This document shows, piece by piece, positions 1 to 64,000 of a DNA stretch of 64,000 nt. A program made the position numbers and the translations under genes. How positions within the stretch are numbered: position 1 is the stretch's first letter; each line of letters opens with the position of its first letter. Source of the stretch: Daphnia carinata (taxonomy: Eukaryota > Arthropoda > Branchiopoda > Diplostraca > Daphniidae); NCBI RefSeq assembly GCF_022539665.2, contig NC_081337.1:4874679-4938678 (forward strand). The letters are read 5' to 3'. Below the pieces are notes generated by a model. The model was given only the letters and a program-made list of their open reading frames with translations, had not been told where the DNA came from and did not search any database.

Positions 1-17
1 AAGTAAGAGAATAGTAT

Positions 18-89
18 CACCTAGTAGCTCAGTGGTTAGAGCGTTGGCCCGGCAAGCCAAAGGTCTGTGGTTCAACTCCCAGACAGGTG
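18..89 (+). other. tRNA-like cloverleaf with A and B boxes (one per 436-bp monomer)
   Basis: Representative copy. The same 72 nt recur at 454, 891, 1327, 1763, 2199, 2635, 3071 and 3507, and throughout array B (13800 to 22958). Acceptor arm: five of seven pairs (18-22 with 85-89). D arm: GCTC/GAGC. Anticodon arm: TTGGC/GCCAA, a perfect five pairs, with a 7-nt loop whose triplet is GGC (alanine-type). The T arm pairs fully only if T68 is bulged. A box TAGCTCAGTGG and B box GGTTCAACTCC match the pol III consensus. Position 33 is C rather than the near-universal U, and the acceptor has two mismatches, so a working tRNA is unlikely. A tRNA-derived SINE head fits better. Confidence 0.85.
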
Positions 90-175
90 TGGTCTATTCT
101 GACATTCCTGTGCGTGGTCGCACCTTAGCCTACCAATTCTGATTGCGAAAAGTATACTATTCCTCTGAAAGGGCT

Positions 176-214
176 CCCGGTTCGACTCCGGAAGGACTAC
201 CGGTTCGATTCCGG
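176..214 (+). promoter_or_regulatory. Two extra B-box/T-arm hairpins in each monomer
   Basis: GGTTCGACTCC (179-189) and GGTTCGATTCC (202-212) both match the TFIIIC B-box consensus. Each sits in a small stem (CCGG/CCGG) with a 7-nt TTCGAYT loop, that is, an orphan tRNA T arm. I see no matching A box upstream of either. Together with the tRNA-like head, each monomer offers three B boxes, about 90 in the window's two arrays. Possible roles are pol III promotion or TFIIIC-only boundary sites. Function is inferred; the motifs are seen directly. Confidence 0.7.
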
Positions 215-297
215 CACTAACTCAACGGGATATCAAGACGGGATGGAAGGGACACGTGGGCTTACGCGGCGTGGCTTTCTCCTAGGCTAATTGGTGG

Positions 298-316
298 CTG
301 ATTGCTTCGCAATCAG
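298..316 (+). other. Perfect hairpin near the monomer's right edge (8-bp stem, TTC loop)
   Basis: ctgattgcttcgcaatcag forms an 8-bp perfect stem closed by GC-TTC-GC. It lies about 30 nt before acataa, the point where both arrays stop. The same loop closure recurs in the ten hairpins at the 3' end of the Penelope-like element (26779-27419). It may be a 3' recognition signal for reverse transcriptase (inference). Confidence 0.65.
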
Positions 317-3300
317 TGTCGATCATCAATTAACCTACATAACATAATCTAACCTTACAAACCTGGCCTAACCTAACCCGTTACCAGCGTTGTAAATGAG
401 ATCGCCCCCAAAAATACACAACAGAACACATGAGTCAAGTAAGAGAATAGTATCACCTAGTAGCTCAGTGGTTAGAGCGTTGGCCCGGCAAGCCAAAGGT
501 CTGTGGTTCAACTCCCAGACAGGTGTGGTCTATTCTGACATTCCTGTGCGTGGTCGCACCTTAGCCTACCAATTCTGATTGCGAAAAGTATACTATTCCT
601 CTGAAAGGGCTCCCGGTTCGACTCCGGAAGGACTACCAGGTTCGATTCCGGCACTAACTCAACGGGATATCAAGACGGGATGGAAGGGACACGTGGGCTT
701 ACGCGGCGTGGCTTTCTCCTAGGCTAATTGGTGGCTGATTGCTTCGCAATCAGTGTCGATCATCAATTAACCTACATAACATAATCTAACCTTACAAACC
801 TGGCCTAACCTAACCCGTTACCAGCGTTGTAAATGAGATCGCCCCCAAAAATACACAACAGAACACATGAGTCAAGTAAGAGAATAGTATCACCTAGTAG
901 CTCAGTGGTTAGAGCGTTGGCCCGGCAAGCCAAAGGTCTGTGGTTCAACTCCCAGACAGGTGTGGTCTATTCTGACATTCCTGTGCGTGGTCGCACCTTA
1001 GCCTACCAATTCTGATTGCGAAAAGTATACTATTCCTCTGAAAGGGCTCCCGGTTCGACTCCGGAAGGACTACCGGTTCGATTCCGGCACTAACTCAACG
1101 GGATATCAAGACGGGATGGAAGGGACACGTGGGCTTACGCGGCGTGGCTTTCTCCTAGGCTAATTGGTGGCTGATTGCTTCGCAATCAGTGTCGATCATC
1201 AATTAACCTACATAACATAATCTAACCTTACAAACCTGGCCTAACCTAACCCGTTACCAGCGTTGTAAATGAGATCGCCCCCAAAAATACACAACAGAAC
1301 ACATGAGTCAAGTAAGAGAATAGTATCACCTAGTAGCTCAGTGGTTAGAGCGTTGGCCCGGCAAGCCAAAGGTCTGTGGTTCAACTCCCAGACAGGTGTG
1401 GTCTATTCTGACATTCCTGTGCGTGGTCGCACCTTAGCCTACCAATTCTGATTGCGAAAAGTATACTATTCCTCTGAAAGGGCTCCCGGTTCGACTCCGG
1501 AAGGACTACCGGTTCGATTCCGGCACTAACTCAACGGGATATCAAGACGGGATGGAAGGGACACGTGGGCTTACGCGGCGTGGCTTTCTCCTAGGCTAAT
1601 TGGTGGCTGATTGCTTCGCAATCAGTGTCGATCATCAATTAACCTACATAACATAATCTAACCTTACAAACCTGGCCTAACCTAACCCGTTACCAGCGTT
1701 GTAAATGAGATCGCCCCCAAAAATACACAACAGAACACATGAGTCAAGTAAGAGAATAGTATCACCTAGTAGCTCAGTGGTTAGAGCGTTGGCCCGGCAA
1801 GCCAAAGGTCTGTGGTTCAACTCCCAGACAGGTGTGGTCTATTCTGACATTCCTGTGCGTGGTCGCACCTTAGCCTACCAATTCTGATTGCGAAAAGTAT
1901 ACTATTCCTCTGAAAGGGCTCCCGGTTCGACTCCGGAAGGACTACCGGTTCGATTCCGGCACTAACTCAACGGGATATCAAGACGGGATGGAAGGGACAC
2001 GTGGGCTTACGCGGCGTGGCTTTCTCCTAGGCTAATTGGTGGCTGATTGCTTCGCAATCAGTGTCGATCATCAATTAACCTACATAACATAATCTAACCT
2101 TACAAACCTGGCCTAACCTAACCCGTTACCAGCGTTGTAAATGAGATCGCCCCCAAAAATACACAACAGAACACATGAGTCAAGTAAGAGAATAGTATCA
2201 CCTAGTAGCTCAGTGGTTAGAGCGTTGGCCCGGCAAGCCAAAGGTCTGTGGTTCAACTCCCAGACAGGTGTGGTCTATTCTGACATTCCTGTGCGTGGTC
2301 GCACCTTAGCCTACCAATTCTGATTGCGAAAAGTATACTATTCCTCTGAAAGGGCTCCCGGTTCGACTCCGGAAGGACTACCGGTTCGATTCCGGCACTA
2401 ACTCAACGGGATATCAAGACGGGATGGAAGGGACACGTGGGCTTACGCGGCGTGGCTTTCTCCTAGGCTAATTGGTGGCTGATTGCTTCGCAATCAGTGT
2501 CGATCATCAATTAACCTACATAACATAATCTAACCTTACAAACCTGGCCTAACCTAACCCGTTACCAGCGTTGTAAATGAGATCGCCCCCAAAAATACAC
2601 AACAGAACACATGAGTCAAGTAAGAGAATAGTATCACCTAGTAGCTCAGTGGTTAGAGCGTTGGCCCGGCAAGCCAAAGGTCTGTGGTTCAACTCCCAGA
2701 CAGGTGTGGTCTATTCTGACATTCCTGTGCGTGGTCGCACCTTAGCCTACCAATTCTGATTGCGAAAAGTATACTATTCCTCTGAAAGGGCTCCCGGTTC
2801 GACTCCGGAAGGACTACCGGTTCGATTCCGGCACTAACTCAACGGGATATCAAGACGGGATGGAAGGGACACGTGGGCTTACGCGGCGTGGCTTTCTCCT
2901 AGGCTAATTGGTGGCTGATTGCTTCGCAATCAGTGTCGATCATCAATTAACCTACATAACATAATCTAACCTTACAAACCTGGCCTAACCTAACCCGTTA
3001 CCAGCGTTGTAAATGAGATCGCCCCCAAAAATACACAACAGAACACATGAGTCAAGTAAGAGAATAGTATCACCTAGTAGCTCAGTGGTTAGAGCGTTGG
3101 CCCGGCAAGCCAAAGGTCTGTGGTTCAACTCCCAGACAGGTGTGGTCTATTCTGACATTCCTGTGCGTGGTCGCACCTTAGCCTACCAATTCTGATTGCG
3201 AAAAGTATACTATTCCTCTGAAAGGGCTCCCGGTTCGACTCCGGAAGGACTACCGGTTCGATTCCGGCACTAACTCAACGGGATATCAAGACGGGATGGA

Positions 3301-3825
3301 AGGGACACGTGGGCTTACGCGGCGTGGCTTTCTCCTAGGCTAATTGGTGGCTGATTGCTTCGCAATCAGTGTCGATCATCAATTAACCTACATAACATAA
3401 TCTAACCTTACAAACCTGGCCTAACCTAACCCGTTACCAGCGTTGTAAATGAGATCGCCCCCAAAAATACACAACAGAACACATGAGTCAAGTAAGAGAA
3501 TAGTATCACCTAGTAGCTCAGTGGTTAGAGCGTTGGCCCGGCAAGCCAAAGGTCTGTGGTTCAACTCCCAGACAGGTGTGGTCTATTCTGACATTCCTGT
3601 GCGTGGTCGCACCTTAGCCTACCAATTCTGATTGCGAAAAGTATACTATTCCTCTGAAAGGGCTCCCGGTTCGACTCCGGAAGGACTACCGGTTCGATTC
3701 CGGCACTAACTCAACGGGATATCAAGACGGGATGGAAGGGACACGTGGGCTTACGCGGCGTGGCTTTCTCCTAGGCTAATTGGTGGCTGATTGCTTCGCA
3801 ATCAGTGTCGATCATCAATTAACCT

Positions 3826-3983
3826 ACATAACATAACCTAACCTAACCTAACCTAACCTAACCTAACCTAACCTAACCTAACCTAACCTAACCTAACCTA
3901 ACCTAACCTAACCTAACCTAACCTAACCTAACCTAACCTAACCTAACCTAACCTAACCTAACCTAACCTAACCTAACCTAACC
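3826..3983. repeat. Interstitial telomeric tract (CCTAA)n
   Basis: About 30 perfect CCTAA repeats, the C-strand of the TTAGG arthropod telomere. The left junction is the acataa edge of array A; the right junction opens into a ~150-bp satellite. The orientation places the chromosome terminus to the left. Confidence 0.97.
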
Positions 3984-5460
3984 CACGCTTATAACCGCAT
4001 CTTACACCCATGCCAACAACGGCCGTTACAAACCTGCATATCCATACCTCTACGCCGACATCGGCCTAGACGACTTACACATTTTCATGCCGACTAATGT
4101 GCGAAACTCACGGCCATGGCCCTAAATTTACCATCGTGAATCGCAAACGAGCGATTTACATACCCAGGCCGACAACGGCCTTATTAACCTGCATAATCAT
4201 GCCTCTACGCCGACACCGGCCTGAACGATTTACATATCCTCACGCCGACTAAGGTGTAAAACTCACGGCAATAGCCATAAACTGACCACCTGGAGTCACG
4301 AACGAGCGATTTACATACCCAGGCCGACAACGGCCTTTATTAACCTGCATAATCATACCTCTACGCCGACATCGGCCTGAACGATTTACATACCCTCACG
4401 CCGACTAAGGTGTAAAACCTGCGGACATGGCCTTAATTTGACCATCGGGAGTCACGAACGAGTGATTGACATACCCAGGTCGACAACGGCCTACATAACC
4501 GTGCCTCTACGCCGACATCGGCCTGAAAGATTTACATATTATCACACCGACCAAGGTGCGAAACTCACGGTCATAGCCGTAAACCAACCATCGGGAGTCA
4601 TGAACGAGTGATGTACATACCCAGGCCGACAACGGCCTGCATAATCATGCCTCTACGCTGACATCGGCCTGAACGATTTACATATTACCACACCGACTAA
4701 GGTGTAAAACTCACGGCCATAGCCTTAAATTAACCATCGGGGGTCACGAACAAGTGATTTAAATACCCAGGCCGACAACGGCCTACATAACCGTGCCTCT
4801 ACGCCGACATCGGCCCGAACGATCTACATAGTATCACGCTAACTAAGATGTGAAACTCACGGCCATAGCCGTAAACTAACCATCGGGAGTCACGAACGAG
4901 TGATTTACATACCCAGGCCGACAACGGCCTGCATAATGATGCCTCTACGCCGATATCGGCCTGAACGATTTGCATATTATCACGCCGTCGAAGGTGTAAA
5001 ACTCACGGCCATAGCCTTAAATTAACCATCGGGAGTCACGAACAAGTGATTTAAATACCCAGGCCGACAACGGCCTGCATAATCATGCCTCTACGCCGAC
5101 ATCGGCCTGAACGATTTACATATTATCACGCCGTCTGAGGTGTAAAAATCACGGCCATAACCGTAAACTAACCATCGGCAGTCACGAACGAGTGATTTAC
5201 ACACCCAGGCCGACAACGGCCTACATAATCATGCCTCTACGCCGACATCGGCCTGAATAACACAGCGTCACGCCGACTAAGGTGTGAACACTCACGGCCA
5301 TAGCCTTAAACCTACAACCATGAGTCACGGACAAGCGGTCTACGTACCCAGGCCAACAACGGCCCTTAATAATCTGCATACTCACGCCCCTACGCCGACA
5401 CTAGCCCCGAAGGAAGGCTACATATTCTCACGCCGACGGTGGCCTCAATAAACACTTATA
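3984..5460. repeat. ~150-bp satellite with GGCCG..CGGCC palindromes
   Basis: About nine diverged units of roughly 144-159 bp. The phrase tacccaggccgac recurs near 4161, 4315, 4474, 4618, 4766, 4910, 5056, 5202 and, altered, 5346. Each unit contains the short hairpins ggccgacaacggcc and gccgacatcggc. Units differ by many substitutions, so the block is older than the 436-bp arrays. I see no gene in it. Confidence 0.9.
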
Positions 5461-5592
5461 AACGCTCGGGATCACGACCCGACCGACCAACCACGAACAA
5501 GTATTAGTAACAAATCAATGTATTAGCATACATTTCCTGCGACGGTGACACACGTCGAGATTGGTTTTGGAAAAACAAAAAAGGAAGGAAAC

Positions 5593-5988
5593 TCACACCG
5601 ATAGTCGGTAACGCTTAGGATTATAAAAATAAATGACACGTAGGCGTTGAAGCCGAACATAACACGTGAAATCGTTAACAGAGAGTTGGAATGGTACCGC
5701 TAGACGAGCTGAATTATCATCAGCGACCGCGGAAGCATGTCCCACACTCGACACCCCTCCACCATGACTGGAACCCGGGCGAACAGCACACACCGGGCGG
5801 GAGCGGACGACCGATTCGGCGTCTGGGGCCGCTGGCGGTTCTTCTCCACCACCGTCCAGGGTTATGAGTGGAATCTCCTTGATGATAACAGGAGACTCGG
5901 ACCGATCACGAGACCTTTTCATCGATCGCGTTAACATAACGCGAGACTCGGACCGATCACGAGACCTTCCCATTGATCGCGTTAACAT
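5593..5988 (-). CDS. Hypothetical 131-aa protein with duplicated SR-rich N terminus
   Basis: This ORF has an ATG start at 5988 and is flanked on both sides by related satellite blocks. The first 34 residues are two copies of a 17-residue block beginning MLTRSM and containing RSRDRSES, encoded by a 51-bp direct DNA duplication (about 5887-5988). The middle has an acidic/proline patch (GGGEEPPAAP), and the rest shows no motif I recognise. The serine/arginine blocks resemble low-complexity RNA-binding tails, but no function can be assigned. It is richer in GC than its surroundings. It could be a chance ORF in satellite spacer; the in-frame duplication argues weakly for coding. Confidence 0.35.
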   Translation of the reverse strand: MLTRSMGRSRDRSESRVMLTRSMKRSRDRSESPVIIKEIPLITLDGGGEEPPAAPDAESVVRSRPVCAVRPGSSHGGGVSSVGHASAVADDNSARLAVPFQLSVNDFTCYVRLQRLRVIYFYNPKRYRLSV

Positions 5989-6240
5989 CTACACCAAATT
6001 CCAAAACAATACATATATATCTATGCATATATAAAAAAATAACAACAGACTAACTTAGTACAACCAAATGAACAAACCTACCTTCCTTGAGAATGTAATG
6101 ATGACTGAGGCTTAAACCTTACCAAACATGATGCAATACATCAATCATACGTCGGCAAATACGCAACTATAGCGTGGTTATCGCCAATACCAATAATTCC
6201 AACGCAACACGTACGAATAAACTTCCGGGAAGATCGTATC
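5989..6240. other. AT-rich spacer, no gene seen
   Basis: The sequence between the minus-strand ORF's start and the next satellite block contains short A and T runs and TATA-like stretches (around 6015-6035). These could serve the minus-strand ORF as a promoter, but nothing decisive is visible. Confidence 0.4.
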
Positions 6241-7435
6241 CAATTCTTGGAATACCCATACTTGTTAACCTTGCGCCGACATTGGCCCCAACAATTTGCA
6301 TATAAGTACATCTGCACCGGTAACGGCCCAAAATAGCTTTAGCCAAATGCCCTTTGCAGAAACGCCTTAATGGGCCCTAATTACATGCCTCTCAACCACC
6401 AATGGCCATGACATGCCCCTTCGCCGACATCGGCCTCGATAATTTACATGTTTTCACGACAATAACAATGTGAAACGCCCCGCCCATGGCATCTAAACTA
6501 GCCACCGGGATCCACGCAACGAGTCCCAGACCCCAGCCAACAACGGCCTCGACTAATTTGCATATACATGCCTCGACGCCGACATCGGCCTCAAATATTT
6601 ACATGTTTGCACGCCGACGACGGTGTAAAAATTCGCGCCCATGGCCTCTAAACTAGCCACCGGGACTCACGAACGCTTCAGGCAACGACTAAATACCTAT
6701 ACCGACAACGGTCCCAACTAATTTGCATACACATGCCTCTACGCCGACATCGGCCTCGTTAATTTACATGTTTGCACGCCGGCAACGGTGCAGAACTCAC
6801 GCCCATGGCCCCTAAACTAGCCACAATGATCCACGAACGCTTCACGGTGATGATTTACATACCTATGCCGACAACGGCCTCAACTAATTTGCATATACAT
6901 GCCTCTACGCCGACATCGGCCTTATTAACTTACATGGTTGCACGCCGACAACGGTGCAAAATTCACACCCATGGCCTCTAAACTAGCCACAATGATTCAC
7001 GAACGCTTCACGGTAATGATTTACATACCTATGCCGACAACGGCCTCAACTAATTTGCATACACATACCTCTACGCCGACATCGGCCTTATTAAATTACA
7101 TGTTTGCACGCCGACAACGGTGCAAAATTCACGCCCATGGCCTCTAAACTAGCCACAATGATTCACGAACACTTCACGGTAATGATCTACATACCTATGC
7201 CGACAACGGCCTCAACTAATTTGCATAACACATGCCTCTACACCGACATCGGCCTCATCAATTTACATGTTTGCACGCCGACAAATGTGTAAAAGTCACG
7301 CCCATGGCCTCTAAACTAGCCACCGCGACTCACGAACGCTCCACGATAATAATTTACGTACCTATGCCAACACCGGCCTCAACTAATTTGCATACACATG
7401 CCTCTACGCCGACATCGGCCTCATTAAACGATGCA
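6240..7435. repeat. ~166-bp satellite related to the 3984-5460 family
   Basis: About seven units. The best conserved four repeat at 166-bp spacing (cctatgccgacaacggcc near 6862, 7028, 7194 and, altered, 7360). They share the gccgacaacggcc and gccgacatcggc palindromes with the left satellite, so the two blocks are branches of one family. The minus-strand ORF lies between them. Unit length is not a multiple of three, and the short ORFs in it are repeat shadows. Confidence 0.88.
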
Positions 7436-7593
7436 CAATCAAAACAAATTATATATTTATACCCGAACGCCGACAACAAACCACAACGGCCTGCAAACAC
7501 CCACTCATTTGCATACATATAAGATTGTACGTAGGAATACACACCACCATTAGTGGTAATGACAACGTTCAACGTTGCACCTTTTATGGTTCT

Positions 7594-7605
7594 CTATATA
7601 TAAAA
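7594..7605 (+). promoter_or_regulatory. Candidate upstream TATA element
   Basis: ctatatataaaatgg is followed by two in-register AAAATGG phrases (7602-7622). It may be an alternative promoter for the unit downstream. The TATA at 7774 is the better candidate because a splice donor follows it. Confidence 0.3.
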
Positions 7606-7773
7606 TGGCGGCCAACAAAATGGCCCCCGGAGAACCTACTGCGAAAAGCATACAGAAAAATAATTCCCAGAACAACCCGGACGAATGTACCGGAAGACAG
7701 ACAGGGTTGCCGCCACCCACACAAAAAATGCGCATTAAGAAACAATTGTGAGAATTGGCAACAGGCCCTAGCC

Positions 7774-7780
7774 TATATAA
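7774..7780 (+). promoter_or_regulatory. TATA box of the 8.7-9.8 kb transcription unit
   Basis: cctatataaatcgg is a strong pol II TATA match. About 90 bp downstream is a consensus 5' splice site, GTAAGTT (7866-7872). Acceptor-like sequence before the ORF (for example ctctcgctgcag ending near 8660) would allow a spliced 5' leader. The splice junction itself is inferred. Confidence 0.45.
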
Positions 7781-7900
7781 ATCGGCAAAAGGGAAGCCAC
7801 TGCCTCTTTCCACGCCTGACCCTCGCCGCGAACAGTCCTCTGATACTGACTCCTACAGCAGAGATGTAAGTTGTTTCTAGAATTAGATTCTTAAGGATTT

Positions 7901-8420
7901 GGCTCCCCAACCGCATGGCGTGACTATGCCCTGTTTAACTTGCCAGTGAGGGCAATACTCGGCTTCCACCACCCATGCGTACTAAGGCTCGTTCTTAGCA
8001 TAACCGACAAAAAAATGCTAATCTAGCTCCCCAACCGTGTAGAACGATTGGGCCCCGGTTCAAGTTGTTCTAGAAACAACACTCGGTGCCCACCCTCTAC
8101 ACGTACTAAGGCTCGTTGTGCGTAACCGATAAACGCTCTTCGCACAAATCAAATGTAACTAATGGCTCCCCAACCGTGTGATGTGACTACGCCCTGTTTA
8201 ATTTGTTCTCACGAACAACACTCGGCCTCCACCACTCACACGTACTAAGGCTCGTTCTGGCGTAACCGACAAAAAAACGCCTTTGTGGTTCCTCTCTTTT
8301 AACAGAGACAAGATGGCTCCCCAACCGTGTGACGCGTCCATGCCTTGTTCAACTTGTTCGCAGAGAACAACACTCGGCTTCCAACGCCCACACGTACTAA
8401 GGCTCGTTTAGCGTCATCGA
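7901..8420. repeat. Four-unit tandem repeat (124-152 bp) in the presumed leader intron
   Basis: ggctccccaaccg recurs at 7901, 8025 (altered), 8163 and 8315. Each copy continues through a diverged block ending in a phrase close to cgtactaaggctcgtt. It lies just after the GTAAGT donor, so it may sit in the first intron of the neighbouring unit. Confidence 0.8.
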
Positions 8421-8745
8421 GAAACGCTCCAACATCAAGGTACAATCATGGAATCATATTTTTGAAAAAAAGACCTTTTCTTTTTTTCTACGATGGAACC
8501 AGGCCAGGCCCTGGAAGCACTAATACTACTTTAAAATTAAGCCTAGAAATTAAGTCACCAAACACCCTATCTTCTTTCTTTTTTCGAACCCTACCTGTAA
8601 ACGTTAAAATCACCTCTTCATTTGCCTTGGTGTCCAGTGGCTGCAGTCTCTCGCTGCAGCCGGCCCCCCAAACTATAAGAATATAGGAGAGGGCCGAAAT
8701 TCTTGGTCGTCCATCGAGAGATGGCGACGGTTTGGCATCCTACTG

Positions 8746-9648
8746 ATGAACTGGCCAACACCAATTGTTCTCCCACTATCACCCATACCCTTTAGAATAA
8801 GCAAATTTCCCCGATCCAAATCGGCGGCGCTAAAGACGTCTCCTTACTTTAGGACGATGCACATCTCGCGTGACTACGTCACCATTGATGGGAAGCACTA
8901 CAACTTAAGCTTCATTATTAGACCGACGCCCGAAGCCGGCAGTAGCAACCACAAATGGAATGCATTCTTCCGAAAAACCAGTTGGGACAACAGTATACCA
9001 CTGCCCCCCACCTTTTACACGCTTGACCTAGGCGAACTAGGAAAACATTTTTACCACCCACATGCCCCTTTCCACCTCAGCAGAGAGGAGGTAAAGGACT
9101 GGCTAACATGGAAGAAAGTCACGATTGATGATGCCACTGACGAAACCGTCAAACTACTCATGTTCAAACCTGGAACAGACCCCAATGCCATATTGGCCAT
9201 GGAAAACCTCAAAACTGGTATTGCCTCTCACATTCAATGTGACCTATGGACCTCCCAGCTCACTGAAGCAAACAAAAAACTTGTCACCACACAAGACGTA
9301 ATCCAACAAGCGATCGCGAAAGGGATCGAGGACATTTCGACGATGATTTCTAACAAACTACGCAGCGAACTTCGCAACGCGAACCAACGCCAGACTCGCT
9401 TTAGACGCGATGACAGATCGCCATACCGCCGCAATGACGGATTCCGCCAAACGGAAGCAACACCGGAACAAACCGTGAATCAGCCACAACATGCTGCTCC
9501 ACCCAACTCGCCCCAAACGGGCCCTGTGATTCCACAACCAACATTAACACAAGGGTACTGGACCCCAACGCTGGCCCCACCAACAGCCCAGCCCCCAGCC
9601 AGCCTGGCTTATGCACAACAACAACCACGTACGCAGTACAATATGTAA
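8746..9648 (+). CDS. Hypothetical 300-aa protein with basic middle and P/Q-rich tail
   Basis: Not a family I recognise. The N-terminal ~150 residues look globular (YVTIDGKHYNLSF, YTLDLGELGKHFYHPH, DDATDETVKLLMF). Residues ~190-245 are helical and then basic and arginine-rich (RQTRFRRDDRSPYRRNDG). The last ~55 residues are proline/glutamine-rich, ending QYNM. Globular head, basic patch and disordered tail together resemble gag-like nucleic-acid-binding ORFs of retroelements, but no zinc knuckle is present. The chosen ATG has a weak context. A better one (gagATGG at 8721) opens a 24-codon reading frame in another phase, so the true N terminus may involve splicing or a frameshift. An upstream TATA, a donor site and a downstream AATAAA (9814-9819) frame it as one transcription unit. 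Confidence 0.6.
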   Translation: MNWPTPIVLPLSPIPFRISKFPRSKSAALKTSPYFRTMHISRDYVTIDGKHYNLSFIIRPTPEAGSSNHKWNAFFRKTSWDNSIPLPPTFYTLDLGELGKHFYHPHAPFHLSREEVKDWLTWKKVTIDDATDETVKLLMFKPGTDPNAILAMENLKTGIASHIQCDLWTSQLTEANKKLVTTQDVIQQAIAKGIEDISTMISNKLRSELRNANQRQTRFRRDDRSPYRRNDGFRQTEATPEQTVNQPQHAAPPNSPQTGPVIPQPTLTQGYWTPTLAPPTAQPPASLAYAQQQPRTQYNM

Positions 9649-9710
9649 ATGTACTACCGATTCATGCTATCTTTTTAAAAAAACCAACAGCACCACCGAA
9701 CGCTGACATT

Positions 9711-9818
9711 ATGCACCTGGCACTCCTGAACCCAGACGACTACGATCTTATCGATACTATCTCCTTGTACCGTCTGTGTACCATTACTGAATCCTCTGAT
9801 TCTGGATCTGATGAATAA
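9711..9818 (+). CDS. Small acidic ORF (35 aa) downstream of the 300-aa ORF
   Basis: It starts at ATG 9711 and stops at 9816-9818, overlapping an AATAAA poly(A) signal. The product begins MHLALLNPDDYDLID and ends ESSDSGSDE, so it is acidic. Its frame is -1 relative to the 300-aa ORF and stays open back through that ORF's stop. It could therefore be a second small ORF or a frameshifted C-terminal extension, though no canonical slippery heptamer is in register near the junction. Chance cannot be excluded. Confidence 0.3.
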   Translation: MHLALLNPDDYDLIDTISLYRLCTITESSDSGSDE

Positions 9819-9879
9819 ACACTCTTGGCATCGCCAACCACTATTGAATTGTTGCCAACTCAATACCTAACTCGGACGG

Positions 9880-10640
9880 CTGATGACCTCCGGCCATCCG
9901 AGACAGTGAGTCGGCCCCTCCTATTTAATATACACTCCTCAACCTGGCCTTACCTAACCTAACCTGTTGCACTGAGCATACAGGCGGATTTAACATCCAA
10001 ACAAAATACCTAACTTAAGCGGATGATGGCCTCCGGCCACCCGGAACTGTGGAACACCCCACTCTCTATTTTTTATATATACACTTCTAAATCTGGTCGT
10101 ACCTAACCTAACCTATAGCACTGAGCATACAGGCGGACTTAATATCCAAACAAAGCACCTAACTTAGGCGGATGATGGCCTCCGGCCATCCGGGACAGAG
10201 AGTCGCCCCCTTCTTATTTAATATACACTTCTCAACCTGGTCTTACCTAACCTAACCTGTAGCACTGAGCATACAGGCGGATTTAACATCCAAACAAAAA
10301 TACCTAACTTAGGCGGATGATGGCCTCCGGCCACCCGGAACTGTGGAACACCCCACTCTCTATCTTTTATATACACTTACAAATCTGGTCTTACCTAACC
10401 TAACCTGTAGCACTGAGCATACAGGCGGACTTAACATCCAAACAAAGCACCTAACTTAGGCGGACGATGGCCTCCGGCCACCCGGAACTGTGGGACACCA
10501 CACCCTCTATTTTATATAAACTTCTAAAATCTGGTCTTACCTAACCTAACCTATACCACTGAGCACACAGGCGGATTTAACATCCAAGCAAAGCACCTAA
10601 TATCAACCACCGGGGCTGATATTACCTAACCTAACCTGTA
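9880..10640. repeat. ~147-bp satellite containing short telomeric seams
   Basis: Five to six units, with marker ttacctaacctaacctg or variants near 9951, 10102, 10248, 10394 and 10542. Each unit contains two CCTAA-type repeats, the hairpin tggcctccggcca, and gcactgagcatacaggcgg. The regular seams suggest each monomer descends from a telomere-attached fragment that was then amplified. Confidence 0.88.
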
Positions 10641-11016
10641 ACCGAGGCGTACAGGCGGGATTAACTTAATCCCATGCATGTGAATAATAGGCACAAGCGG
10701 TTGAAACCGGCAATGCCCACTAAAACTGACGCTATGAATAATGGTTAAACACCACTAGAGGTGCGGCCCACCCACCCACCCCCTTTTATAAAAAAGGAGG
10801 AAAATAAGGAAAAGGAATGAAGGATCCGGTCAAGAACCGTTGATAAAGCAATGAAAGGATAGAAAAAGAAAGACAAACCACCGATAGAAATGAAGAAAAA
10901 TTTTTTTATACATTTTTGGTCTTTTATACTTTTTTGGTTTTTTTGATTTTTCCCGAATGAAGAATAATAAAAAATCAGTTAAGAAATAAGAAACTCTGAG
11001 CCAGTCGTGCTATCAT
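10640..11016. other. Low-complexity spacer, no gene seen
   Basis: Purine-rich (around 10790-10890) and then T-rich (10895-10960) runs precede the end of the minus-strand ORF. I see no coding or structured element. Confidence 0.5.
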
Positions 11017-11679
11017 TTATATCTTATAAGAGAAGGAACCACCTTTCACACCTCTGGTTCGTACTCGATCGCGAGAGGCCCGGGAACGGGCGCAGGCGGT
11101 TGCCCGCCGGCGTCTGGTCCCGCGCCCCCCCCATACCACTAATTGTAGACGCTGAGCCCTGGCGGCCACACGATGTTCGTGCTCAATACGCTCGGCCGAT
11201 TCCGGAGCCGTCCAGATATCCGCCCGCTGCCACGGGCGGCCCGAACGGGCACTGAAACGAGCAATATCGCGCACACTACGATATATGTCCCGCAGGGACC
11301 ATGGCAAATTATACCGTCGAGCGAGACGATTAATCTCCCCCTGAACACCGTGGGTAGACCGCCTGCGGGCGCAATATATCCGCACATAATAGCGGAGGCG
11401 GAGATATTTGATCTCGTGCCGCGTGATCAGGCGATGGTTATGTACCTGACCAGGTGCCGCCTCACACCTCGGAAGAACTACCTGTCTACAATGACCATCA
11501 CGAGCGAGAGTGTAACCACGACAGCTCATGCGACCATGACCTTCGTCATGATAACAATCATAACCATCATTAGGGTTATCTACAACATCCACCCACAACC
11601 GGGACCCGTAAAGGTCCCGGGTGCAAGTGAATTGATGGCCAGCTACCACCCTACGCTCTGGCTCCTCCTCTGAGCTCAT
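11017..11679 (-). CDS. Hypothetical arginine-rich 220-aa protein
   Basis: The ORF is read from ATG at 11679 (MSSEEEPERR); it is open about 14 codons further upstream without an ATG. The N terminus is acidic, followed by a Cys/His-containing stretch (DGYDCYHDEGHGRMSCRGY), then a long arginine-rich region with helical character (RRYNLPWSLRDIYRSVRD). The last ~50 residues are very basic. The whole frame is GC-rich compared with flanking DNA, which lengthens ORFs by chance, so coding status is uncertain. I do not recognise the family. It is opposite in strand to the retroelement and lies between two satellites. Confidence 0.4.
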   Translation of the reverse strand: MSSEEEPERRVVAGHQFTCTRDLYGSRLWVDVVDNPNDGYDCYHDEGHGRMSCRGYTLARDGHCRQVVLPRCEAAPGQVHNHRLITRHEIKYLRLRYYVRIYCARRRSTHGVQGEINRLARRYNLPWSLRDIYRSVRDIARFSARSGRPWQRADIWTAPESAERIEHEHRVAARAQRLQLVVWGGRGTRRRRATACARSRASRDRVRTRGVKGGSFSYKI

Positions 11680-11721
11680 ATTTAAAATTTGGACCTGTTT
11701 GGAATTAAAATACGGGAGCAA

Positions 11722-12040
11722 TTTTTTGTGCGTCCGCTTCGTTTAACGCCTTCTACACGACTGACAACCTACTCAGGTTTTGAAACTCTTAAGTCGACAA
11801 TTGAACTTTATATGTCCCGATACAGTATTTTACGCTGATTCCGAAAATATATAATTTGAGGCCGTTCGGACCCTCCTAAGGCAAAATGGCAAAAAAGTGA
11901 GCCGTTGCAAAAAAACTTTAACCCCGACGTACAGGCACAACAGATTGCCGCAGAACAAAACACGGGCTATCATCGTGACCACCTTCCACCCCCCTACACG
12001 GGGGTACCAAATCCACAATTTTCCGCCGCCATAAAGGGGC
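11722..12040. other. Unique spacer, no gene seen
   Basis: Mixed-composition DNA between the minus-strand ORF and the next satellite. No convincing ORF, RNA or repeat is visible. Confidence 0.5.
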
Positions 12041-13170
12041 GGGGCCTAAGGTAACAAGCCTAATTGAGCCCGAAACCAATAATACCTTATGTAACTTTTT
12101 ACGCTGAGTCCAACCATGGCCAGCTGGATACCCCTTGACGGGCACAAAATCAAAAAACGACCGCCAATAATGGCCGCACAGCCCCCAGAGGCCATCAATC
12201 AAATACAACTTTTTACGCTGAGTCCAGCCATGGCCAGCTAGATACGCCTTGACGGGCATAAAATCACCATACGGCCGCCAATAATGACCGCACGGCCCCC
12301 AAAGGCCATTAATCTAATACAACTTTTCTACGCTAAATCCAACCATGGCCAGCTTGATACCCCTTGACGGGCATATAATCACCATACGGCCGCCAAGAAT
12401 GGCCGCACAGCCCCCAGAGGCCATTAATCTAATACAACTTTCTACGTTGAGTCCAGCCATGGCCAGCTTGATACCCCTTGACGGGCATAAAAACCACCAT
12501 ACGACCACCAATAATGGCCACTGAGCCTTCCAGAAGCCATTAATCTAATACAACTTTTTACGCTGAATCCAACCATGGCCAGCTTGATACCCCTTGACGG
12601 GCATAAAAACACCACACGGCCGCCAATAACTGCCGCAGCCCCCAGAGGCCATTAATTCAATACAACTCGTCACGCCGAGTCCAACCATGGCCAGCTCGAT
12701 ACCCCTTGACGGGCATAGGAACACCGTATGGCCGCCAATAATGGCCGCACAACCCCCAGAGGCCATGGATCTAATACAACTTTCTACGCTGAGTCCAGTC
12801 ATGGCCAGCTTGATACCCCTCGACGGGCATAAAATCACCATACGGCCGCCAATAATGACCGCACGGCCCCCAGAGGCCATTAATCGAAGACAACCTTGTA
12901 CGCTGAATCCAACCATGGCCAGCTTGATACCCCTTGACGGGCATGTAATCACCATACGGCCGCCAATAATGGCCGCACAGCCCCCAGGGGCTATTTATCT
13001 AATACAACTTTTTACGCTGAGTCCAAATAAATGGCCAGCTCGACACCCCTTGATGGGCATGAAATAACCATATGGCCGCCGATAACGGCCGCACAGCCCC
13101 CAGAGGCCATCTATTCAACATAACCTTATACGCTGAGTCCAGCCATGGCCAGTTTGATACCCCTTAACGG
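12040..13170. repeat. ~115-bp satellite, about ten units
   Basis: catggccagc recurs near 12116, 12228, 12344, 12459, 12574, 12687, 12800, 12915, 13031 (altered) and 13144. Each unit carries ataccccttgacgggcat, a ccgccaataatggccgc palindrome-like core, and cagaggccat. Minus-strand ORFs (for example 12545-12955) reflect the repeat and show repeated SRGIKLAM-type peptides. I do not treat them as genes. Confidence 0.9.
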
Positions 13171-13418
13171 GCGTCCAAATAAAAGTCGCCCTAGTGGCGC
13201 TACCTATCACATATAGGATCTATACACACAACTAGCACACACCTGTTGCCTTCGCTCTTCTTAAGCCGGCTCGGACCTGAACCCACATAGAAGCATTTTT
13301 GTTTTTTAATTTCAATCTCACATTCCCTGTGCATGAAGCCCAACCCGTACTGGGATCTTGTGGTGGAAGGCCAAAAAACTGTCAAGCATTTTTGTTTTTC
13401 AAGTTCAGTGGTTCTCAC
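13171..13418. other. Junction into array B, with a possible truncated ORF
   Basis: Unique DNA with an imperfect direct repeat (aagcatttttgttttt at about 13290 and 13386). Between the copies, ATG at 13333 opens MKPNPYWDLVVEGQKTV. This loosely resembles the start of ASCH/DUF3850-type domains but runs into the 436-bp array after about 25 residues. At most it is a broken gene fragment. Confidence 0.3.
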
Positions 13419-16400
13419 AACTCCCAGACAGGTGTGGTCTATTCTGACATTCCTGTGCGTGGTCGCACCTTACCCTACCAATTCTGATTGCGAAAAAGTA
13501 TACTATTCCTCTGAAAGGGCTCCCGGTTCGACTCCGGAAGGACTACCGGTTCGATTCCGGCACTAACTCAACGGGATATCAAGACGGGATGGAAGGGACA
13601 CGTGGGCTTACGCGGCGTGGCTTTCTCCTAGGCTAATTGGTGGCTGATTGCTTCGCAATCAGTGTCGATCATCAATTAACCTACATAACATAATCTAACC
13701 TTACAAACCTGGCCTAACCTAACCCGTTACCAGCGTTGTAAATGAGATCGCCCCCAAAAATACACAACAGAACACATGAGTCAAGTAAGAGAATAGTATC
13801 ACCTAGTAGCTCAGTGGTTAGAGCGTTGGCCCGGCAAGCCAAAGGTCTGTGGTTCAACTCCCAGACAGGTGTGGTCTATTCTGACATTCCTGTGCGTGGT
13901 CGCACCTTAGCCTACCAATTCTGATTGCGAAAAAGTATACTATTCCTCTGAAAGGGCTCCCGGTTCGACTCCGGAAGGACTACCGGTTCGATTCCGGCAC
14001 TAACTCAACGGGATATCAAGACGGGATGGAAGGGACACGTGGGCTTACGCGGCGTGGCTTTCTCCTAGGCTAATTGGTGGCTGATTGCTTCGCAATCAGT
14101 GTCGATCATCAATTAACCTACATAACATAATCTAACCTTACAAACCTGGCCTAACCTAACCCGTTACCAGCGTTGTAAATGAGATCGCCCCCAAAAATAC
14201 ACAACAGAACACATGAGTCAAGTAAGAGAATAGTATCACCTAGTAGCTCAGTGGTTAGAGCGTTGGCCCGGCAAGCCAAAGGTCTGTGGTTCAACTCCCA
14301 GACAGGTGTGGTCTATTCTGACATTCCTGTGCGTGGTCGCACCTTAGCCTACCAATTCTGATTGCGAAAAGTATACTATTCCTCTGAAAGGGCTCCCGGT
14401 TCGACTCCGGAAGGACTACCGGTTCGATTCCGGCACTAACTCAACGGGATATCAAGACGGGATGGAAGGGACACGTGGGCTTACGCGGCGTGGCTTTCTC
14501 CTAGGCTAATTGGTGGCTGATTGCTTCGCAATCAGTGTCGATCATCAATTAACCTACATAACATAATCTAACCTTACAAACCTGGCCTAACCTAACCCGT
14601 TACCAGCGTTGTAAATGAGATCGCCCCCAAAAATACACAACAGAACACATGAGTCAAGTAAGAGAATAGTATCACCTAGTAGCTCAGTGGTTAGAGCGTT
14701 GGCCCGGCAAGCCAAAGGTCTGTGGTTCAACTCCCAGACAGGTGTGGTCTATTCTGACATTCCTGTGCGTGGTCGCACCTTAGCCTACCAATTCTGATTG
14801 CGAAAAGTATACTATTCCTCTGAAAGGGCTCCCGGTTCGACTCCGGAAGGACTACCGGTTCGATTCCGGCACTAACTCAACGGGATATCAAGACGGGATG
14901 GAAGGGACACGTGGGCTTACGCGGCGTGGCTTTCTCCTAGGCTAATTGGTGGCTGATTGCTTCGCAATCAGTGTCGATCATCAATTAACCTACATAACAT
15001 AATCTAACCTTACAAACCTGGCCTAACCTAACCCGTTACCAGCGTTGTAAATGAGATCGCCCCCAAAAATACACAACAGAACACATGAGTCAAGTAAGAG
15101 AATAGTATCACCTAGTAGCTCAGTGGTTAGAGCGTTGGCCCGGCAAGCCAAAGGTCTGTGGTTCAACTCCCAGACAGGTGTGGTCTATTCTGACATTCCT
15201 GTGCGTGGTCGCACCTTAGCCTACCAATTCTGATTGCGAAAAGTATACTATTCCTCTGAAAGGGCTCCCGGTTCGACTCCGGAAGGACTACCGGTTCGAT
15301 TCCGGCACTAACTCAACGGGATATCAAGACGGGATGGAAGGGACACGTGGGCTTACGCGGCGTGGCTTTCTCCTAGGCTAATTGGTGGCTGATTGCTTCG
15401 CAATCAGTGTCGATCATCAATTAACCTACATAACATAATCTAACCTTACAAACCTGGCCTAACCTAACCCGTTACCAGCGTTGTAAATGAGATCGCCCCC
15501 AAAAATACACAACAGAACACATGAGTCAAGTAAGAGAATAGTATCACCTAGTAGCTCAGTGGTTAGAGCGTTGGCCCGGCAAGCCAAAGGTCTGTGGTTC
15601 AACTCCCAGACAGGTGTGGTCTATTCTGACATTCCTGTGCGTGGTCGCACCTTAGCCTACCAATTCTGATTGCGAAAAGTATACTATTCCTCTGAAAGGG
15701 CTCCCGGTTCGACTCCGGAAGGACTACCGGTTCGATTCCGGCACTAACTCAACGGGATATCAAGACGGGATGGAAGGGACACGTGGGCTTACGCGGCGTG
15801 GCTTTCTCCTAGGCTAATTGGTGGCTGATTGCTTCGCAATCAGTGTCGATCATCAATTAACCTACATAACATAATCTAACCTTACAAACCTGGCCTAACC
15901 TAACCCGTTACCAGCGTTGTAAATGAGATCGCCCCCAAAAATACACAACAGAACACATGAGTCAAGTAAGAGAATAGTATCACCTAGTAGCTCAGTGGTT
16001 AGAGCGTTGGCCCGGCAAGCCAAAGGTCTGTGGTTCAACTCCCAGACAGGTGTGGTCTATTCTGACATTCCTGTGCGTGGTCGCACCTTAGCCTACCAAT
16101 TCTGATTGCGAAAAGTATACTATTCCTCTGAAAGGGCTCCCGGTTCGACTCCGGAAGGACTACCGGTTCGATTCCGGCACTAACTAAACGGGATATCAAG
16201 ACGGGATGGAAGGGACACGTGGGCTTACGCGGCGTGGCTTTCTCCTAGGCTAATTGGTGGCTGATTGCTTCGCAATCAGTGTCGATCATCAATTAACCTA
16301 CATAACATAATCTAACCTTACAAACCTGGCCTAACCTAACCCGTTACCAGCGTTGTAAATGAGATCGCCCCCAAAAATACACAACAGAACACATGAGTCA

Positions 16401-19400
16401 AGTAAGAGAATAGTATCACCTAGTAGCTCAGTGGTTAGAGCGTTGGCCCGGCAAGCCAAAGGTCTGTGGTTCAACTCCCAGACAGGTGTGGTCTATTCTG
16501 ACATTCCTGTGCGTGGTCGCACCTTAGCCTACCAATTCTGATTGCGAAAAGTATACTATTCCTCTGAAAGGGCTCCCGGTTCGACTCCGGAAGGACTACC
16601 GGTTCGATTCCGGCACTAACTCAACGGGATATCAAGACGGGATGGAAGGGACACGTGGGCTTACGCGGCGTGGCTTTCTCCTAGGCTAATTGGTGGCTGA
16701 TTGCTTCGCAATCAGTGTCGATCATCAATTAACCTACATAACATAATCTAACCTTACAAACCTGGCCTAACCTAACCCGTTACCAGCGTTGTAAATGAGA
16801 TCGCCCCCAAAAATACACAACAGAACACATGAGTCAAGTAAGAGAATAGTATCACCTAGTAGCTCAGTGGTTAGAGCGTTGGCCCGGCAAGCCAAAGGTC
16901 TGTGGTTCAACTCCCAGACAGGTGTGGTCTATTCTGACATTCCTGTGCGTGGTCGCACCTTAGCCTACCAATTCTGATTGCGAAAAGTATACTATTCCTC
17001 TGAAAGGGCTCCCGGTTCGACTCCGGAAGGACTACCGGTTCGATTCCGGCACTAACTCAACGGGATATCAAGACGGGATGGAAGGGACACGTGGGCTTAC
17101 GCGGCGTGGCTTTCTCCTAGGCTAATTGGTGGCTGATTGCTTCGCAATCAGTGTCGATCATCAATTAACCTACATAACATAATCTAACCTTACAAACCTG
17201 GCCTAACCTAACCCGTTACCAGCGTTGTAAATGAGATCGCCCCCAAAAATACACAACAGAACACATGAGTCAAGTAAGAGAATAGTATCACCTAGTAGCT
17301 CAGTGGTTAGAGCGTTGGCCCGGCAAGCCAAAGGTCTGTGGTTCAACTCCCAGACAGGTGTGGTCTATTCTGACATTCCTGTGCGTGGTCGCACCTTAGC
17401 CTACCAATTCTGATTGCGAAAAGTATACTATTCCTCTGAAAGGGCTCCCGGTTCGACTCCGGAAGGACTACCGGTTCGATTCCGGCACTAACTCAACGGG
17501 ATATCAAGACGGGATGGAAGGGACACGTGGGCTTACGCGGCGTGGCTTTCTCCTAGGCTAATTGGTGGCTGATTGCTTCGCAATCAGTGTCGATCATCAA
17601 TTAACCTACATAACATAATCTAACCTTACAAACCTGGCCTAACCTAACCCGTTACCAGCGTTGTAAATGAGATCGCCCCCAAAAATACACAACAGAACAC
17701 ATGAGTCAAGTAAGAGAATAGTATCACCTAGTAGCTCAGTGGTTAGAGCGTTGGCCCGGCAAGCCAAAGGTCTGTGGTTCAACTCCCAGACAGGTGTGGT
17801 CTATTCTGACATTCCTGTGCGTGGTCGCACCTTAGCCTACCAATTCTGATTGCGAAAAGTATACTATTCCTCTGAAAGGGCTCCCGGTTCGACTCCGGAA
17901 GGACTACCGGTTCGATTCCGGCACTAACTCAACGGGATATCAAGACGGGATGGAAGGGACACGTGGGCTTACGCGGCGTGGCTTTCTCCTAGGCTAATTG
18001 GTGGCTGATTGCTTCGCAATCAGTGTCGATCATCAATTAACCTACATAACATAATCTAACCTTACAAACCTGGCCTAACCTAACCCGTTACCAGCGTTGT
18101 AAATGAGATCGCCCCCAAAAATACACAACAGAACACATGAGTCAAGTAAGAGAATAGTATCACCTAGTAGCTCAGTGGTTAGAGCGTTGGCCCGGCAAGC
18201 CAAAGGTCTGTGGTTCAACTCCCAGACAGGTGTGGTCTATTCTGACATTCCTGTGCGTGGTCGCACCTTAGCCTACCAATTCTGATTGCGAAAAGTATAC
18301 TATTCCTCTGAAAGGGCTCCCGGTTCGACTCCGGAAGGACTACCGGTTCGATTCCGGCACTAACTCAACGGGATATCAAGACGGGATGGAAGGGACACGT
18401 GGGCTTACGCGGCGTGGCTTTCTCCTAGGCTAATTGGTGGCTGATTGCTTCGCAATCAGTGTCGATCATCAATTAACCTACATAACATAATCTAACCTTA
18501 CAAACCTGGCCTAACCTAACCCGTTACCAGCGTTGTAAATGAGATCGCCCCCAAAAATACACAACAGAACACATGAGTCAAGTAAGAGAATAGTATCACC
18601 TAGTAGCTCAGTGGTTAGAGCGTTGGCCCGGCAAGCCAAAGGTCTGTGGTTCAACTCCCAGACAGGTGTGGTCTATTCTGACATTCCTGTGCGTGGTCGC
18701 ACCTTAGCCTACCAATTCTGATTGCGAAAAGTATACTATTCCTCTGAAAGGGCTCCCGGTTCGACTCCGGAAGGACTACCGGTTCGATTCCGGCACTAAC
18801 TCAACGGGATATCAAGACGGGATGGAAGGGACACGTGGGCTTACGCGGCGTGGCTTTCTCCTAGGCTAATTGGTGGCTGATTGCTTCGCAATCAGTGTCG
18901 ATCATCAATTAACCTACATAACATAATCTAACCTTACAAACCTGGCCTAACCTAACCCGTTACCAGCGTTGTAAATGAGATCGCCCCCAAAAATACACAA
19001 CAGAACACATGAGTCAAGTAAGAGAATAGTATCACCTAGTAGCTCAGTGGTTAGAGCGTTGGCCCGGCAAGCCAAAGGTCTGTGGTTCAACTCCCAGACA
19101 GGTGTGGTCTATTCTGACATTCCTGTGCGTGGTCGCACCTTAGCCTACCAATTCTGATTGCGAAAAGTATACTATTCCTCTGAAAGGGCTCCCGGTTCGA
19201 CTCCGGAAGGACTACCGGTTCGATTCCGGCACTAACTCAACGGGATATCAAGACGGGATGGAAGGGACACGTGGGCTTACGCGGCGTGGCTTTCTCCTAG
19301 GCTAATTGGTGGCTGATTGCTTCGCAATCAGTGTCGATCATCAATTAACCTACATAACATAATCTAACCTTACAAACCTGGCCTAACCTAACCCGTTACC

Positions 19401-22400
19401 AGCGTTGTAAATGAGATCGCCCCCAAAAATACACAACAGAACACATGAGTCAAGTAAGAGAATAGTATCACCTAGTAGCTCAGTGGTTAGAGCGTTGGCC
19501 CGGCAAGCCAAAGGTCTGTGGTTCAACTCCCAGACAGGTGTGGTCTATTCTGACATTCCTGTGCGTGGTCGCACCTTAGCCTACCAATTCTGATTGCGAA
19601 AAGTATACTATTCCTCTGAAAGGGCTCCCGGTTCGACTCCGGAAGGACTACCGGTTCGATTCCGGCACTAACTCAACGGGATATCAAGACGGGATGGAAG
19701 GGACACGTGGGCTTACGCGGCGTGGCTTTCTCCTAGGCTAATTGGTGGCTGATTGCTTCGCAATCAGTGTCGATCATCAATTAACCTACATAACATAATC
19801 TAACCTTACAAACCTGGCCTAACCTAACCCGTTACCAGCGTTGTAAATGAGATCGCCCCCAAAAATACACAACAGAACACATGAGTCAAGTAAGAGAATA
19901 GTATCACCTAGTAGCTCAGTGGTTAGAGCGTTGGCCCGGCAAGCCAAAGGTCTGTGGTTCAACTCCCAGACAGGTGTGGTCTATTCTGACATTCCTGTGC
20001 GTGGTCGCACCTTAGCCTACCAATTCTGATTGCGAAAAGTATACTATTCCTCTGAAAGGGCTCCCGGTTCGACTCCGGAAGGACTACCGGTTCGATTCCG
20101 GCACTAACTCAACGGGATATCAAGACGGGATGGAAGGGTACACGTGGGCTTACGCGGCGTGGCTTTCTCCTAGGCTAATTGGTGGCTGATTGCTTCGCAA
20201 TCAGTGTCGATCATCAATTAACCTACATAACATAATCTAACCTTACAAACCTGGCCTAACCTAACCCGTTACCAGCGTTGTAAATGAGATCGCCCCCAAA
20301 AATACACAACAGAACACATGAGTCAAGTAAGAGAATAGTATCACCTAGTAGCTCAGTGGTTAGAGCGTTGGCCCGGCAAGCCAAAGGTCTGTGGTTCAAC
20401 TCCCAGACAGGTGTGGTCTATTCTGACATTCCTGTGCGTGGTCGCACCTTAGCCTACCAATTCTGATTGCGAAAAGTATACTATTCCTCTGAAAGGGCTC
20501 CCGGTTCGACTCCGGAAGGACTACCGGTTCGATTCCGGCACTAACTCAACGGGATATCAAGACGGGATGGAAGGGACACGTGGGCTTACGCGGCGTGGCT
20601 TTCTCCTAGGCTAATTGGTGGCTGATTGCTTCGCAATCAGTGTCGATCATCAATTAACCTACATAACATAATCTAACCTTACAAACCTGGCCTAACCTAA
20701 CCCGTTACCAGCGTTGTAAATGAGATCGCCCCCAAAAATACACAACAGAACACATGAGTCAAGTAAGAGAATAGTATCACCTAGTAGCTCAGTGGTTAGA
20801 GCGTTGGCCCGGCAAGCCAAAGGTCTGTGGTTCAACTCCCAGACAGGTGTGGTCTATTCTGACATTCCTGTGCGTGGTCGCACCTTAGCCTACCAATTCT
20901 GATTGCGAAAAGTATACTATTCCTCTGAAAGGGCTCCCGGTTCGACTCCGGAAGGACTACCGGTTCGATTCCGGCACTAACTCAACGGGATATCAAGACG
21001 GGATGGAAGGGACACGTGGGCTTACGCGGCGTGGCTTTCTCCTAGGCTAATTGGTGGCTGATTGCTTCGCAATCAGTGTCGATCATCAATTAACCTACAT
21101 AACATAATCTAACCTTACAAACCTGGCCTAACCTAACCCGTTACCAGCGTTGTAAATGAGATCGCCCCCAAAAATACACAACAGAACACATGAGTCAAGT
21201 AAGAGAATAGTATCACCTAGTAGCTCAGTGGTTAGAGCGTTGGCCCGGCAAGCCAAAGGTCTGTGGTTCAACTCCCAGACAGGTGTGGTCTATTCTGACA
21301 TTCCTGTGCGTGGTCGCACCTTAGCCTACCAATTCTGATTGCGAAAAGTATACTATTCCTCTGAAAGGGCTCCCGGTTCGACTCCGGAAGGACTACCGGT
21401 TCGATTCCGGCACTAACTCAACGGGATATCAAGACGGGATGGAAGGGACACGTGGGCTTACGCGGCGTGGCTTTCTCCTAGGCTAATTGGTGGCTGATTG
21501 CTTCGCAATCAGTGTCGATCATCAATTAACCTACATAACATAATCTAACCTTACAAACCTGGCCTAACCTAACCCGTTACCAGCGTTGTAAATGAGATCG
21601 CCCCCAAAAATACACAACAGAACACATGAGTCAAGTAAGAGAATAGTATCACCTAGTAGCTCAGTGGTTAGAGCGTTGGCCCGGCAAGCCAAAGGTCTGT
21701 GGTTCAACTCCCAGACAGGTGTGGTCTATTCTGACATTCCTGTGCGTGGTCGCACCTTAGCCTACCAATTCTGATTGCGAAAAGTATACTATTCCTCTGA
21801 AAGGGCTCCCGGTTCGACTCCGGAAGGACTACCGGTTCGATTCCGGCACTAACTCAACGGGATATCAAGACGGGATGGAAGGGACACGTGGGCTTACGCG
21901 GCGTGGCTTTCTCCTAGGCTAATTGGTGGCTGATTGCTTCGCAATCAGTGTCGATCATCAATTAACCTACATAACATAATCTAACCTTACAAACCTGGCC
22001 TAACCTAACCCGTTACCAGCGTTGTAAATGAGATCGCCCCCAAAAATACACAACAGAACACATGAGTCAAGTAAGAGAATAGTATCACCTAGTAGCTCAG
22101 TGGTTAGAGCGTTGGCCCGGCAAGCCAAAGGTCTGTGGTTCAACTCCCAGACAGGTGTGGTCTATTCTGACATTCCTGTGCGTGGTCGCACCTTAGCCTA
22201 CCAATTCTGATTGCGAAAAGTATACTATTCCTCTGAAAGGGCTCCCGGTTCGACTCCGGAAGGACTACCGGTTCGATTCCGGCACTAACTCAACGGGATA
22301 TCAAGACGGGATGGAAGGGACACGTGGGCTTACGCGGCGTGGCTTTCTCCTAGGCTAATTGGTGGCTGATTGCTTCGCAATCAGTGTCGATCATCAATTA

Positions 22401-23285
22401 ACCTACATAACATAATCTAACCTTACAAACCTGGCCTAACCTAACCCGTTACCAGCGTTGTAAATGAGATCGCCCCCAAAAATACACAACAGAACACATG
22501 AGTCAAGTAAGAGAATAGTATCACCTAGTAGCTCAGTGGTTAGAGCGTTGGCCCGGCAAGCCAAAGGTCTGTGGTTCAACTCCCAGACAGGTGTGGTCTA
22601 TTCTGACATTCCTGTGCGTGGTCGCACCTTAGCCTACCAATTCTGATTGCGAAAAGTATACTATTCCTCTGAAAGGGCTCCCGGTTCGACTCCGGAAGGA
22701 CTACCGGTTCGATTCCGGCACTAACTCAACGGGATATCAAGACGGGATGGAAGGGACACGTGGGCTTACGCGGCGTGGCTTTCTCCTAGGCTAATTGGTG
22801 GCTGATTGCTTCGCAATCAGTGTCGATCATCAATTAACCTACATAACATAATCTAACCTTACAAACCTGGCCTAACCTAACCCGTTACCAGCGTTGTAAA
22901 TGAGATCGCCCCCAAAAATACACAACAGAACACATGAGTCAAGTAAGAGAATAGTATCACCTAGTAGCTCAGTGGTTAGAGCGTTGGCCCGGCAAGCCAA
23001 AGGTCTGTGGTTCAACTCCCAGACAGGTGTGGTCTATTCTGACATTCCTGTGCGTGGTCGCACCTTAGCCTACCAATTCTGATTGCGAAAAAGTATACTA
23101 TTCCTCTGAAAGGGCTCCCGGTTCGACTCCGGAAGGACTACCGGTTCGATTCCGGCACTAACTCAACGGGATATCAAGACGGGGAAGGGACACGTGGGCT
23201 TACGCGGCGTGGCTTTCTCCTAGGCTAATTGGTGGCTGATTGCTTCGCAATCAGTGTCGATCATCAATTAACCTACATAACATAA
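13419..23285 (+). repeat. 436-bp tandem array B (tRNA-like monomer)
   Basis: About 22.6 head-to-tail copies of the same monomer as array A. The first is truncated on its left, starting inside the tRNA-like T arm at caactcccagacagg. Units are almost identical. Private changes are few: a 5-A instead of 4-A run in the edge units near 13494, 13929 and 23086; one substitution near 16186; one inserted T near 20139; and a 4-bp deletion near 23181 in the last unit. Variants concentrated at the edges are typical of arrays homogenised by unequal exchange. The array ends at acataa (23280-23285), the same motif as array A, and the retroelement's ORF1 frame opens at the next base. Confidence 0.97.
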
Positions 23286-24890
23286 CCACCAAACACACAC
23301 AATACAAACAATATTTACACACAAATCACAGAAAACACACAAATCACACAGAACACGAACACGGAAACCACACACAACACAGAAACCACACAAAACACAG
23401 ACGCCTCAGGGTCGCAAGGACAAGAAACAAGGGATACACTCAACAGCTCCACAGACACATTAGAAAACCTAGTCATACTAGCTAATGAAGCCGAGGACGA
23501 CAGCACGCCCTCTCTACTCGACTTGATCCCACCCCCGGATCTCCCAGCAACAACCTTACTTGACTCAAGATGCGTACGCATGGGTAAACTGCTGGCTGAG
23601 TTAGAGAACGTGCTGGCAGCTAAAAAACGACACATAAACGAGCTAGCCGATGATCGCCCACCGATAATCCCCCTAGCCAAGTCGTTCCAATGCCCCTCTA
23701 TGCAAAAGGTAGCTTCAAAAGACCTACTCAACAAGCTTAACTTAGCAATGATGGATTGTGCTAGGAACTGTAGTCTCGCCTTGATCCAAGCAGAAGAAGA
23801 AGTAGAAAAAGGCCTCAGGAAGGAAATAGACGACCTCTGGGAAGGGTGGAACATGTCTCATAACGAGCTACATTCAATAAAATACATCAAGGAAAGCAGA
23901 CTTTCGCGCATACACCCATACACAACCCGCACAGACCCAATCACCTTCTTTGAAATCACGGGGACAGGGGATGGGATCAGGATCTCACCGCACATCTCCG
24001 CCGCTAGGGCAAACACATCGGGACATAAGATACCAGGGAAAGCAAAGGGAGCGAAAGCGACCAGAGCAACCTCGGAAGCTCCGGCGACTGCGGTACCTGA
24101 CGGAACTAAAAACAAAAACAAAAATAAGAATAGGAGGCCTAGCAACAACAATAAAACTACTGGGAAACGGGAAACAACAAAAAGAAACAACAATAATAAT
24201 AATAAAGAAACTACTTCAAGGGGGGATACAACAAAAGGAAAAAACAATCAACAACAGAAAGGAAACAGGAACAACAACCAAAATAGGAACAACAACCAAC
24301 AACAAAACAGGGGAAACAAGAGCAACATTCAACAACAAACAGGGAACAATAATTCAGGGAACAACAATACAGGGAATCAAAACAGGGGACGGGGGGAAAT
24401 TTCAGCACAAAACAGACGCAACACAACACAACCAAACCCTAACACCAATAGAACACGCTATGCACCACAAACTAAAACTCGCAACACAGAAACCAGGGAT
24501 AACGACAGGGAACACACAAGGAACAACAACAGGGTATGCAACAGGGAGCACTCGAATAACAATAGCAGGATTTTTACAAGAAATGATGACAGGGTATACA
24601 CACGTAGAGACAACAGACAACCAGGGAACTATACAGGAAATAACAATAGACACACGGTAGAAAATCCAAAAAACGACCAGCGATACACAGCCCCCCATCT
24701 ACGAAGGGAACCACCCGAGCGCCGCCCCTCCAACCCACCACGCCGGGAACCAGACGTTCGAATCACCCTCCCCCCACTGAGACCATCGAGGTGGGACAAA
24801 CAGCCCGACGAGTGGCGCTCGCTAAGAAACGTACCGAGCGACGGGCCAGATCAGAACAGGGAAGGAGGGAGGAACTGCTTCAGGAAATAA
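23286..24890 (+). CDS. Penelope-like element ORF1, gag-like, N/Q/R-rich
   Basis: The frame is open from the array junction (stop codon at 23283-23285) but has no ATG until 23580, which gives 436 aa from MGKLLAEL. Either translation starts there or an upstream exon or leader supplies the start. The non-ATG part is Thr/Asn/His/Gln-rich. After 23580, about 115 residues look helical and possibly coiled (LLAELENVLAAKKRHINE; LIQAEEEVEKGLRKEIDDL). Residues ~160-400 are Asn/Gln/Arg/Thr repeats of low complexity, then a Pro/Arg tail. Such a protein plausibly binds the element RNA. It overlaps ORF2 by 241 nt and carries the frameshift heptamer at 24668-24674. There is no zinc knuckle. This is a real coding frame: it is long, intact, and in -1 register with RT. 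Confidence 0.75.
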   Translation, partial: PPNTHNTNNIYTQITENTQITQNTNTETTHNTETTQNTDASGSQGQETRDTLNSSTDTLENLVILANEAEDDSTPSLLDLIPPPDLPATTLLDSRCVRMGKLLAELENVLAAKKRHINELADDRPPIIPLAKSFQCPSMQKVASKDLLNKLNLAMMDCARNCSLALIQAEEEVEKGLRKEIDDLWEGWNMSHNELHSIKYIKESRLSRIHPYTTRTDPITFFEITGTGDGIRISPHISAARANTSGHKIPGKAKGAKATRATSEAPATAVPDGTKNKNKNKNRRPSNNNKTTGKRETTKRNNNNNNKETTSRGDTTKGKNNQQQKGNRNNNQNRNNNQQQNRGNKSNIQQQTGNNNSGNNNTGNQNRGRGEISAQNRRNTTQPNPNTNRTRYAPQTKTRNTETRDNDREHTRNNNRVCNREHSNNNSRIFTRNDDRVYTRRDNRQPGNYTGNNNRHTVENPKNDQRYTAPHLRREPPERRPSNPPRREPDVRITLPPLRPSRWDKQPDEWRSLRNVPSDGPDQNREGGRNCFRK

Positions 24891-26734
24891 TTTGCAACGA
24901 CGCAGGGGCGATCCTTGATGAGGGAGCCAAGGACGCCCTCCTAAAAGGACTTTCTTTCATCCCTACAGCTAGTTTTAACAAAGAAACCTTACAGAAGGAT
25001 CTATCAAATTTAAAACGTAGCATTAACCTCAAATTACACTGGAACATGAATAAAAATGGGGAATACAGGACTAGTATGATCTCCAGAATCCTTAAATCCG
25101 ATTGGGAGCCACCCGAGGCGCTCAAAGAGTCTAACACACTCTGGGTTGAGCTCTGCTCTTCCACAAACCCCAAGGATAGGTTCAAAACAAACTTCCCCCC
25201 GAAAACCGCTAGGGCATGGAAGAAGTTAACCACCGATGAACGCTGGTTCGTTCTCAAAGCAGACAAAGGTGGGAAAACAGTAATTTGGGGAAGGGATAAT
25301 TACAGAAAGGAAGCATTGCGTCAACTAAGTGACATAAAAACATACAAGGAACTCTCAAAGACCGAAGCAGAGGAATACATAGGGATAATCCACACTTATA
25401 AAATAAAAGCAACAAATGCGCTGGAAAGACAGGGTTGCATCACAAAAGCAGAAGGAAACAGGGTTAGAAACCAACAGGTGTCGTTGCCCGCCACATATTT
25501 CCTCCCTAAAATCCACAAAGATAAACGCGAGGACACGGGAACATTCGCCGCGAGGCCAATCATAGCAGCAGTAGGAAGCCCCTTTAAATCTCTAGATGAA
25601 TATCTAGCCAGACTTACGGCCTGCCTCCTGCCTTGCATCCCGGGGTCTCTTATCGATACAGCAGCGCTTCTCAGAGATTTGGCCAACGTTCCAAAACTCC
25701 CGCCAGGAGCCAAGCTCTTTTCGGCCGACGTAGTATCTCTCTACCCCTCGATCGACTGGTCAGAAGCCATAAATGACTCCACTAGCTTTTATATGGATCA
25801 CCTACACGTAGTTAAGCAATTTTGTGAAGATAACAACATGCTCCCCCCTCCACCACACGACATCTTCAGATACATTTTGCAGACTCTGCTAGAAAACAAC
25901 GTCTTTCACTTCCAAAACGAGAAATATTATAGGCAGCTTAAAGGAACAGCGATGGGGTGTTCAATGTCAGTCTTTATGGCAAACACCTTCATGTATAGAA
26001 AGACCAGGCACCTCATTGAAGGCCCGCCGGCCGAACTTCTTTACTTCGGGCGTTACATTGACGACATAGTAGCTATTTGGACAGGCTCTAATGACGAAAT
26101 ACCCAACATTTTTAGAAATGTGGTAGACGAGAACATAGAGCTCACTTACGTCTATGGAGGAAAAACCCTTGAGGCACTCGACCTACTGATCGAGATCGAG
26201 GACGATGGTTCTCTCTCGACACGACTCTATAGGAAGCCAACAGAGGGCACCCAATTCGTACATTGGTCCTCAGCTCACCCCCAAAATTTAAAAGGGTCTA
26301 TCCCCTACGCCCAGCTCCTTAGGATCAAAAGGAACTGTAGCAAGGACTCTGACTTCCTACGGGAAGCAGCTACACTCCTACGCAAGTTCGAGAACAGGGG
26401 ATATCCCAAAAACACCTTAGCAAAAGCCTACGAGAAAGCCCTCCTTATCGATAGATCCACCCTCCTCCATACAGGAAGTCGCAAAGATAAGCCAGAGGAA
26501 GAACGGTTCACAGTAGTCTCTGACTTCCATGAACCGCTTACCAAACAACTTAGGTCAAACATCAGCACCTTTTACAATAGACTCCAAAAAACCCCACTAA
26601 TTCTAGAAAGGGAGGAGTATCTTGGCCCACAACTACCAGCTGACCCACCTCGTCTCGCCTTTAGGGCAGGGAAATCACTGGGTAGCGTTCTGGGACCACT
26701 ATTTAAGAAAGGAAAACCTAAGCAAAACAACTAA
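24650..26734 (+). CDS. Penelope-like reverse transcriptase (ORF2), no GIY-YIG domain
   Basis: The frame is open for 694 codons from 24650. Numbering here is from GTG 24791 (647 residues). The Penelope-type N-terminal motif LLKGLSFIPT is at residues 50-59. RT motifs: A, SADVVSLYPSID (catalytic D313); B, GTAMGCSMSVFMANTFM (385-401); C, RYIDDIV with catalytic D424 and D425. Downstream come the family-typical RLYRKPT and HW..AHPQNLKGSIPYAQLLR thumb region. The protein ends in a basic tail with no room for a GIY-YIG endonuclease, so it belongs with endonuclease-deficient members. The first ATG (25046) lies beyond LLKGLSFIPT, arguing for frameshift expression from ORF1. All key residues are present, so it looks active. 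Confidence 0.93.
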   Translation, partial: THGRKSKKRPAIHSPPSTKGTTRAPPLQPTTPGTRRSNHPPPTETIEVGQTARRVALAKKRTERRARSEQGRREELLQEIICNDAGAILDEGAKDALLKGLSFIPTASFNKETLQKDLSNLKRSINLKLHWNMNKNGEYRTSMISRILKSDWEPPEALKESNTLWVELCSSTNPKDRFKTNFPPKTARAWKKLTTDERWFVLKADKGGKTVIWGRDNYRKEALRQLSDIKTYKELSKTEAEEYIGIIHTYKIKATNALERQGCITKAEGNRVRNQQVSLPATYFLPKIHKDKREDTGTFAARPIIAAVGSPFKSLDEYLARLTACLLPCIPGSLIDTAALLRDLANVPKLPPGAKLFSADVVSLYPSIDWSEAINDSTSFYMDHLHVVKQFCEDNNMLPPPPHDIFRYILQTLLENNVFHFQNEKYYRQLKGTAMGCSMSVFMANTFMYRKTRHLIEGPPAELLYFGRYIDDIVAIWTGSNDEIPNIFRNVVDENIELTYVYGGKTLEALDLLIEIEDDGSLSTRLYRKPTEGTQFVHWSSAHPQNLKGSIPYAQLLRIKRNCSKDSDFLREAATLLRKFENRGYPKNTLAKAYEKALLIDRSTLLHTGSRKDKPEEERFTVVSDFHEPLTKQLRSNISTFYNRLQKTPLILEREEYLGPQLPADPPRLAFRAGKSLGSVLGPLFKKGKPKQNN
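24668..24674 (+). promoter_or_regulatory. Candidate -1 ribosomal frameshift site A AAA AAC
   Basis: The heptamer AAAAAAC lies in register with ORF1 (codons AAA 24669-24671, AAC 24672-24674), 19 nt after the ORF2 frame opens at 24650. ORF2 is in the -1 frame and has no ATG until 25046, after conserved RT N-terminal residues. A AAA AAC is a canonical retroviral-type slippery sequence. A downstream pseudoknot or stem was not established by eye; the following 60 nt are C-rich. Confidence 0.6.
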
Positions 26735-26754
26735 AAACAGATAGAGCCCCTAGC

Positions 26755-27440
26755 GGCCACGAAGGGAACTCTCTTTTGGTTCGTGTGCTTCGCACACGAA
26801 CACTGTAACACTCTGCTACAGCAAGAGCCCCAAGCGGCCGGGGGGAGTACTCTTTTTGGTTCGTGTGCTACGCACACGAACACTATAGTCAGAGCCCCCA
26901 AGCGGCCAGAGAGAGGTCCCCTTTTTTGGTTCGTGTGCTTCGCACACGAACACTACAGCCAGAGCCCCTGGCGGCCATTAGAAAGACTCTTTTTGGTTCG
27001 TGTGCTTCGCACACGAACTCTACAGCCAGAGGCCCAGCGGCCCTAGAAGGGACTCTTCTTGGTTCGTGTGCTCCGCACACGAACACTGCAGCTAGAGCCC
27101 CTGGCGGCCATTGAGAGGACTCTTTTTGGTTCGTGTGCTGCGCACACGAACTCTACAGCCAGAGGCCCGGCGGCCTTAGGGAGGTCCCTTTTTGGTTCGT
27201 GTGCTTCGCACACGAACACGACAGCTAGAGCCCCTAGCGGCAAAGAATGGGAACTCTTTTTGGTTCGTGTGCTTCGCACACGAACACTGTAGTTAGAGCC
27301 CCCGGCGGCCACTGTAAGGACTCTTTTTGGTTCGTGTGCTTCGCACACGAACACTACAGCTAGAGCCCCTGGCGGCCAGGGTGAGAACTCTCTTTGGTTC
27401 GTGTGCTTCGCACACGAACACTACAGCTAAGTGCCCATGG
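26755..27440 (+). repeat. Ten tandem ~67-bp repeats, each with a perfect hairpin (retroelement 3' region)
   Basis: 23-nt hairpins start at 26779, 26859, 26929, 26996, 27062, 27129, 27195, 27263, 27330 and 27397. Each has a perfect 10-bp stem (gttcgtgtgc/gcacacgaac) and a 3-nt loop. Stems are invariant while the middle loop base varies (TTC, TAC, TCC, TGC) and spacers vary, which points to selection on structure. Spacers share agagcccc..gcggcc. ORFs seen across them on both strands are repeat shadows. Confidence 0.92.
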
Positions 27441-27508
27441 CGGCCACAGAGGGAAGGGTACGTAGGCGCGGCTTCCTGACCCCCGTGCCTAGCGCAGGGT
27501 AAGCTAAC

Positions 27509-27640
27509 CATAACCTAACCTAACCTAACCTAACCCAACCTAACCTAACCTAACCTAACCTAACCTAACCTAACCTAACCTAACCTAACCTAACCTAACC
27601 TAACCTAACCTAACCTAACCTAACCTAACCTAACCTAACC
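27509..27640. repeat. Telomeric tract (CCTAA)n at the retroelement 3' end
   Basis: About 26 CCTAA units with one CCCAA variant. On the left is the retroelement 3' end; on the right the sequence switches without transition into the 5.3-kb AT-rich unit. It is likely a former chromosome end, later buried under added elements. Confidence 0.96.
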
Positions 27641-28283
27641 AAATAGAACTAATCAATTTTTTAGAAGTAATTACTCTAAATTCTGAAATACTTACTATAC
27701 CTTTTAGTTCATTGGTTAGAAAATATTCTTCGGTCATACTTTCAGTTTTCATCAAAATCAGTATAGAGATGCTAAATCAGTGACGAAAGGTTTCTTTCTG
27801 ATCTTTAGTAATGTCTAACCATTGTCGAATGAAATACCTTGTGAATCTTGATGGTACCATTCCTCGCAGTAGTGGCAGACACTGGTTTAAAATGTAAAAT
27901 CTGTTGTTATCTAAGAAGTAATTAACAAGATTTTCAAGTACGTGCATCTTAAATTTTCTGGCATTTGAGTGTTAGCAGATTTACTAAACTTCCTCTTCCA
28001 GGCATTTTTCTTTTCGTCTCATCATTGTGTTTAATTTGAATTTCATTTCACGTAAAGTCTATTGCATGTCTTTGTAAGCGTTCTCTCTAAATCTTTAAAG
28101 AAATCAGTAAATAATGATATGGAATTACCTCATGGTGAAAGCTTTATTGTAAATCCAGAATCGTTCAATTTTAACTAAACGTATAGTACACCACTAGTAC
28201 GAAAAGCAAAATAAACTCCCATTTTTAAGCGCTTAGTTTAGTAGTACCCTTTTTTTTTTTTTTTTTTTGCAAGGAATAATCGT

Positions 28284-29870
28284 TCAAATGTAAAAGTAGG
28301 TACGCTAGAAATTTAAGGCCCGACCAAACAACAATCCCGATTTTTACCTAAAAAATTTATGTTAGTAAAACTAGGTAAATTTATATGAGTAAGATGCTAA
28401 ATTTAACAAGAATCACGAATATGAGATTTGTTTTTATGTAGATTAATGGTTATTGAGTTATTTCAAATGTAAAAGTAGGTACGCTAGAAATTTAAGGCCC
28501 GACCAAACAACAATCCCGATTTTTACCTAAAAAATTTATGTTAGTAAAACTAGGTAAATTTATATGAGTTAGATGCTAAATTTAACAAGAATCACGAATA
28601 TGAAATTTGTTTTTATGTAGACTTAATGGTTATTGAGTTATTTCAAATGTAAAAGTAGGTATGCTAGAAATTTAAGGCCCGACAAAACAACAAGCCCGAT
28701 GTTTACCGAAAAAATTTTTATTAATAAAACTAGATAACAATGCATGATTTAGATGCTAAATTTAACAAGAATTACGAATATGACATTTGTTTTCATGTAG
28801 ATTTTATGGTTATTGAGTTATTTCAAATATAAAAATAGGTACGCTAGAAATTTAAGGCCCGACAAAACAACCATCCCGACTTTTACCTAAAACATTAATA
28901 TCAATAAAACTAGATAACTATACATGATTTAGATGCTAAATTTAACAAGAATCACAAATATGAAATTTGTTTTTATGTAGACTTAATGGTTATTGAGTTA
29001 TTTCAAATGTAAAAGAAGGTACGCTAGAAATTTAAGGCCCGACAAAACAACAATCCCGATTTTTATCTAAATATTTTGTGTTAATAAAACTTGATAACTT
29101 TAGATGAGTTAGATGCTAAATTTACCAAAAATCACGAATATGAAATTTGTTTTTATGTAGATTTAATGGTTATTGAGTTATTTCAAATATAAAAATAGGT
29201 ACGCTAGAAATTTAAGGCCCGACAAAACAACCATCCCGACTTTTACCTAAAACATTAATATCAATAAAACTAGATAACTATACATGATTTAGATGCTAAA
29301 TTTAACAAGAATCACGAATATGAAATTTGTTTTTATGTAGATTAATGGTTATTGAGTTATTTCAAATGTAAAAGTAGGTACGCTAGAAATTTAAGGCCCG
29401 ACCAAACAACAATCCCGATTTTTACCTAAAAAATTTATGTTAGTAAAACTAGGTAAATTTATATGAGTTAGATGCTAAATTTAACAAGAATCACGAATAT
29501 GAAATTTGTTTTTATGTAGACTTAATGGTTATTGAGTTATTTCAAATGTAAAAGTAGGTGTGCTAGAAATTTAAGGCCCGACAAAACAACAAGCCCGATG
29601 TTTACCTAAAAAATTTTTATTAATAAAACTAGATAACTATGCATGATTTAGATGCTAAATTTAACAAGAATTACGAATATGACATTTGTTTTCATGTAGA
29701 TTTTATGGTTATTGAGTTATTTCAAATATAAAAATAGGTACGCTAGAAATTTAAGGCCCGACAAAACAACCATCCCGACTTTTACCTAAAACATTAATGT
29801 CAATAAAACTAGATAACTATACATGATTTAGATGCTAAATTTAACAAGAATCACGAATATGAAATTTGTT
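28284..29870. repeat. Nested ~180-bp satellite in copy 1
   Basis: ttcaaatgtaaaagtagg and variants recur at ~180-bp spacing (about 28284, 28463, 28643, 28823, 29003, 29183, 29361, 29541, 29721). Units share tttaaggcccgac and tgctaaatttaacaag. The length is close to a nucleosome repeat. Equivalent blocks lie at about 33600-35185, 38920-40495 and 44223-45625. Confidence 0.93.
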
Positions 29871-31172
29871 GTTCACCACGTTATACCATTACATAAATTA
29901 CGGTTAGGCAACGCAGCCTCACTAGTAGTTCCTGCCAATTTTTTCTGCTACGCTTAACTTCAGACGAAGTCTGCGAGGGAAGGTGTGCAGTCACTTATCT
30001 TAAACATCAGAAGTTCTAGAAAATGCTCTTGAGCAATGTTGTAATCATAATTTTCATTTCCCCTTTATTAAGTTGTTTGGCATAGTGGTACAAAAAACAA
30101 TCTTTATCTTATGTTTTTCTTTCAGGATTTTTGTTTTGGTTTACTGCTGTTCCTGGATGGACAATGAACGATAGAAACAACAACATAGTAAGGTGGCAAC
30201 TCATTCGGCATGAATATATATAAGTGAACAAGTATTCTCAAATCAAATAATAAGTATTTGTGTAGGTTTTCTTCATTTGGGCTTTAGTCACCAAACATTT
30301 TTTATTCTTTAGGGTTTGTCGGATGTGTGTACGTGGCTTCAACACATGAGATGTAACACCTATTAGACATATTAACATGTACTCATATCACAGGAGGGTG
30401 GGTGAGATTTTGTCCAGGAATTTCTGGCATTGCAGCTGAAAGATTGGCGAGCCGAAGGACTTCCTGTTCAGTATTACTCCTGTTGAAGCCGAGGCGTATA
30501 GCTGAAACACACGTATCATTTCATCTCTTATATGCCTCATCTTTGTATAGAAAGTGTGTTGGTAACCCTTTGTTTTGTGTTTTGTTGAAACTTTACTATG
30601 TCATTTTCAAGTGAGATTTTTATTTGGTTTTAGGTAGCTCTACTGATGTGTAAAGAATGGTGGTTGCAGGTAATGAGAGCCATTCCATTATACGATACCT
30701 ATCCATTTTTATTGCTTTAATTTTTGTCAGTTTAGTCACTGAATGTAGCTGGAACAGAACATGTTGGAATTTTAGCATCAGGACATCTGGCTAGTTGGAC
30801 GATTAAACATCCCTCTGTGTGGACACAAACATTGTGTCTAGATTTCATCTGTAGATTATTTCGAGGATGATAACTTTGTCACCAACATCGTGACTTTGAA
30901 AACTAGCAGTTGAACAGCCTTTCAATTCCAAACAAGAATCTATTCATGGTAATTGTGTGTTTTGTATACATTTCTGTATAAAATATCTCACTTATCTAGA
31001 TTACTCAAGTAATGTGACACTATATGGCTGGTATTGGAGTAGATAATGCTGTTTGAATGCAGAATATGTCACTGAGAAGGGGTTCTATTATGGTAGGAGT
31101 ATCGTGTTTAAGTACAGGCTGACCAGAATTACAAACACATTGATTGAAAACTATCATCAGTTTCAAGAATTG

Positions 31173-31297
31173 GTAAGTGAAATAATAATAGTAATAATAT
31201 GAAATTGTAAAAATATTCTAATGATAAGTAATTACTTTGGAATTACTGTTGGGAAAAGGTGACAATTTTTATAATAAAAATTATTATTTTTTAACAG
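31173..31297 (+). other. Intron-like segment in the 5.3-kb unit
   Basis: GTAAGTG donor (31173) and ttattttttaacag acceptor (ending 31297) define a 125-bp putative intron, conserved in copies 2 and 3. Further canonical-looking sites in the same orientation are tgtttttctttcag near 30124, cttttttcacag-like sequence before 32322 and aatGTAAGT at 32354. Together they suggest a spliced, apparently non-coding RNA from each unit. RNA evidence is absent here. Confidence 0.35.
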
Positions 31298-32963
31298 GTT
31301 AAAAACCATTTTCCAGGCTATTTGTGGTAAAGTATATATAGCGATGATTTCATGTTATCCCAACAAATTGGAAACAATTGTACTAATTTTTATCTACCTT
31401 TGTCGAAGCTTTGTTAGCTATAGGTCCCTATAGACAAACTTACACTTCAGTTACTAGCAGATGAACTGTTTCAATTTCAAACAAAAGGAGTTGTGGTAAT
31501 TGTTATATTATTTTTATTATAAAAATAGTTGCTTTAGTCAGGTAAACTTATTTTGATTGCAAACAGTTCAAGTAAATCATTAAATATCTTTAAATTCAGG
31601 TGTCACATTGCCTTCTATTGGTTCCCTTTGTGGGAAATGTATGTTGTGTGTGAATAAATGCAACCCTAACAGTCCTGGGATCACCTTTTTTGTAAAGAAA
31701 ATACTGGAAACTGGTATTGAGAAGATCATTGACAGAAAGTTTTTGTATTTTATCAGTTTATTCCTACATTTAACATGGCTGTTTGGAAATGCCATGGAAT
31801 CGAAAAGCACTTGACAAAAAACAGTTTGATTGTTCTCGTACTGGTATTAGATGGAAATTACTTGTGCAATGGTACCAACCCATCCATGAAAACAATGTAT
31901 TAAACAAAAATTTGTGATAGACTGATCATAATCTGTGTAAATTTATATATATTTCTTATAATTCTAGGTATTCAACCATGGAATGTTGACCAGCTATCTG
32001 CAGAGTGAAAATCTACTTGACAGTGTTCAACCTCTTAAGTACATTTTACAAAAGATTCTGAGAATGGCAAAAGTTATGTGAACAAATTTTGTATTGGAGA
32101 AATTCTAGGTAAATGAAAGCCATTTCATGATACAGGTGAATAGCTATGAAACACAACCAATCCAGGAACTGAGTTTGTTGATCAACCAAACTTATCTGGA
32201 AGAGCTGCAAAAAAAGAATGGAACATTACCGTGCCAAACACCTGCTTCCAAACGGTAGTTCTAAGTATTTCTTGTTACACGATGTATTTAGTCAATTCTT
32301 CGTAAACTGTTCTTTTTCACAGGTCAATGGCAGGGGTCTTACTCACTGTCTGAAGAATGTAAGTTTAAACAAGATATTGCTTTTGATTACTTCTGCTGGT
32401 AACTTTTATATTCCTAGTTAAGATATGGCTTTTATCAAAAAGAGTTTAAACTAACATCTAACTTTTCTTCTTCTTCTCAAAAGAGCTGCTTAGGAAGTTA
32501 GCTAGAGTGACGAAGATGTGTCATAACAGCAGGATAAATGTAAAAAGCAAGTTCTGCAGCAAAATCATTGTTCCATTGCTATATATATTCAGCACTATAA
32601 CAGCACTTATGTCACAAAACTTTACTTGTATCATACCATCCTCAAGATATATTGTTTACAAATAACTCCCTCTGGTGCAGGATTAATCCCTTCAATATTG
32701 CCACTGATACAGTTGGCTACACCTTCTCTGAGGTTATACCTACCACAAAAATACAACTTACCTTTGTTAGCAGTCTTGCTAGGATGAAAAACCAGGAAAG
32801 TTCCGTCATCACTTCTGAAACTGTTACTACCCACATTTTACTTCCTCGCTAGAAATTCAAACAGTACGAAAAGATGACTGTTGAATTATTACCAATCTGG
32901 GATGAAAACCACTAAAAAGGTAGGATGAGTTTAATTTTCTGGCAGAATGTACGACTACAAGAA

Positions 32964-35900
32964 AATAGAACTAATCAATTTTTTAGAAGTAATTACTCTA
33001 AATTCTGAAATACTTACTATACCTTTTAGTTCATTGGTTAGAAAATATTCTTCGGTCATACTTTCAGTTTTCATCAAAATCAGTATAGAGATGCTAAATC
33101 AGTGACGAAAGGTTTCTTTCTGATCTTTAGTAATGTCTAACCATTGTCGAATGAAATACCTTGTGAATCTTGAGGGTACCATTCCTCGCAGTAGTGACAG
33201 CCACTAGTTTAGAATGTAAAATCTGTTGTTATCTAAGAAGTAATTAACAAGATTTTCAAGTACGTGCATCTTAAATTTTCTGGCATTTGAGTGTTAGCAG
33301 ATTTACTAAACTTCCTCTTCCAGGCATTTTTCTTTTCGTCTCATCATTGTGTTTAATTTGAATTTCATTTCACGTAAAGTCTATTGCATGTCTTTGTAAG
33401 CGTTCTCTCTAAATCTTTAAAGAAATCAGTAAATAATGATATGGAATTACCTCATGGTGAAAGCTTTATTGTAAATCCAGAATCGTTCAATTTTAACTAA
33501 ACGTATAGTACACCACTAGTACGAAAAGCAAAATAAACTCCCATTTTTAAGCGCTTAGTTTAGTAGTACCCTTTTTTTTTTTTTTGCAAGGAATAATCGT
33601 TCAAATGTAAAAGTAGGTACGCTAGAAATTTAAGGCCCGACCAAACAACAATCCCGATTTTTACCTAAAAAATTTATGTTAGTAAAACTAGGTAAATTTA
33701 TATGAGTAAGATGCTAAATTTAACAAGAATCACGAATATGAGATTTGTTTTTATGTAGATTAATGGTTATTGAGTTATTTCAAATGTAAAAGTAGGTACG
33801 CTAGAAATTTAAGGCCCGACCAAACAACAATCCCGATTTTTACCTAAAAAATTTATGTTAGTAAAACTAGGTAAATTTATATGAGTTAGATGCTAAATTT
33901 AACAAGAATCACGAATATGAAATTTGTTTTTATGTAGACTTAATGGTTATTGAGTTATTTCAAATGTAAAAGTAGGTATGCTAGAAATTTAAGGCCCGAC
34001 AAAACAACAAGCCCGATGTTTACCGAAAAAATTTTTATTAATAAAACTAGATAACAATGCATGATTTAGATGCTAAATTTAACAAGAATTACGAATATGA
34101 CATTTGTTTTCATGTAGATTTTATGGTTATTGAGTTATTTCAAATATAAAAATAGGTACGCTAGAAATTTAAGGCCCGACAAAACAACCATCCCGACTTT
34201 TACCTAAAACATTAATATCAATAAAACTAGATAACTATACATGATTTAGATGCTAAATTTAACAAGAATCACAAATATGAAATTTGTTTTTATGTAGACT
34301 TAATGGTTATTGAGTTATTTCAAATGTAAAAGAAGGTACGCTAGAAATTTAAGGCCCGACAAAACAACAATCCCGATTTTTATCTAAATATTTTGTGTTA
34401 ATAAAACTTGATAACTTTAGATGAGTTAGATGCTAAATTTACCAAAAATCACGAATATGAAATTTGTTTTTATGTAGATTTAATGGTTATTGAGTTATTT
34501 CAAATATAAAAATAGGTACGCTAGAAATTTAAGGCCCGACAAAACAACCATCCCGACTTTTACCTAAAACATTAATATCAATAAAACTAGATAACTATAC
34601 ATGATTTAGATGCTAAATTTAACAAGAATCACGAATATGAAATTTGTTTTTATGTAGATTAATGGTTATTGAGTTATTTCAAATGTAAAAGTAGGTACGC
34701 TAGAAATTTAAGGCCCGACCAAACAACAATCCCGATTTTTACCTAAAAAATTTATGTTAGTAAAACTAGGTAAATTTATATGAGTTAGATGCTAAATTTA
34801 ACAAGAATCACGAATATGAAATTTGTTTTTATGTAGACTTAATGGTTATTGAGTTATTTCAAATGTAAAAGTAGGTGTGCTAGAAATTTAAGGCCCGACA
34901 AAACAACAAGCCCGATGTTTACCTAAAAAATTTTTATTAATAAAACTAGATAACTATGCATGATTTAGATGCTAAATTTAACAAGAATTACGAATATGAC
35001 ATTTGTTTTCATGTAGATTTTATGGTTATTGAGTTATTTCAAATATAAAAATAGGTACGCTAGAAATTTAAGGCCCGACAAAACAACCATCCCGACTTTT
35101 ACCTAAAACATTAATGTCAATAAAACTAGATAACTATACATGATTTAGATGCTAAATTTAACAAGAATCACGAATATGAAATTTGTTGTTCACCACGTTA
35201 TACCATTACATAAATTACGGTTAGGCAACGCAGCCTCACTAGTAGTTCCTGCCAATTTTTTCTGCTACGCTTAACTTCAGACGAAGTCTGCGAGGGAAGG
35301 TGTGCAGTCACTTATCTTAAACATCAGAAGTTCTAGAAAATGCTCTTGAGCAATGTTGTAATCATAATTTTCATTTCCCCTTTATTAAGTTGTTTGGCAT
35401 AGTGGTACAAAAAACAATCTTTATCTTATGTTTTTCTTTCAGGATTTTTGTTTTGGTTTACTGCTGTTCCTGGATGGACAATGAACGATAGAAACAACAA
35501 CATAGTAAGGTGGCAACTCATTCGGCATGAATATATATAAGTGAACAAGTATTCTCAAATCAAATAATAAGTATTTGTGTAGGTTTTCTTCATTTGGGCT
35601 TTAGTCACCAAACATTTTTTATTCTTTAGGGTTTGTCGGATGTGTGTACGTGGCTTCAACACATGAGATGTAACACCTATTAGACATATTAACATGTACT
35701 CATATCACAGGAGGGTGGGTGAGATTTTGTCCAGGAATTTCTGGCATTGCAGCTGAAAGATTGGCGAGCCGAAGGACTTCCTGTTCAGTATTACTCCTGT
35801 TGAAGCCGAGGCGTATAGCTGAAACACACGTATCATTTCATCTCTTATATGCCTCATCTTTGTATAGAAAGTGTGTTGGTAACCCTTTGTTTTGTGTTTT

Positions 35901-38280
35901 GTTGAAACTTTACTATGTCATTTTCAAGTGAGATTTTTATTTGGTTTTAGGTAGCTCTACTGATGTGTAAAGAATGGTGGTTGCAGGTAATGAGAGCCAT
36001 TCCATTATACGATACCTATCCATTTTTATTGCTTTAATTTTTGTCAGTTTAGTCACTGAATGTAGCTGGAACAGAACATGTTGGAATTTTAGCATCAGGA
36101 CATCTGGCTAGTTGGACGATTAAACATCCCTCTGTGTGGACACAAACATTGTGTCTAGATTTCATCTGTAGATTATTTCGAGGATGATAACTTTGTCACC
36201 AACATCGTGACTTTGAAAACTAGCAGTTGAACAGCCTTTCAATTCCAAACAAGAATCTATTCATGGTAATTGTGTGTTTTGTATACATTTCTGTATAAAA
36301 TATCTCACTTATCTAGATTACTCAAGTAATGTGACACTATATGGCTGGTATTGGAGTAGATAATGCTGTTTGAATGCAGAATATGTCACTGAGAAGGGGT
36401 TCTATTATGGTAGGAGTATCGTGTTTAAGTACAGGCTGACCAGAATTACAAACACATTGATTGAAAACTATCATCAGTTTCAAGAATTGGTAAGTGAAAT
36501 AATAATAGTAATAATATGAAATTGTAAAAATATTCTAATGATAAGTAATTACTTTGGAATTACTGTTGGGAAAAGGTGACAATTTTTATAATAAAAATTA
36601 TTATTTTTTAACAGGTTAAAAACCATTTTCCAGGCTATTTGTGGTAAAGTATATATAGCGATGATTTCATGTTATCCCAACAAATTGGAAACAATTGTAC
36701 TAATTTTTATCTACCTTTGTCGAAGCTTTGTTAGCTATAGGTCCCTATAGACAAACTTACACTTCAGTTACTAGCAGATGAACTGTTTCAATTTCAAACA
36801 AAAGGAGTTGTGGTAATTGTTATATTATTTTTATTATAAAAATAGTTGCTTTAGTCAGGTAAACTTATTTTGATTGCAAACAGTTCAAGTAAATCATTAA
36901 ATATCTTTAAATTCAGGTGTCACATTGCCTTCTATTGGTTCCCTTTGTGGGAAATGTATGTTGTGTGTGAATAAATGCAACCCTAACAGTCCTGGGATCA
37001 CCTTTTTTGTAAAGAAAATACTGGAAACTGGTATTGAGAAGATCATTGACAGAAAGTTTTTGTATTTTATCAGTTTATTCCTACATTTAACATGGCTGTT
37101 TGGAAATGCCATGGAATCGAAAAGCACTTGACAAAAAACAGTTTGATTGTTCTCGTACTGGTATTAGATGGAAATTACTTGTGCAATGGTACCAACCCAT
37201 CCATGAAAACAATGTATTAAACAAAAATTTGTGATAGACTGATCATAATCTGTGTAAATTTATATATATTTCTTATAATTCTAGGTATTCAACCATGGAA
37301 TGTTGACCAGCTATCTGCAGAGTGAAAATCTACTTGACAGTGTTCAACCTCTTAAGTACATTTTACAAAAGATTCTGAGAATGGCAAAAGTTATGTGAAC
37401 AAATTTTGTATTGGAGAAATTCTAGGTAAATGAAAGCCATTTCATGATACAGGTGAATAGCTATGAAACACAACCAATCCAGGAACTGAGTTTGTTGATC
37501 AACCAAACTTATCTGGAAGAGCTGCAAAAAAAGAATGGAACATTACCGTGCCAAACACCTGCTTCCAAACGGTAGTTCTAAGTATTTCTTGTTACACGAT
37601 GTATTTAGTCAATTCTTCGTAAACTGTTCTTTTTCACAGGTCAATGGCAGGGGTCTTACTCACTGTCTGAAGAATGTAAGTTTAAACAAGATATTGCTTT
37701 TGATTACTTCTGCTGGTAACTTTTATATTCCTAGTTAAGATATGGCTTTTATCAAAAAGAGTTTAAACTAACATCTAACTTTTCTTCTTCTTCTCAAAAG
37801 AGCTGCTTAGGAAGTTAGCTAGAGTGACGAAGATGTGTCATAACAGCAGGATAAATGTAAAAAGCAAGTTCTGCAGCAAAATCATTGTTCCATTGCTATA
37901 TATATTCAGCACTATAACAGCACTTATGTCACAAAACTTTACTTGTATCATACCATCCTCAAGATATATTGTTTACAAATAACTCCCTCTGGTGCAGGAT
38001 TAATCCCTTCAATATTGCCACTGATACAGTTGGCTACACCTTCTCTGAGGTTATACCTACCACAAAAATACAACTTACCTTTGTTAGCAGTCTTGCTAGG
38101 ATGAAAAACCAGGAAAGTTCCGTCATCACTTCTGAAACTGTTACTACCCACATTTTACTTCCTCGCTAGAAATTCAAACAGTACGAAAAGATGACTGTTG
38201 AATTATTACCAATCTGGGATGAAAACCACTAAAAAGGTAGGATGAGTTTAATTTTCTGGCAGAATGTACGACTACAAGAA
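32964..38280. repeat. 5.3-kb tandem unit, copy 2
   Basis: 5,317 bp, near-identical to copy 1, with a shorter T run and a few private substitutions (for example around 33175-33215). It contains the same nested ~180-bp satellite and splice-like sites. Confidence 0.96.
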
Positions 38281-41200
38281 AATAGAACTAATCAATTTTT
38301 TAGAAGTAATTACTCTAAATTCTGAAATACTTACTATACCTTTTAGTTCATTGGTTAGAAAATATTCTTCGGTCATACTTTCAGTTTTCATCAAAATCAG
38401 TATAGAGATGCTAAATCAGTGACGAAAGGTTTCTTTCTGATCTTTAGTAATGTCTAACCATTGTCGAATGAAATACCTTGTGAATCTTGATGGTACCATT
38501 CCTCGCAGTAGTGGCAGACACTGGTTTAAAATGTAAAATCTGTTGTTATCTAAGAAGTAATTAACAAGATTTTCAAGTACGTGCATCTTAAATTTTCTGG
38601 CATTTGAGTGTTAGCAGATTTACTAAACTTCCTCTTCCAGGCATTTTTCTTTTCGTCTCATCATTGTGTTTAATTTGAATTTCATTTCACGTAAAGTCTA
38701 TTGCATGTCTTTGTAAGCGTTCTCTCTAAATCTTTAAAGAAATCAGTAAATAATGATATGGAATTACCTCATGGTGAAAGCTTTATTGTAAATCCAGAAT
38801 CGTTCAATTTTAACTAAACGTATGGTACACCACTAGTACGAAAAGCAAAATAAACTCCCATTTTTAAGCGCTTAGTTTAGTAGTACCCTTTTTTTTTTTT
38901 TTGCAAGGAATAATCGTTCAAATGTAAAAGTAGGTACGCTAGAAATTTAAGGCCCGACCAAACAACAATCCCGATTTTTACCTAAAAAATTTATGTTAGT
39001 AAAACTAGGTAAATTTATATGAGTAAGATGCTAAATTTAACAAGAATCACGAATATGAGATTTGTTTTTATGTAGATTAATGGTTATTGAGTTATTTCAA
39101 ATGTAAAAGTAGGTACGCTAGAAATTTAAGGCCCGACCAAACAACAATCCCGATTTTTACCTAAAAAATTTATGTTAGTAAAACTAGGTAAATTTATATG
39201 AGTTAGATGCTAAATTTAACAAGAATCACGAATATGAAATTTGTTTTTATGTAGACTTAATGGTTATTGAGTTATTTCAAATGTAAAAGTAGGTATGCTA
39301 GAAATTTAAGGCCCGACAAAACAACAAGCCCGATGTTTACCGAAAAAATTTTTATTAATAAAACTAGATAACAATGCATGATTTAGATGCTAAATTTAAC
39401 AAGAATTACGAATATGACATTTGTTTTCATGTAGATTTTATGGTTATTGAGTTATTTCAAATATAAAAATAGGTACGCTAGAAATTTAAGGCCCGACAAA
39501 ACAACCATCCCGACTTTTACCTAAAACATTAATATCAATAAAACTAGATAACTATACATGATTTAGATGCTAAATTTAACAAGAATCACAAATATGAAAT
39601 TTGTTTTTATGTAGACTTAATGGTTATTGAGTTATTTCAAATGTAAAAGAAGGTACGCTAGAAATTTAAGGCCCGACAAAACAACAATCCCGATTTTTAT
39701 CTAAATATTTTGTGTTAATAAAACTTGATAACTTTAGATGAGTTAGATGCTAAATTTACCAAAAATCACGAATATGAAATTTGTTTTTATGTAGATTTAA
39801 TGGTTATTGAGTTATTTCAAATATAAAAATAGGTACGCTAGAAATTTAAGGCCCGACAAAACAACCATCCCGACTTTTACCTAAAACATTAATATCAATA
39901 AAACTAGATAACTATACATGATTTAGATGCTAAATTTAACAAGAATCACGAATATGAAATTTGTTTTTATGTAGATTAATGGTTATTGAGTTATTTTAAA
40001 TTTAAAAGTAGGTACGCTAGAAATTTAAGGCCCGACAAAACAACAAGCCCGATTTTTACCTAAAAAATTTATGTTAATAAACTCGATAACTATAGATGAT
40101 TTAGATGGTAAATTTACAAGAATCACGAATACGAAATTTGTTTTTATGTAGACTTAATGGTTATTGAGTTATTTCAAATGTAAAAGTAGGTGTGCTAGAA
40201 ATTTAAGGCCCGACAAAACAACAAGCCCGATGTTTACCTAAAAAATTTTTATTAATAAAACTAGATAACTATGCATGATTTAGATGCTAAATTTAACAAG
40301 AATTACGAATATGACATTTGTTTTCATGTAGATTTTATGGTTATTGAGTTATTTCAAATATAAAAATAGGTACGCTAGAAATTTAAGGCCCGACAAAACA
40401 ACCATCCCGACTTTTACCTAAAACATTAATGTCAATAAAACTAGATAACTATATATGATTTAGATGCTAAATTTAACAAGATTCACGAAAATGAAATTTG
40501 TTGTTCACCACGTTATACCATTACATAAATTACGGTTAGGCAACGCAGCCTCACTAGTAGTTCCCGCCAATTTTTTCTGCTACGCTAAACTTCAGACGAA
40601 GTCCGGGAGGGAAGGTGTGCAGTCACTTATCTTAAACATCAGAAGTTCTAGAAAATGCTCTTGAGCAATGTTGTAATCAATTTCATTTCCCCTTTATTAA
40701 GTTGTTTGGCATAGTGGTACAAAAAACAATCTTTATCTTATGTTTTTCTTTCAGGATTTTTGTTTTGGTTTACTGCTGTTCCTGGATGGACAATGAACGA
40801 TAGAAACAACAACATAGTAAGGTGGCAACTCATTCGGCATGAATATATATAAGTGAACAAGTATTCTCAAATCAAATAATAAGTATTTGTGTAGGTTTTC
40901 TTCATTTGGGCTTTAGTCACCAAACATTTTTTATTCTTTAGGGTTTGTCGGATGTGTGTACGTGGCTTCAACACATGAGATGTAACACCTATTAGACATA
41001 TTAACATGTACTCATATCACAGGAGGGTGGGTGAGATTTTGTCCAGGAATTTCTGGCATTGCACTGAAAGATTGGCGAGCCGAAGGACTTCCTGTTCAGT
41101 ATTACTCCTGTTGAAGCCGAGGCGTATAGCTGAAACACACGTACCATTTTATCCCTTATATGCCTCATCATTGTATAGAAAGTATGTTGGTAACCCTTTG

Positions 41201-43591
41201 TTTTGTGTTTTGTTGAAACTTTCCTATGTCATTTTCAAGTGAGATTTTTATTTGGTTTTAGGTAGCTGTACTGATGTGTAAAGAATGGTGGTTGCAGGTA
41301 ATGAGAGCCATTCCATTATACGATACCTATCCATTTTTATTGCTTTAATTTTTGTCAGTTTAGTCACTGAATGTAGCTGGAACAGAACATGTTGGAATTT
41401 TAGCATCAGGACATCTGGCTAGTTGGACGATTAAACATCCCTCTGTGTGGACACAAACATTGTGTCTAGATTTCATCTGTAGATTATTTCGAGGATGATA
41501 ACTTTGTCACCAACATCGTGACTTTGAAAACTAGCAGTTGAACAGCCTTTCAATTCCAAACAAGAATCTATTCATGGTAATTGTGTGTTTTGTATACATT
41601 TCTGTATAAAATATCTCACTTATCTAGATTACTCAAGTAATGTGACACTATATGGCTGGTATTGGAGTAGATAATGCTGTTTGAATGCAGAATATGTCAC
41701 TGAGAAGGGGTTCTATTATGGTAGGAGTATCGTGTTTAAGTACAGGCTGACCAGAATCACAAACACATTGATTGAAAACTATCATCAGTTTCAAGAATTG
41801 GTAAGTGAAATAATAATAGTAATAATATGAAATTGTAAAAATATTCTAATGATAAGTAATTACTTTGGAATTATTGTTGGGAAAAGGTGACAATTTTTAT
41901 AATAAAAATTATTATTTTTTAACAGGTTAAAAACCATTTTCCAGGCTATTTGTGGTAAAGTATATATAGCGATGAATTCATGTTATCCCAACAAATTGGA
42001 AACAATTGTACTAATTTTTATCTGCCTTTGTCGAAGCTTTGTTAGCTGTAGGTCCCTATAGACAAACTTACACTTCAGTTACTAGCAGATGAACTGTTTC
42101 AATTTCAAACAAAAGGAGTTGTGGTAATTGTTATATTATTTTTATTATAAAAAAAGTTGCTTTAGTCAGGTAAACTTATTTTGATTGCAAACAGTTCAAG
42201 TAAATCATTAAATATTTTTAAATTCAGGTGTCACATTGCCTTCTATTGGTTCCCTTTGTGGGAAATGTATGTTGCATGTGAATAAATGCAACCCTAACAG
42301 TCCTGGGATCACCTTTTTTGTAAAGAAAATACTGGAAATTGGTATTGAGAAGATCATTAACAGAAAGTTTTTGTATTTAATCAGTTTATTCCTACACTTA
42401 ACATGGCTGTTTCGAAATGCCATGGAATCGAAAAGCACTTGACAAAAAACATTTTGATTGTTCTCGTACCGGTATTAGATGGAAATTACTTGTGCAATGG
42501 TACCAACCCATTCATGAAAACAATGTATTAAACAAAAATTTGTGATAGACTGATCATAATCTGTGTAAATCTATATATATTTCTTATAATTCTAGGTATT
42601 CAACCATGGAATGTTGACCAGCTATCTGCAGAGTGAAAATCTACTTGACAGTGTTCAACCTCTTAAGTACATTTTACAAAAGATTCTGAGAATGGCAAAA
42701 GTTATGTGAACAAATATTGTATTGGAGAAATTCTAGGTAAATGAAAGCCATTTCATGATACAGCTGAATAGCTATGAAACACAACCAATCCAGGAACTGA
42801 GTTTGTTGATCAACCAAACTTATCTTGAAGAGCTGCAAAAAAAGAATGGAACATTACCCTGCCAAACACCTGCTTCCAAACGGTAGTTCTAATTATTTCT
42901 TGTTACACGATATATTCAGTCAATTCTTCGTAAACTGTTCTTTTTCACAGGTCAATGGCAGGGGTCTTACTCACTGTCTGAAGAATGTAAGTTTAAACAA
43001 GATATTGCTTTTGATTACTTCTGCTGGTAACTTTTATATTCCTAGTTAAGATATGGCTTTTATCAAAAAGAGTTTAAACTAACATCTAACTTTTCTTCTT
43101 CTTCTCAAAAGAGCTGCTTAGGAAGTTAGCTAGAGTGACGAAGATGTGTCATAACAGCAGGATAAATGTAAAAAGCAAGTTCTGCAGCAAAATCATTGTT
43201 CCATTGCTATATATATTCAGCACTATAACAGCACTTATGTCACAAAACTTTACTTGTATCATACCATCCTCAAGATATATTGTTTACAAATAACTCCCTC
43301 TGGTGCAGGATTAATCCCTTCAATATTGCCACTGATACAGTTGGCTACACCTTCTCTGAGGTTATACCTACCACAAAAATACAACTTACCTTTGTTAGCA
43401 GTCTTGCTAGGATGAAAAACCAGGAAAGTTCCGTCATCACTTCTGAAACTGTTACTACCCACATTTTACTTCCTCGCTAGAAATTCAAACAGTACGAAAA
43501 GATGACTGTTGAATTATTACCAATCTGGGATGAAAACCATTAAAAAGGTAGGTTGAGTTTAATTTTCTGGCAGAATGTACGACTACAAGGA
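38281..43591. repeat. 5.3-kb tandem unit, copy 3
   Basis: 5,311 bp. Mostly identical to copies 1 and 2 but with more differences, including a distinct satellite unit near 39990-40140 and scattered changes after 40460. The small ORFs present in copies 1 and 2 also drift here without signs of coding constraint. Confidence 0.95.
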
Positions 43592-46500
43592 AATAGAACT
43601 AATCAATTTTTTAGAAGTAATTACTCTAAATTCTGAAATATTTACTATACCTTTTAGTTCATTAGTTAGAAAATATTCATACTTTCGGTTTTTATCAAAA
43701 TCAGTATAGAGAAGCTAAATCAGTGACGAAAAGTTTCTTTCTGATCTTTAGTAATGTCTAACCATTGTCGAATGAAATACCTTGTGAATCTTGATGGTAC
43801 CATTCCTCGCAGTAGTGGCAGACACTGGTTTAAAATGTAAAATCTGTTGTTATCTAAGAAGTAATTAACAAGATTTTCAAGTACGTGCATCTTAAATTTT
43901 CTGGCATTTGAGTGTTAGCAGATTTACTAAACTTCCTCTTCCAGGCATTTTTCTTTTCGTCTCATCATTGTGTTTAATTTGAATTTCATTTCACGTAAAG
44001 TCTATTGCATGTCTTTGTAAGCGTTCTCTCTAAATCTTTAAAGAAATCAGTAAATAATGATATGGAATTACCTCATGGTGGAAGCTTTATTGTAAATCCA
44101 GAATCGTTCAATTTTAACTAAACGTATGGTACACCACTAGTACGAAAAGCAAAATAAACTCCCATTGTTAAGCGCTTAGTTTAGTAGTACCCTTATTTTT
44201 TTTTTTGCAAGGAATAATCGTTCAAATGTAAAAGTAGGTACGCTAGAAATTTAAGGCCCGACCAAACAACAATCCCGATTTTTACCTAAAAAATTTATGT
44301 TAATAAAACTAGATAACTTTATATGAGTTAGATGCTAAATTTAACAAGAATCACGAATATGAGATTTGTTTTTATGTAGATTAATGGTTATTGAGTTATT
44401 TCAAATGTAAAAGTAGGTACGCTAGAAATTTAAGGCCCGACAAAACGACAAGCCCGATTTTTACCTAAAAATTTATATTAATAAAACTAGATAACTATAC
44501 ATGATTGAGATGCTAAATTTAACAAGAATAACGAATATGAAATTTGTTTTTATGTAGACTTAATGGTTATTGAGTTATTTGGAATGTAAACGTAGGTACG
44601 CTAGAAATTTAAGGCCCGACAAAACAACAAGCCCGATTTTTACCTAAAAAATTTATATTAATAAAACTAGATAACTTTATATGAGGTAGATGCTAAATTT
44701 AACAAGAATCACGAATATGAAATTTGTTTTTATGTAGATTAATGGTTATTGAGTTATTTTAAATTTAAAAGTAGGTACGCTAGAAATTTAAGGCCCGACA
44801 AAACAACAATCCCGATTTTTACCTAAAAAATTTATGTTAATAAAACTAGATAACTTTATATGAGTTAGATGCTAAATTTAACAAGAATCACGAATATGAA
44901 ATTTGTTTTTATGTAGACTTAATGGTTATTGAGTTATTTCAAATGTAAAAGTAGGTATGCTAGAAATTTAAGGCCCGACAAAACAACAAGCCCGATTTTT
45001 ACCTAAAAAATTTATATTAATAAAACTAGATAACTATGCATGATTTAGATGCTAAATTTAACAAGAATTACGAATATGAAATTTGTTTTCATGTAGATTT
45101 AATGGTTATTGAGTTATTTCAAATATAAAAATAGGTACGCTAGAAATTTAAGGCCCGACAAAACAACAATCCCGATTTTTATCTAAAAAATTTGTGTTAA
45201 TAAAACTAGATAACTTTAGATGAGTTAGATGCTAAATTTAACAAGAATCACGAATATGAAATTTGTTTTTATGTGGACTTAATGGTTATTGAGTTATTTC
45301 AAATGTAAAAGTAGGTACGCTAGAAATTTAAGGCCCGACAAAGCAACAAGCCCGATTTTTACCTAAAAAATTTATATTAATAAAACTAGATAACTATACA
45401 TGATTTAGATGCTTAATTTAACAAGAATTACGAATATGAAATTTGTTTTCATGTAGATTTAATGGTTATTGAGTTATTTCAAATATAAAAATAGGTACGC
45501 TAGAAATTTAAGGCCCGACAAAACAACAAGCTCGATTTTTACCTAAAATATTAATATCAATAAAACTAGATAACTATATATGATTTAGATGCTAAATTTA
45601 ACAAGATTCACGAAAATGAAATTTGTTGTTCACCATGTTATACCATGTTAAAACCATTAGATAAATAACGGTTAGGCAACGCAGCCTCACTAGTAGTTCC
45701 CGCCAACTTTTTCTGCTATGCTAAACTTCAGACGAAGTCCGGCAGTGAAGGTGTGTAGTCACTTATCTTAAACATCTGAAGTTGTAGAAAATGCTCTTGA
45801 GCAAAGTTGTAATCACAATTTTCATTTCCCCTATAAAGGAAATTTTTTTGGTGCTTCGCATAGTGGTATAAAAAACAACAAGTAAGGTTGATTTGATCAA
45901 AATGCAAATATCAATAAAATTTAACTATAGGGATGATGTTTTAAGTTAAACTATATAGAACCGATATTGAAATTTTGTTTTATGTAAAACTTTCCATGTC
46001 CTTTTGAAGTGATTTTCCATGTCCTTTTGGAGATTTTTGTTTTTCTTTTAGAAATTTGTAGTGATGTGTAAAGAATGGTGGTTGTAGGGCAGGGGAGTCA
46101 GTCTTCTATACAATCCTGTTCCATTCTTATTATAAATAGTCTTTTTAGCCGCTGAATGTTGCTGGAACATGAATTATTGCAATTGTAGTGTTAGGACATT
46201 CAGCTTGTGATGTCTAGTTTTATTTTTATTCTATATATTCATTTGTATATTTAGTTGTAATATAAGTAAATTTCTATGTTTTATTACAGGCTGACCAGAA
46301 TTACAAACACATTGTCGCGGCAGTGTTTCAACAATCATTGTTTTCAGTGCTTAGAATAATATGGCTTAGCATAACATTACTTCGGAAACACAGGTCTGTT
46401 TTAAATTTCATCTCTTAGTTAATCTTTCATTCTTAACTAGAAACAATGAACATCAAGATCTATAGTTTTCTTCATGTTATTATAGATGCCCAATGTTCCA

Positions 46501-46940
46501 ACAGGATTTGATTGAAATGTAGGTTGAGCCCTTTCCATTATTATTATTATCAATCTTGAATTTGACAGGAAATATTGCGCATTTAATAAGTAATTAACAG
46601 GAAATATTGCAATGTTGTTAACTGATTGGACATCTGTTTGTGAACACAGACATTGTCTAAAATAATTTTTGGGTAATTGTAGTTAAATTATTTTTCTGTA
46701 TAACTTATTATTATTATATTTATAATTTATTTATCTAGTTTTATTGTTTGTGTTGTTGGTGACCAGAGTTACAAACACATTTGCTCGCTCGGTGGTAGCC
46801 TTTCAATGGAATTGTAGTGGCAGGACATCTGACCGGTCTTGGATACAAATATTTATTCCTGGGTAAATGTATGTTTTGTTTAACATTTACCTTTTCTATT
46901 GAATAAAAAGGATTTTTATTATAATAACATTATCTTAATA
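43592..46940. repeat. 5.3-kb tandem unit, decayed copy 4
   Basis: Clear copy to about 45,830, then only islands of similarity. Examples are the tgatgtgtaaagaatggtggttg region near 46055 and gaccagaattacaaacaca near 46292, matching 30640 and 31120 of copy 1, with large deletions between. This is the centromere-side, oldest-looking end of the array. No gene is seen. Confidence 0.8.
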
Positions 46941-47889
46941 CAGACTGATCATGTATAACAACAGTTGGAGAATTGTAAACCATAGGATTGCAGGATGAGC
47001 ACTAGCAATAATAAAATTAAGCAGACACAGTGAACATACAATATGGTACTATAAATTTTTTTAATAATTAGTGATACTTAATTTTAAATTCCTCATCTTG
47101 TGCAGTTTGAAAGGCAGCCAAAGTAAACACTTTAGCACCTACTCGCAAAAGGACTGAAGAATTGTCATTTAAACAATAGTGGTAACAGTTTGAATTATTC
47201 TTAATTAGTTTGCTAACATAGATTTACAGCTAACTTAATCAAAGTTGATATCTTCTTACTTTATACAATTATAGAAGACAACGAAGCATGTTAGCATTAA
47301 TTCAACTTACCTGACCTAATTCTGAAGGTCGATAGGTTGAAGGGCAAATTTTTATTTCCAGGTGAGCCCGAGGTTATAGCCATTCCCCATCGATTGACCC
47401 TACGTTACTTTGATTTTTTAATTTTGTTTCCAATGGCCTGAAACAAATGAAGAACCTCGGGCATTCACAAAAAAGGAGGGGGGAGAGGAAGAAAAAAAGA
47501 ATCTAGAAGATCAGTAGCTCCTACACCTGCACGCGGTGCACAAGTGTAGATTTTTTTCTTGCAATCCACGTCTAATTATTCTTAGAATTTTCGCACGTGC
47601 TTTTAGCTTTCGCAAATTGTAGATTCATCAATTGCGCACTGCATCAGCACATGGTGTAGCATCTGCACTGGTTTTGTTTAGTTGGGTAGTACGTTAAGTC
47701 TCGATTAAATAGAGAAACATAGATTAAGTTAAGGATAAGTAGGTCTAAAGCTAATTTAAGAGTTAGGCCAGTGTAAGTTAGGCGTAAGTGTAGTCCACCT
47801 CAATTCGTTACGTTAGCACAACATTATCTCAGCCATTTTCTTCACTGTTTTATTCAATTGTGTACCGTGTGTGATTTTTTAAATTAATG

Positions 47890-49060
47890 GTGTATACCTA
47901 GGTGGGCTATATTACTGAAGAGGACTGGTGAACAGTGAGGTTCACTGCCAAGATCCTAGCCCAAAATTGCAAGGTATTTAAAACATTTGAAGTGTCTTAC
48001 CATGTTCTATGTATTACTCTATGTATAGGAGGGCTAGCAACATCACCAAGGAGGATTACTGGACCTCGAAGATTGCTGGTGAAGTTGCCAAAGATTGTCA
48101 AGTATTACCTTAACAATCATATTTATTGCCAAGGTCTGCAAGTTATTAATTTAAAAAATTTCAAGTATTAATTGATGTTTTCGTTTTTATGTATGTAGGT
48201 GGTCAACGATATTAACGAAGAAGTAACCCTGGACAACGAGGGTCGACGCCAGTCATCAAGATCATTGCCAAGCATTTGTCAGGTGTTTACCTCAAACTTT
48301 TAAATGCCTAAACATGTTAGCTTTTTGTCGTTTTAGGAGGGTCTTGTCTATGAATTGATGTTTCCTTGATATACATATAGATGGATCCACGACAGAGGGG
48401 AACAGTGAACAACGTGTGTGTGCCACCAAAATAATCGCCAAGGCCTGAAAAGTAATAATCTTTTAAGTTTTAGTATATAACCGTGTGTTTTTGTGTGTAT
48501 TTAAAAAGGCTGACAGCACAAATGAGGGAGATTGCTGTATTCCGAGGATCGTTGATGGTTATTTCGGAATTATCGTCAACGATGTCAAGTTATTCATATT
48601 CAAAATCTATATATGTTATTTGTATCTGTTTTTTTTTTTTTTTTTTTTTCAATTTATATAGGGGATATCCACTACACTACCGAAGAGGACCACTGGACAA
48701 CGAGAGGAATTAAGTGAAGGTTACTTACCAGAATGTTCAGGAGGCACCAGAAATTGTCATCAGGTTTAGTGTATTAACTTTAAAATTTTTAAGTGTTAAT
48801 TGATTTCATTTATGTATGTGTTTTTTTTTGTATTGCATATAAGTGGGCTCATGACATAACCGAGGAAAATCAATGGACAATCAGGATTATCGCCAACCAT
48901 TACAGGGTATTAACCTTAAAATTTCCATTGTTTAATCATGTGTTTTTTTTTATGTATTTAATCGGCTACAGAGGAGAGATACCTGGCATTGTAGATGTTC
49001 TGTCCAGTACTTCAAGCCCACAAGAAGGGGGGGGGGGGGGAATAGCAGATAAAATGGGTG
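47890..49060 (+). repeat. Degenerate ~130-170-bp minisatellite with exon/intron-like units
   Basis: About eight units, each a GC-richer block (of the type gaagaggac..tggacaacgagg..attgccaag) followed by a T-rich block ending in an acceptor-like TTTATGTATGTAG or TATATAG. Starts are near 47902, 48029, 48198, 48381, 48507, 48660, 48841 and 48965. The alternation mimics small exons and ~70-bp introns. No long ORF spans it. Confidence 0.6.
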
Positions 49061-49257
49061 AGTATTGCTAAATCATAATACTATGATCATAATACATTTC
49101 AAACTATTATTTGTGTGTTCAATCAGGCTCCCTGTCATTCCTTTTCCCTACCACTATTTTCCATTGAAGTACTGTGGGATATGGTTTTAACTTTAATGAG
49201 CACGTAAATTCACTACGCCTTTGCACTGTGGTTCTTTTACTGCTTTTGTTAGCTGTA

Positions 49258-49476
49258 ATGCACCGGTTAGGGTTGTTTGTATTTAATTTACATAGTCCTT
49301 CTTTAGTCGGTATCACACTATGGTTATTACCCCACCATGTCACCACCCAACCATATAAACAACCCGCTCAACAAAACCCGACCCGATCGAAGCGGGGCTG
49401 TGAAGTTGACAAGTCCTTCTTTGACCAATTCGATGTTTTGCAACGCTGTATCAAATGTCTGCAAAAGTGCATATGA
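49258..49476 (+). CDS. Candidate small cysteine-containing peptide (72 aa from ATG)
   Basis: The frame is open from 49168; the first ATG is at 49258. Upstream in-frame residues are strongly hydrophobic (TVVLLLLLLAV), so a signal peptide with a start in an upstream exon is possible: acceptor-like ttcaatcag ends at about 49127, but an in-frame stop at 49165-49167 blocks direct read-in. Near the C terminus a dibasic SKR is followed by GCEVDKSFFDQF and then three cysteines (RCIKCLQKC), resembling a processed secreted peptide. I cannot place it in a known neuropeptide family. A chance ORF is quite possible. Confidence 0.22.
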   Translation: MHRLGLFVFNLHSPSLVGITLWLLPHHVTTQPYKQPAQQNPTRSKRGCEVDKSFFDQFDVLQRCIKCLQKCI

Positions 49477-51513
49477 AGTTTAGTCTTCTATGAGCAGACA
49501 GTTTGTAAGAAAACCAGAAATACCGATGAATATTTGATAATTTCATATTGGCGAAGTTATATTTGGTATTTAATCAGATTTAATAATTTTAAAATCTTGA
49601 GGACGGGTAGCGATAGCGGGGGATTATAGTTCATTATGGCGACGACATCACTCCAACCAGAAAGTTTCACCACAGAATAGAATTTAAACGAAGTTATAGA
49701 AATTCTCCTTGATTTTGAAAAACAGACTAGACCTGTGAGTTGAATTTCTGTATCTTTTTGTATCTTGCTTGATCTTATGCTTTGCTTACAGGTAGATATC
49801 ATTTCAGCAAGGTGCATCTCAGAACAATTGCACAGATCAGTTTCGAAACTGGCTTGTTGTATATCATGACCAAACCCTTCAGCCTTGTGGCGTTCAATGG
49901 ATGGTTGTCCACCTTGACAATTTAGTCGAGGGAACAGAAGAATTTCATTTCAATTTGGTGTGGAGAAGAACTTACTCTGTAAGAAAATTATTGATTTGAT
50001 TTTTTAAACCTTTGTTTTTATACATATAAATAGGTTGGGTGTTACCTCAATTATGGCTCATCAGTGCCAATTTAAGCAGGTATTGATTTCTAGGTTTAAA
50101 AGGATATAGCATTATTTAAAGATATTTATTCGTGTTGATAACTTTCAGGGTTTTAGCCATAGGGTAGCAACCTGATGTTTGTGGTTTAAGTGGCTGAGGA
50201 ATTGTAGGTATTTATATTATATGGCAGGCTTTATAGTACATTTGTGTTGGTAAATGGTCCTGTTATATTTTTTCTACTTGTTTCAGGTGGCTATGTAGCA
50301 ATTCTGAATGTAGTTTGAGGATTGTTATATCTGATAACACAATTGAGAGGCATTAATCATCGTAAACTTGGCTGAACAATGCAAATTAGATTGCATTGAA
50401 TTTGGAATTCAGCTTCGCGGAAAGGCATAAGTTATAGGATACGTATATTTATTTCTAAAAATATTTGGAAATAGTATGTATTAATGTGATGCTTCTTTTA
50501 CAGATTAATCAAAATAACAAGGTTATCCAATGAACTGCATTGGAATGTGTAGGAATGAATATTGTACTATGGATTCGAAGAAATGGTAAGTGAAGAAAAG
50601 CGAAACTAAAACCAATAGTGAGGAAAACTAAAACCAATAGCTGAGAAAGATAATTCAAGTTGAATTATAAGATAGACAATGAAGTATGTTTCAAGTATGC
50701 AATGGATTTTTTGCTGATGCTTGAAAGAGGTAAAAAAGAAAATAATGAAATAAATATGGGAAATTTATTATACTATGATGATATTAGCATATAGTAGATA
50801 AATCTGGTGATGGTTAAGATATTTTACTTCTGATTAGTAAAATGTACAAGCTGTCATTAAAAAACTGTATAAATAAGTATATATTAGCCTTAAATTTGGC
50901 ACAAATGAGCAGGTTGTCAATATAATAGACTTAAAAATCTGTATGTAATTCACCAATTATGTAAATGGTATAAAACCACTAACCAGTATTTAAAAAAAGG
51001 GGTCTAATCTAATCTGGTTGTAAAAGTGACATGAATTTGTGGAAAGCTTGTAGTAAGATTTTTCATTGCACAACTCTAACAGTCATGTTTTAATATCAGT
51101 AAACAAATTAAACTTATCTTGCAAAAAATATCTGCCATTAACCATTCCTTTGTGAACTTTAACAACTGAATTTCATTCAAAACTTTGTTTTCTCTTCGTT
51201 TTAGTTTTTCACTTAGTGATATTTTCCTCGTTAAATTTTTAGTATATATTTTATATGTTACTGATGGCAACGCTGTTCTTACGTTTGAAGAGCGAGGATG
51301 TATTTTATAATGGCGTTTTTATTGTGTTTTAACACCGTGTAGATTAGAAGAACCGATTTATATTTAATTCCTGTATTTTCAATACCTGAGAAACATTGAC
51401 ACAACCATTTGACACTTACACATTTTATTATAATTCAAACACACATATAATTTACTCACTACACACAACACATATATACACTTTAACACCAATGCAATTT
51501 TTAGTAACTATGG

Positions 51514-51590
51514 GGTATCGAACCCTAATTTTCGGTGTATCCTTAATCTTCGGTGTACCTTTCCGATGCTCAACCATTGAGCTACAGTCA
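51514..51590 (-). other. Degenerate tRNA-like sequence (left arm)
   Basis: On the minus strand there is an A-box-like tagctcaatgg, a D-arm GCTC/GAGC and a B box GGTTCGATACC. The anticodon region is lengthened by an internal duplication of ttcggtgta. Its inverted partner is at about 53,578-53,645. Confidence 0.5.
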
Positions 51591-52080
51591 CTTACGATTT
51601 CAATGTTTTATACCTTGAGTCAACGCACGAACATATTGTATAGTTAATATTTTAATCTTGCTATACTATTGGTCAGTCTGACCAGCTATTGCAAATATAA
51701 TATGGCGTAAATGTAGAGGGTACGGCTACGGTGTCGGAAGACAGAGGTTCAAATCCAGGGAAGGGTAAAATTATCAAATGAGGATTGAAACTGAAAATAA
51801 AAACTTTTAGAATTTTACTGCCACTCAAATGTTTGAAAATGTGTAAAAGATGACGTTTCGCTATACCATTGGTTGGTCTGATCATACAATTCACAAGTGT
51901 TACAGCTTGTGTGTAGAGAACCCGGCTACGGTATCAGAAGACTTGGTTTCAAATCTTATGGAATGTTATAATAATCTGCATGCATGCAATACATATATTT
52001 ATGTTTATTAAATTGTATATATTGAAAATGTGTAATAGGTTGTCTAAAAATGACTTCCAAAAATTGTTGTCGGCAGAATG

Positions 52081-52152
52081 TAACTCATGGCTCAATGGTA
52101 GAGCATTGGCTTCGTAAGTCAAATGATTGGGGATCGATCCCCAAAAGAGTTC
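52081..52152 (+). other. tRNA-like cloverleaf, anticodon CGT
   Basis: D arm GCTC/GAGC, anticodon arm TTGGC/GTCAA with loop TTCGTAA (U33 correct, triplet CGT, threonine-type), T arm TGGGG/CCCCA with a shortened 6-nt loop ATCGAT, and five acceptor pairs (AACTC/GAGTT). The A box TGGCTCAATGG and B-box core GATCGATCC fit pol III consensus loosely. It is probably a tRNA-derived repeat or pseudogene, since the T loop lacks TTC. An inverted copy lies at 53019-53090. Confidence 0.6.
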
Positions 52153-52496
52153 AACCATAAAATAAACGATTCAAATGAGCAAATTATACAATAAGAGAGG
52201 TTTCTAAGATTACAATTGCTATGAAACAATCGCAAAAGTAGAAGCCATGATATTAAATGAAATTAATAAAATTCATCTATTATCTCTAACATTCATTAAT
52301 AATCATCTCTAGAAAGCGGATAATGGCTACGGTTAAAATCCGTTGTAAATTTCTATATTCTCAATAAAGAGGAACATTATATTTACTATACTACGGTTAA
52401 AACCCGTTGTAAACTATAAAAATTTCTATGTACTCAATAAACAGAAACATATCATATTTATTGAAATTTTTTAAATTTTCGAGATGAACTTTTTGT

Positions 52497-52690
52497 AAAA
52501 TATCCGTTCGCGTGCTTCGCACGAAGTTACCCAACTCGACTGGCCTCGTGGAATCGTGACACCTGGGAAGGTAGGAGGCCTGTGGAATCGGAAGCCTGAT
52601 CTGGGAATCGAACCAGGAACCTTCGTGTTGGGAAGCGGACGCTTTGCGTTTCTGGCATCTGCCCCCCTATATCCCCCCAATGGGTTCAGG
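52497..52690 (-). mobile_element. tRNA-derived SINE-like insertion near the palindrome axis
   Basis: GC-rich island in AT-rich DNA. On the minus strand, 52677 to 52595 reads as a tRNA-like head with a consensus B box GGTTCGATTCC (52604-52614) and an anticodon-loop-like AAC (valine-type). The tail region contains a short hairpin at 52511-52523 (cgtgc/gcacg around TTC on the + strand). It has no inverted partner in the arms, so it was probably inserted after the inverted duplication. Confidence 0.5.
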
Positions 52691-52756
52691 TTTTTTATTG
52701 ACTTGCGCGCACTGTTACGTTATGTAAGTGGTAAAGACTTAAACTTTCCTGAAGTG

Positions 52757-52815
52757 TCACAAGTATCTCAATGGTAGAGCATCGACATAGTTATATGGGA
52801 TTTGAACCCACGCAA
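52757..52815 (+). other. Weak tRNA-like sequence
   Basis: tatctcaatggtagagca followed by gggatttgaaccca resembles A- and B-box arms with a 4-bp T stem, but the D stem is broken and no clear anticodon arm forms. Confidence 0.3.
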
Positions 52816-53018
52816 TTCAGCTAAGTTCGCTGTGCAGAAAGGAAAATTTTTAACAGTCTTTGCATTTAGAATGCTGCATATATATCGCAATATTTGATAG
52901 AATTCCGAACATTATGATGGTTTCTACATTTGGGATTGTTGCAGCAGTTGCATTTTTAGGAAACTTTGAATATACTATGTTGTATATTTTATTCATATGA
53001 ATCTTTTATTTTATAATT

Positions 53019-53090
53019 GAACTCTTTTGGGGATCGATCCCTATTCATTTGACTTACGAAGCCAATGCTCAACCATTGAGCCATGAGTTA
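53019..53090 (-). other. tRNA-like cloverleaf, inverted copy of 52081-52152
   Basis: Same D arm and anticodon arm (TTGGC/GTCAA, loop TTCGTAA), with the GATCGATCC core retained. It confirms that the tRNA-like sequence predates the inverted duplication. Confidence 0.55.
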
Positions 53091-53577
53091 CATTCCACCG
53101 ACTATCATTTTTTAAAGTATTCTTTGGACTTCCTATTACACATATCCAATAAATACAATATAATACACTTAAAAGTATTTAGTATACGTTTGCCGATAGC
53201 ATTAGCAGTGCGTATGATTCGAAACTCAGTCTTCTGTTACCGTAGCGGACTTTCTACACATAAGCTATAGCACTTGTGGATTGTATGGTCAGACTAACCA
53301 ATGGTATAGCGAATCGTCATCCTTTACATATTTTCAAAAATTTTGAGTGAAAGTGACAGAAATTTTAATTAATTACTTTCAATTCTTATTTTTGATTATT
53401 TTACCCCTTACTGGATTTGAACCTCTGGCTTCTGTCATCGGAGCCGGACCATCTACAGATATGCCATGATACATTTACAAATGCTGGTCAGACTGACCAA
53501 TAGTATATTAAGATTTAAATATTAACTAGATAATATGTTCGTGCGTTGACTCAAGGTATAAAACATTGAAATCGTAA

Positions 53578-53645
53578 GTGACTATAGCTCAATAGTTGAG
53601 CATCGGCAAGCTACGCCGAAGTTGAGGGTTCGATACCACATAGTT
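53578..53645 (+). other. Degenerate tRNA-like sequence (right arm)
   Basis: D arm GCTC/GAGC, anticodon arm TCGGC/GCCGA (five pairs) with loop AAGCTAC (triplet GCT), and B box GGTTCGATACC. The T stem is mismatched and position 33 is A, so it is not a functional tRNA. It partners the minus-strand copy at 51514-51590. Confidence 0.5.
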
Positions 53646-56600
53646 GCTGAATTGATTAGTTGTAAAAGTATAGGTATGTGTTGTGTATAATGTCAATTAT
53701 ATGTGTGTATGTGTATGAGTTGTAATAAAATGTGTTAATGTGAAATGATTGTTCCAGTTACAGAAAATAAAGAAAGTTAAACAAATAAATATAATTCGCT
53801 TCTTCTAATCTACACAATGTTAAATCACAAATTAAATTAATACATACAATTCCTTCGCTCATCAAACGCGAGCACAAGGTAGACACCAGAACAAATTAAC
53901 ATTAAAAAAATTAAGCGAAGAACAAAACAACAAAGCAAAATAATAATTCATCTTTTGCTCAAGACAGTGTGGATGCAAGACAAAGTCTTATTTGTAGCAA
54001 GATAAGCTCAATCTGTTTACTGATATTAGACCAATACAGTATGACAGAGTTTTACGACGTAAAGCCCTACTACAAGCGATGCTATAGATTCGCGTCACTT
54101 CTACAACCAAGGTTGAATTTGAATGAATTTGTAAAACATATCATTTATACTTGTTTGCTTAACAGAGGAGTGTGCAAATATGTTAAACAGTGTTCCATTT
54201 TTTTATTCTTCATAATTTATTGCGCGTTTTTTAATTTACTAATTTTATTTTATTTATAATTTAAATAATATAAATCTTTTTTTACCTACCGACTTTTGAC
54301 TCAATAATTGTTATTATACCACAACATATGTACAACAACCGTCACCGATTTTTTAATCAAATATCAATATTACCATCCAATATTCCATCTCCATTAATAC
54401 CTTCCACCCTAATCATTAGAAGTGCTTGATATTTTACATAGATTATTTATATTATTAGGCGATATTATTTCTTTTCCGTGCGGTAACGTATTAAATGAAA
54501 CCCAATCGGAAAGAAATATTTTATAATCTACTATTCCTAATAATCTTTTTCTTATATCTTTTTTCGCTACGTCTTAAAATTTTTAATTTATGACAATAGG
54601 TCTGACTTTCCTACATACATATCACCAGTTCATTTAACAAATTTGTTATTCTAGTCAGTTTGTAAGAAAAAAACGAACATATCTAGGTTGTATACGAAAA
54701 CTACATGAACTTGCATATATACATGTTCTCTGAATCACTACACCGACATGTCAAGTGATAATCTACAGTGTAGATTATTCTGCCATATCTTCCCGTTCAC
54801 TTACAGTCTTCAGTATATTCTAAAACAATCAAACGTGAATTAATGCCAAATAAAGAATCGTTAACATGAAATTTGAAATATGTAACGGTATCCTTGATTT
54901 GCTTAACTTTATACACTCAGAAAAAACTGAGGTAAAAACTCAATAAAAGTTAAATGGGAGAAACAATTGATGCTGCAGCACACATACCCCCGCATGGTAA
55001 TCCAGATTTACAGCCTGTTTATATTGCTCAATCTTGTCTTCAAGCCTAGCCTGTAAAATAATAGTCGGTAAGATAACACTTGAATTTGTTATTAAATATG
55101 TAATATCTGCAGAATGTGACGTGTTTTGGCACCATCAAATTTCATCGGCTTATTAAAACGGGTTGAACCGATCGACCGGGTAAATTATGCCATTCCATTT
55201 TCCAGAAATGTCCACATTCAAAACAAAACAGAAAAAATCAAACCAATTCATCCTGTGAAAAAAATTAGTGTTAATTAAAATACACCAACCCATTATCAAC
55301 CGTTATACCAATGTTAGCTGTACTACATAATCTAAATACAACCATCCCTACCCGATGCATACAATTTAACTAAAGCAGTAAAAGAACCACGGGGCAAACG
55401 TGTAGTTAAAGTGCGTGCCGGTGCAAGGTGAAACCATAACCCAATAGCCAGAACATATTAGTGGGGAAAAAGCAATTGCAGGATACCAGACAAAACATAC
55501 AGATAACAGTTTAAACATGAAATAAATGACAATTTAGCAATACTTAACTGAATCATCGACCAATTTTTTCACACAGCTAGTTGACTCCAGTCTCAAATCT
55601 CCTCTATAACATTCTAAAACAAACAAACAAAAAATAAGATTAAATATTTGAAATTACATGTCTAATACATAAGAATACTTGGCGATCAGCCCAACGGTAC
55701 ACGTCATTGTCCAATGCTCCTTTGTGTTGCTATTACCCCTTCTAAAAAAACACAAACAAAACAAAAAAAAACACGTTTTACCATGAATTTCTTAGGTTGG
55801 TACCTTACATTCCTTCGTCATTTTTCTGGAAACTAACGATGAAATAACATTGTAAAAAAAAGTAAACAAATGATGTTTTGGCAATACTTATCCATTTCAT
55901 CGTCCATTATTCAACCCTCCTAGTGGGCTTCCATCTCGGGACTAGATGATCTTCAATGTGCAACATCTCCCCTCTTTTGCTTTCTAGACACATAAGATAG
56001 AAACAGCAAACACAGCATTCAATACTTGAAATTTTAAGGTCAATACCGTAAAACGCTTGGTAATAACCCTAATTTCCCAATCACCCTCCTCGGTAGTATC
56101 GCAAGACCACCGACATACATTTAAAAAACACAAATGACAGCCCAACAATGTAAAATTTTAGAATTAATACCCAAGACCAATGTCCATTTTTGGTAACTCC
56201 AGATACAAGCCTCAATTTCCAACAATCTTCCTCAATGGTGCTATTACCTCTTCTGTATACAAAAAAAAGAAAAAAATTCGATTAAAATATGCATAAACCT
56301 AAAATTATTAAATTGCATTAAATCTTAAAAGGTTGATACCTTGCAAACCTTAGCAATAATCCTGGTGTAGATTTTAGCAATAAATCTGATGTCACAGCAA
56401 CGATCCTAGTCACTCACCCGTCTTCAGTGGTATAGTCTCCCTCAATATATTAAAAAAAAACGTGTTCACAAAAATTGTTAAGGTAAATACCTTACTTTGC
56501 AAATTCTTGGCGCTGTTCTAGTTGTTTCGTTGGCGATCTGCGACGTCCAACATATTCACCCCACTCCTGAATGAGCGAACAAAACAGAAAAAAATACGCT

Positions 56601-58340
56601 TAAATAATTTGAATTAACATGCAATAATTACAATCAAATTTAATTACAAGTTCCTGAAAACAAAAAATAGATTCGTTATGTATCAATAGGGAGGATGTTG
56701 GGATTTGTGGGGCATTGGCAAGATGTGTGAACAGGTAATAACATGGAATTGCTTGGAAATGTTTCGCGAACGAACACTACAGGTAAATTAAGGAAAATGG
56801 CCGAGGTAGTGCTGTGCAACCAGAACGAGTGAGATGCAATACACCTTACTTAAAGTAGCGCTAGTCTTAACTTAATCTTAGATTGACTTATCCTTACCAC
56901 AATCTAGGTATATCTATTGCATCTAAACTTATCGTACTACCCAACTTAACACAATTCAACAACTGAACAAAACCAGTGCAGAGACTAAACCAGATACTGA
57001 TGCGTTGTTAGTGCGTAATTAATGAATCTACTAGTTACGAAACCAAAACAGATTGGGGACGAGAACCAAGTGCACGTGCGAAAGTTCTGTGAATCACTAC
57101 ACCGGGATTGCAGGCAAGAAATCTACACTTGTTCATGGCGTGGTGGTAAACGAAGTACTGAGCCACTTCCTTTTTATTTGTCTTCCTTTTCTTCTTTTTG
57201 TGAATTGCCCGAGGTTATTCAACTGTTTTAGGCCCTTGGAAACACATTAGGTCAATCGAGGGGGAATGGCCACAACCTCTTGCTTATCTGGAAATAAAAA
57301 TTTGACCTGTCGACCTTCAGACTTAGGTTCCCCTACCCTACCTTTTTCTTTCGGGAAAGCAATGACGTGGCACGTGTCTGCGAGTATTTAAGGAGGTAGC
57401 CAACGCTGAAACTTCACATTCGGACAAGGATCGTCCTGTGTAACTGTGCTGCTACAACTACATCATGGTCGCACATCAGGTATATTATTTTCTCTTGAAT
57501 AGAAGTTATAATTAGTTGAAGTATTTACATTGTATGTTCATTACCTTGAGTAGAAAACGTGATTCATAAATTGTGTTATTATACATTATTAACATAATTT
57601 CTTTATACTTATACCGGTAAAGTGTCTGCGTTCTAGGTCCCACGTAAATGTAACAGAAGTTACGTCACGTTCTATGGGAGAGCTGAAAACATGAAAGAAA
57701 ATTAATTGTTGAATTTAAATGAATTGTTTACAATCTAATACTCGTTAATGGTATGAGACGAAAATAATAGAAAATAATAATGCAATAGTGGAATGTGGAA
57801 GAATGATATTACCACATACTTATAATCCTTCTTAATGACCATCTGCCATGGAGATGAGCGAACGAGGGCAAAGACAACAATGTCTTGTTCGTAATTTGTG
57901 ATGTTCTCCAAATTTTTAGAAGAAAAAATACAAGGCTTCTGCATGAAAAATTACTTTTGGTTATTTCTTCTTGATCACATACCATTCATTTTGTAATTTG
58001 AAAAGGAATGTCACATATTAGGTGTTCTCAAATTAAAGTTTCTGATGGTGGTAAATGTTAATATTTTCTTGGCGATATACACTCAAATATTACTTTACCA
58101 TGGCTGCCTCAAATATCCAATATTTCGCGCGTCAGATGCTCGCAACATGAATGACTGTTTTCCAATCCGTGTGTGAGTAGGTGCTGAAGTGTATACTCTG
58201 GCTGCCTTTCAAACTGCATCAAACGAGGAATTGAAAATTGTTAAGTACCACTGATTATTTAAAACATTTATAGTACCATACTGTATGTTCATTGTGTCTG
58301 CTAGATTTTATTATTGCTGGTGGTCATCCAAAAACTTGTA

Positions 58341-60530
58341 CATTATATCACATTACTGACCTGCTATTCCTGAATGTAAATAGAAATTATTAGTTATCAA
58401 CAGTCTTATCAATACCATTACAGAAAAAGTGATTCTACTTAATATTCCAATGAAATTATTACAATCAAGATTTTCTTTGGCTCCCAAGTATTGCCATTGT
58501 TTGAAACCCCAATCCTTGTCAGCAAATACCAAACTTCAGCATCCTTCTCCTAATGATATTTCAGGTTCGGTAATAATCACAAGACGGTAAATGTATATTA
58601 ACATATGAAATTTAGATAAATTTCCAAACTAACCTCAGATGAAGAATTTTCCCAACAATGTATTGTTCATCGTCCATGTCACTGAGCGAGATGAGGTCTG
58701 ATTAGATACCTTTATTCCTTCATTATTTCAGGCATGGCAAAAAACACTTTCATTAGGAAGGCTACGGCGGACGGACGAATCTACATTTTAAAGCTCACCT
58801 TGTTTATGCTGGATGTTAGCTCAGAGAAGAAAACTGCCCTTTTGAATGCCATGCTTCATTTTTGTCTGACAAGAGATGGAAACAAACAGCATTTCTCAAA
58901 CAGGCCAATGAACGGAAATTATTTGTAGGAATCTGCGAGTTAAGTTATTCGTTTACTATGTTAAGGAACTAGATATTTTTTTTTTACCTCTTGCCTAAAA
59001 ATTTTGCGCCCAAATGAAGAAAGCCTTTTTCTTTCTTGTCAGTTAAGCGCCAGAAAATGCCTCATGCTTTGTTGCCATACTTTTCCAAATCAGCCGTAAT
59101 GCGAAACGAAAGCAGTAGTCGGGTCTAAACAACTGATAGGCTGTGATCCGGGGCTCACCACTCTGCCCCATGCCTGGAATGGGCCATTCACGGGATGACG
59201 GGGACATTTTCTACACCGGGGCGGTGGCAAGGCTCAGTTCCTGGGTCACACCGATAGCTCTGTTGTCATTTTAGAAGATGGCGGATTCAATGAAACCACA
59301 TTATTTAAAAAAAAACCTTCCGATGATCAGCCAAAAAAATGATTGCACTTTCGTAAACAATTTATCGCATGCAATTGGTTTCCGTACACCGAGTTCAACT
59401 GTCTTTTAGTGCATTAGAATCTTTAACTTGGTTCTTCTATGCCATGAAACATAAATTTTATGTTAGCTTTGAATCTAAGTCGTGTATAGCTATCCCTATT
59501 TATTGATCATCTAAGAAAGACAAAAAGTCAACAATTTTGGAAGGGGATTTCCCTAATTATTGCTTCAAATATGCACAAAACAATTGTCGCTTGGAACTTG
59601 ATGAAAATAATACGTTATATTCTAAATATAACGCTGATTTCGGGAAACATATTCATTTTCTCGCCACTTCAGCTATTGCTGTAACAAACGAAGGAAATGA
59701 CTGTGGGAATTTGTTCGTCTTTTCCTTGCTTGCTAACTTGAAGAAATAACCCAAATTACATTTATTTGAAATGTAATTATGGCTCAAGTTATGGTGCAAC
59801 ACACAGGGAGCAACCCTACCAAGAGAATAACAACTGACTGATAAGCCCAAGCTTATCTTGAAACAAAACAAACGTATGTACGGGAAACAAGTCGAAACCA
59901 AACAGAAATGCTATTATCTGGCTGAACTTGAGTTGAGGTAAACAACTTGTCAATAACAATTGCATAACGTACATTAAAATTATTGAACCAACGCGTCCTA
60001 TCTCGAGGCAACGTCGACTTTGTTTGCTTCAGCTAAACAGCGCCAACAAATATAATTTAATAAATATCCCATGTGCATTATAGAAATAAAGCAGACGATA
60101 TTCACAGCATATTTAGATGAAAAGAAAGGAAGGGGGGAAGCTTCAGGAAAGATAACGAGAAAATCATGCGATAAGGTATACGTGTCGAAAGTGAACAGTG
60201 CAGAGGGCAATTAGTCAAACTAGGATAAAATGCTTTACACGCAGAAAGCGTTAAAAGAAACGATTGAGATACACTGAACGGATTATTAATTGGATACAGA
60301 TCATTTGACAAGCTTTCGTCAACGAGAAAAAAGTCTCATAAAAATGATTTGATGCGTAATTTTAAGGAGCAAATGAAAAAGCCTTGCTGACATTTCACAG
60401 GGATCAACAGGTAGATGACGCGATAACACATCATTATCTACATTGGACTCGTCAGTTATATTTTTTGCTTTACAGACAGATAAACTGACTGATAAACTCA
60501 AAGCGATTTCGGGATGCAAGTGAGAGTTGT
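58341..60530. other. Intergenic interval with only weak ORFs
   Basis: Two frames look mildly protein-like. One is 58734-58928 (64 aa, ATG just after an acceptor-like ttatttcag). The other is 59507-59749 (open without ATG; contains DFPNYCFKYAQNN and ends LLANLKK). Neither has a family match I recognise, and both could be exon remnants. A GC-richer patch at 59,130-59,290 has no coding signal that I can see. Confidence 0.4.
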
Positions 60531-60607
60531 TCAGTGTTAAACGGTATTTTCCAATAGAGCTCGTAAAAGTTCTCGACTCGCTACTTTCGGGTACAATTAA
60601 GTCTAAA

Positions 60608-63600
60608 ATGTCATCAACTACTGCCGTAAATGTAGACGGCATCCAATTCGATAGCGATGATTTTTTGGGTAGTGGTGGCTTCAGCTCAGTGTTTCGTGGT
60701 AGATATAAAGGTCAAAGTGTAGCAGTGAAAAGAATTCTGAAGATCAATGGCAAAGATCAAGCAGTTAACAACGAGTTAAAGATTCTGCAGCAGTTACATC
60801 ATCCCAATATAGTTAAATTTGCCCACTCCGCAAGCGATATCAACTTCAAGTAAGATTATTGTGTGATAACTTTGAATTAAAAAGAAAATTTCCATATGAT
60901 TTTTGCGATTCAGTTACTTTGCTTTGGAATTATGCGACGCATCATTGGATCAGGTGTTCCTAAAAGAGGACAATCCTCGGAAATATAAAGGACCTGCATT
61001 ACCAAATAATTTCGAGGTTTTCTCCCAATTAGCAACTGGTCTCAAATACATTCATTCGAAGAAACTAATCCATCGGGACATTAAACCGGAAAACATTCTC
61101 ATTTCTGTGAAACATGCTAAACAAGGTAAAGACATAACGATCAAGTGGGCTGATTTTGGATTGTCACGAAAAGTGAGTGACCAAGGAACATTCACAATGA
61201 GTGGAATCAGAGGGACTCTACTTTGGTTCTCTCCAGAAGAGATGGAAATTGTGGGCAGAGACCTACGCATTGAAAAAACTAAAGGCTCCTATCAAAGCGA
61301 CGTTTACGCAGAGGGCCTCTTATTCGGTTATATCCTCTTGAAAGGAAGACATATCTACGGTGAAAATCAATATGATATTGTGTTGAACATGAAGCAGAAC
61401 AATTTAGCCAATATGAGTAGTAAGTTACCTTTTGAGGCAGATCATATAACATAACCATAATAGTTAAATGTCTAAATCTTTTGAAAAATAGAAATTCACC
61501 AGAAACATTTAGCACGTAACTTAATAGAACAAATGCTGAACAACACACCTGATACTAGAATTACATCTGAAGAAGTTGTTAATCAGCTTGAATCCATAAA
61601 TATCAAAGTAAGCAATTCACACAAGTTTAACACCTTCTTCGTCAGTGAAATTTTAGTTTTCTAACAAAGGTTTTCCATTTAGCTGAGCGAAAAGGAAAAA
61701 CAGCTTCATCAGCTGTCTACATGTCCCACAACAGATTATAGGAATAACATCGAATCTTTAATGCAACTCGGTGTCGACTTAAACGCAAAGGATGACGATG
61801 GATTGGATGCGCTTCATCTTTTGTGTCTGAACAATTCAAGTCCACATTTAATCGATGCGATTAAACTCTTGATCGAACTCGGCATCGACAAAAACGCAAA
61901 AGCCAACGATGGAGAGAATGCGCTTAATCTTTTGTGTTATAACGCTTCAAGCCCAGATTTAATCGATGCGATTAGACTCTTGATCGAACACGGCATCGAG
62001 ATAAACGCAAAGGACAACGATGGATGGAATGCGCTGCATGTTTTGTGTTGTAAAAATTCAAGTCCACATTTAATCGATGCGATTAAACTCTTGATCGAAC
62101 TCGGTTTCGACAAAAACGCAAAATCCAACAATGGAGCGAATGCGCTTCATCTTTTGTGTTGTAACAATTCAAGCCCAGATTTAATCGATGCGATTAAACT
62201 CTTGATCGAACTCGGCTTCGACAAAAACGCAAAATCCAACTTTGGAGCGAATGCGCTTCATCTTTTGTGTTTGAACAATTCAAGCCCACATTTAATCGAT
62301 GCGATTAAACTCTTGATCGAACTCGGCATCGACACAAACGCAAAAAACAACTATGGAGCGAATGCGCTTCATTATTTGTGTCAATGGAATTCAAGCCCAC
62401 ATTTAATCGATGCGATTAAACTCTTGATCGAACTCGGCTTCGACAAAAACGCAAAATCCAACTTTGGAGCGAATGCGCTTCATCTTTTGTGTTTTAACAA
62501 TTCAAGCCCAGATTTAATCGATGCGATTAAACTCTTGATCGAACTCGGCATCGACAAAAACGCAAAAACCAACGAAGGATCCAATGCACTTCATCTTTTG
62601 TGTCGAAACAATTCAAGTCCACATTTCATCGATGCGATTAAACTCTTGATCGAACTCGGCATCGACAAGGACGCAAGGGACAACGATGGATGGAATGCGC
62701 TTCATGATTTGTGTCGACACAATTCAAGCCCACATTTAATCGATGCGATTAAACTCTTGGTCGAACTCGGCTTCGATAAAAACGCAAAGGACAAATGGGG
62801 ATACAATGCGCTTCATCATTTGTGTTCTAACAATTCAAGTTCACAATTAATGAACGAAATTAATCTCAGGATCGAACTCTTCGATAAAAACGCAAAGGAC
62901 AACTATGGATCGAATGCCCTTCATCTTTTGTGTCAAAACAATTCAAGCCCACATTTACTCGATGCGATTAAACTCTTGATCGAAAACGGCATCGACAAGG
63001 ACGCAAAAACCAACGATTGCGCGAATGCGCTTCATCTTTTGTGTCGAAACAATTCAAGCCCACAATTAATCGATGCGATTAAACTCTTGATCAAATTCGG
63101 CATCGACAAGGACGCGAAGAACAACGATGGATGGAATGCGCTTCATTATTTGTGTTCTTACAATTCAAGCCCACATTTAATCAATGCGATTAAACTCTTG
63201 ATCGAACTCGGTTTCGACAAAAACGCAAAATCCAACAATGGAGCGAATGCGCTTCATCTTTTGTGTTGTAACAATTCAAGCCCAGATTTAATCGATGCGA
63301 TTAAACTCTTGATCGAACTCGGCTTCGACAAAAACGCAAAATCCAACTTTGGAGCGAATGCGCTTCATCTTTTGTGTTTGAACAATTCAAGCCCACATTT
63401 AATCGATGCGATTAAACTCTTGATCGAACTCGGCATCGACACAAACGCAAAAAACAACTATGGAGCGAATGCGCTTCATCTTTTGTGTTGTAACAATTCA
63501 AGCCCAGATTTAATCGATGCGATTAAACTCTTGATCGAACTCGGCTTCGACAAAAACGCAAAATCCAACTTTGGAGCGAATGCGCTTCATCTTTTGTGTT

Positions 63601-64000
63601 TGAACAATTCAAGCCCACATTTAATCGATGCGATTAAACTCTTGATCGAACTCGGCATCGACACAAACGCAAAAAACAACTATGGAGCGAATGCGCTTCA
63701 TTATTTGTGTCAATGGAATTCAAGCCCACATTTAATCGATGCGATTAAACTCTTGATCGAACTCGGCTTCGACAAAAACGCAAAATCCAACTTTGGAGCG
63801 AATGCGCTTCATCTTTTGTGTTTTAACAATTCAAGCCCAGATTTAATCGATGCGATTAAACTCTTGATCGAACTCGGCATCGACAAAAACGCAAAAACCA
63901 ACGAAGGATCCAATGCACTTCATCTTTTGTGTCGAAACAATTCAAGTCCACATTTCATCGATGCGATTAAACTCTTGATCGAACTCGGCATCGACAAGGA
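60608..64000 (+). CDS. IRE1-like protein kinase with C-terminal ankyrin repeats (partial, runs off window)
   Basis: Exons 60608-60849, 60914-61419, 61492-61607 and 61683->64000. The introns (64, 72 and 75 bp) all have GTAAG donors and AG acceptors, and joining keeps the frame. Kinase residues: glycine loop GSGGFSSVF (21-29), ATP-lysine K41, HRD 134-136, DFG 161-163, GTLLWFSPEE activation segment. Phrases such as YFALELCDASL and the ARNLIEQML..D.RITSEE end resemble the IRE1 (ERN) kinase lobe. No signal peptide, transmembrane segment or KEN RNase domain is seen; ankyrin repeats follow directly. At least 20 repeats of 37 residues (NSSPHLIDAIKLLIELG type), longer than the usual 33, reach the window edge. 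It is probably a cytosolic signalling or scaffold kinase; substrate unknown. The ATG at 60608 is the first in frame, with an arthropod initiator-like TCAGT at 60531. No stop is seen before 64000. Confidence 0.88.
62134..64000 (+). repeat. Higher-order duplication within the ankyrin repeats
   Basis: A block of about ten repeats recurs at an offset of ~1,107 bp (62134 against 63241) with near-identical DNA and the same order of variant repeats. The offset is ten times 111 bp minus one codon, the codon being lost near 62869-62880. The second copy has an extra two-repeat (222-bp) duplication at about 63471-63692. This is recent unequal exchange, always in frame. Confidence 0.85.

Follow-up and report, generated by a model that had tools for sequence, protein, structure and literature searches.

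A tRNA-derived 436-bp repeat and an endonuclease-less Penelope-like element at chromosome ends of Daphnia carinata: a probable TALT-like subtelomeric satellite

Organization of the locus

The window, a 64,000-nucleotide stretch of D. carinata DNA, lies in the middle of a scaffold (C7, 4.87 of 11.6 Mb). TRF and unit-by-unit reading located two tandem arrays of a 436-bp unit (1-3836 and 13418-23285), which are accompanied by a Penelope-like element (PLE), telomere repeats and host subtelomeric sequence:

1..3836, + strand: array 1, with 8.8 copies of the 436-bp unit inside the window (TRF, 99%)
17..91, + strand: tRNA-like head in the first unit, called Ala-GGC by ARAGORN
298..316, + strand: hairpin of the first unit, 8-bp stem, TTC loop
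331..378, + strand: degenerate telomere block of 48 bp inside the first unit (CCTAA-rotation coverage)
3837..3983, + strand: (CCTAA)n tract adjoining array 1, CCTAA at 3837-3981 (TRF)
3984..13417, + strand: subtelomeric block with several tandem-repeat families (TRF)
8746-9648, within the subtelomeric block: ORF of 300 aa, 'gag-like' by impression only
13418..23285, + strand: array 2 of the 436-bp unit, 21 complete units (unit reading)
23286..27499, + strand: endonuclease-less PLE, one copy found
23286..24890, + strand: 534-aa frame of PLE ORF1, with its first ATG at 23580 and no stop before the left edge
24650..26734, + strand: PLE ORF2 frame, reverse transcriptase (RT), 694 aa (562 aa from ATG 25046)
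26779..27419, + strand: ten hairpins with 10-bp stems, mostly ~67 bp apart
27500..27640, + strand: (CCTAA)n joined to the PLE 3' end, CCTAA at 27514-27638, host subtelomere to the right (TRF)
28283..45627, no strand assigned: host subtelomere, four 180-bp satellite blocks ~5.3 kb apart (TRF)

Host telomeres consist of TTAGG, and the host TERT, a long open frame, is 89% identical to D. magna TERT. The window is considered subtelomeric because the 180-bp satellite recurs (89-90% identical) immediately after a telomere tract on scaffold C9. Telomere tracts also occur at 100-N gaps on C4 and C9. Array 1 extends ~2.1 kb to the left beyond the window, up to a 100-N scaffold gap in which the C7 arrays lose their outer end. 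The ORF at 8746-9648 has one genome match and four homologues at 49-52%.

The original prediction of a 436-bp monomer with a tRNA-like head and a hairpin was borne out: 31 heads were detected across the window (48.6 bits with the Rfam tRNA model, gathering score 29), and the hairpin occupies unit positions 298-316. The unit thus carries the pol III head typical of SINEs, its transcription being a prediction from this model. In the telomere block, CCTAA rotations cover 31 of 60 bases; shuffled sequences averaged 7.8, with a maximum of 24, and none of 1000 reached the observed coverage. The unit contains no TTTT, the pol III terminator of SINEs (its longest T run is 3), and the predicted fold of the 327-nt unit RNA is no more stable than that of shuffles (z -0.48; 30 of 100 equally good). 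Searched at E up to 1, the window gave tRNA matches alone and no hammerhead ribozyme, a class whose minimal PLE variants could escape such a search. The candidate interpretation of the unit as a retrozyme was rejected, as no hammerhead was found.

The predicted endonuclease-less PLE with ten 3' hairpins was likewise recovered. RVT_1 (5.6e-8) is the sole Pfam family that matches its RT frame at E up to 1, and D228 and I338-D339-D340 are invariant across 27 aligned sequences, none of them a named PLE. We take the RT to be of the PLE type from PLE motifs and the original prediction. The frame continues for 163 aa downstream of YRKPT, and PF01541, the GIY-YIG domain, is absent from the 120 listed of 362 relatives. 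The element combines RT catalytic aspartates, the lack of a recognisable GIY-YIG domain and a 3' end on telomere repeats, as do endonuclease-deficient PLEs; relative to (CCTAA)n, this end is oriented as would be expected if a chromosome 3' end had served as primer. The ORF1 frame, open to the left edge, suggests that the PLE is probably 5'-truncated. A PDB sequence search with the RT gave no informative match (the best was Drt3a reverse transcriptase, E 0.019).

No second copy of the PLE was found in the genome, and its hairpin 24-mer, at up to 3 mismatches, is confined to the element. A further 16 PLE matches, with 31-51% identity, are spread over six places; ten contain in-frame stops and the other six span just 55-82 query residues. 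None of these 16 loci has TGCTTCGCA on either strand or three consecutive telomere units; one has a two-unit TTAGG. Viral contigs yielded no relatives of the PLE or of the unit.

Distribution, edges and variants of the unit

A genome search found units solely in three arrays on two scaffolds, the third being on C5 (13 complete units), so that the predicted telomere association holds. All 50 core matches, 49 heads and 51 exact hairpins of the genome fall within these arrays. At up to 3 mismatches neither core nor head was found elsewhere in the whole genome, and outside the arrays the hairpin has just three look-alikes, with 3 mismatches each. The unit, confined to arrays, thus lacks the dispersed copies of a SINE. 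A dispersed SINE parent of the tRNA head was rejected as well, with none detected at up to 3 mismatches.

Both kinds of element had been described as ending on (CCTAA)n on the same strand. This applies to array 1 and the PLE, whereas array 2, which begins at unit position 73 and stops at 347, adjoins the left edge of the PLE, no more than one telomere unit separating them. The proposed right edge, acataa, is met on the identical base (unit 347) in two of the three arrays, but the C5 array ends at unit 239; acataa at 347 moreover lies inside the telomere-derived block (331-378). The C5 array has TTAGG on either side (340 bp inside, ~2.2 kb outside) and its outer edge is fused to the telomere within the unit's CCTAACCC stretch, which belongs to the telomere block. 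Telomere-like flanks in one orientation, as in TALT-like arrays, are thus present around the C5 array, and the unit has its own telomere block. Three of the five resolved array edges, a small number, fall in the block; those outside are the left edge of array 2 (unit 73) and the right edge on C5 (unit 239). The tRNA head faces the chromosome tip in all three arrays, the tip side being deduced from the CCTAA strand. This orientation does not discriminate between explanations, since it would also follow from an internal telomere block.

Among 46 complete units, 34 are identical and the remaining 12 are each just one base off (11 through a one-base insertion), and unit junctions are therefore constant. 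Near-identity holds within and between scaffolds, as assembled. Array-specific variants in the assembly sit at array edges. Of the 23 units of array 2, only numbers 1, 2 and 23 carry an additional A at unit 147, and the two end units also show other private changes. On C5, 7 of the 13 complete units, including the five innermost, contain an additional A at 409. Constant junctions together with near-identical units point towards copying as DNA.

The GC-TTC-GC closure ascribed to both hairpin types is present in the unit and in seven of the ten PLE hairpins, the other three having TAC, TCC or TGC loops. It is not specific, as GTGCTTCGCAC occurs 75 times in the genome (7 in the PLE) versus 33 for the reversed control. 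A common hairpin as RT recognition signal was rejected, the core being widespread and the flanks unrelated. At E up to 10, unit and PLE share no alignable sequence save telomere-like bases and a 16-bp antisense match; a 3' tail common to both, as in SINEs and their partner elements, was thus not found. With a widespread hairpin core, no alignable tail and no TTTT, the proposed PLE-dependent mobilisation of the unit is not supported, and nothing found indicates that the PLE moves it.

Origin of the arrays

The reading that we favour, at a probability of roughly 0.6, is that the unit belongs to a tRNA-derived subtelomeric satellite whose copies multiplied and became homogeneous as DNA via their own telomere block, in a TALT-like manner. 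A short or broken chromosome end would pair through this block with another telomere or array. Recombination-dependent copying, whether break-induced, by rolling circle or by unequal exchange, would then lengthen this end, after which telomerase would add TTAGG. Arrays would grow and homogenise as DNA, like the proposal for the TALT arrays of Caenorhabditis elegans. The PLE would have arrived separately and earlier, when an endonuclease-less RT copied its own RNA onto an exposed end; it may then have lost its 5' side and later been overlaid by array 2. The evidence base for recombination, which we infer from sequence, consists of three arrays in the assembly.

An ordinary subtelomeric satellite, spread from one chromosome end to another by unequal exchange and gene conversion while the telomere block plays no active role, would suffice for the near-identity within and between scaffolds and for the divergent edge units. 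It is a distinctly less probable account, as three of five edges within the block and a telomere-enclosed C5 array exceed chance expectation, albeit with small n. That the assembler made or mis-sized arrays or joins is very improbable: the mid-scaffold position, the gap 2.1 kb to the left and the gap-associated tracts on C4 and C9 would fit such an artefact, but three arrays with differing flanks occur on two scaffolds, the joins in the window contain no N and the 180-bp satellite independently follows the telomere tract on C9.

The unit could also derive from a SINE-like pol III RNA that the PLE enzyme copied into DNA at chromosome ends and that was then amplified, an idea we consider unlikely. 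The tRNA-like head, the orientation shared with the PLE and the right edge at unit 347 in two of three arrays are in line with it, and unit and PLE each meet CCTAA via ...CATAA. A transcript of the last unit of array 1 would traverse (CCUAA)n, since the first TTTT is at 4082, and could anneal to the chromosome overhang. In this doubtful scheme of a PLE-dependent telomeric SINE, the read-through (CCUAA)n would anneal to the TTAGG overhang, the PLE enzyme or telomerase would copy the RNA and recombination would multiply the product; copying of this kind would be expected to leave identical right edges against CCTAA and against the PLE. Against it stand the widespread hairpin core, a common tail limited to telomere-like bases, the lack of TTTT and of units outside arrays, the constant junctions and near-identical units, the different C5 edge and an RNA that folds no better than shuffles. 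In addition, according to PMC11167929, a PLE tested in vitro starts in an AC-rich stem-loop, not a LINE-type 3' hairpin, and requires RNA around its own ORF start; this rule may not apply here, as the tested PLE carries an endonuclease. Two right edges at unit 347, one of them directly on the PLE, would be explained more simply by a fixed RNA 3' end, and their exact coincidence is compatible with a first unit seeded by the PLE.

Known systems and significance

In SINE-LINE partnerships the SINE often has a tRNA-like head and a 3' tail in common with the LINE. The Daphnia unit resembles them in its head and in a hairpin towards the 3' side, but has no common tail, dispersed copies or terminator. 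Among the matches listed, no literature title on Penelope with SINE names a PLE-dependent telomeric SINE, and none on Daphnia telomeres or satellites concerns a 436-bp repeat, in a collection that covers subscription literature thinly. Metazoan retrozymes, as described in PMC7761336, are small tandem non-coding repeats whose hammerhead ribozymes are found in PLEs too. The unit is also a small tandem non-coding repeat, but measures 436 bp versus about 150-300 bp and has a tRNA-like head and no hammerhead (PMC7761336).

The PLE resembles endonuclease-deficient PLEs such as Athena in its RT without GIY-YIG, its chromosome-end location with the 3' end on telomere repeats and its apparently truncated 5' side, and differs from Athena-type PLEs in being known from one copy, with ten 3' hairpins unique in the genome (PMC3846280); the likeness was judged from these features. 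It is not the first in crustaceans, because both PLE kinds co-exist in kuruma shrimp (PMC3846280).

The closest parallel is TALT (template for ALT) of C. elegans, a DNA block with telomere-like flanks in tandem at telomeres, found in telomerase-deleted survivors and in some wild strains, where copy-number change is ascribed to telomere damage and repair (PMC4595603, PMC9066243). The Daphnia unit is likewise a non-telomeric block with telomere-like flanks, arranged in tandem and in one orientation at chromosome ends (PMC4595603; PMC9066243). Unlike TALT, it is 436 bp long and tRNA-derived, its degenerate telomere block spans just 48 bp, TERT is present in the genome and the arrays are known from the assembly rather than from survivors or mutants. 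A similar telomere-seeded array reportedly exists in mouse embryonic stem cells, going by a paper's title (PMC7889907).

Among crustaceans, the PLE is a further example of a telomeric element that lacks an endonuclease. If the favoured reading is true, two chromosome ends of an animal whose telomerase gene appears intact would bear an array of the TALT kind. Daphnia can be maintained as clones, and the growth of such arrays could therefore be traced over generations.

Homogeneity of the 436-bp satellite

The 436-bp tandem unit (99% in TRF) forms array 1 (1-3836), array 2 (13418-23285) and a third array on scaffold C5. Its predicted tRNA-like head was borne out (48.6 bits), and units carry two more B-box-like sequences and an 8-bp hairpin. 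Unit positions 331-378 align to telomere repeats at 82%. In a 60-bp window at this block CCTAA rotations cover 31 bases, a value reached by 0 of 1000 dinucleotide shuffles (mean 7.8, maximum 24). The longest T run in the unit is 3 and the usual pol III terminator is therefore absent inside it; the first TTTT lies at 4082 beyond array 1 and, beyond the edge of array 2, at 24571 within the Penelope-like element (PLE, 23286-27499).

The original prediction regarded the unit as a SINE-like RNA copied onto chromosome ends by the PLE reverse transcriptase. Single monomers elsewhere in the genome (106 contigs, 108 Mb searched) were not found in the assembly by core, head, hairpin or DNA searches. All 50 matches of a 37-base unit core (up to 3 mismatches allowed) were exact and lay in the arrays (14 and 23 on C7, 13 on C5). 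Genome-wide, the head gave 49 exact matches and no further one within 3 mismatches, and the hairpin 51 exact matches and three with 3 mismatches. The DNA search with the unit yielded no additional place, as a lower bound with 2 of 3 candidate regions scored and array 2 not among the matches listed.

Among the complete units, 34 of 46 are identical and 12 are one base off (11 one-base insertions and one substitution, with homopolymer error possible). In satellites copied as DNA, edge units usually differ from the homogeneous interior. An extra A at unit position 147 occurs only in units 1, 2 and 23 of the 23 in array 2, a restriction to the array ends with a chance of 4 in 1771 (post hoc hand count). 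A substitution in unit 1 and the loss of three bases in unit 23 add to this. The last unit of array 1, a partial one, is without any difference. On C5, 7 of 13 complete units have an extra A at 409: the five innermost, the outermost and the third.

Array edges and the Penelope-like element

Resolved array edges (n=5)
Array 1, right: unit 347, against CCTAA
Array 2, right: unit 347, against the PLE (...acataa/CCACC...); one telomere unit TAACC could span the join
Array 2, left: unit 73, within the tRNA-like head
C5, right: unit 239 (...atcaagac/CTAACC), via a rearranged unit that contains a short piece of telomere
C5, left (tipward): within the telomere-like block, (CCTAA)n fused to TAACCTAACCCGTTACC

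The proposed right edge, acataa (ending at unit 347), recurs at two of three right edges, those of arrays 1 and 2, but not at C5, which ends at unit 239. Right edges were also to be checked for always abutting CCTAA or the other element's 5' end: array 1 ends on CCTAA, array 2 on the left edge of the PLE, and the C5 array on CTAACC away from acataa. Both edges at 347 sit in the telomere-like stretch, where a telomere join is expected anyway; their exact coincidence is the strongest remaining point of the original prediction.

The PLE indeed appears without endonuclease: ORF2 is an open reverse transcriptase frame with just 163 aa beyond YRKPT, and a second Pfam domain was not found in it. The ORF1 frame is open up to the left edge of the element, with protein-like sequence upstream of the first ATG, suggesting 5' truncation. 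Endonuclease-deficient PLEs are described in one study as moving largely to chromosome ends, where the truncated 5' end then receives telomeric repeats (PMC3846280). Among the relatives listed, the closest named one is from D. magna (70%). One copy of this PLE was found in the genome: the 24-mer of its 3' hairpins (ten, at 26779-27419) has no further genomic match with up to 3 mismatches allowed, and for 16 other PLE matches at six places (31-51% identity) the flanks of about 1.5 kb per side lack both the hairpin core and a set of three telomere units. Broken PLE copies at C7:11562487-11563898 and C12:7620-8896, with matching query coordinates and similar scores, probably reflect a duplication or two haplotypes that were left unmerged.

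The hairpin closure ascribed to both elements is common to them in nine palindromic bases, but the genome contains 75 occurrences of GTGCTTCGCAC (7 inside the PLE) versus 33 of the reversed control; the closure is therefore about two-fold enriched yet not special to unit and PLE. When unit and PLE were compared by BLAST (E <=10), the only matches were telomere-like bases and a single antisense stretch of 16 bp. A PLE enzyme studied in vitro depends on RNA close to the start of its ORF and initiates within an AC-rich stem-loop (PMC11167929), so that the 3' hairpin rule of LINEs may not hold; that element bears an endonuclease.

Chromosomal setting

The window (C7:4874679-4938678) lies mid-scaffold and is, by its sequence, nevertheless subtelomeric in origin. 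Array 1 extends 2.1 kb beyond the left window edge up to a 100-N gap, on whose far side is a tandem repeat, AT-rich and recurring every 141 bp. At 28283 the window has a 180-bp satellite that shares 89-90% identity with a stretch of C9 lying immediately after a CCTAA tract of about 3.2 kb, which itself adjoins another 100-N gap. Scaffold joins at telomeric contig ends likely account for the internal coordinates. Telomeric tracts or subtelomeric arrays at gaps inside scaffolds suggest such joins at chromosome ends:

C4:4795773-4802565, 100-N gap
C7:4872458-4872557, 100-N gap
C9:5968267-5971630, 100-N gap
C5:8835626-8840448, 2652-N gap

Telomeric tracts are present on at least C4, C5, C6, C7, C8 and C9 (2 of 5 edge phases searched, less than a full census), two of which carry units. 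Other features of these regions and of the window are:

C4 locus, local 3330-5100: variant repeats, such as CCAGG runs, breaking the telomere tract beside a long TTAGG block
C5 locus, local 3450-5000, directly past the gap after the telomere: open sequence resembling a LINE, with what looks like an APE-type endonuclease (by eye)
8746-9648, in the 9.4-kb inter-array block: 300-aa ORF, one genome match, 49-52% identity with four unnamed homologues, without a Pfam family over cut-off
9865-10592, same block: 292-bp repeat family that likewise has short internal CCTAACCTAACC stretches, and so another repeat containing a telomere-like seed
11017-11679, minus strand, same block: 220-aa ORF, no significant Pfam match
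27641-45627: four copies of about 5.3-kb blocks, each with about 8-9 units of the 180-bp satellite
51503-53648: inverted set of four tRNA-like sequences (27.5-39.6 bits in Rfam, with the lowest-scoring one under the gathering score), which may form a palindromic repeat derived from tRNA
60524-63998: kinase-like exons, after which ankyrin-like repeats of 111 bp follow in a long series (both likenesses by eye)

Origin of the satellite and telomere upkeep

The 436-bp satellite is best read as a repeat that would have been seeded by telomere sequence and amplified as DNA, in which it is likened to TALT. The main rival explanation is plain subtelomeric exchange.

Telomerase reverse transcriptase (TERT) is encoded in the genome with a long open frame, so telomere upkeep probably does not require the PLE. 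Over 99% of a 760-aa query, TERT is 89% identical to that of Daphnia magna; together with the D. magna relative of the PLE this suggests a Daphnia host near D. magna though probably a different species. D. pulex and D. pulicaria are reported to have telomerase activity and telomeres of TTAGG repeats (PMC4427308). The PLE itself adds a new crustacean member to a class already known.
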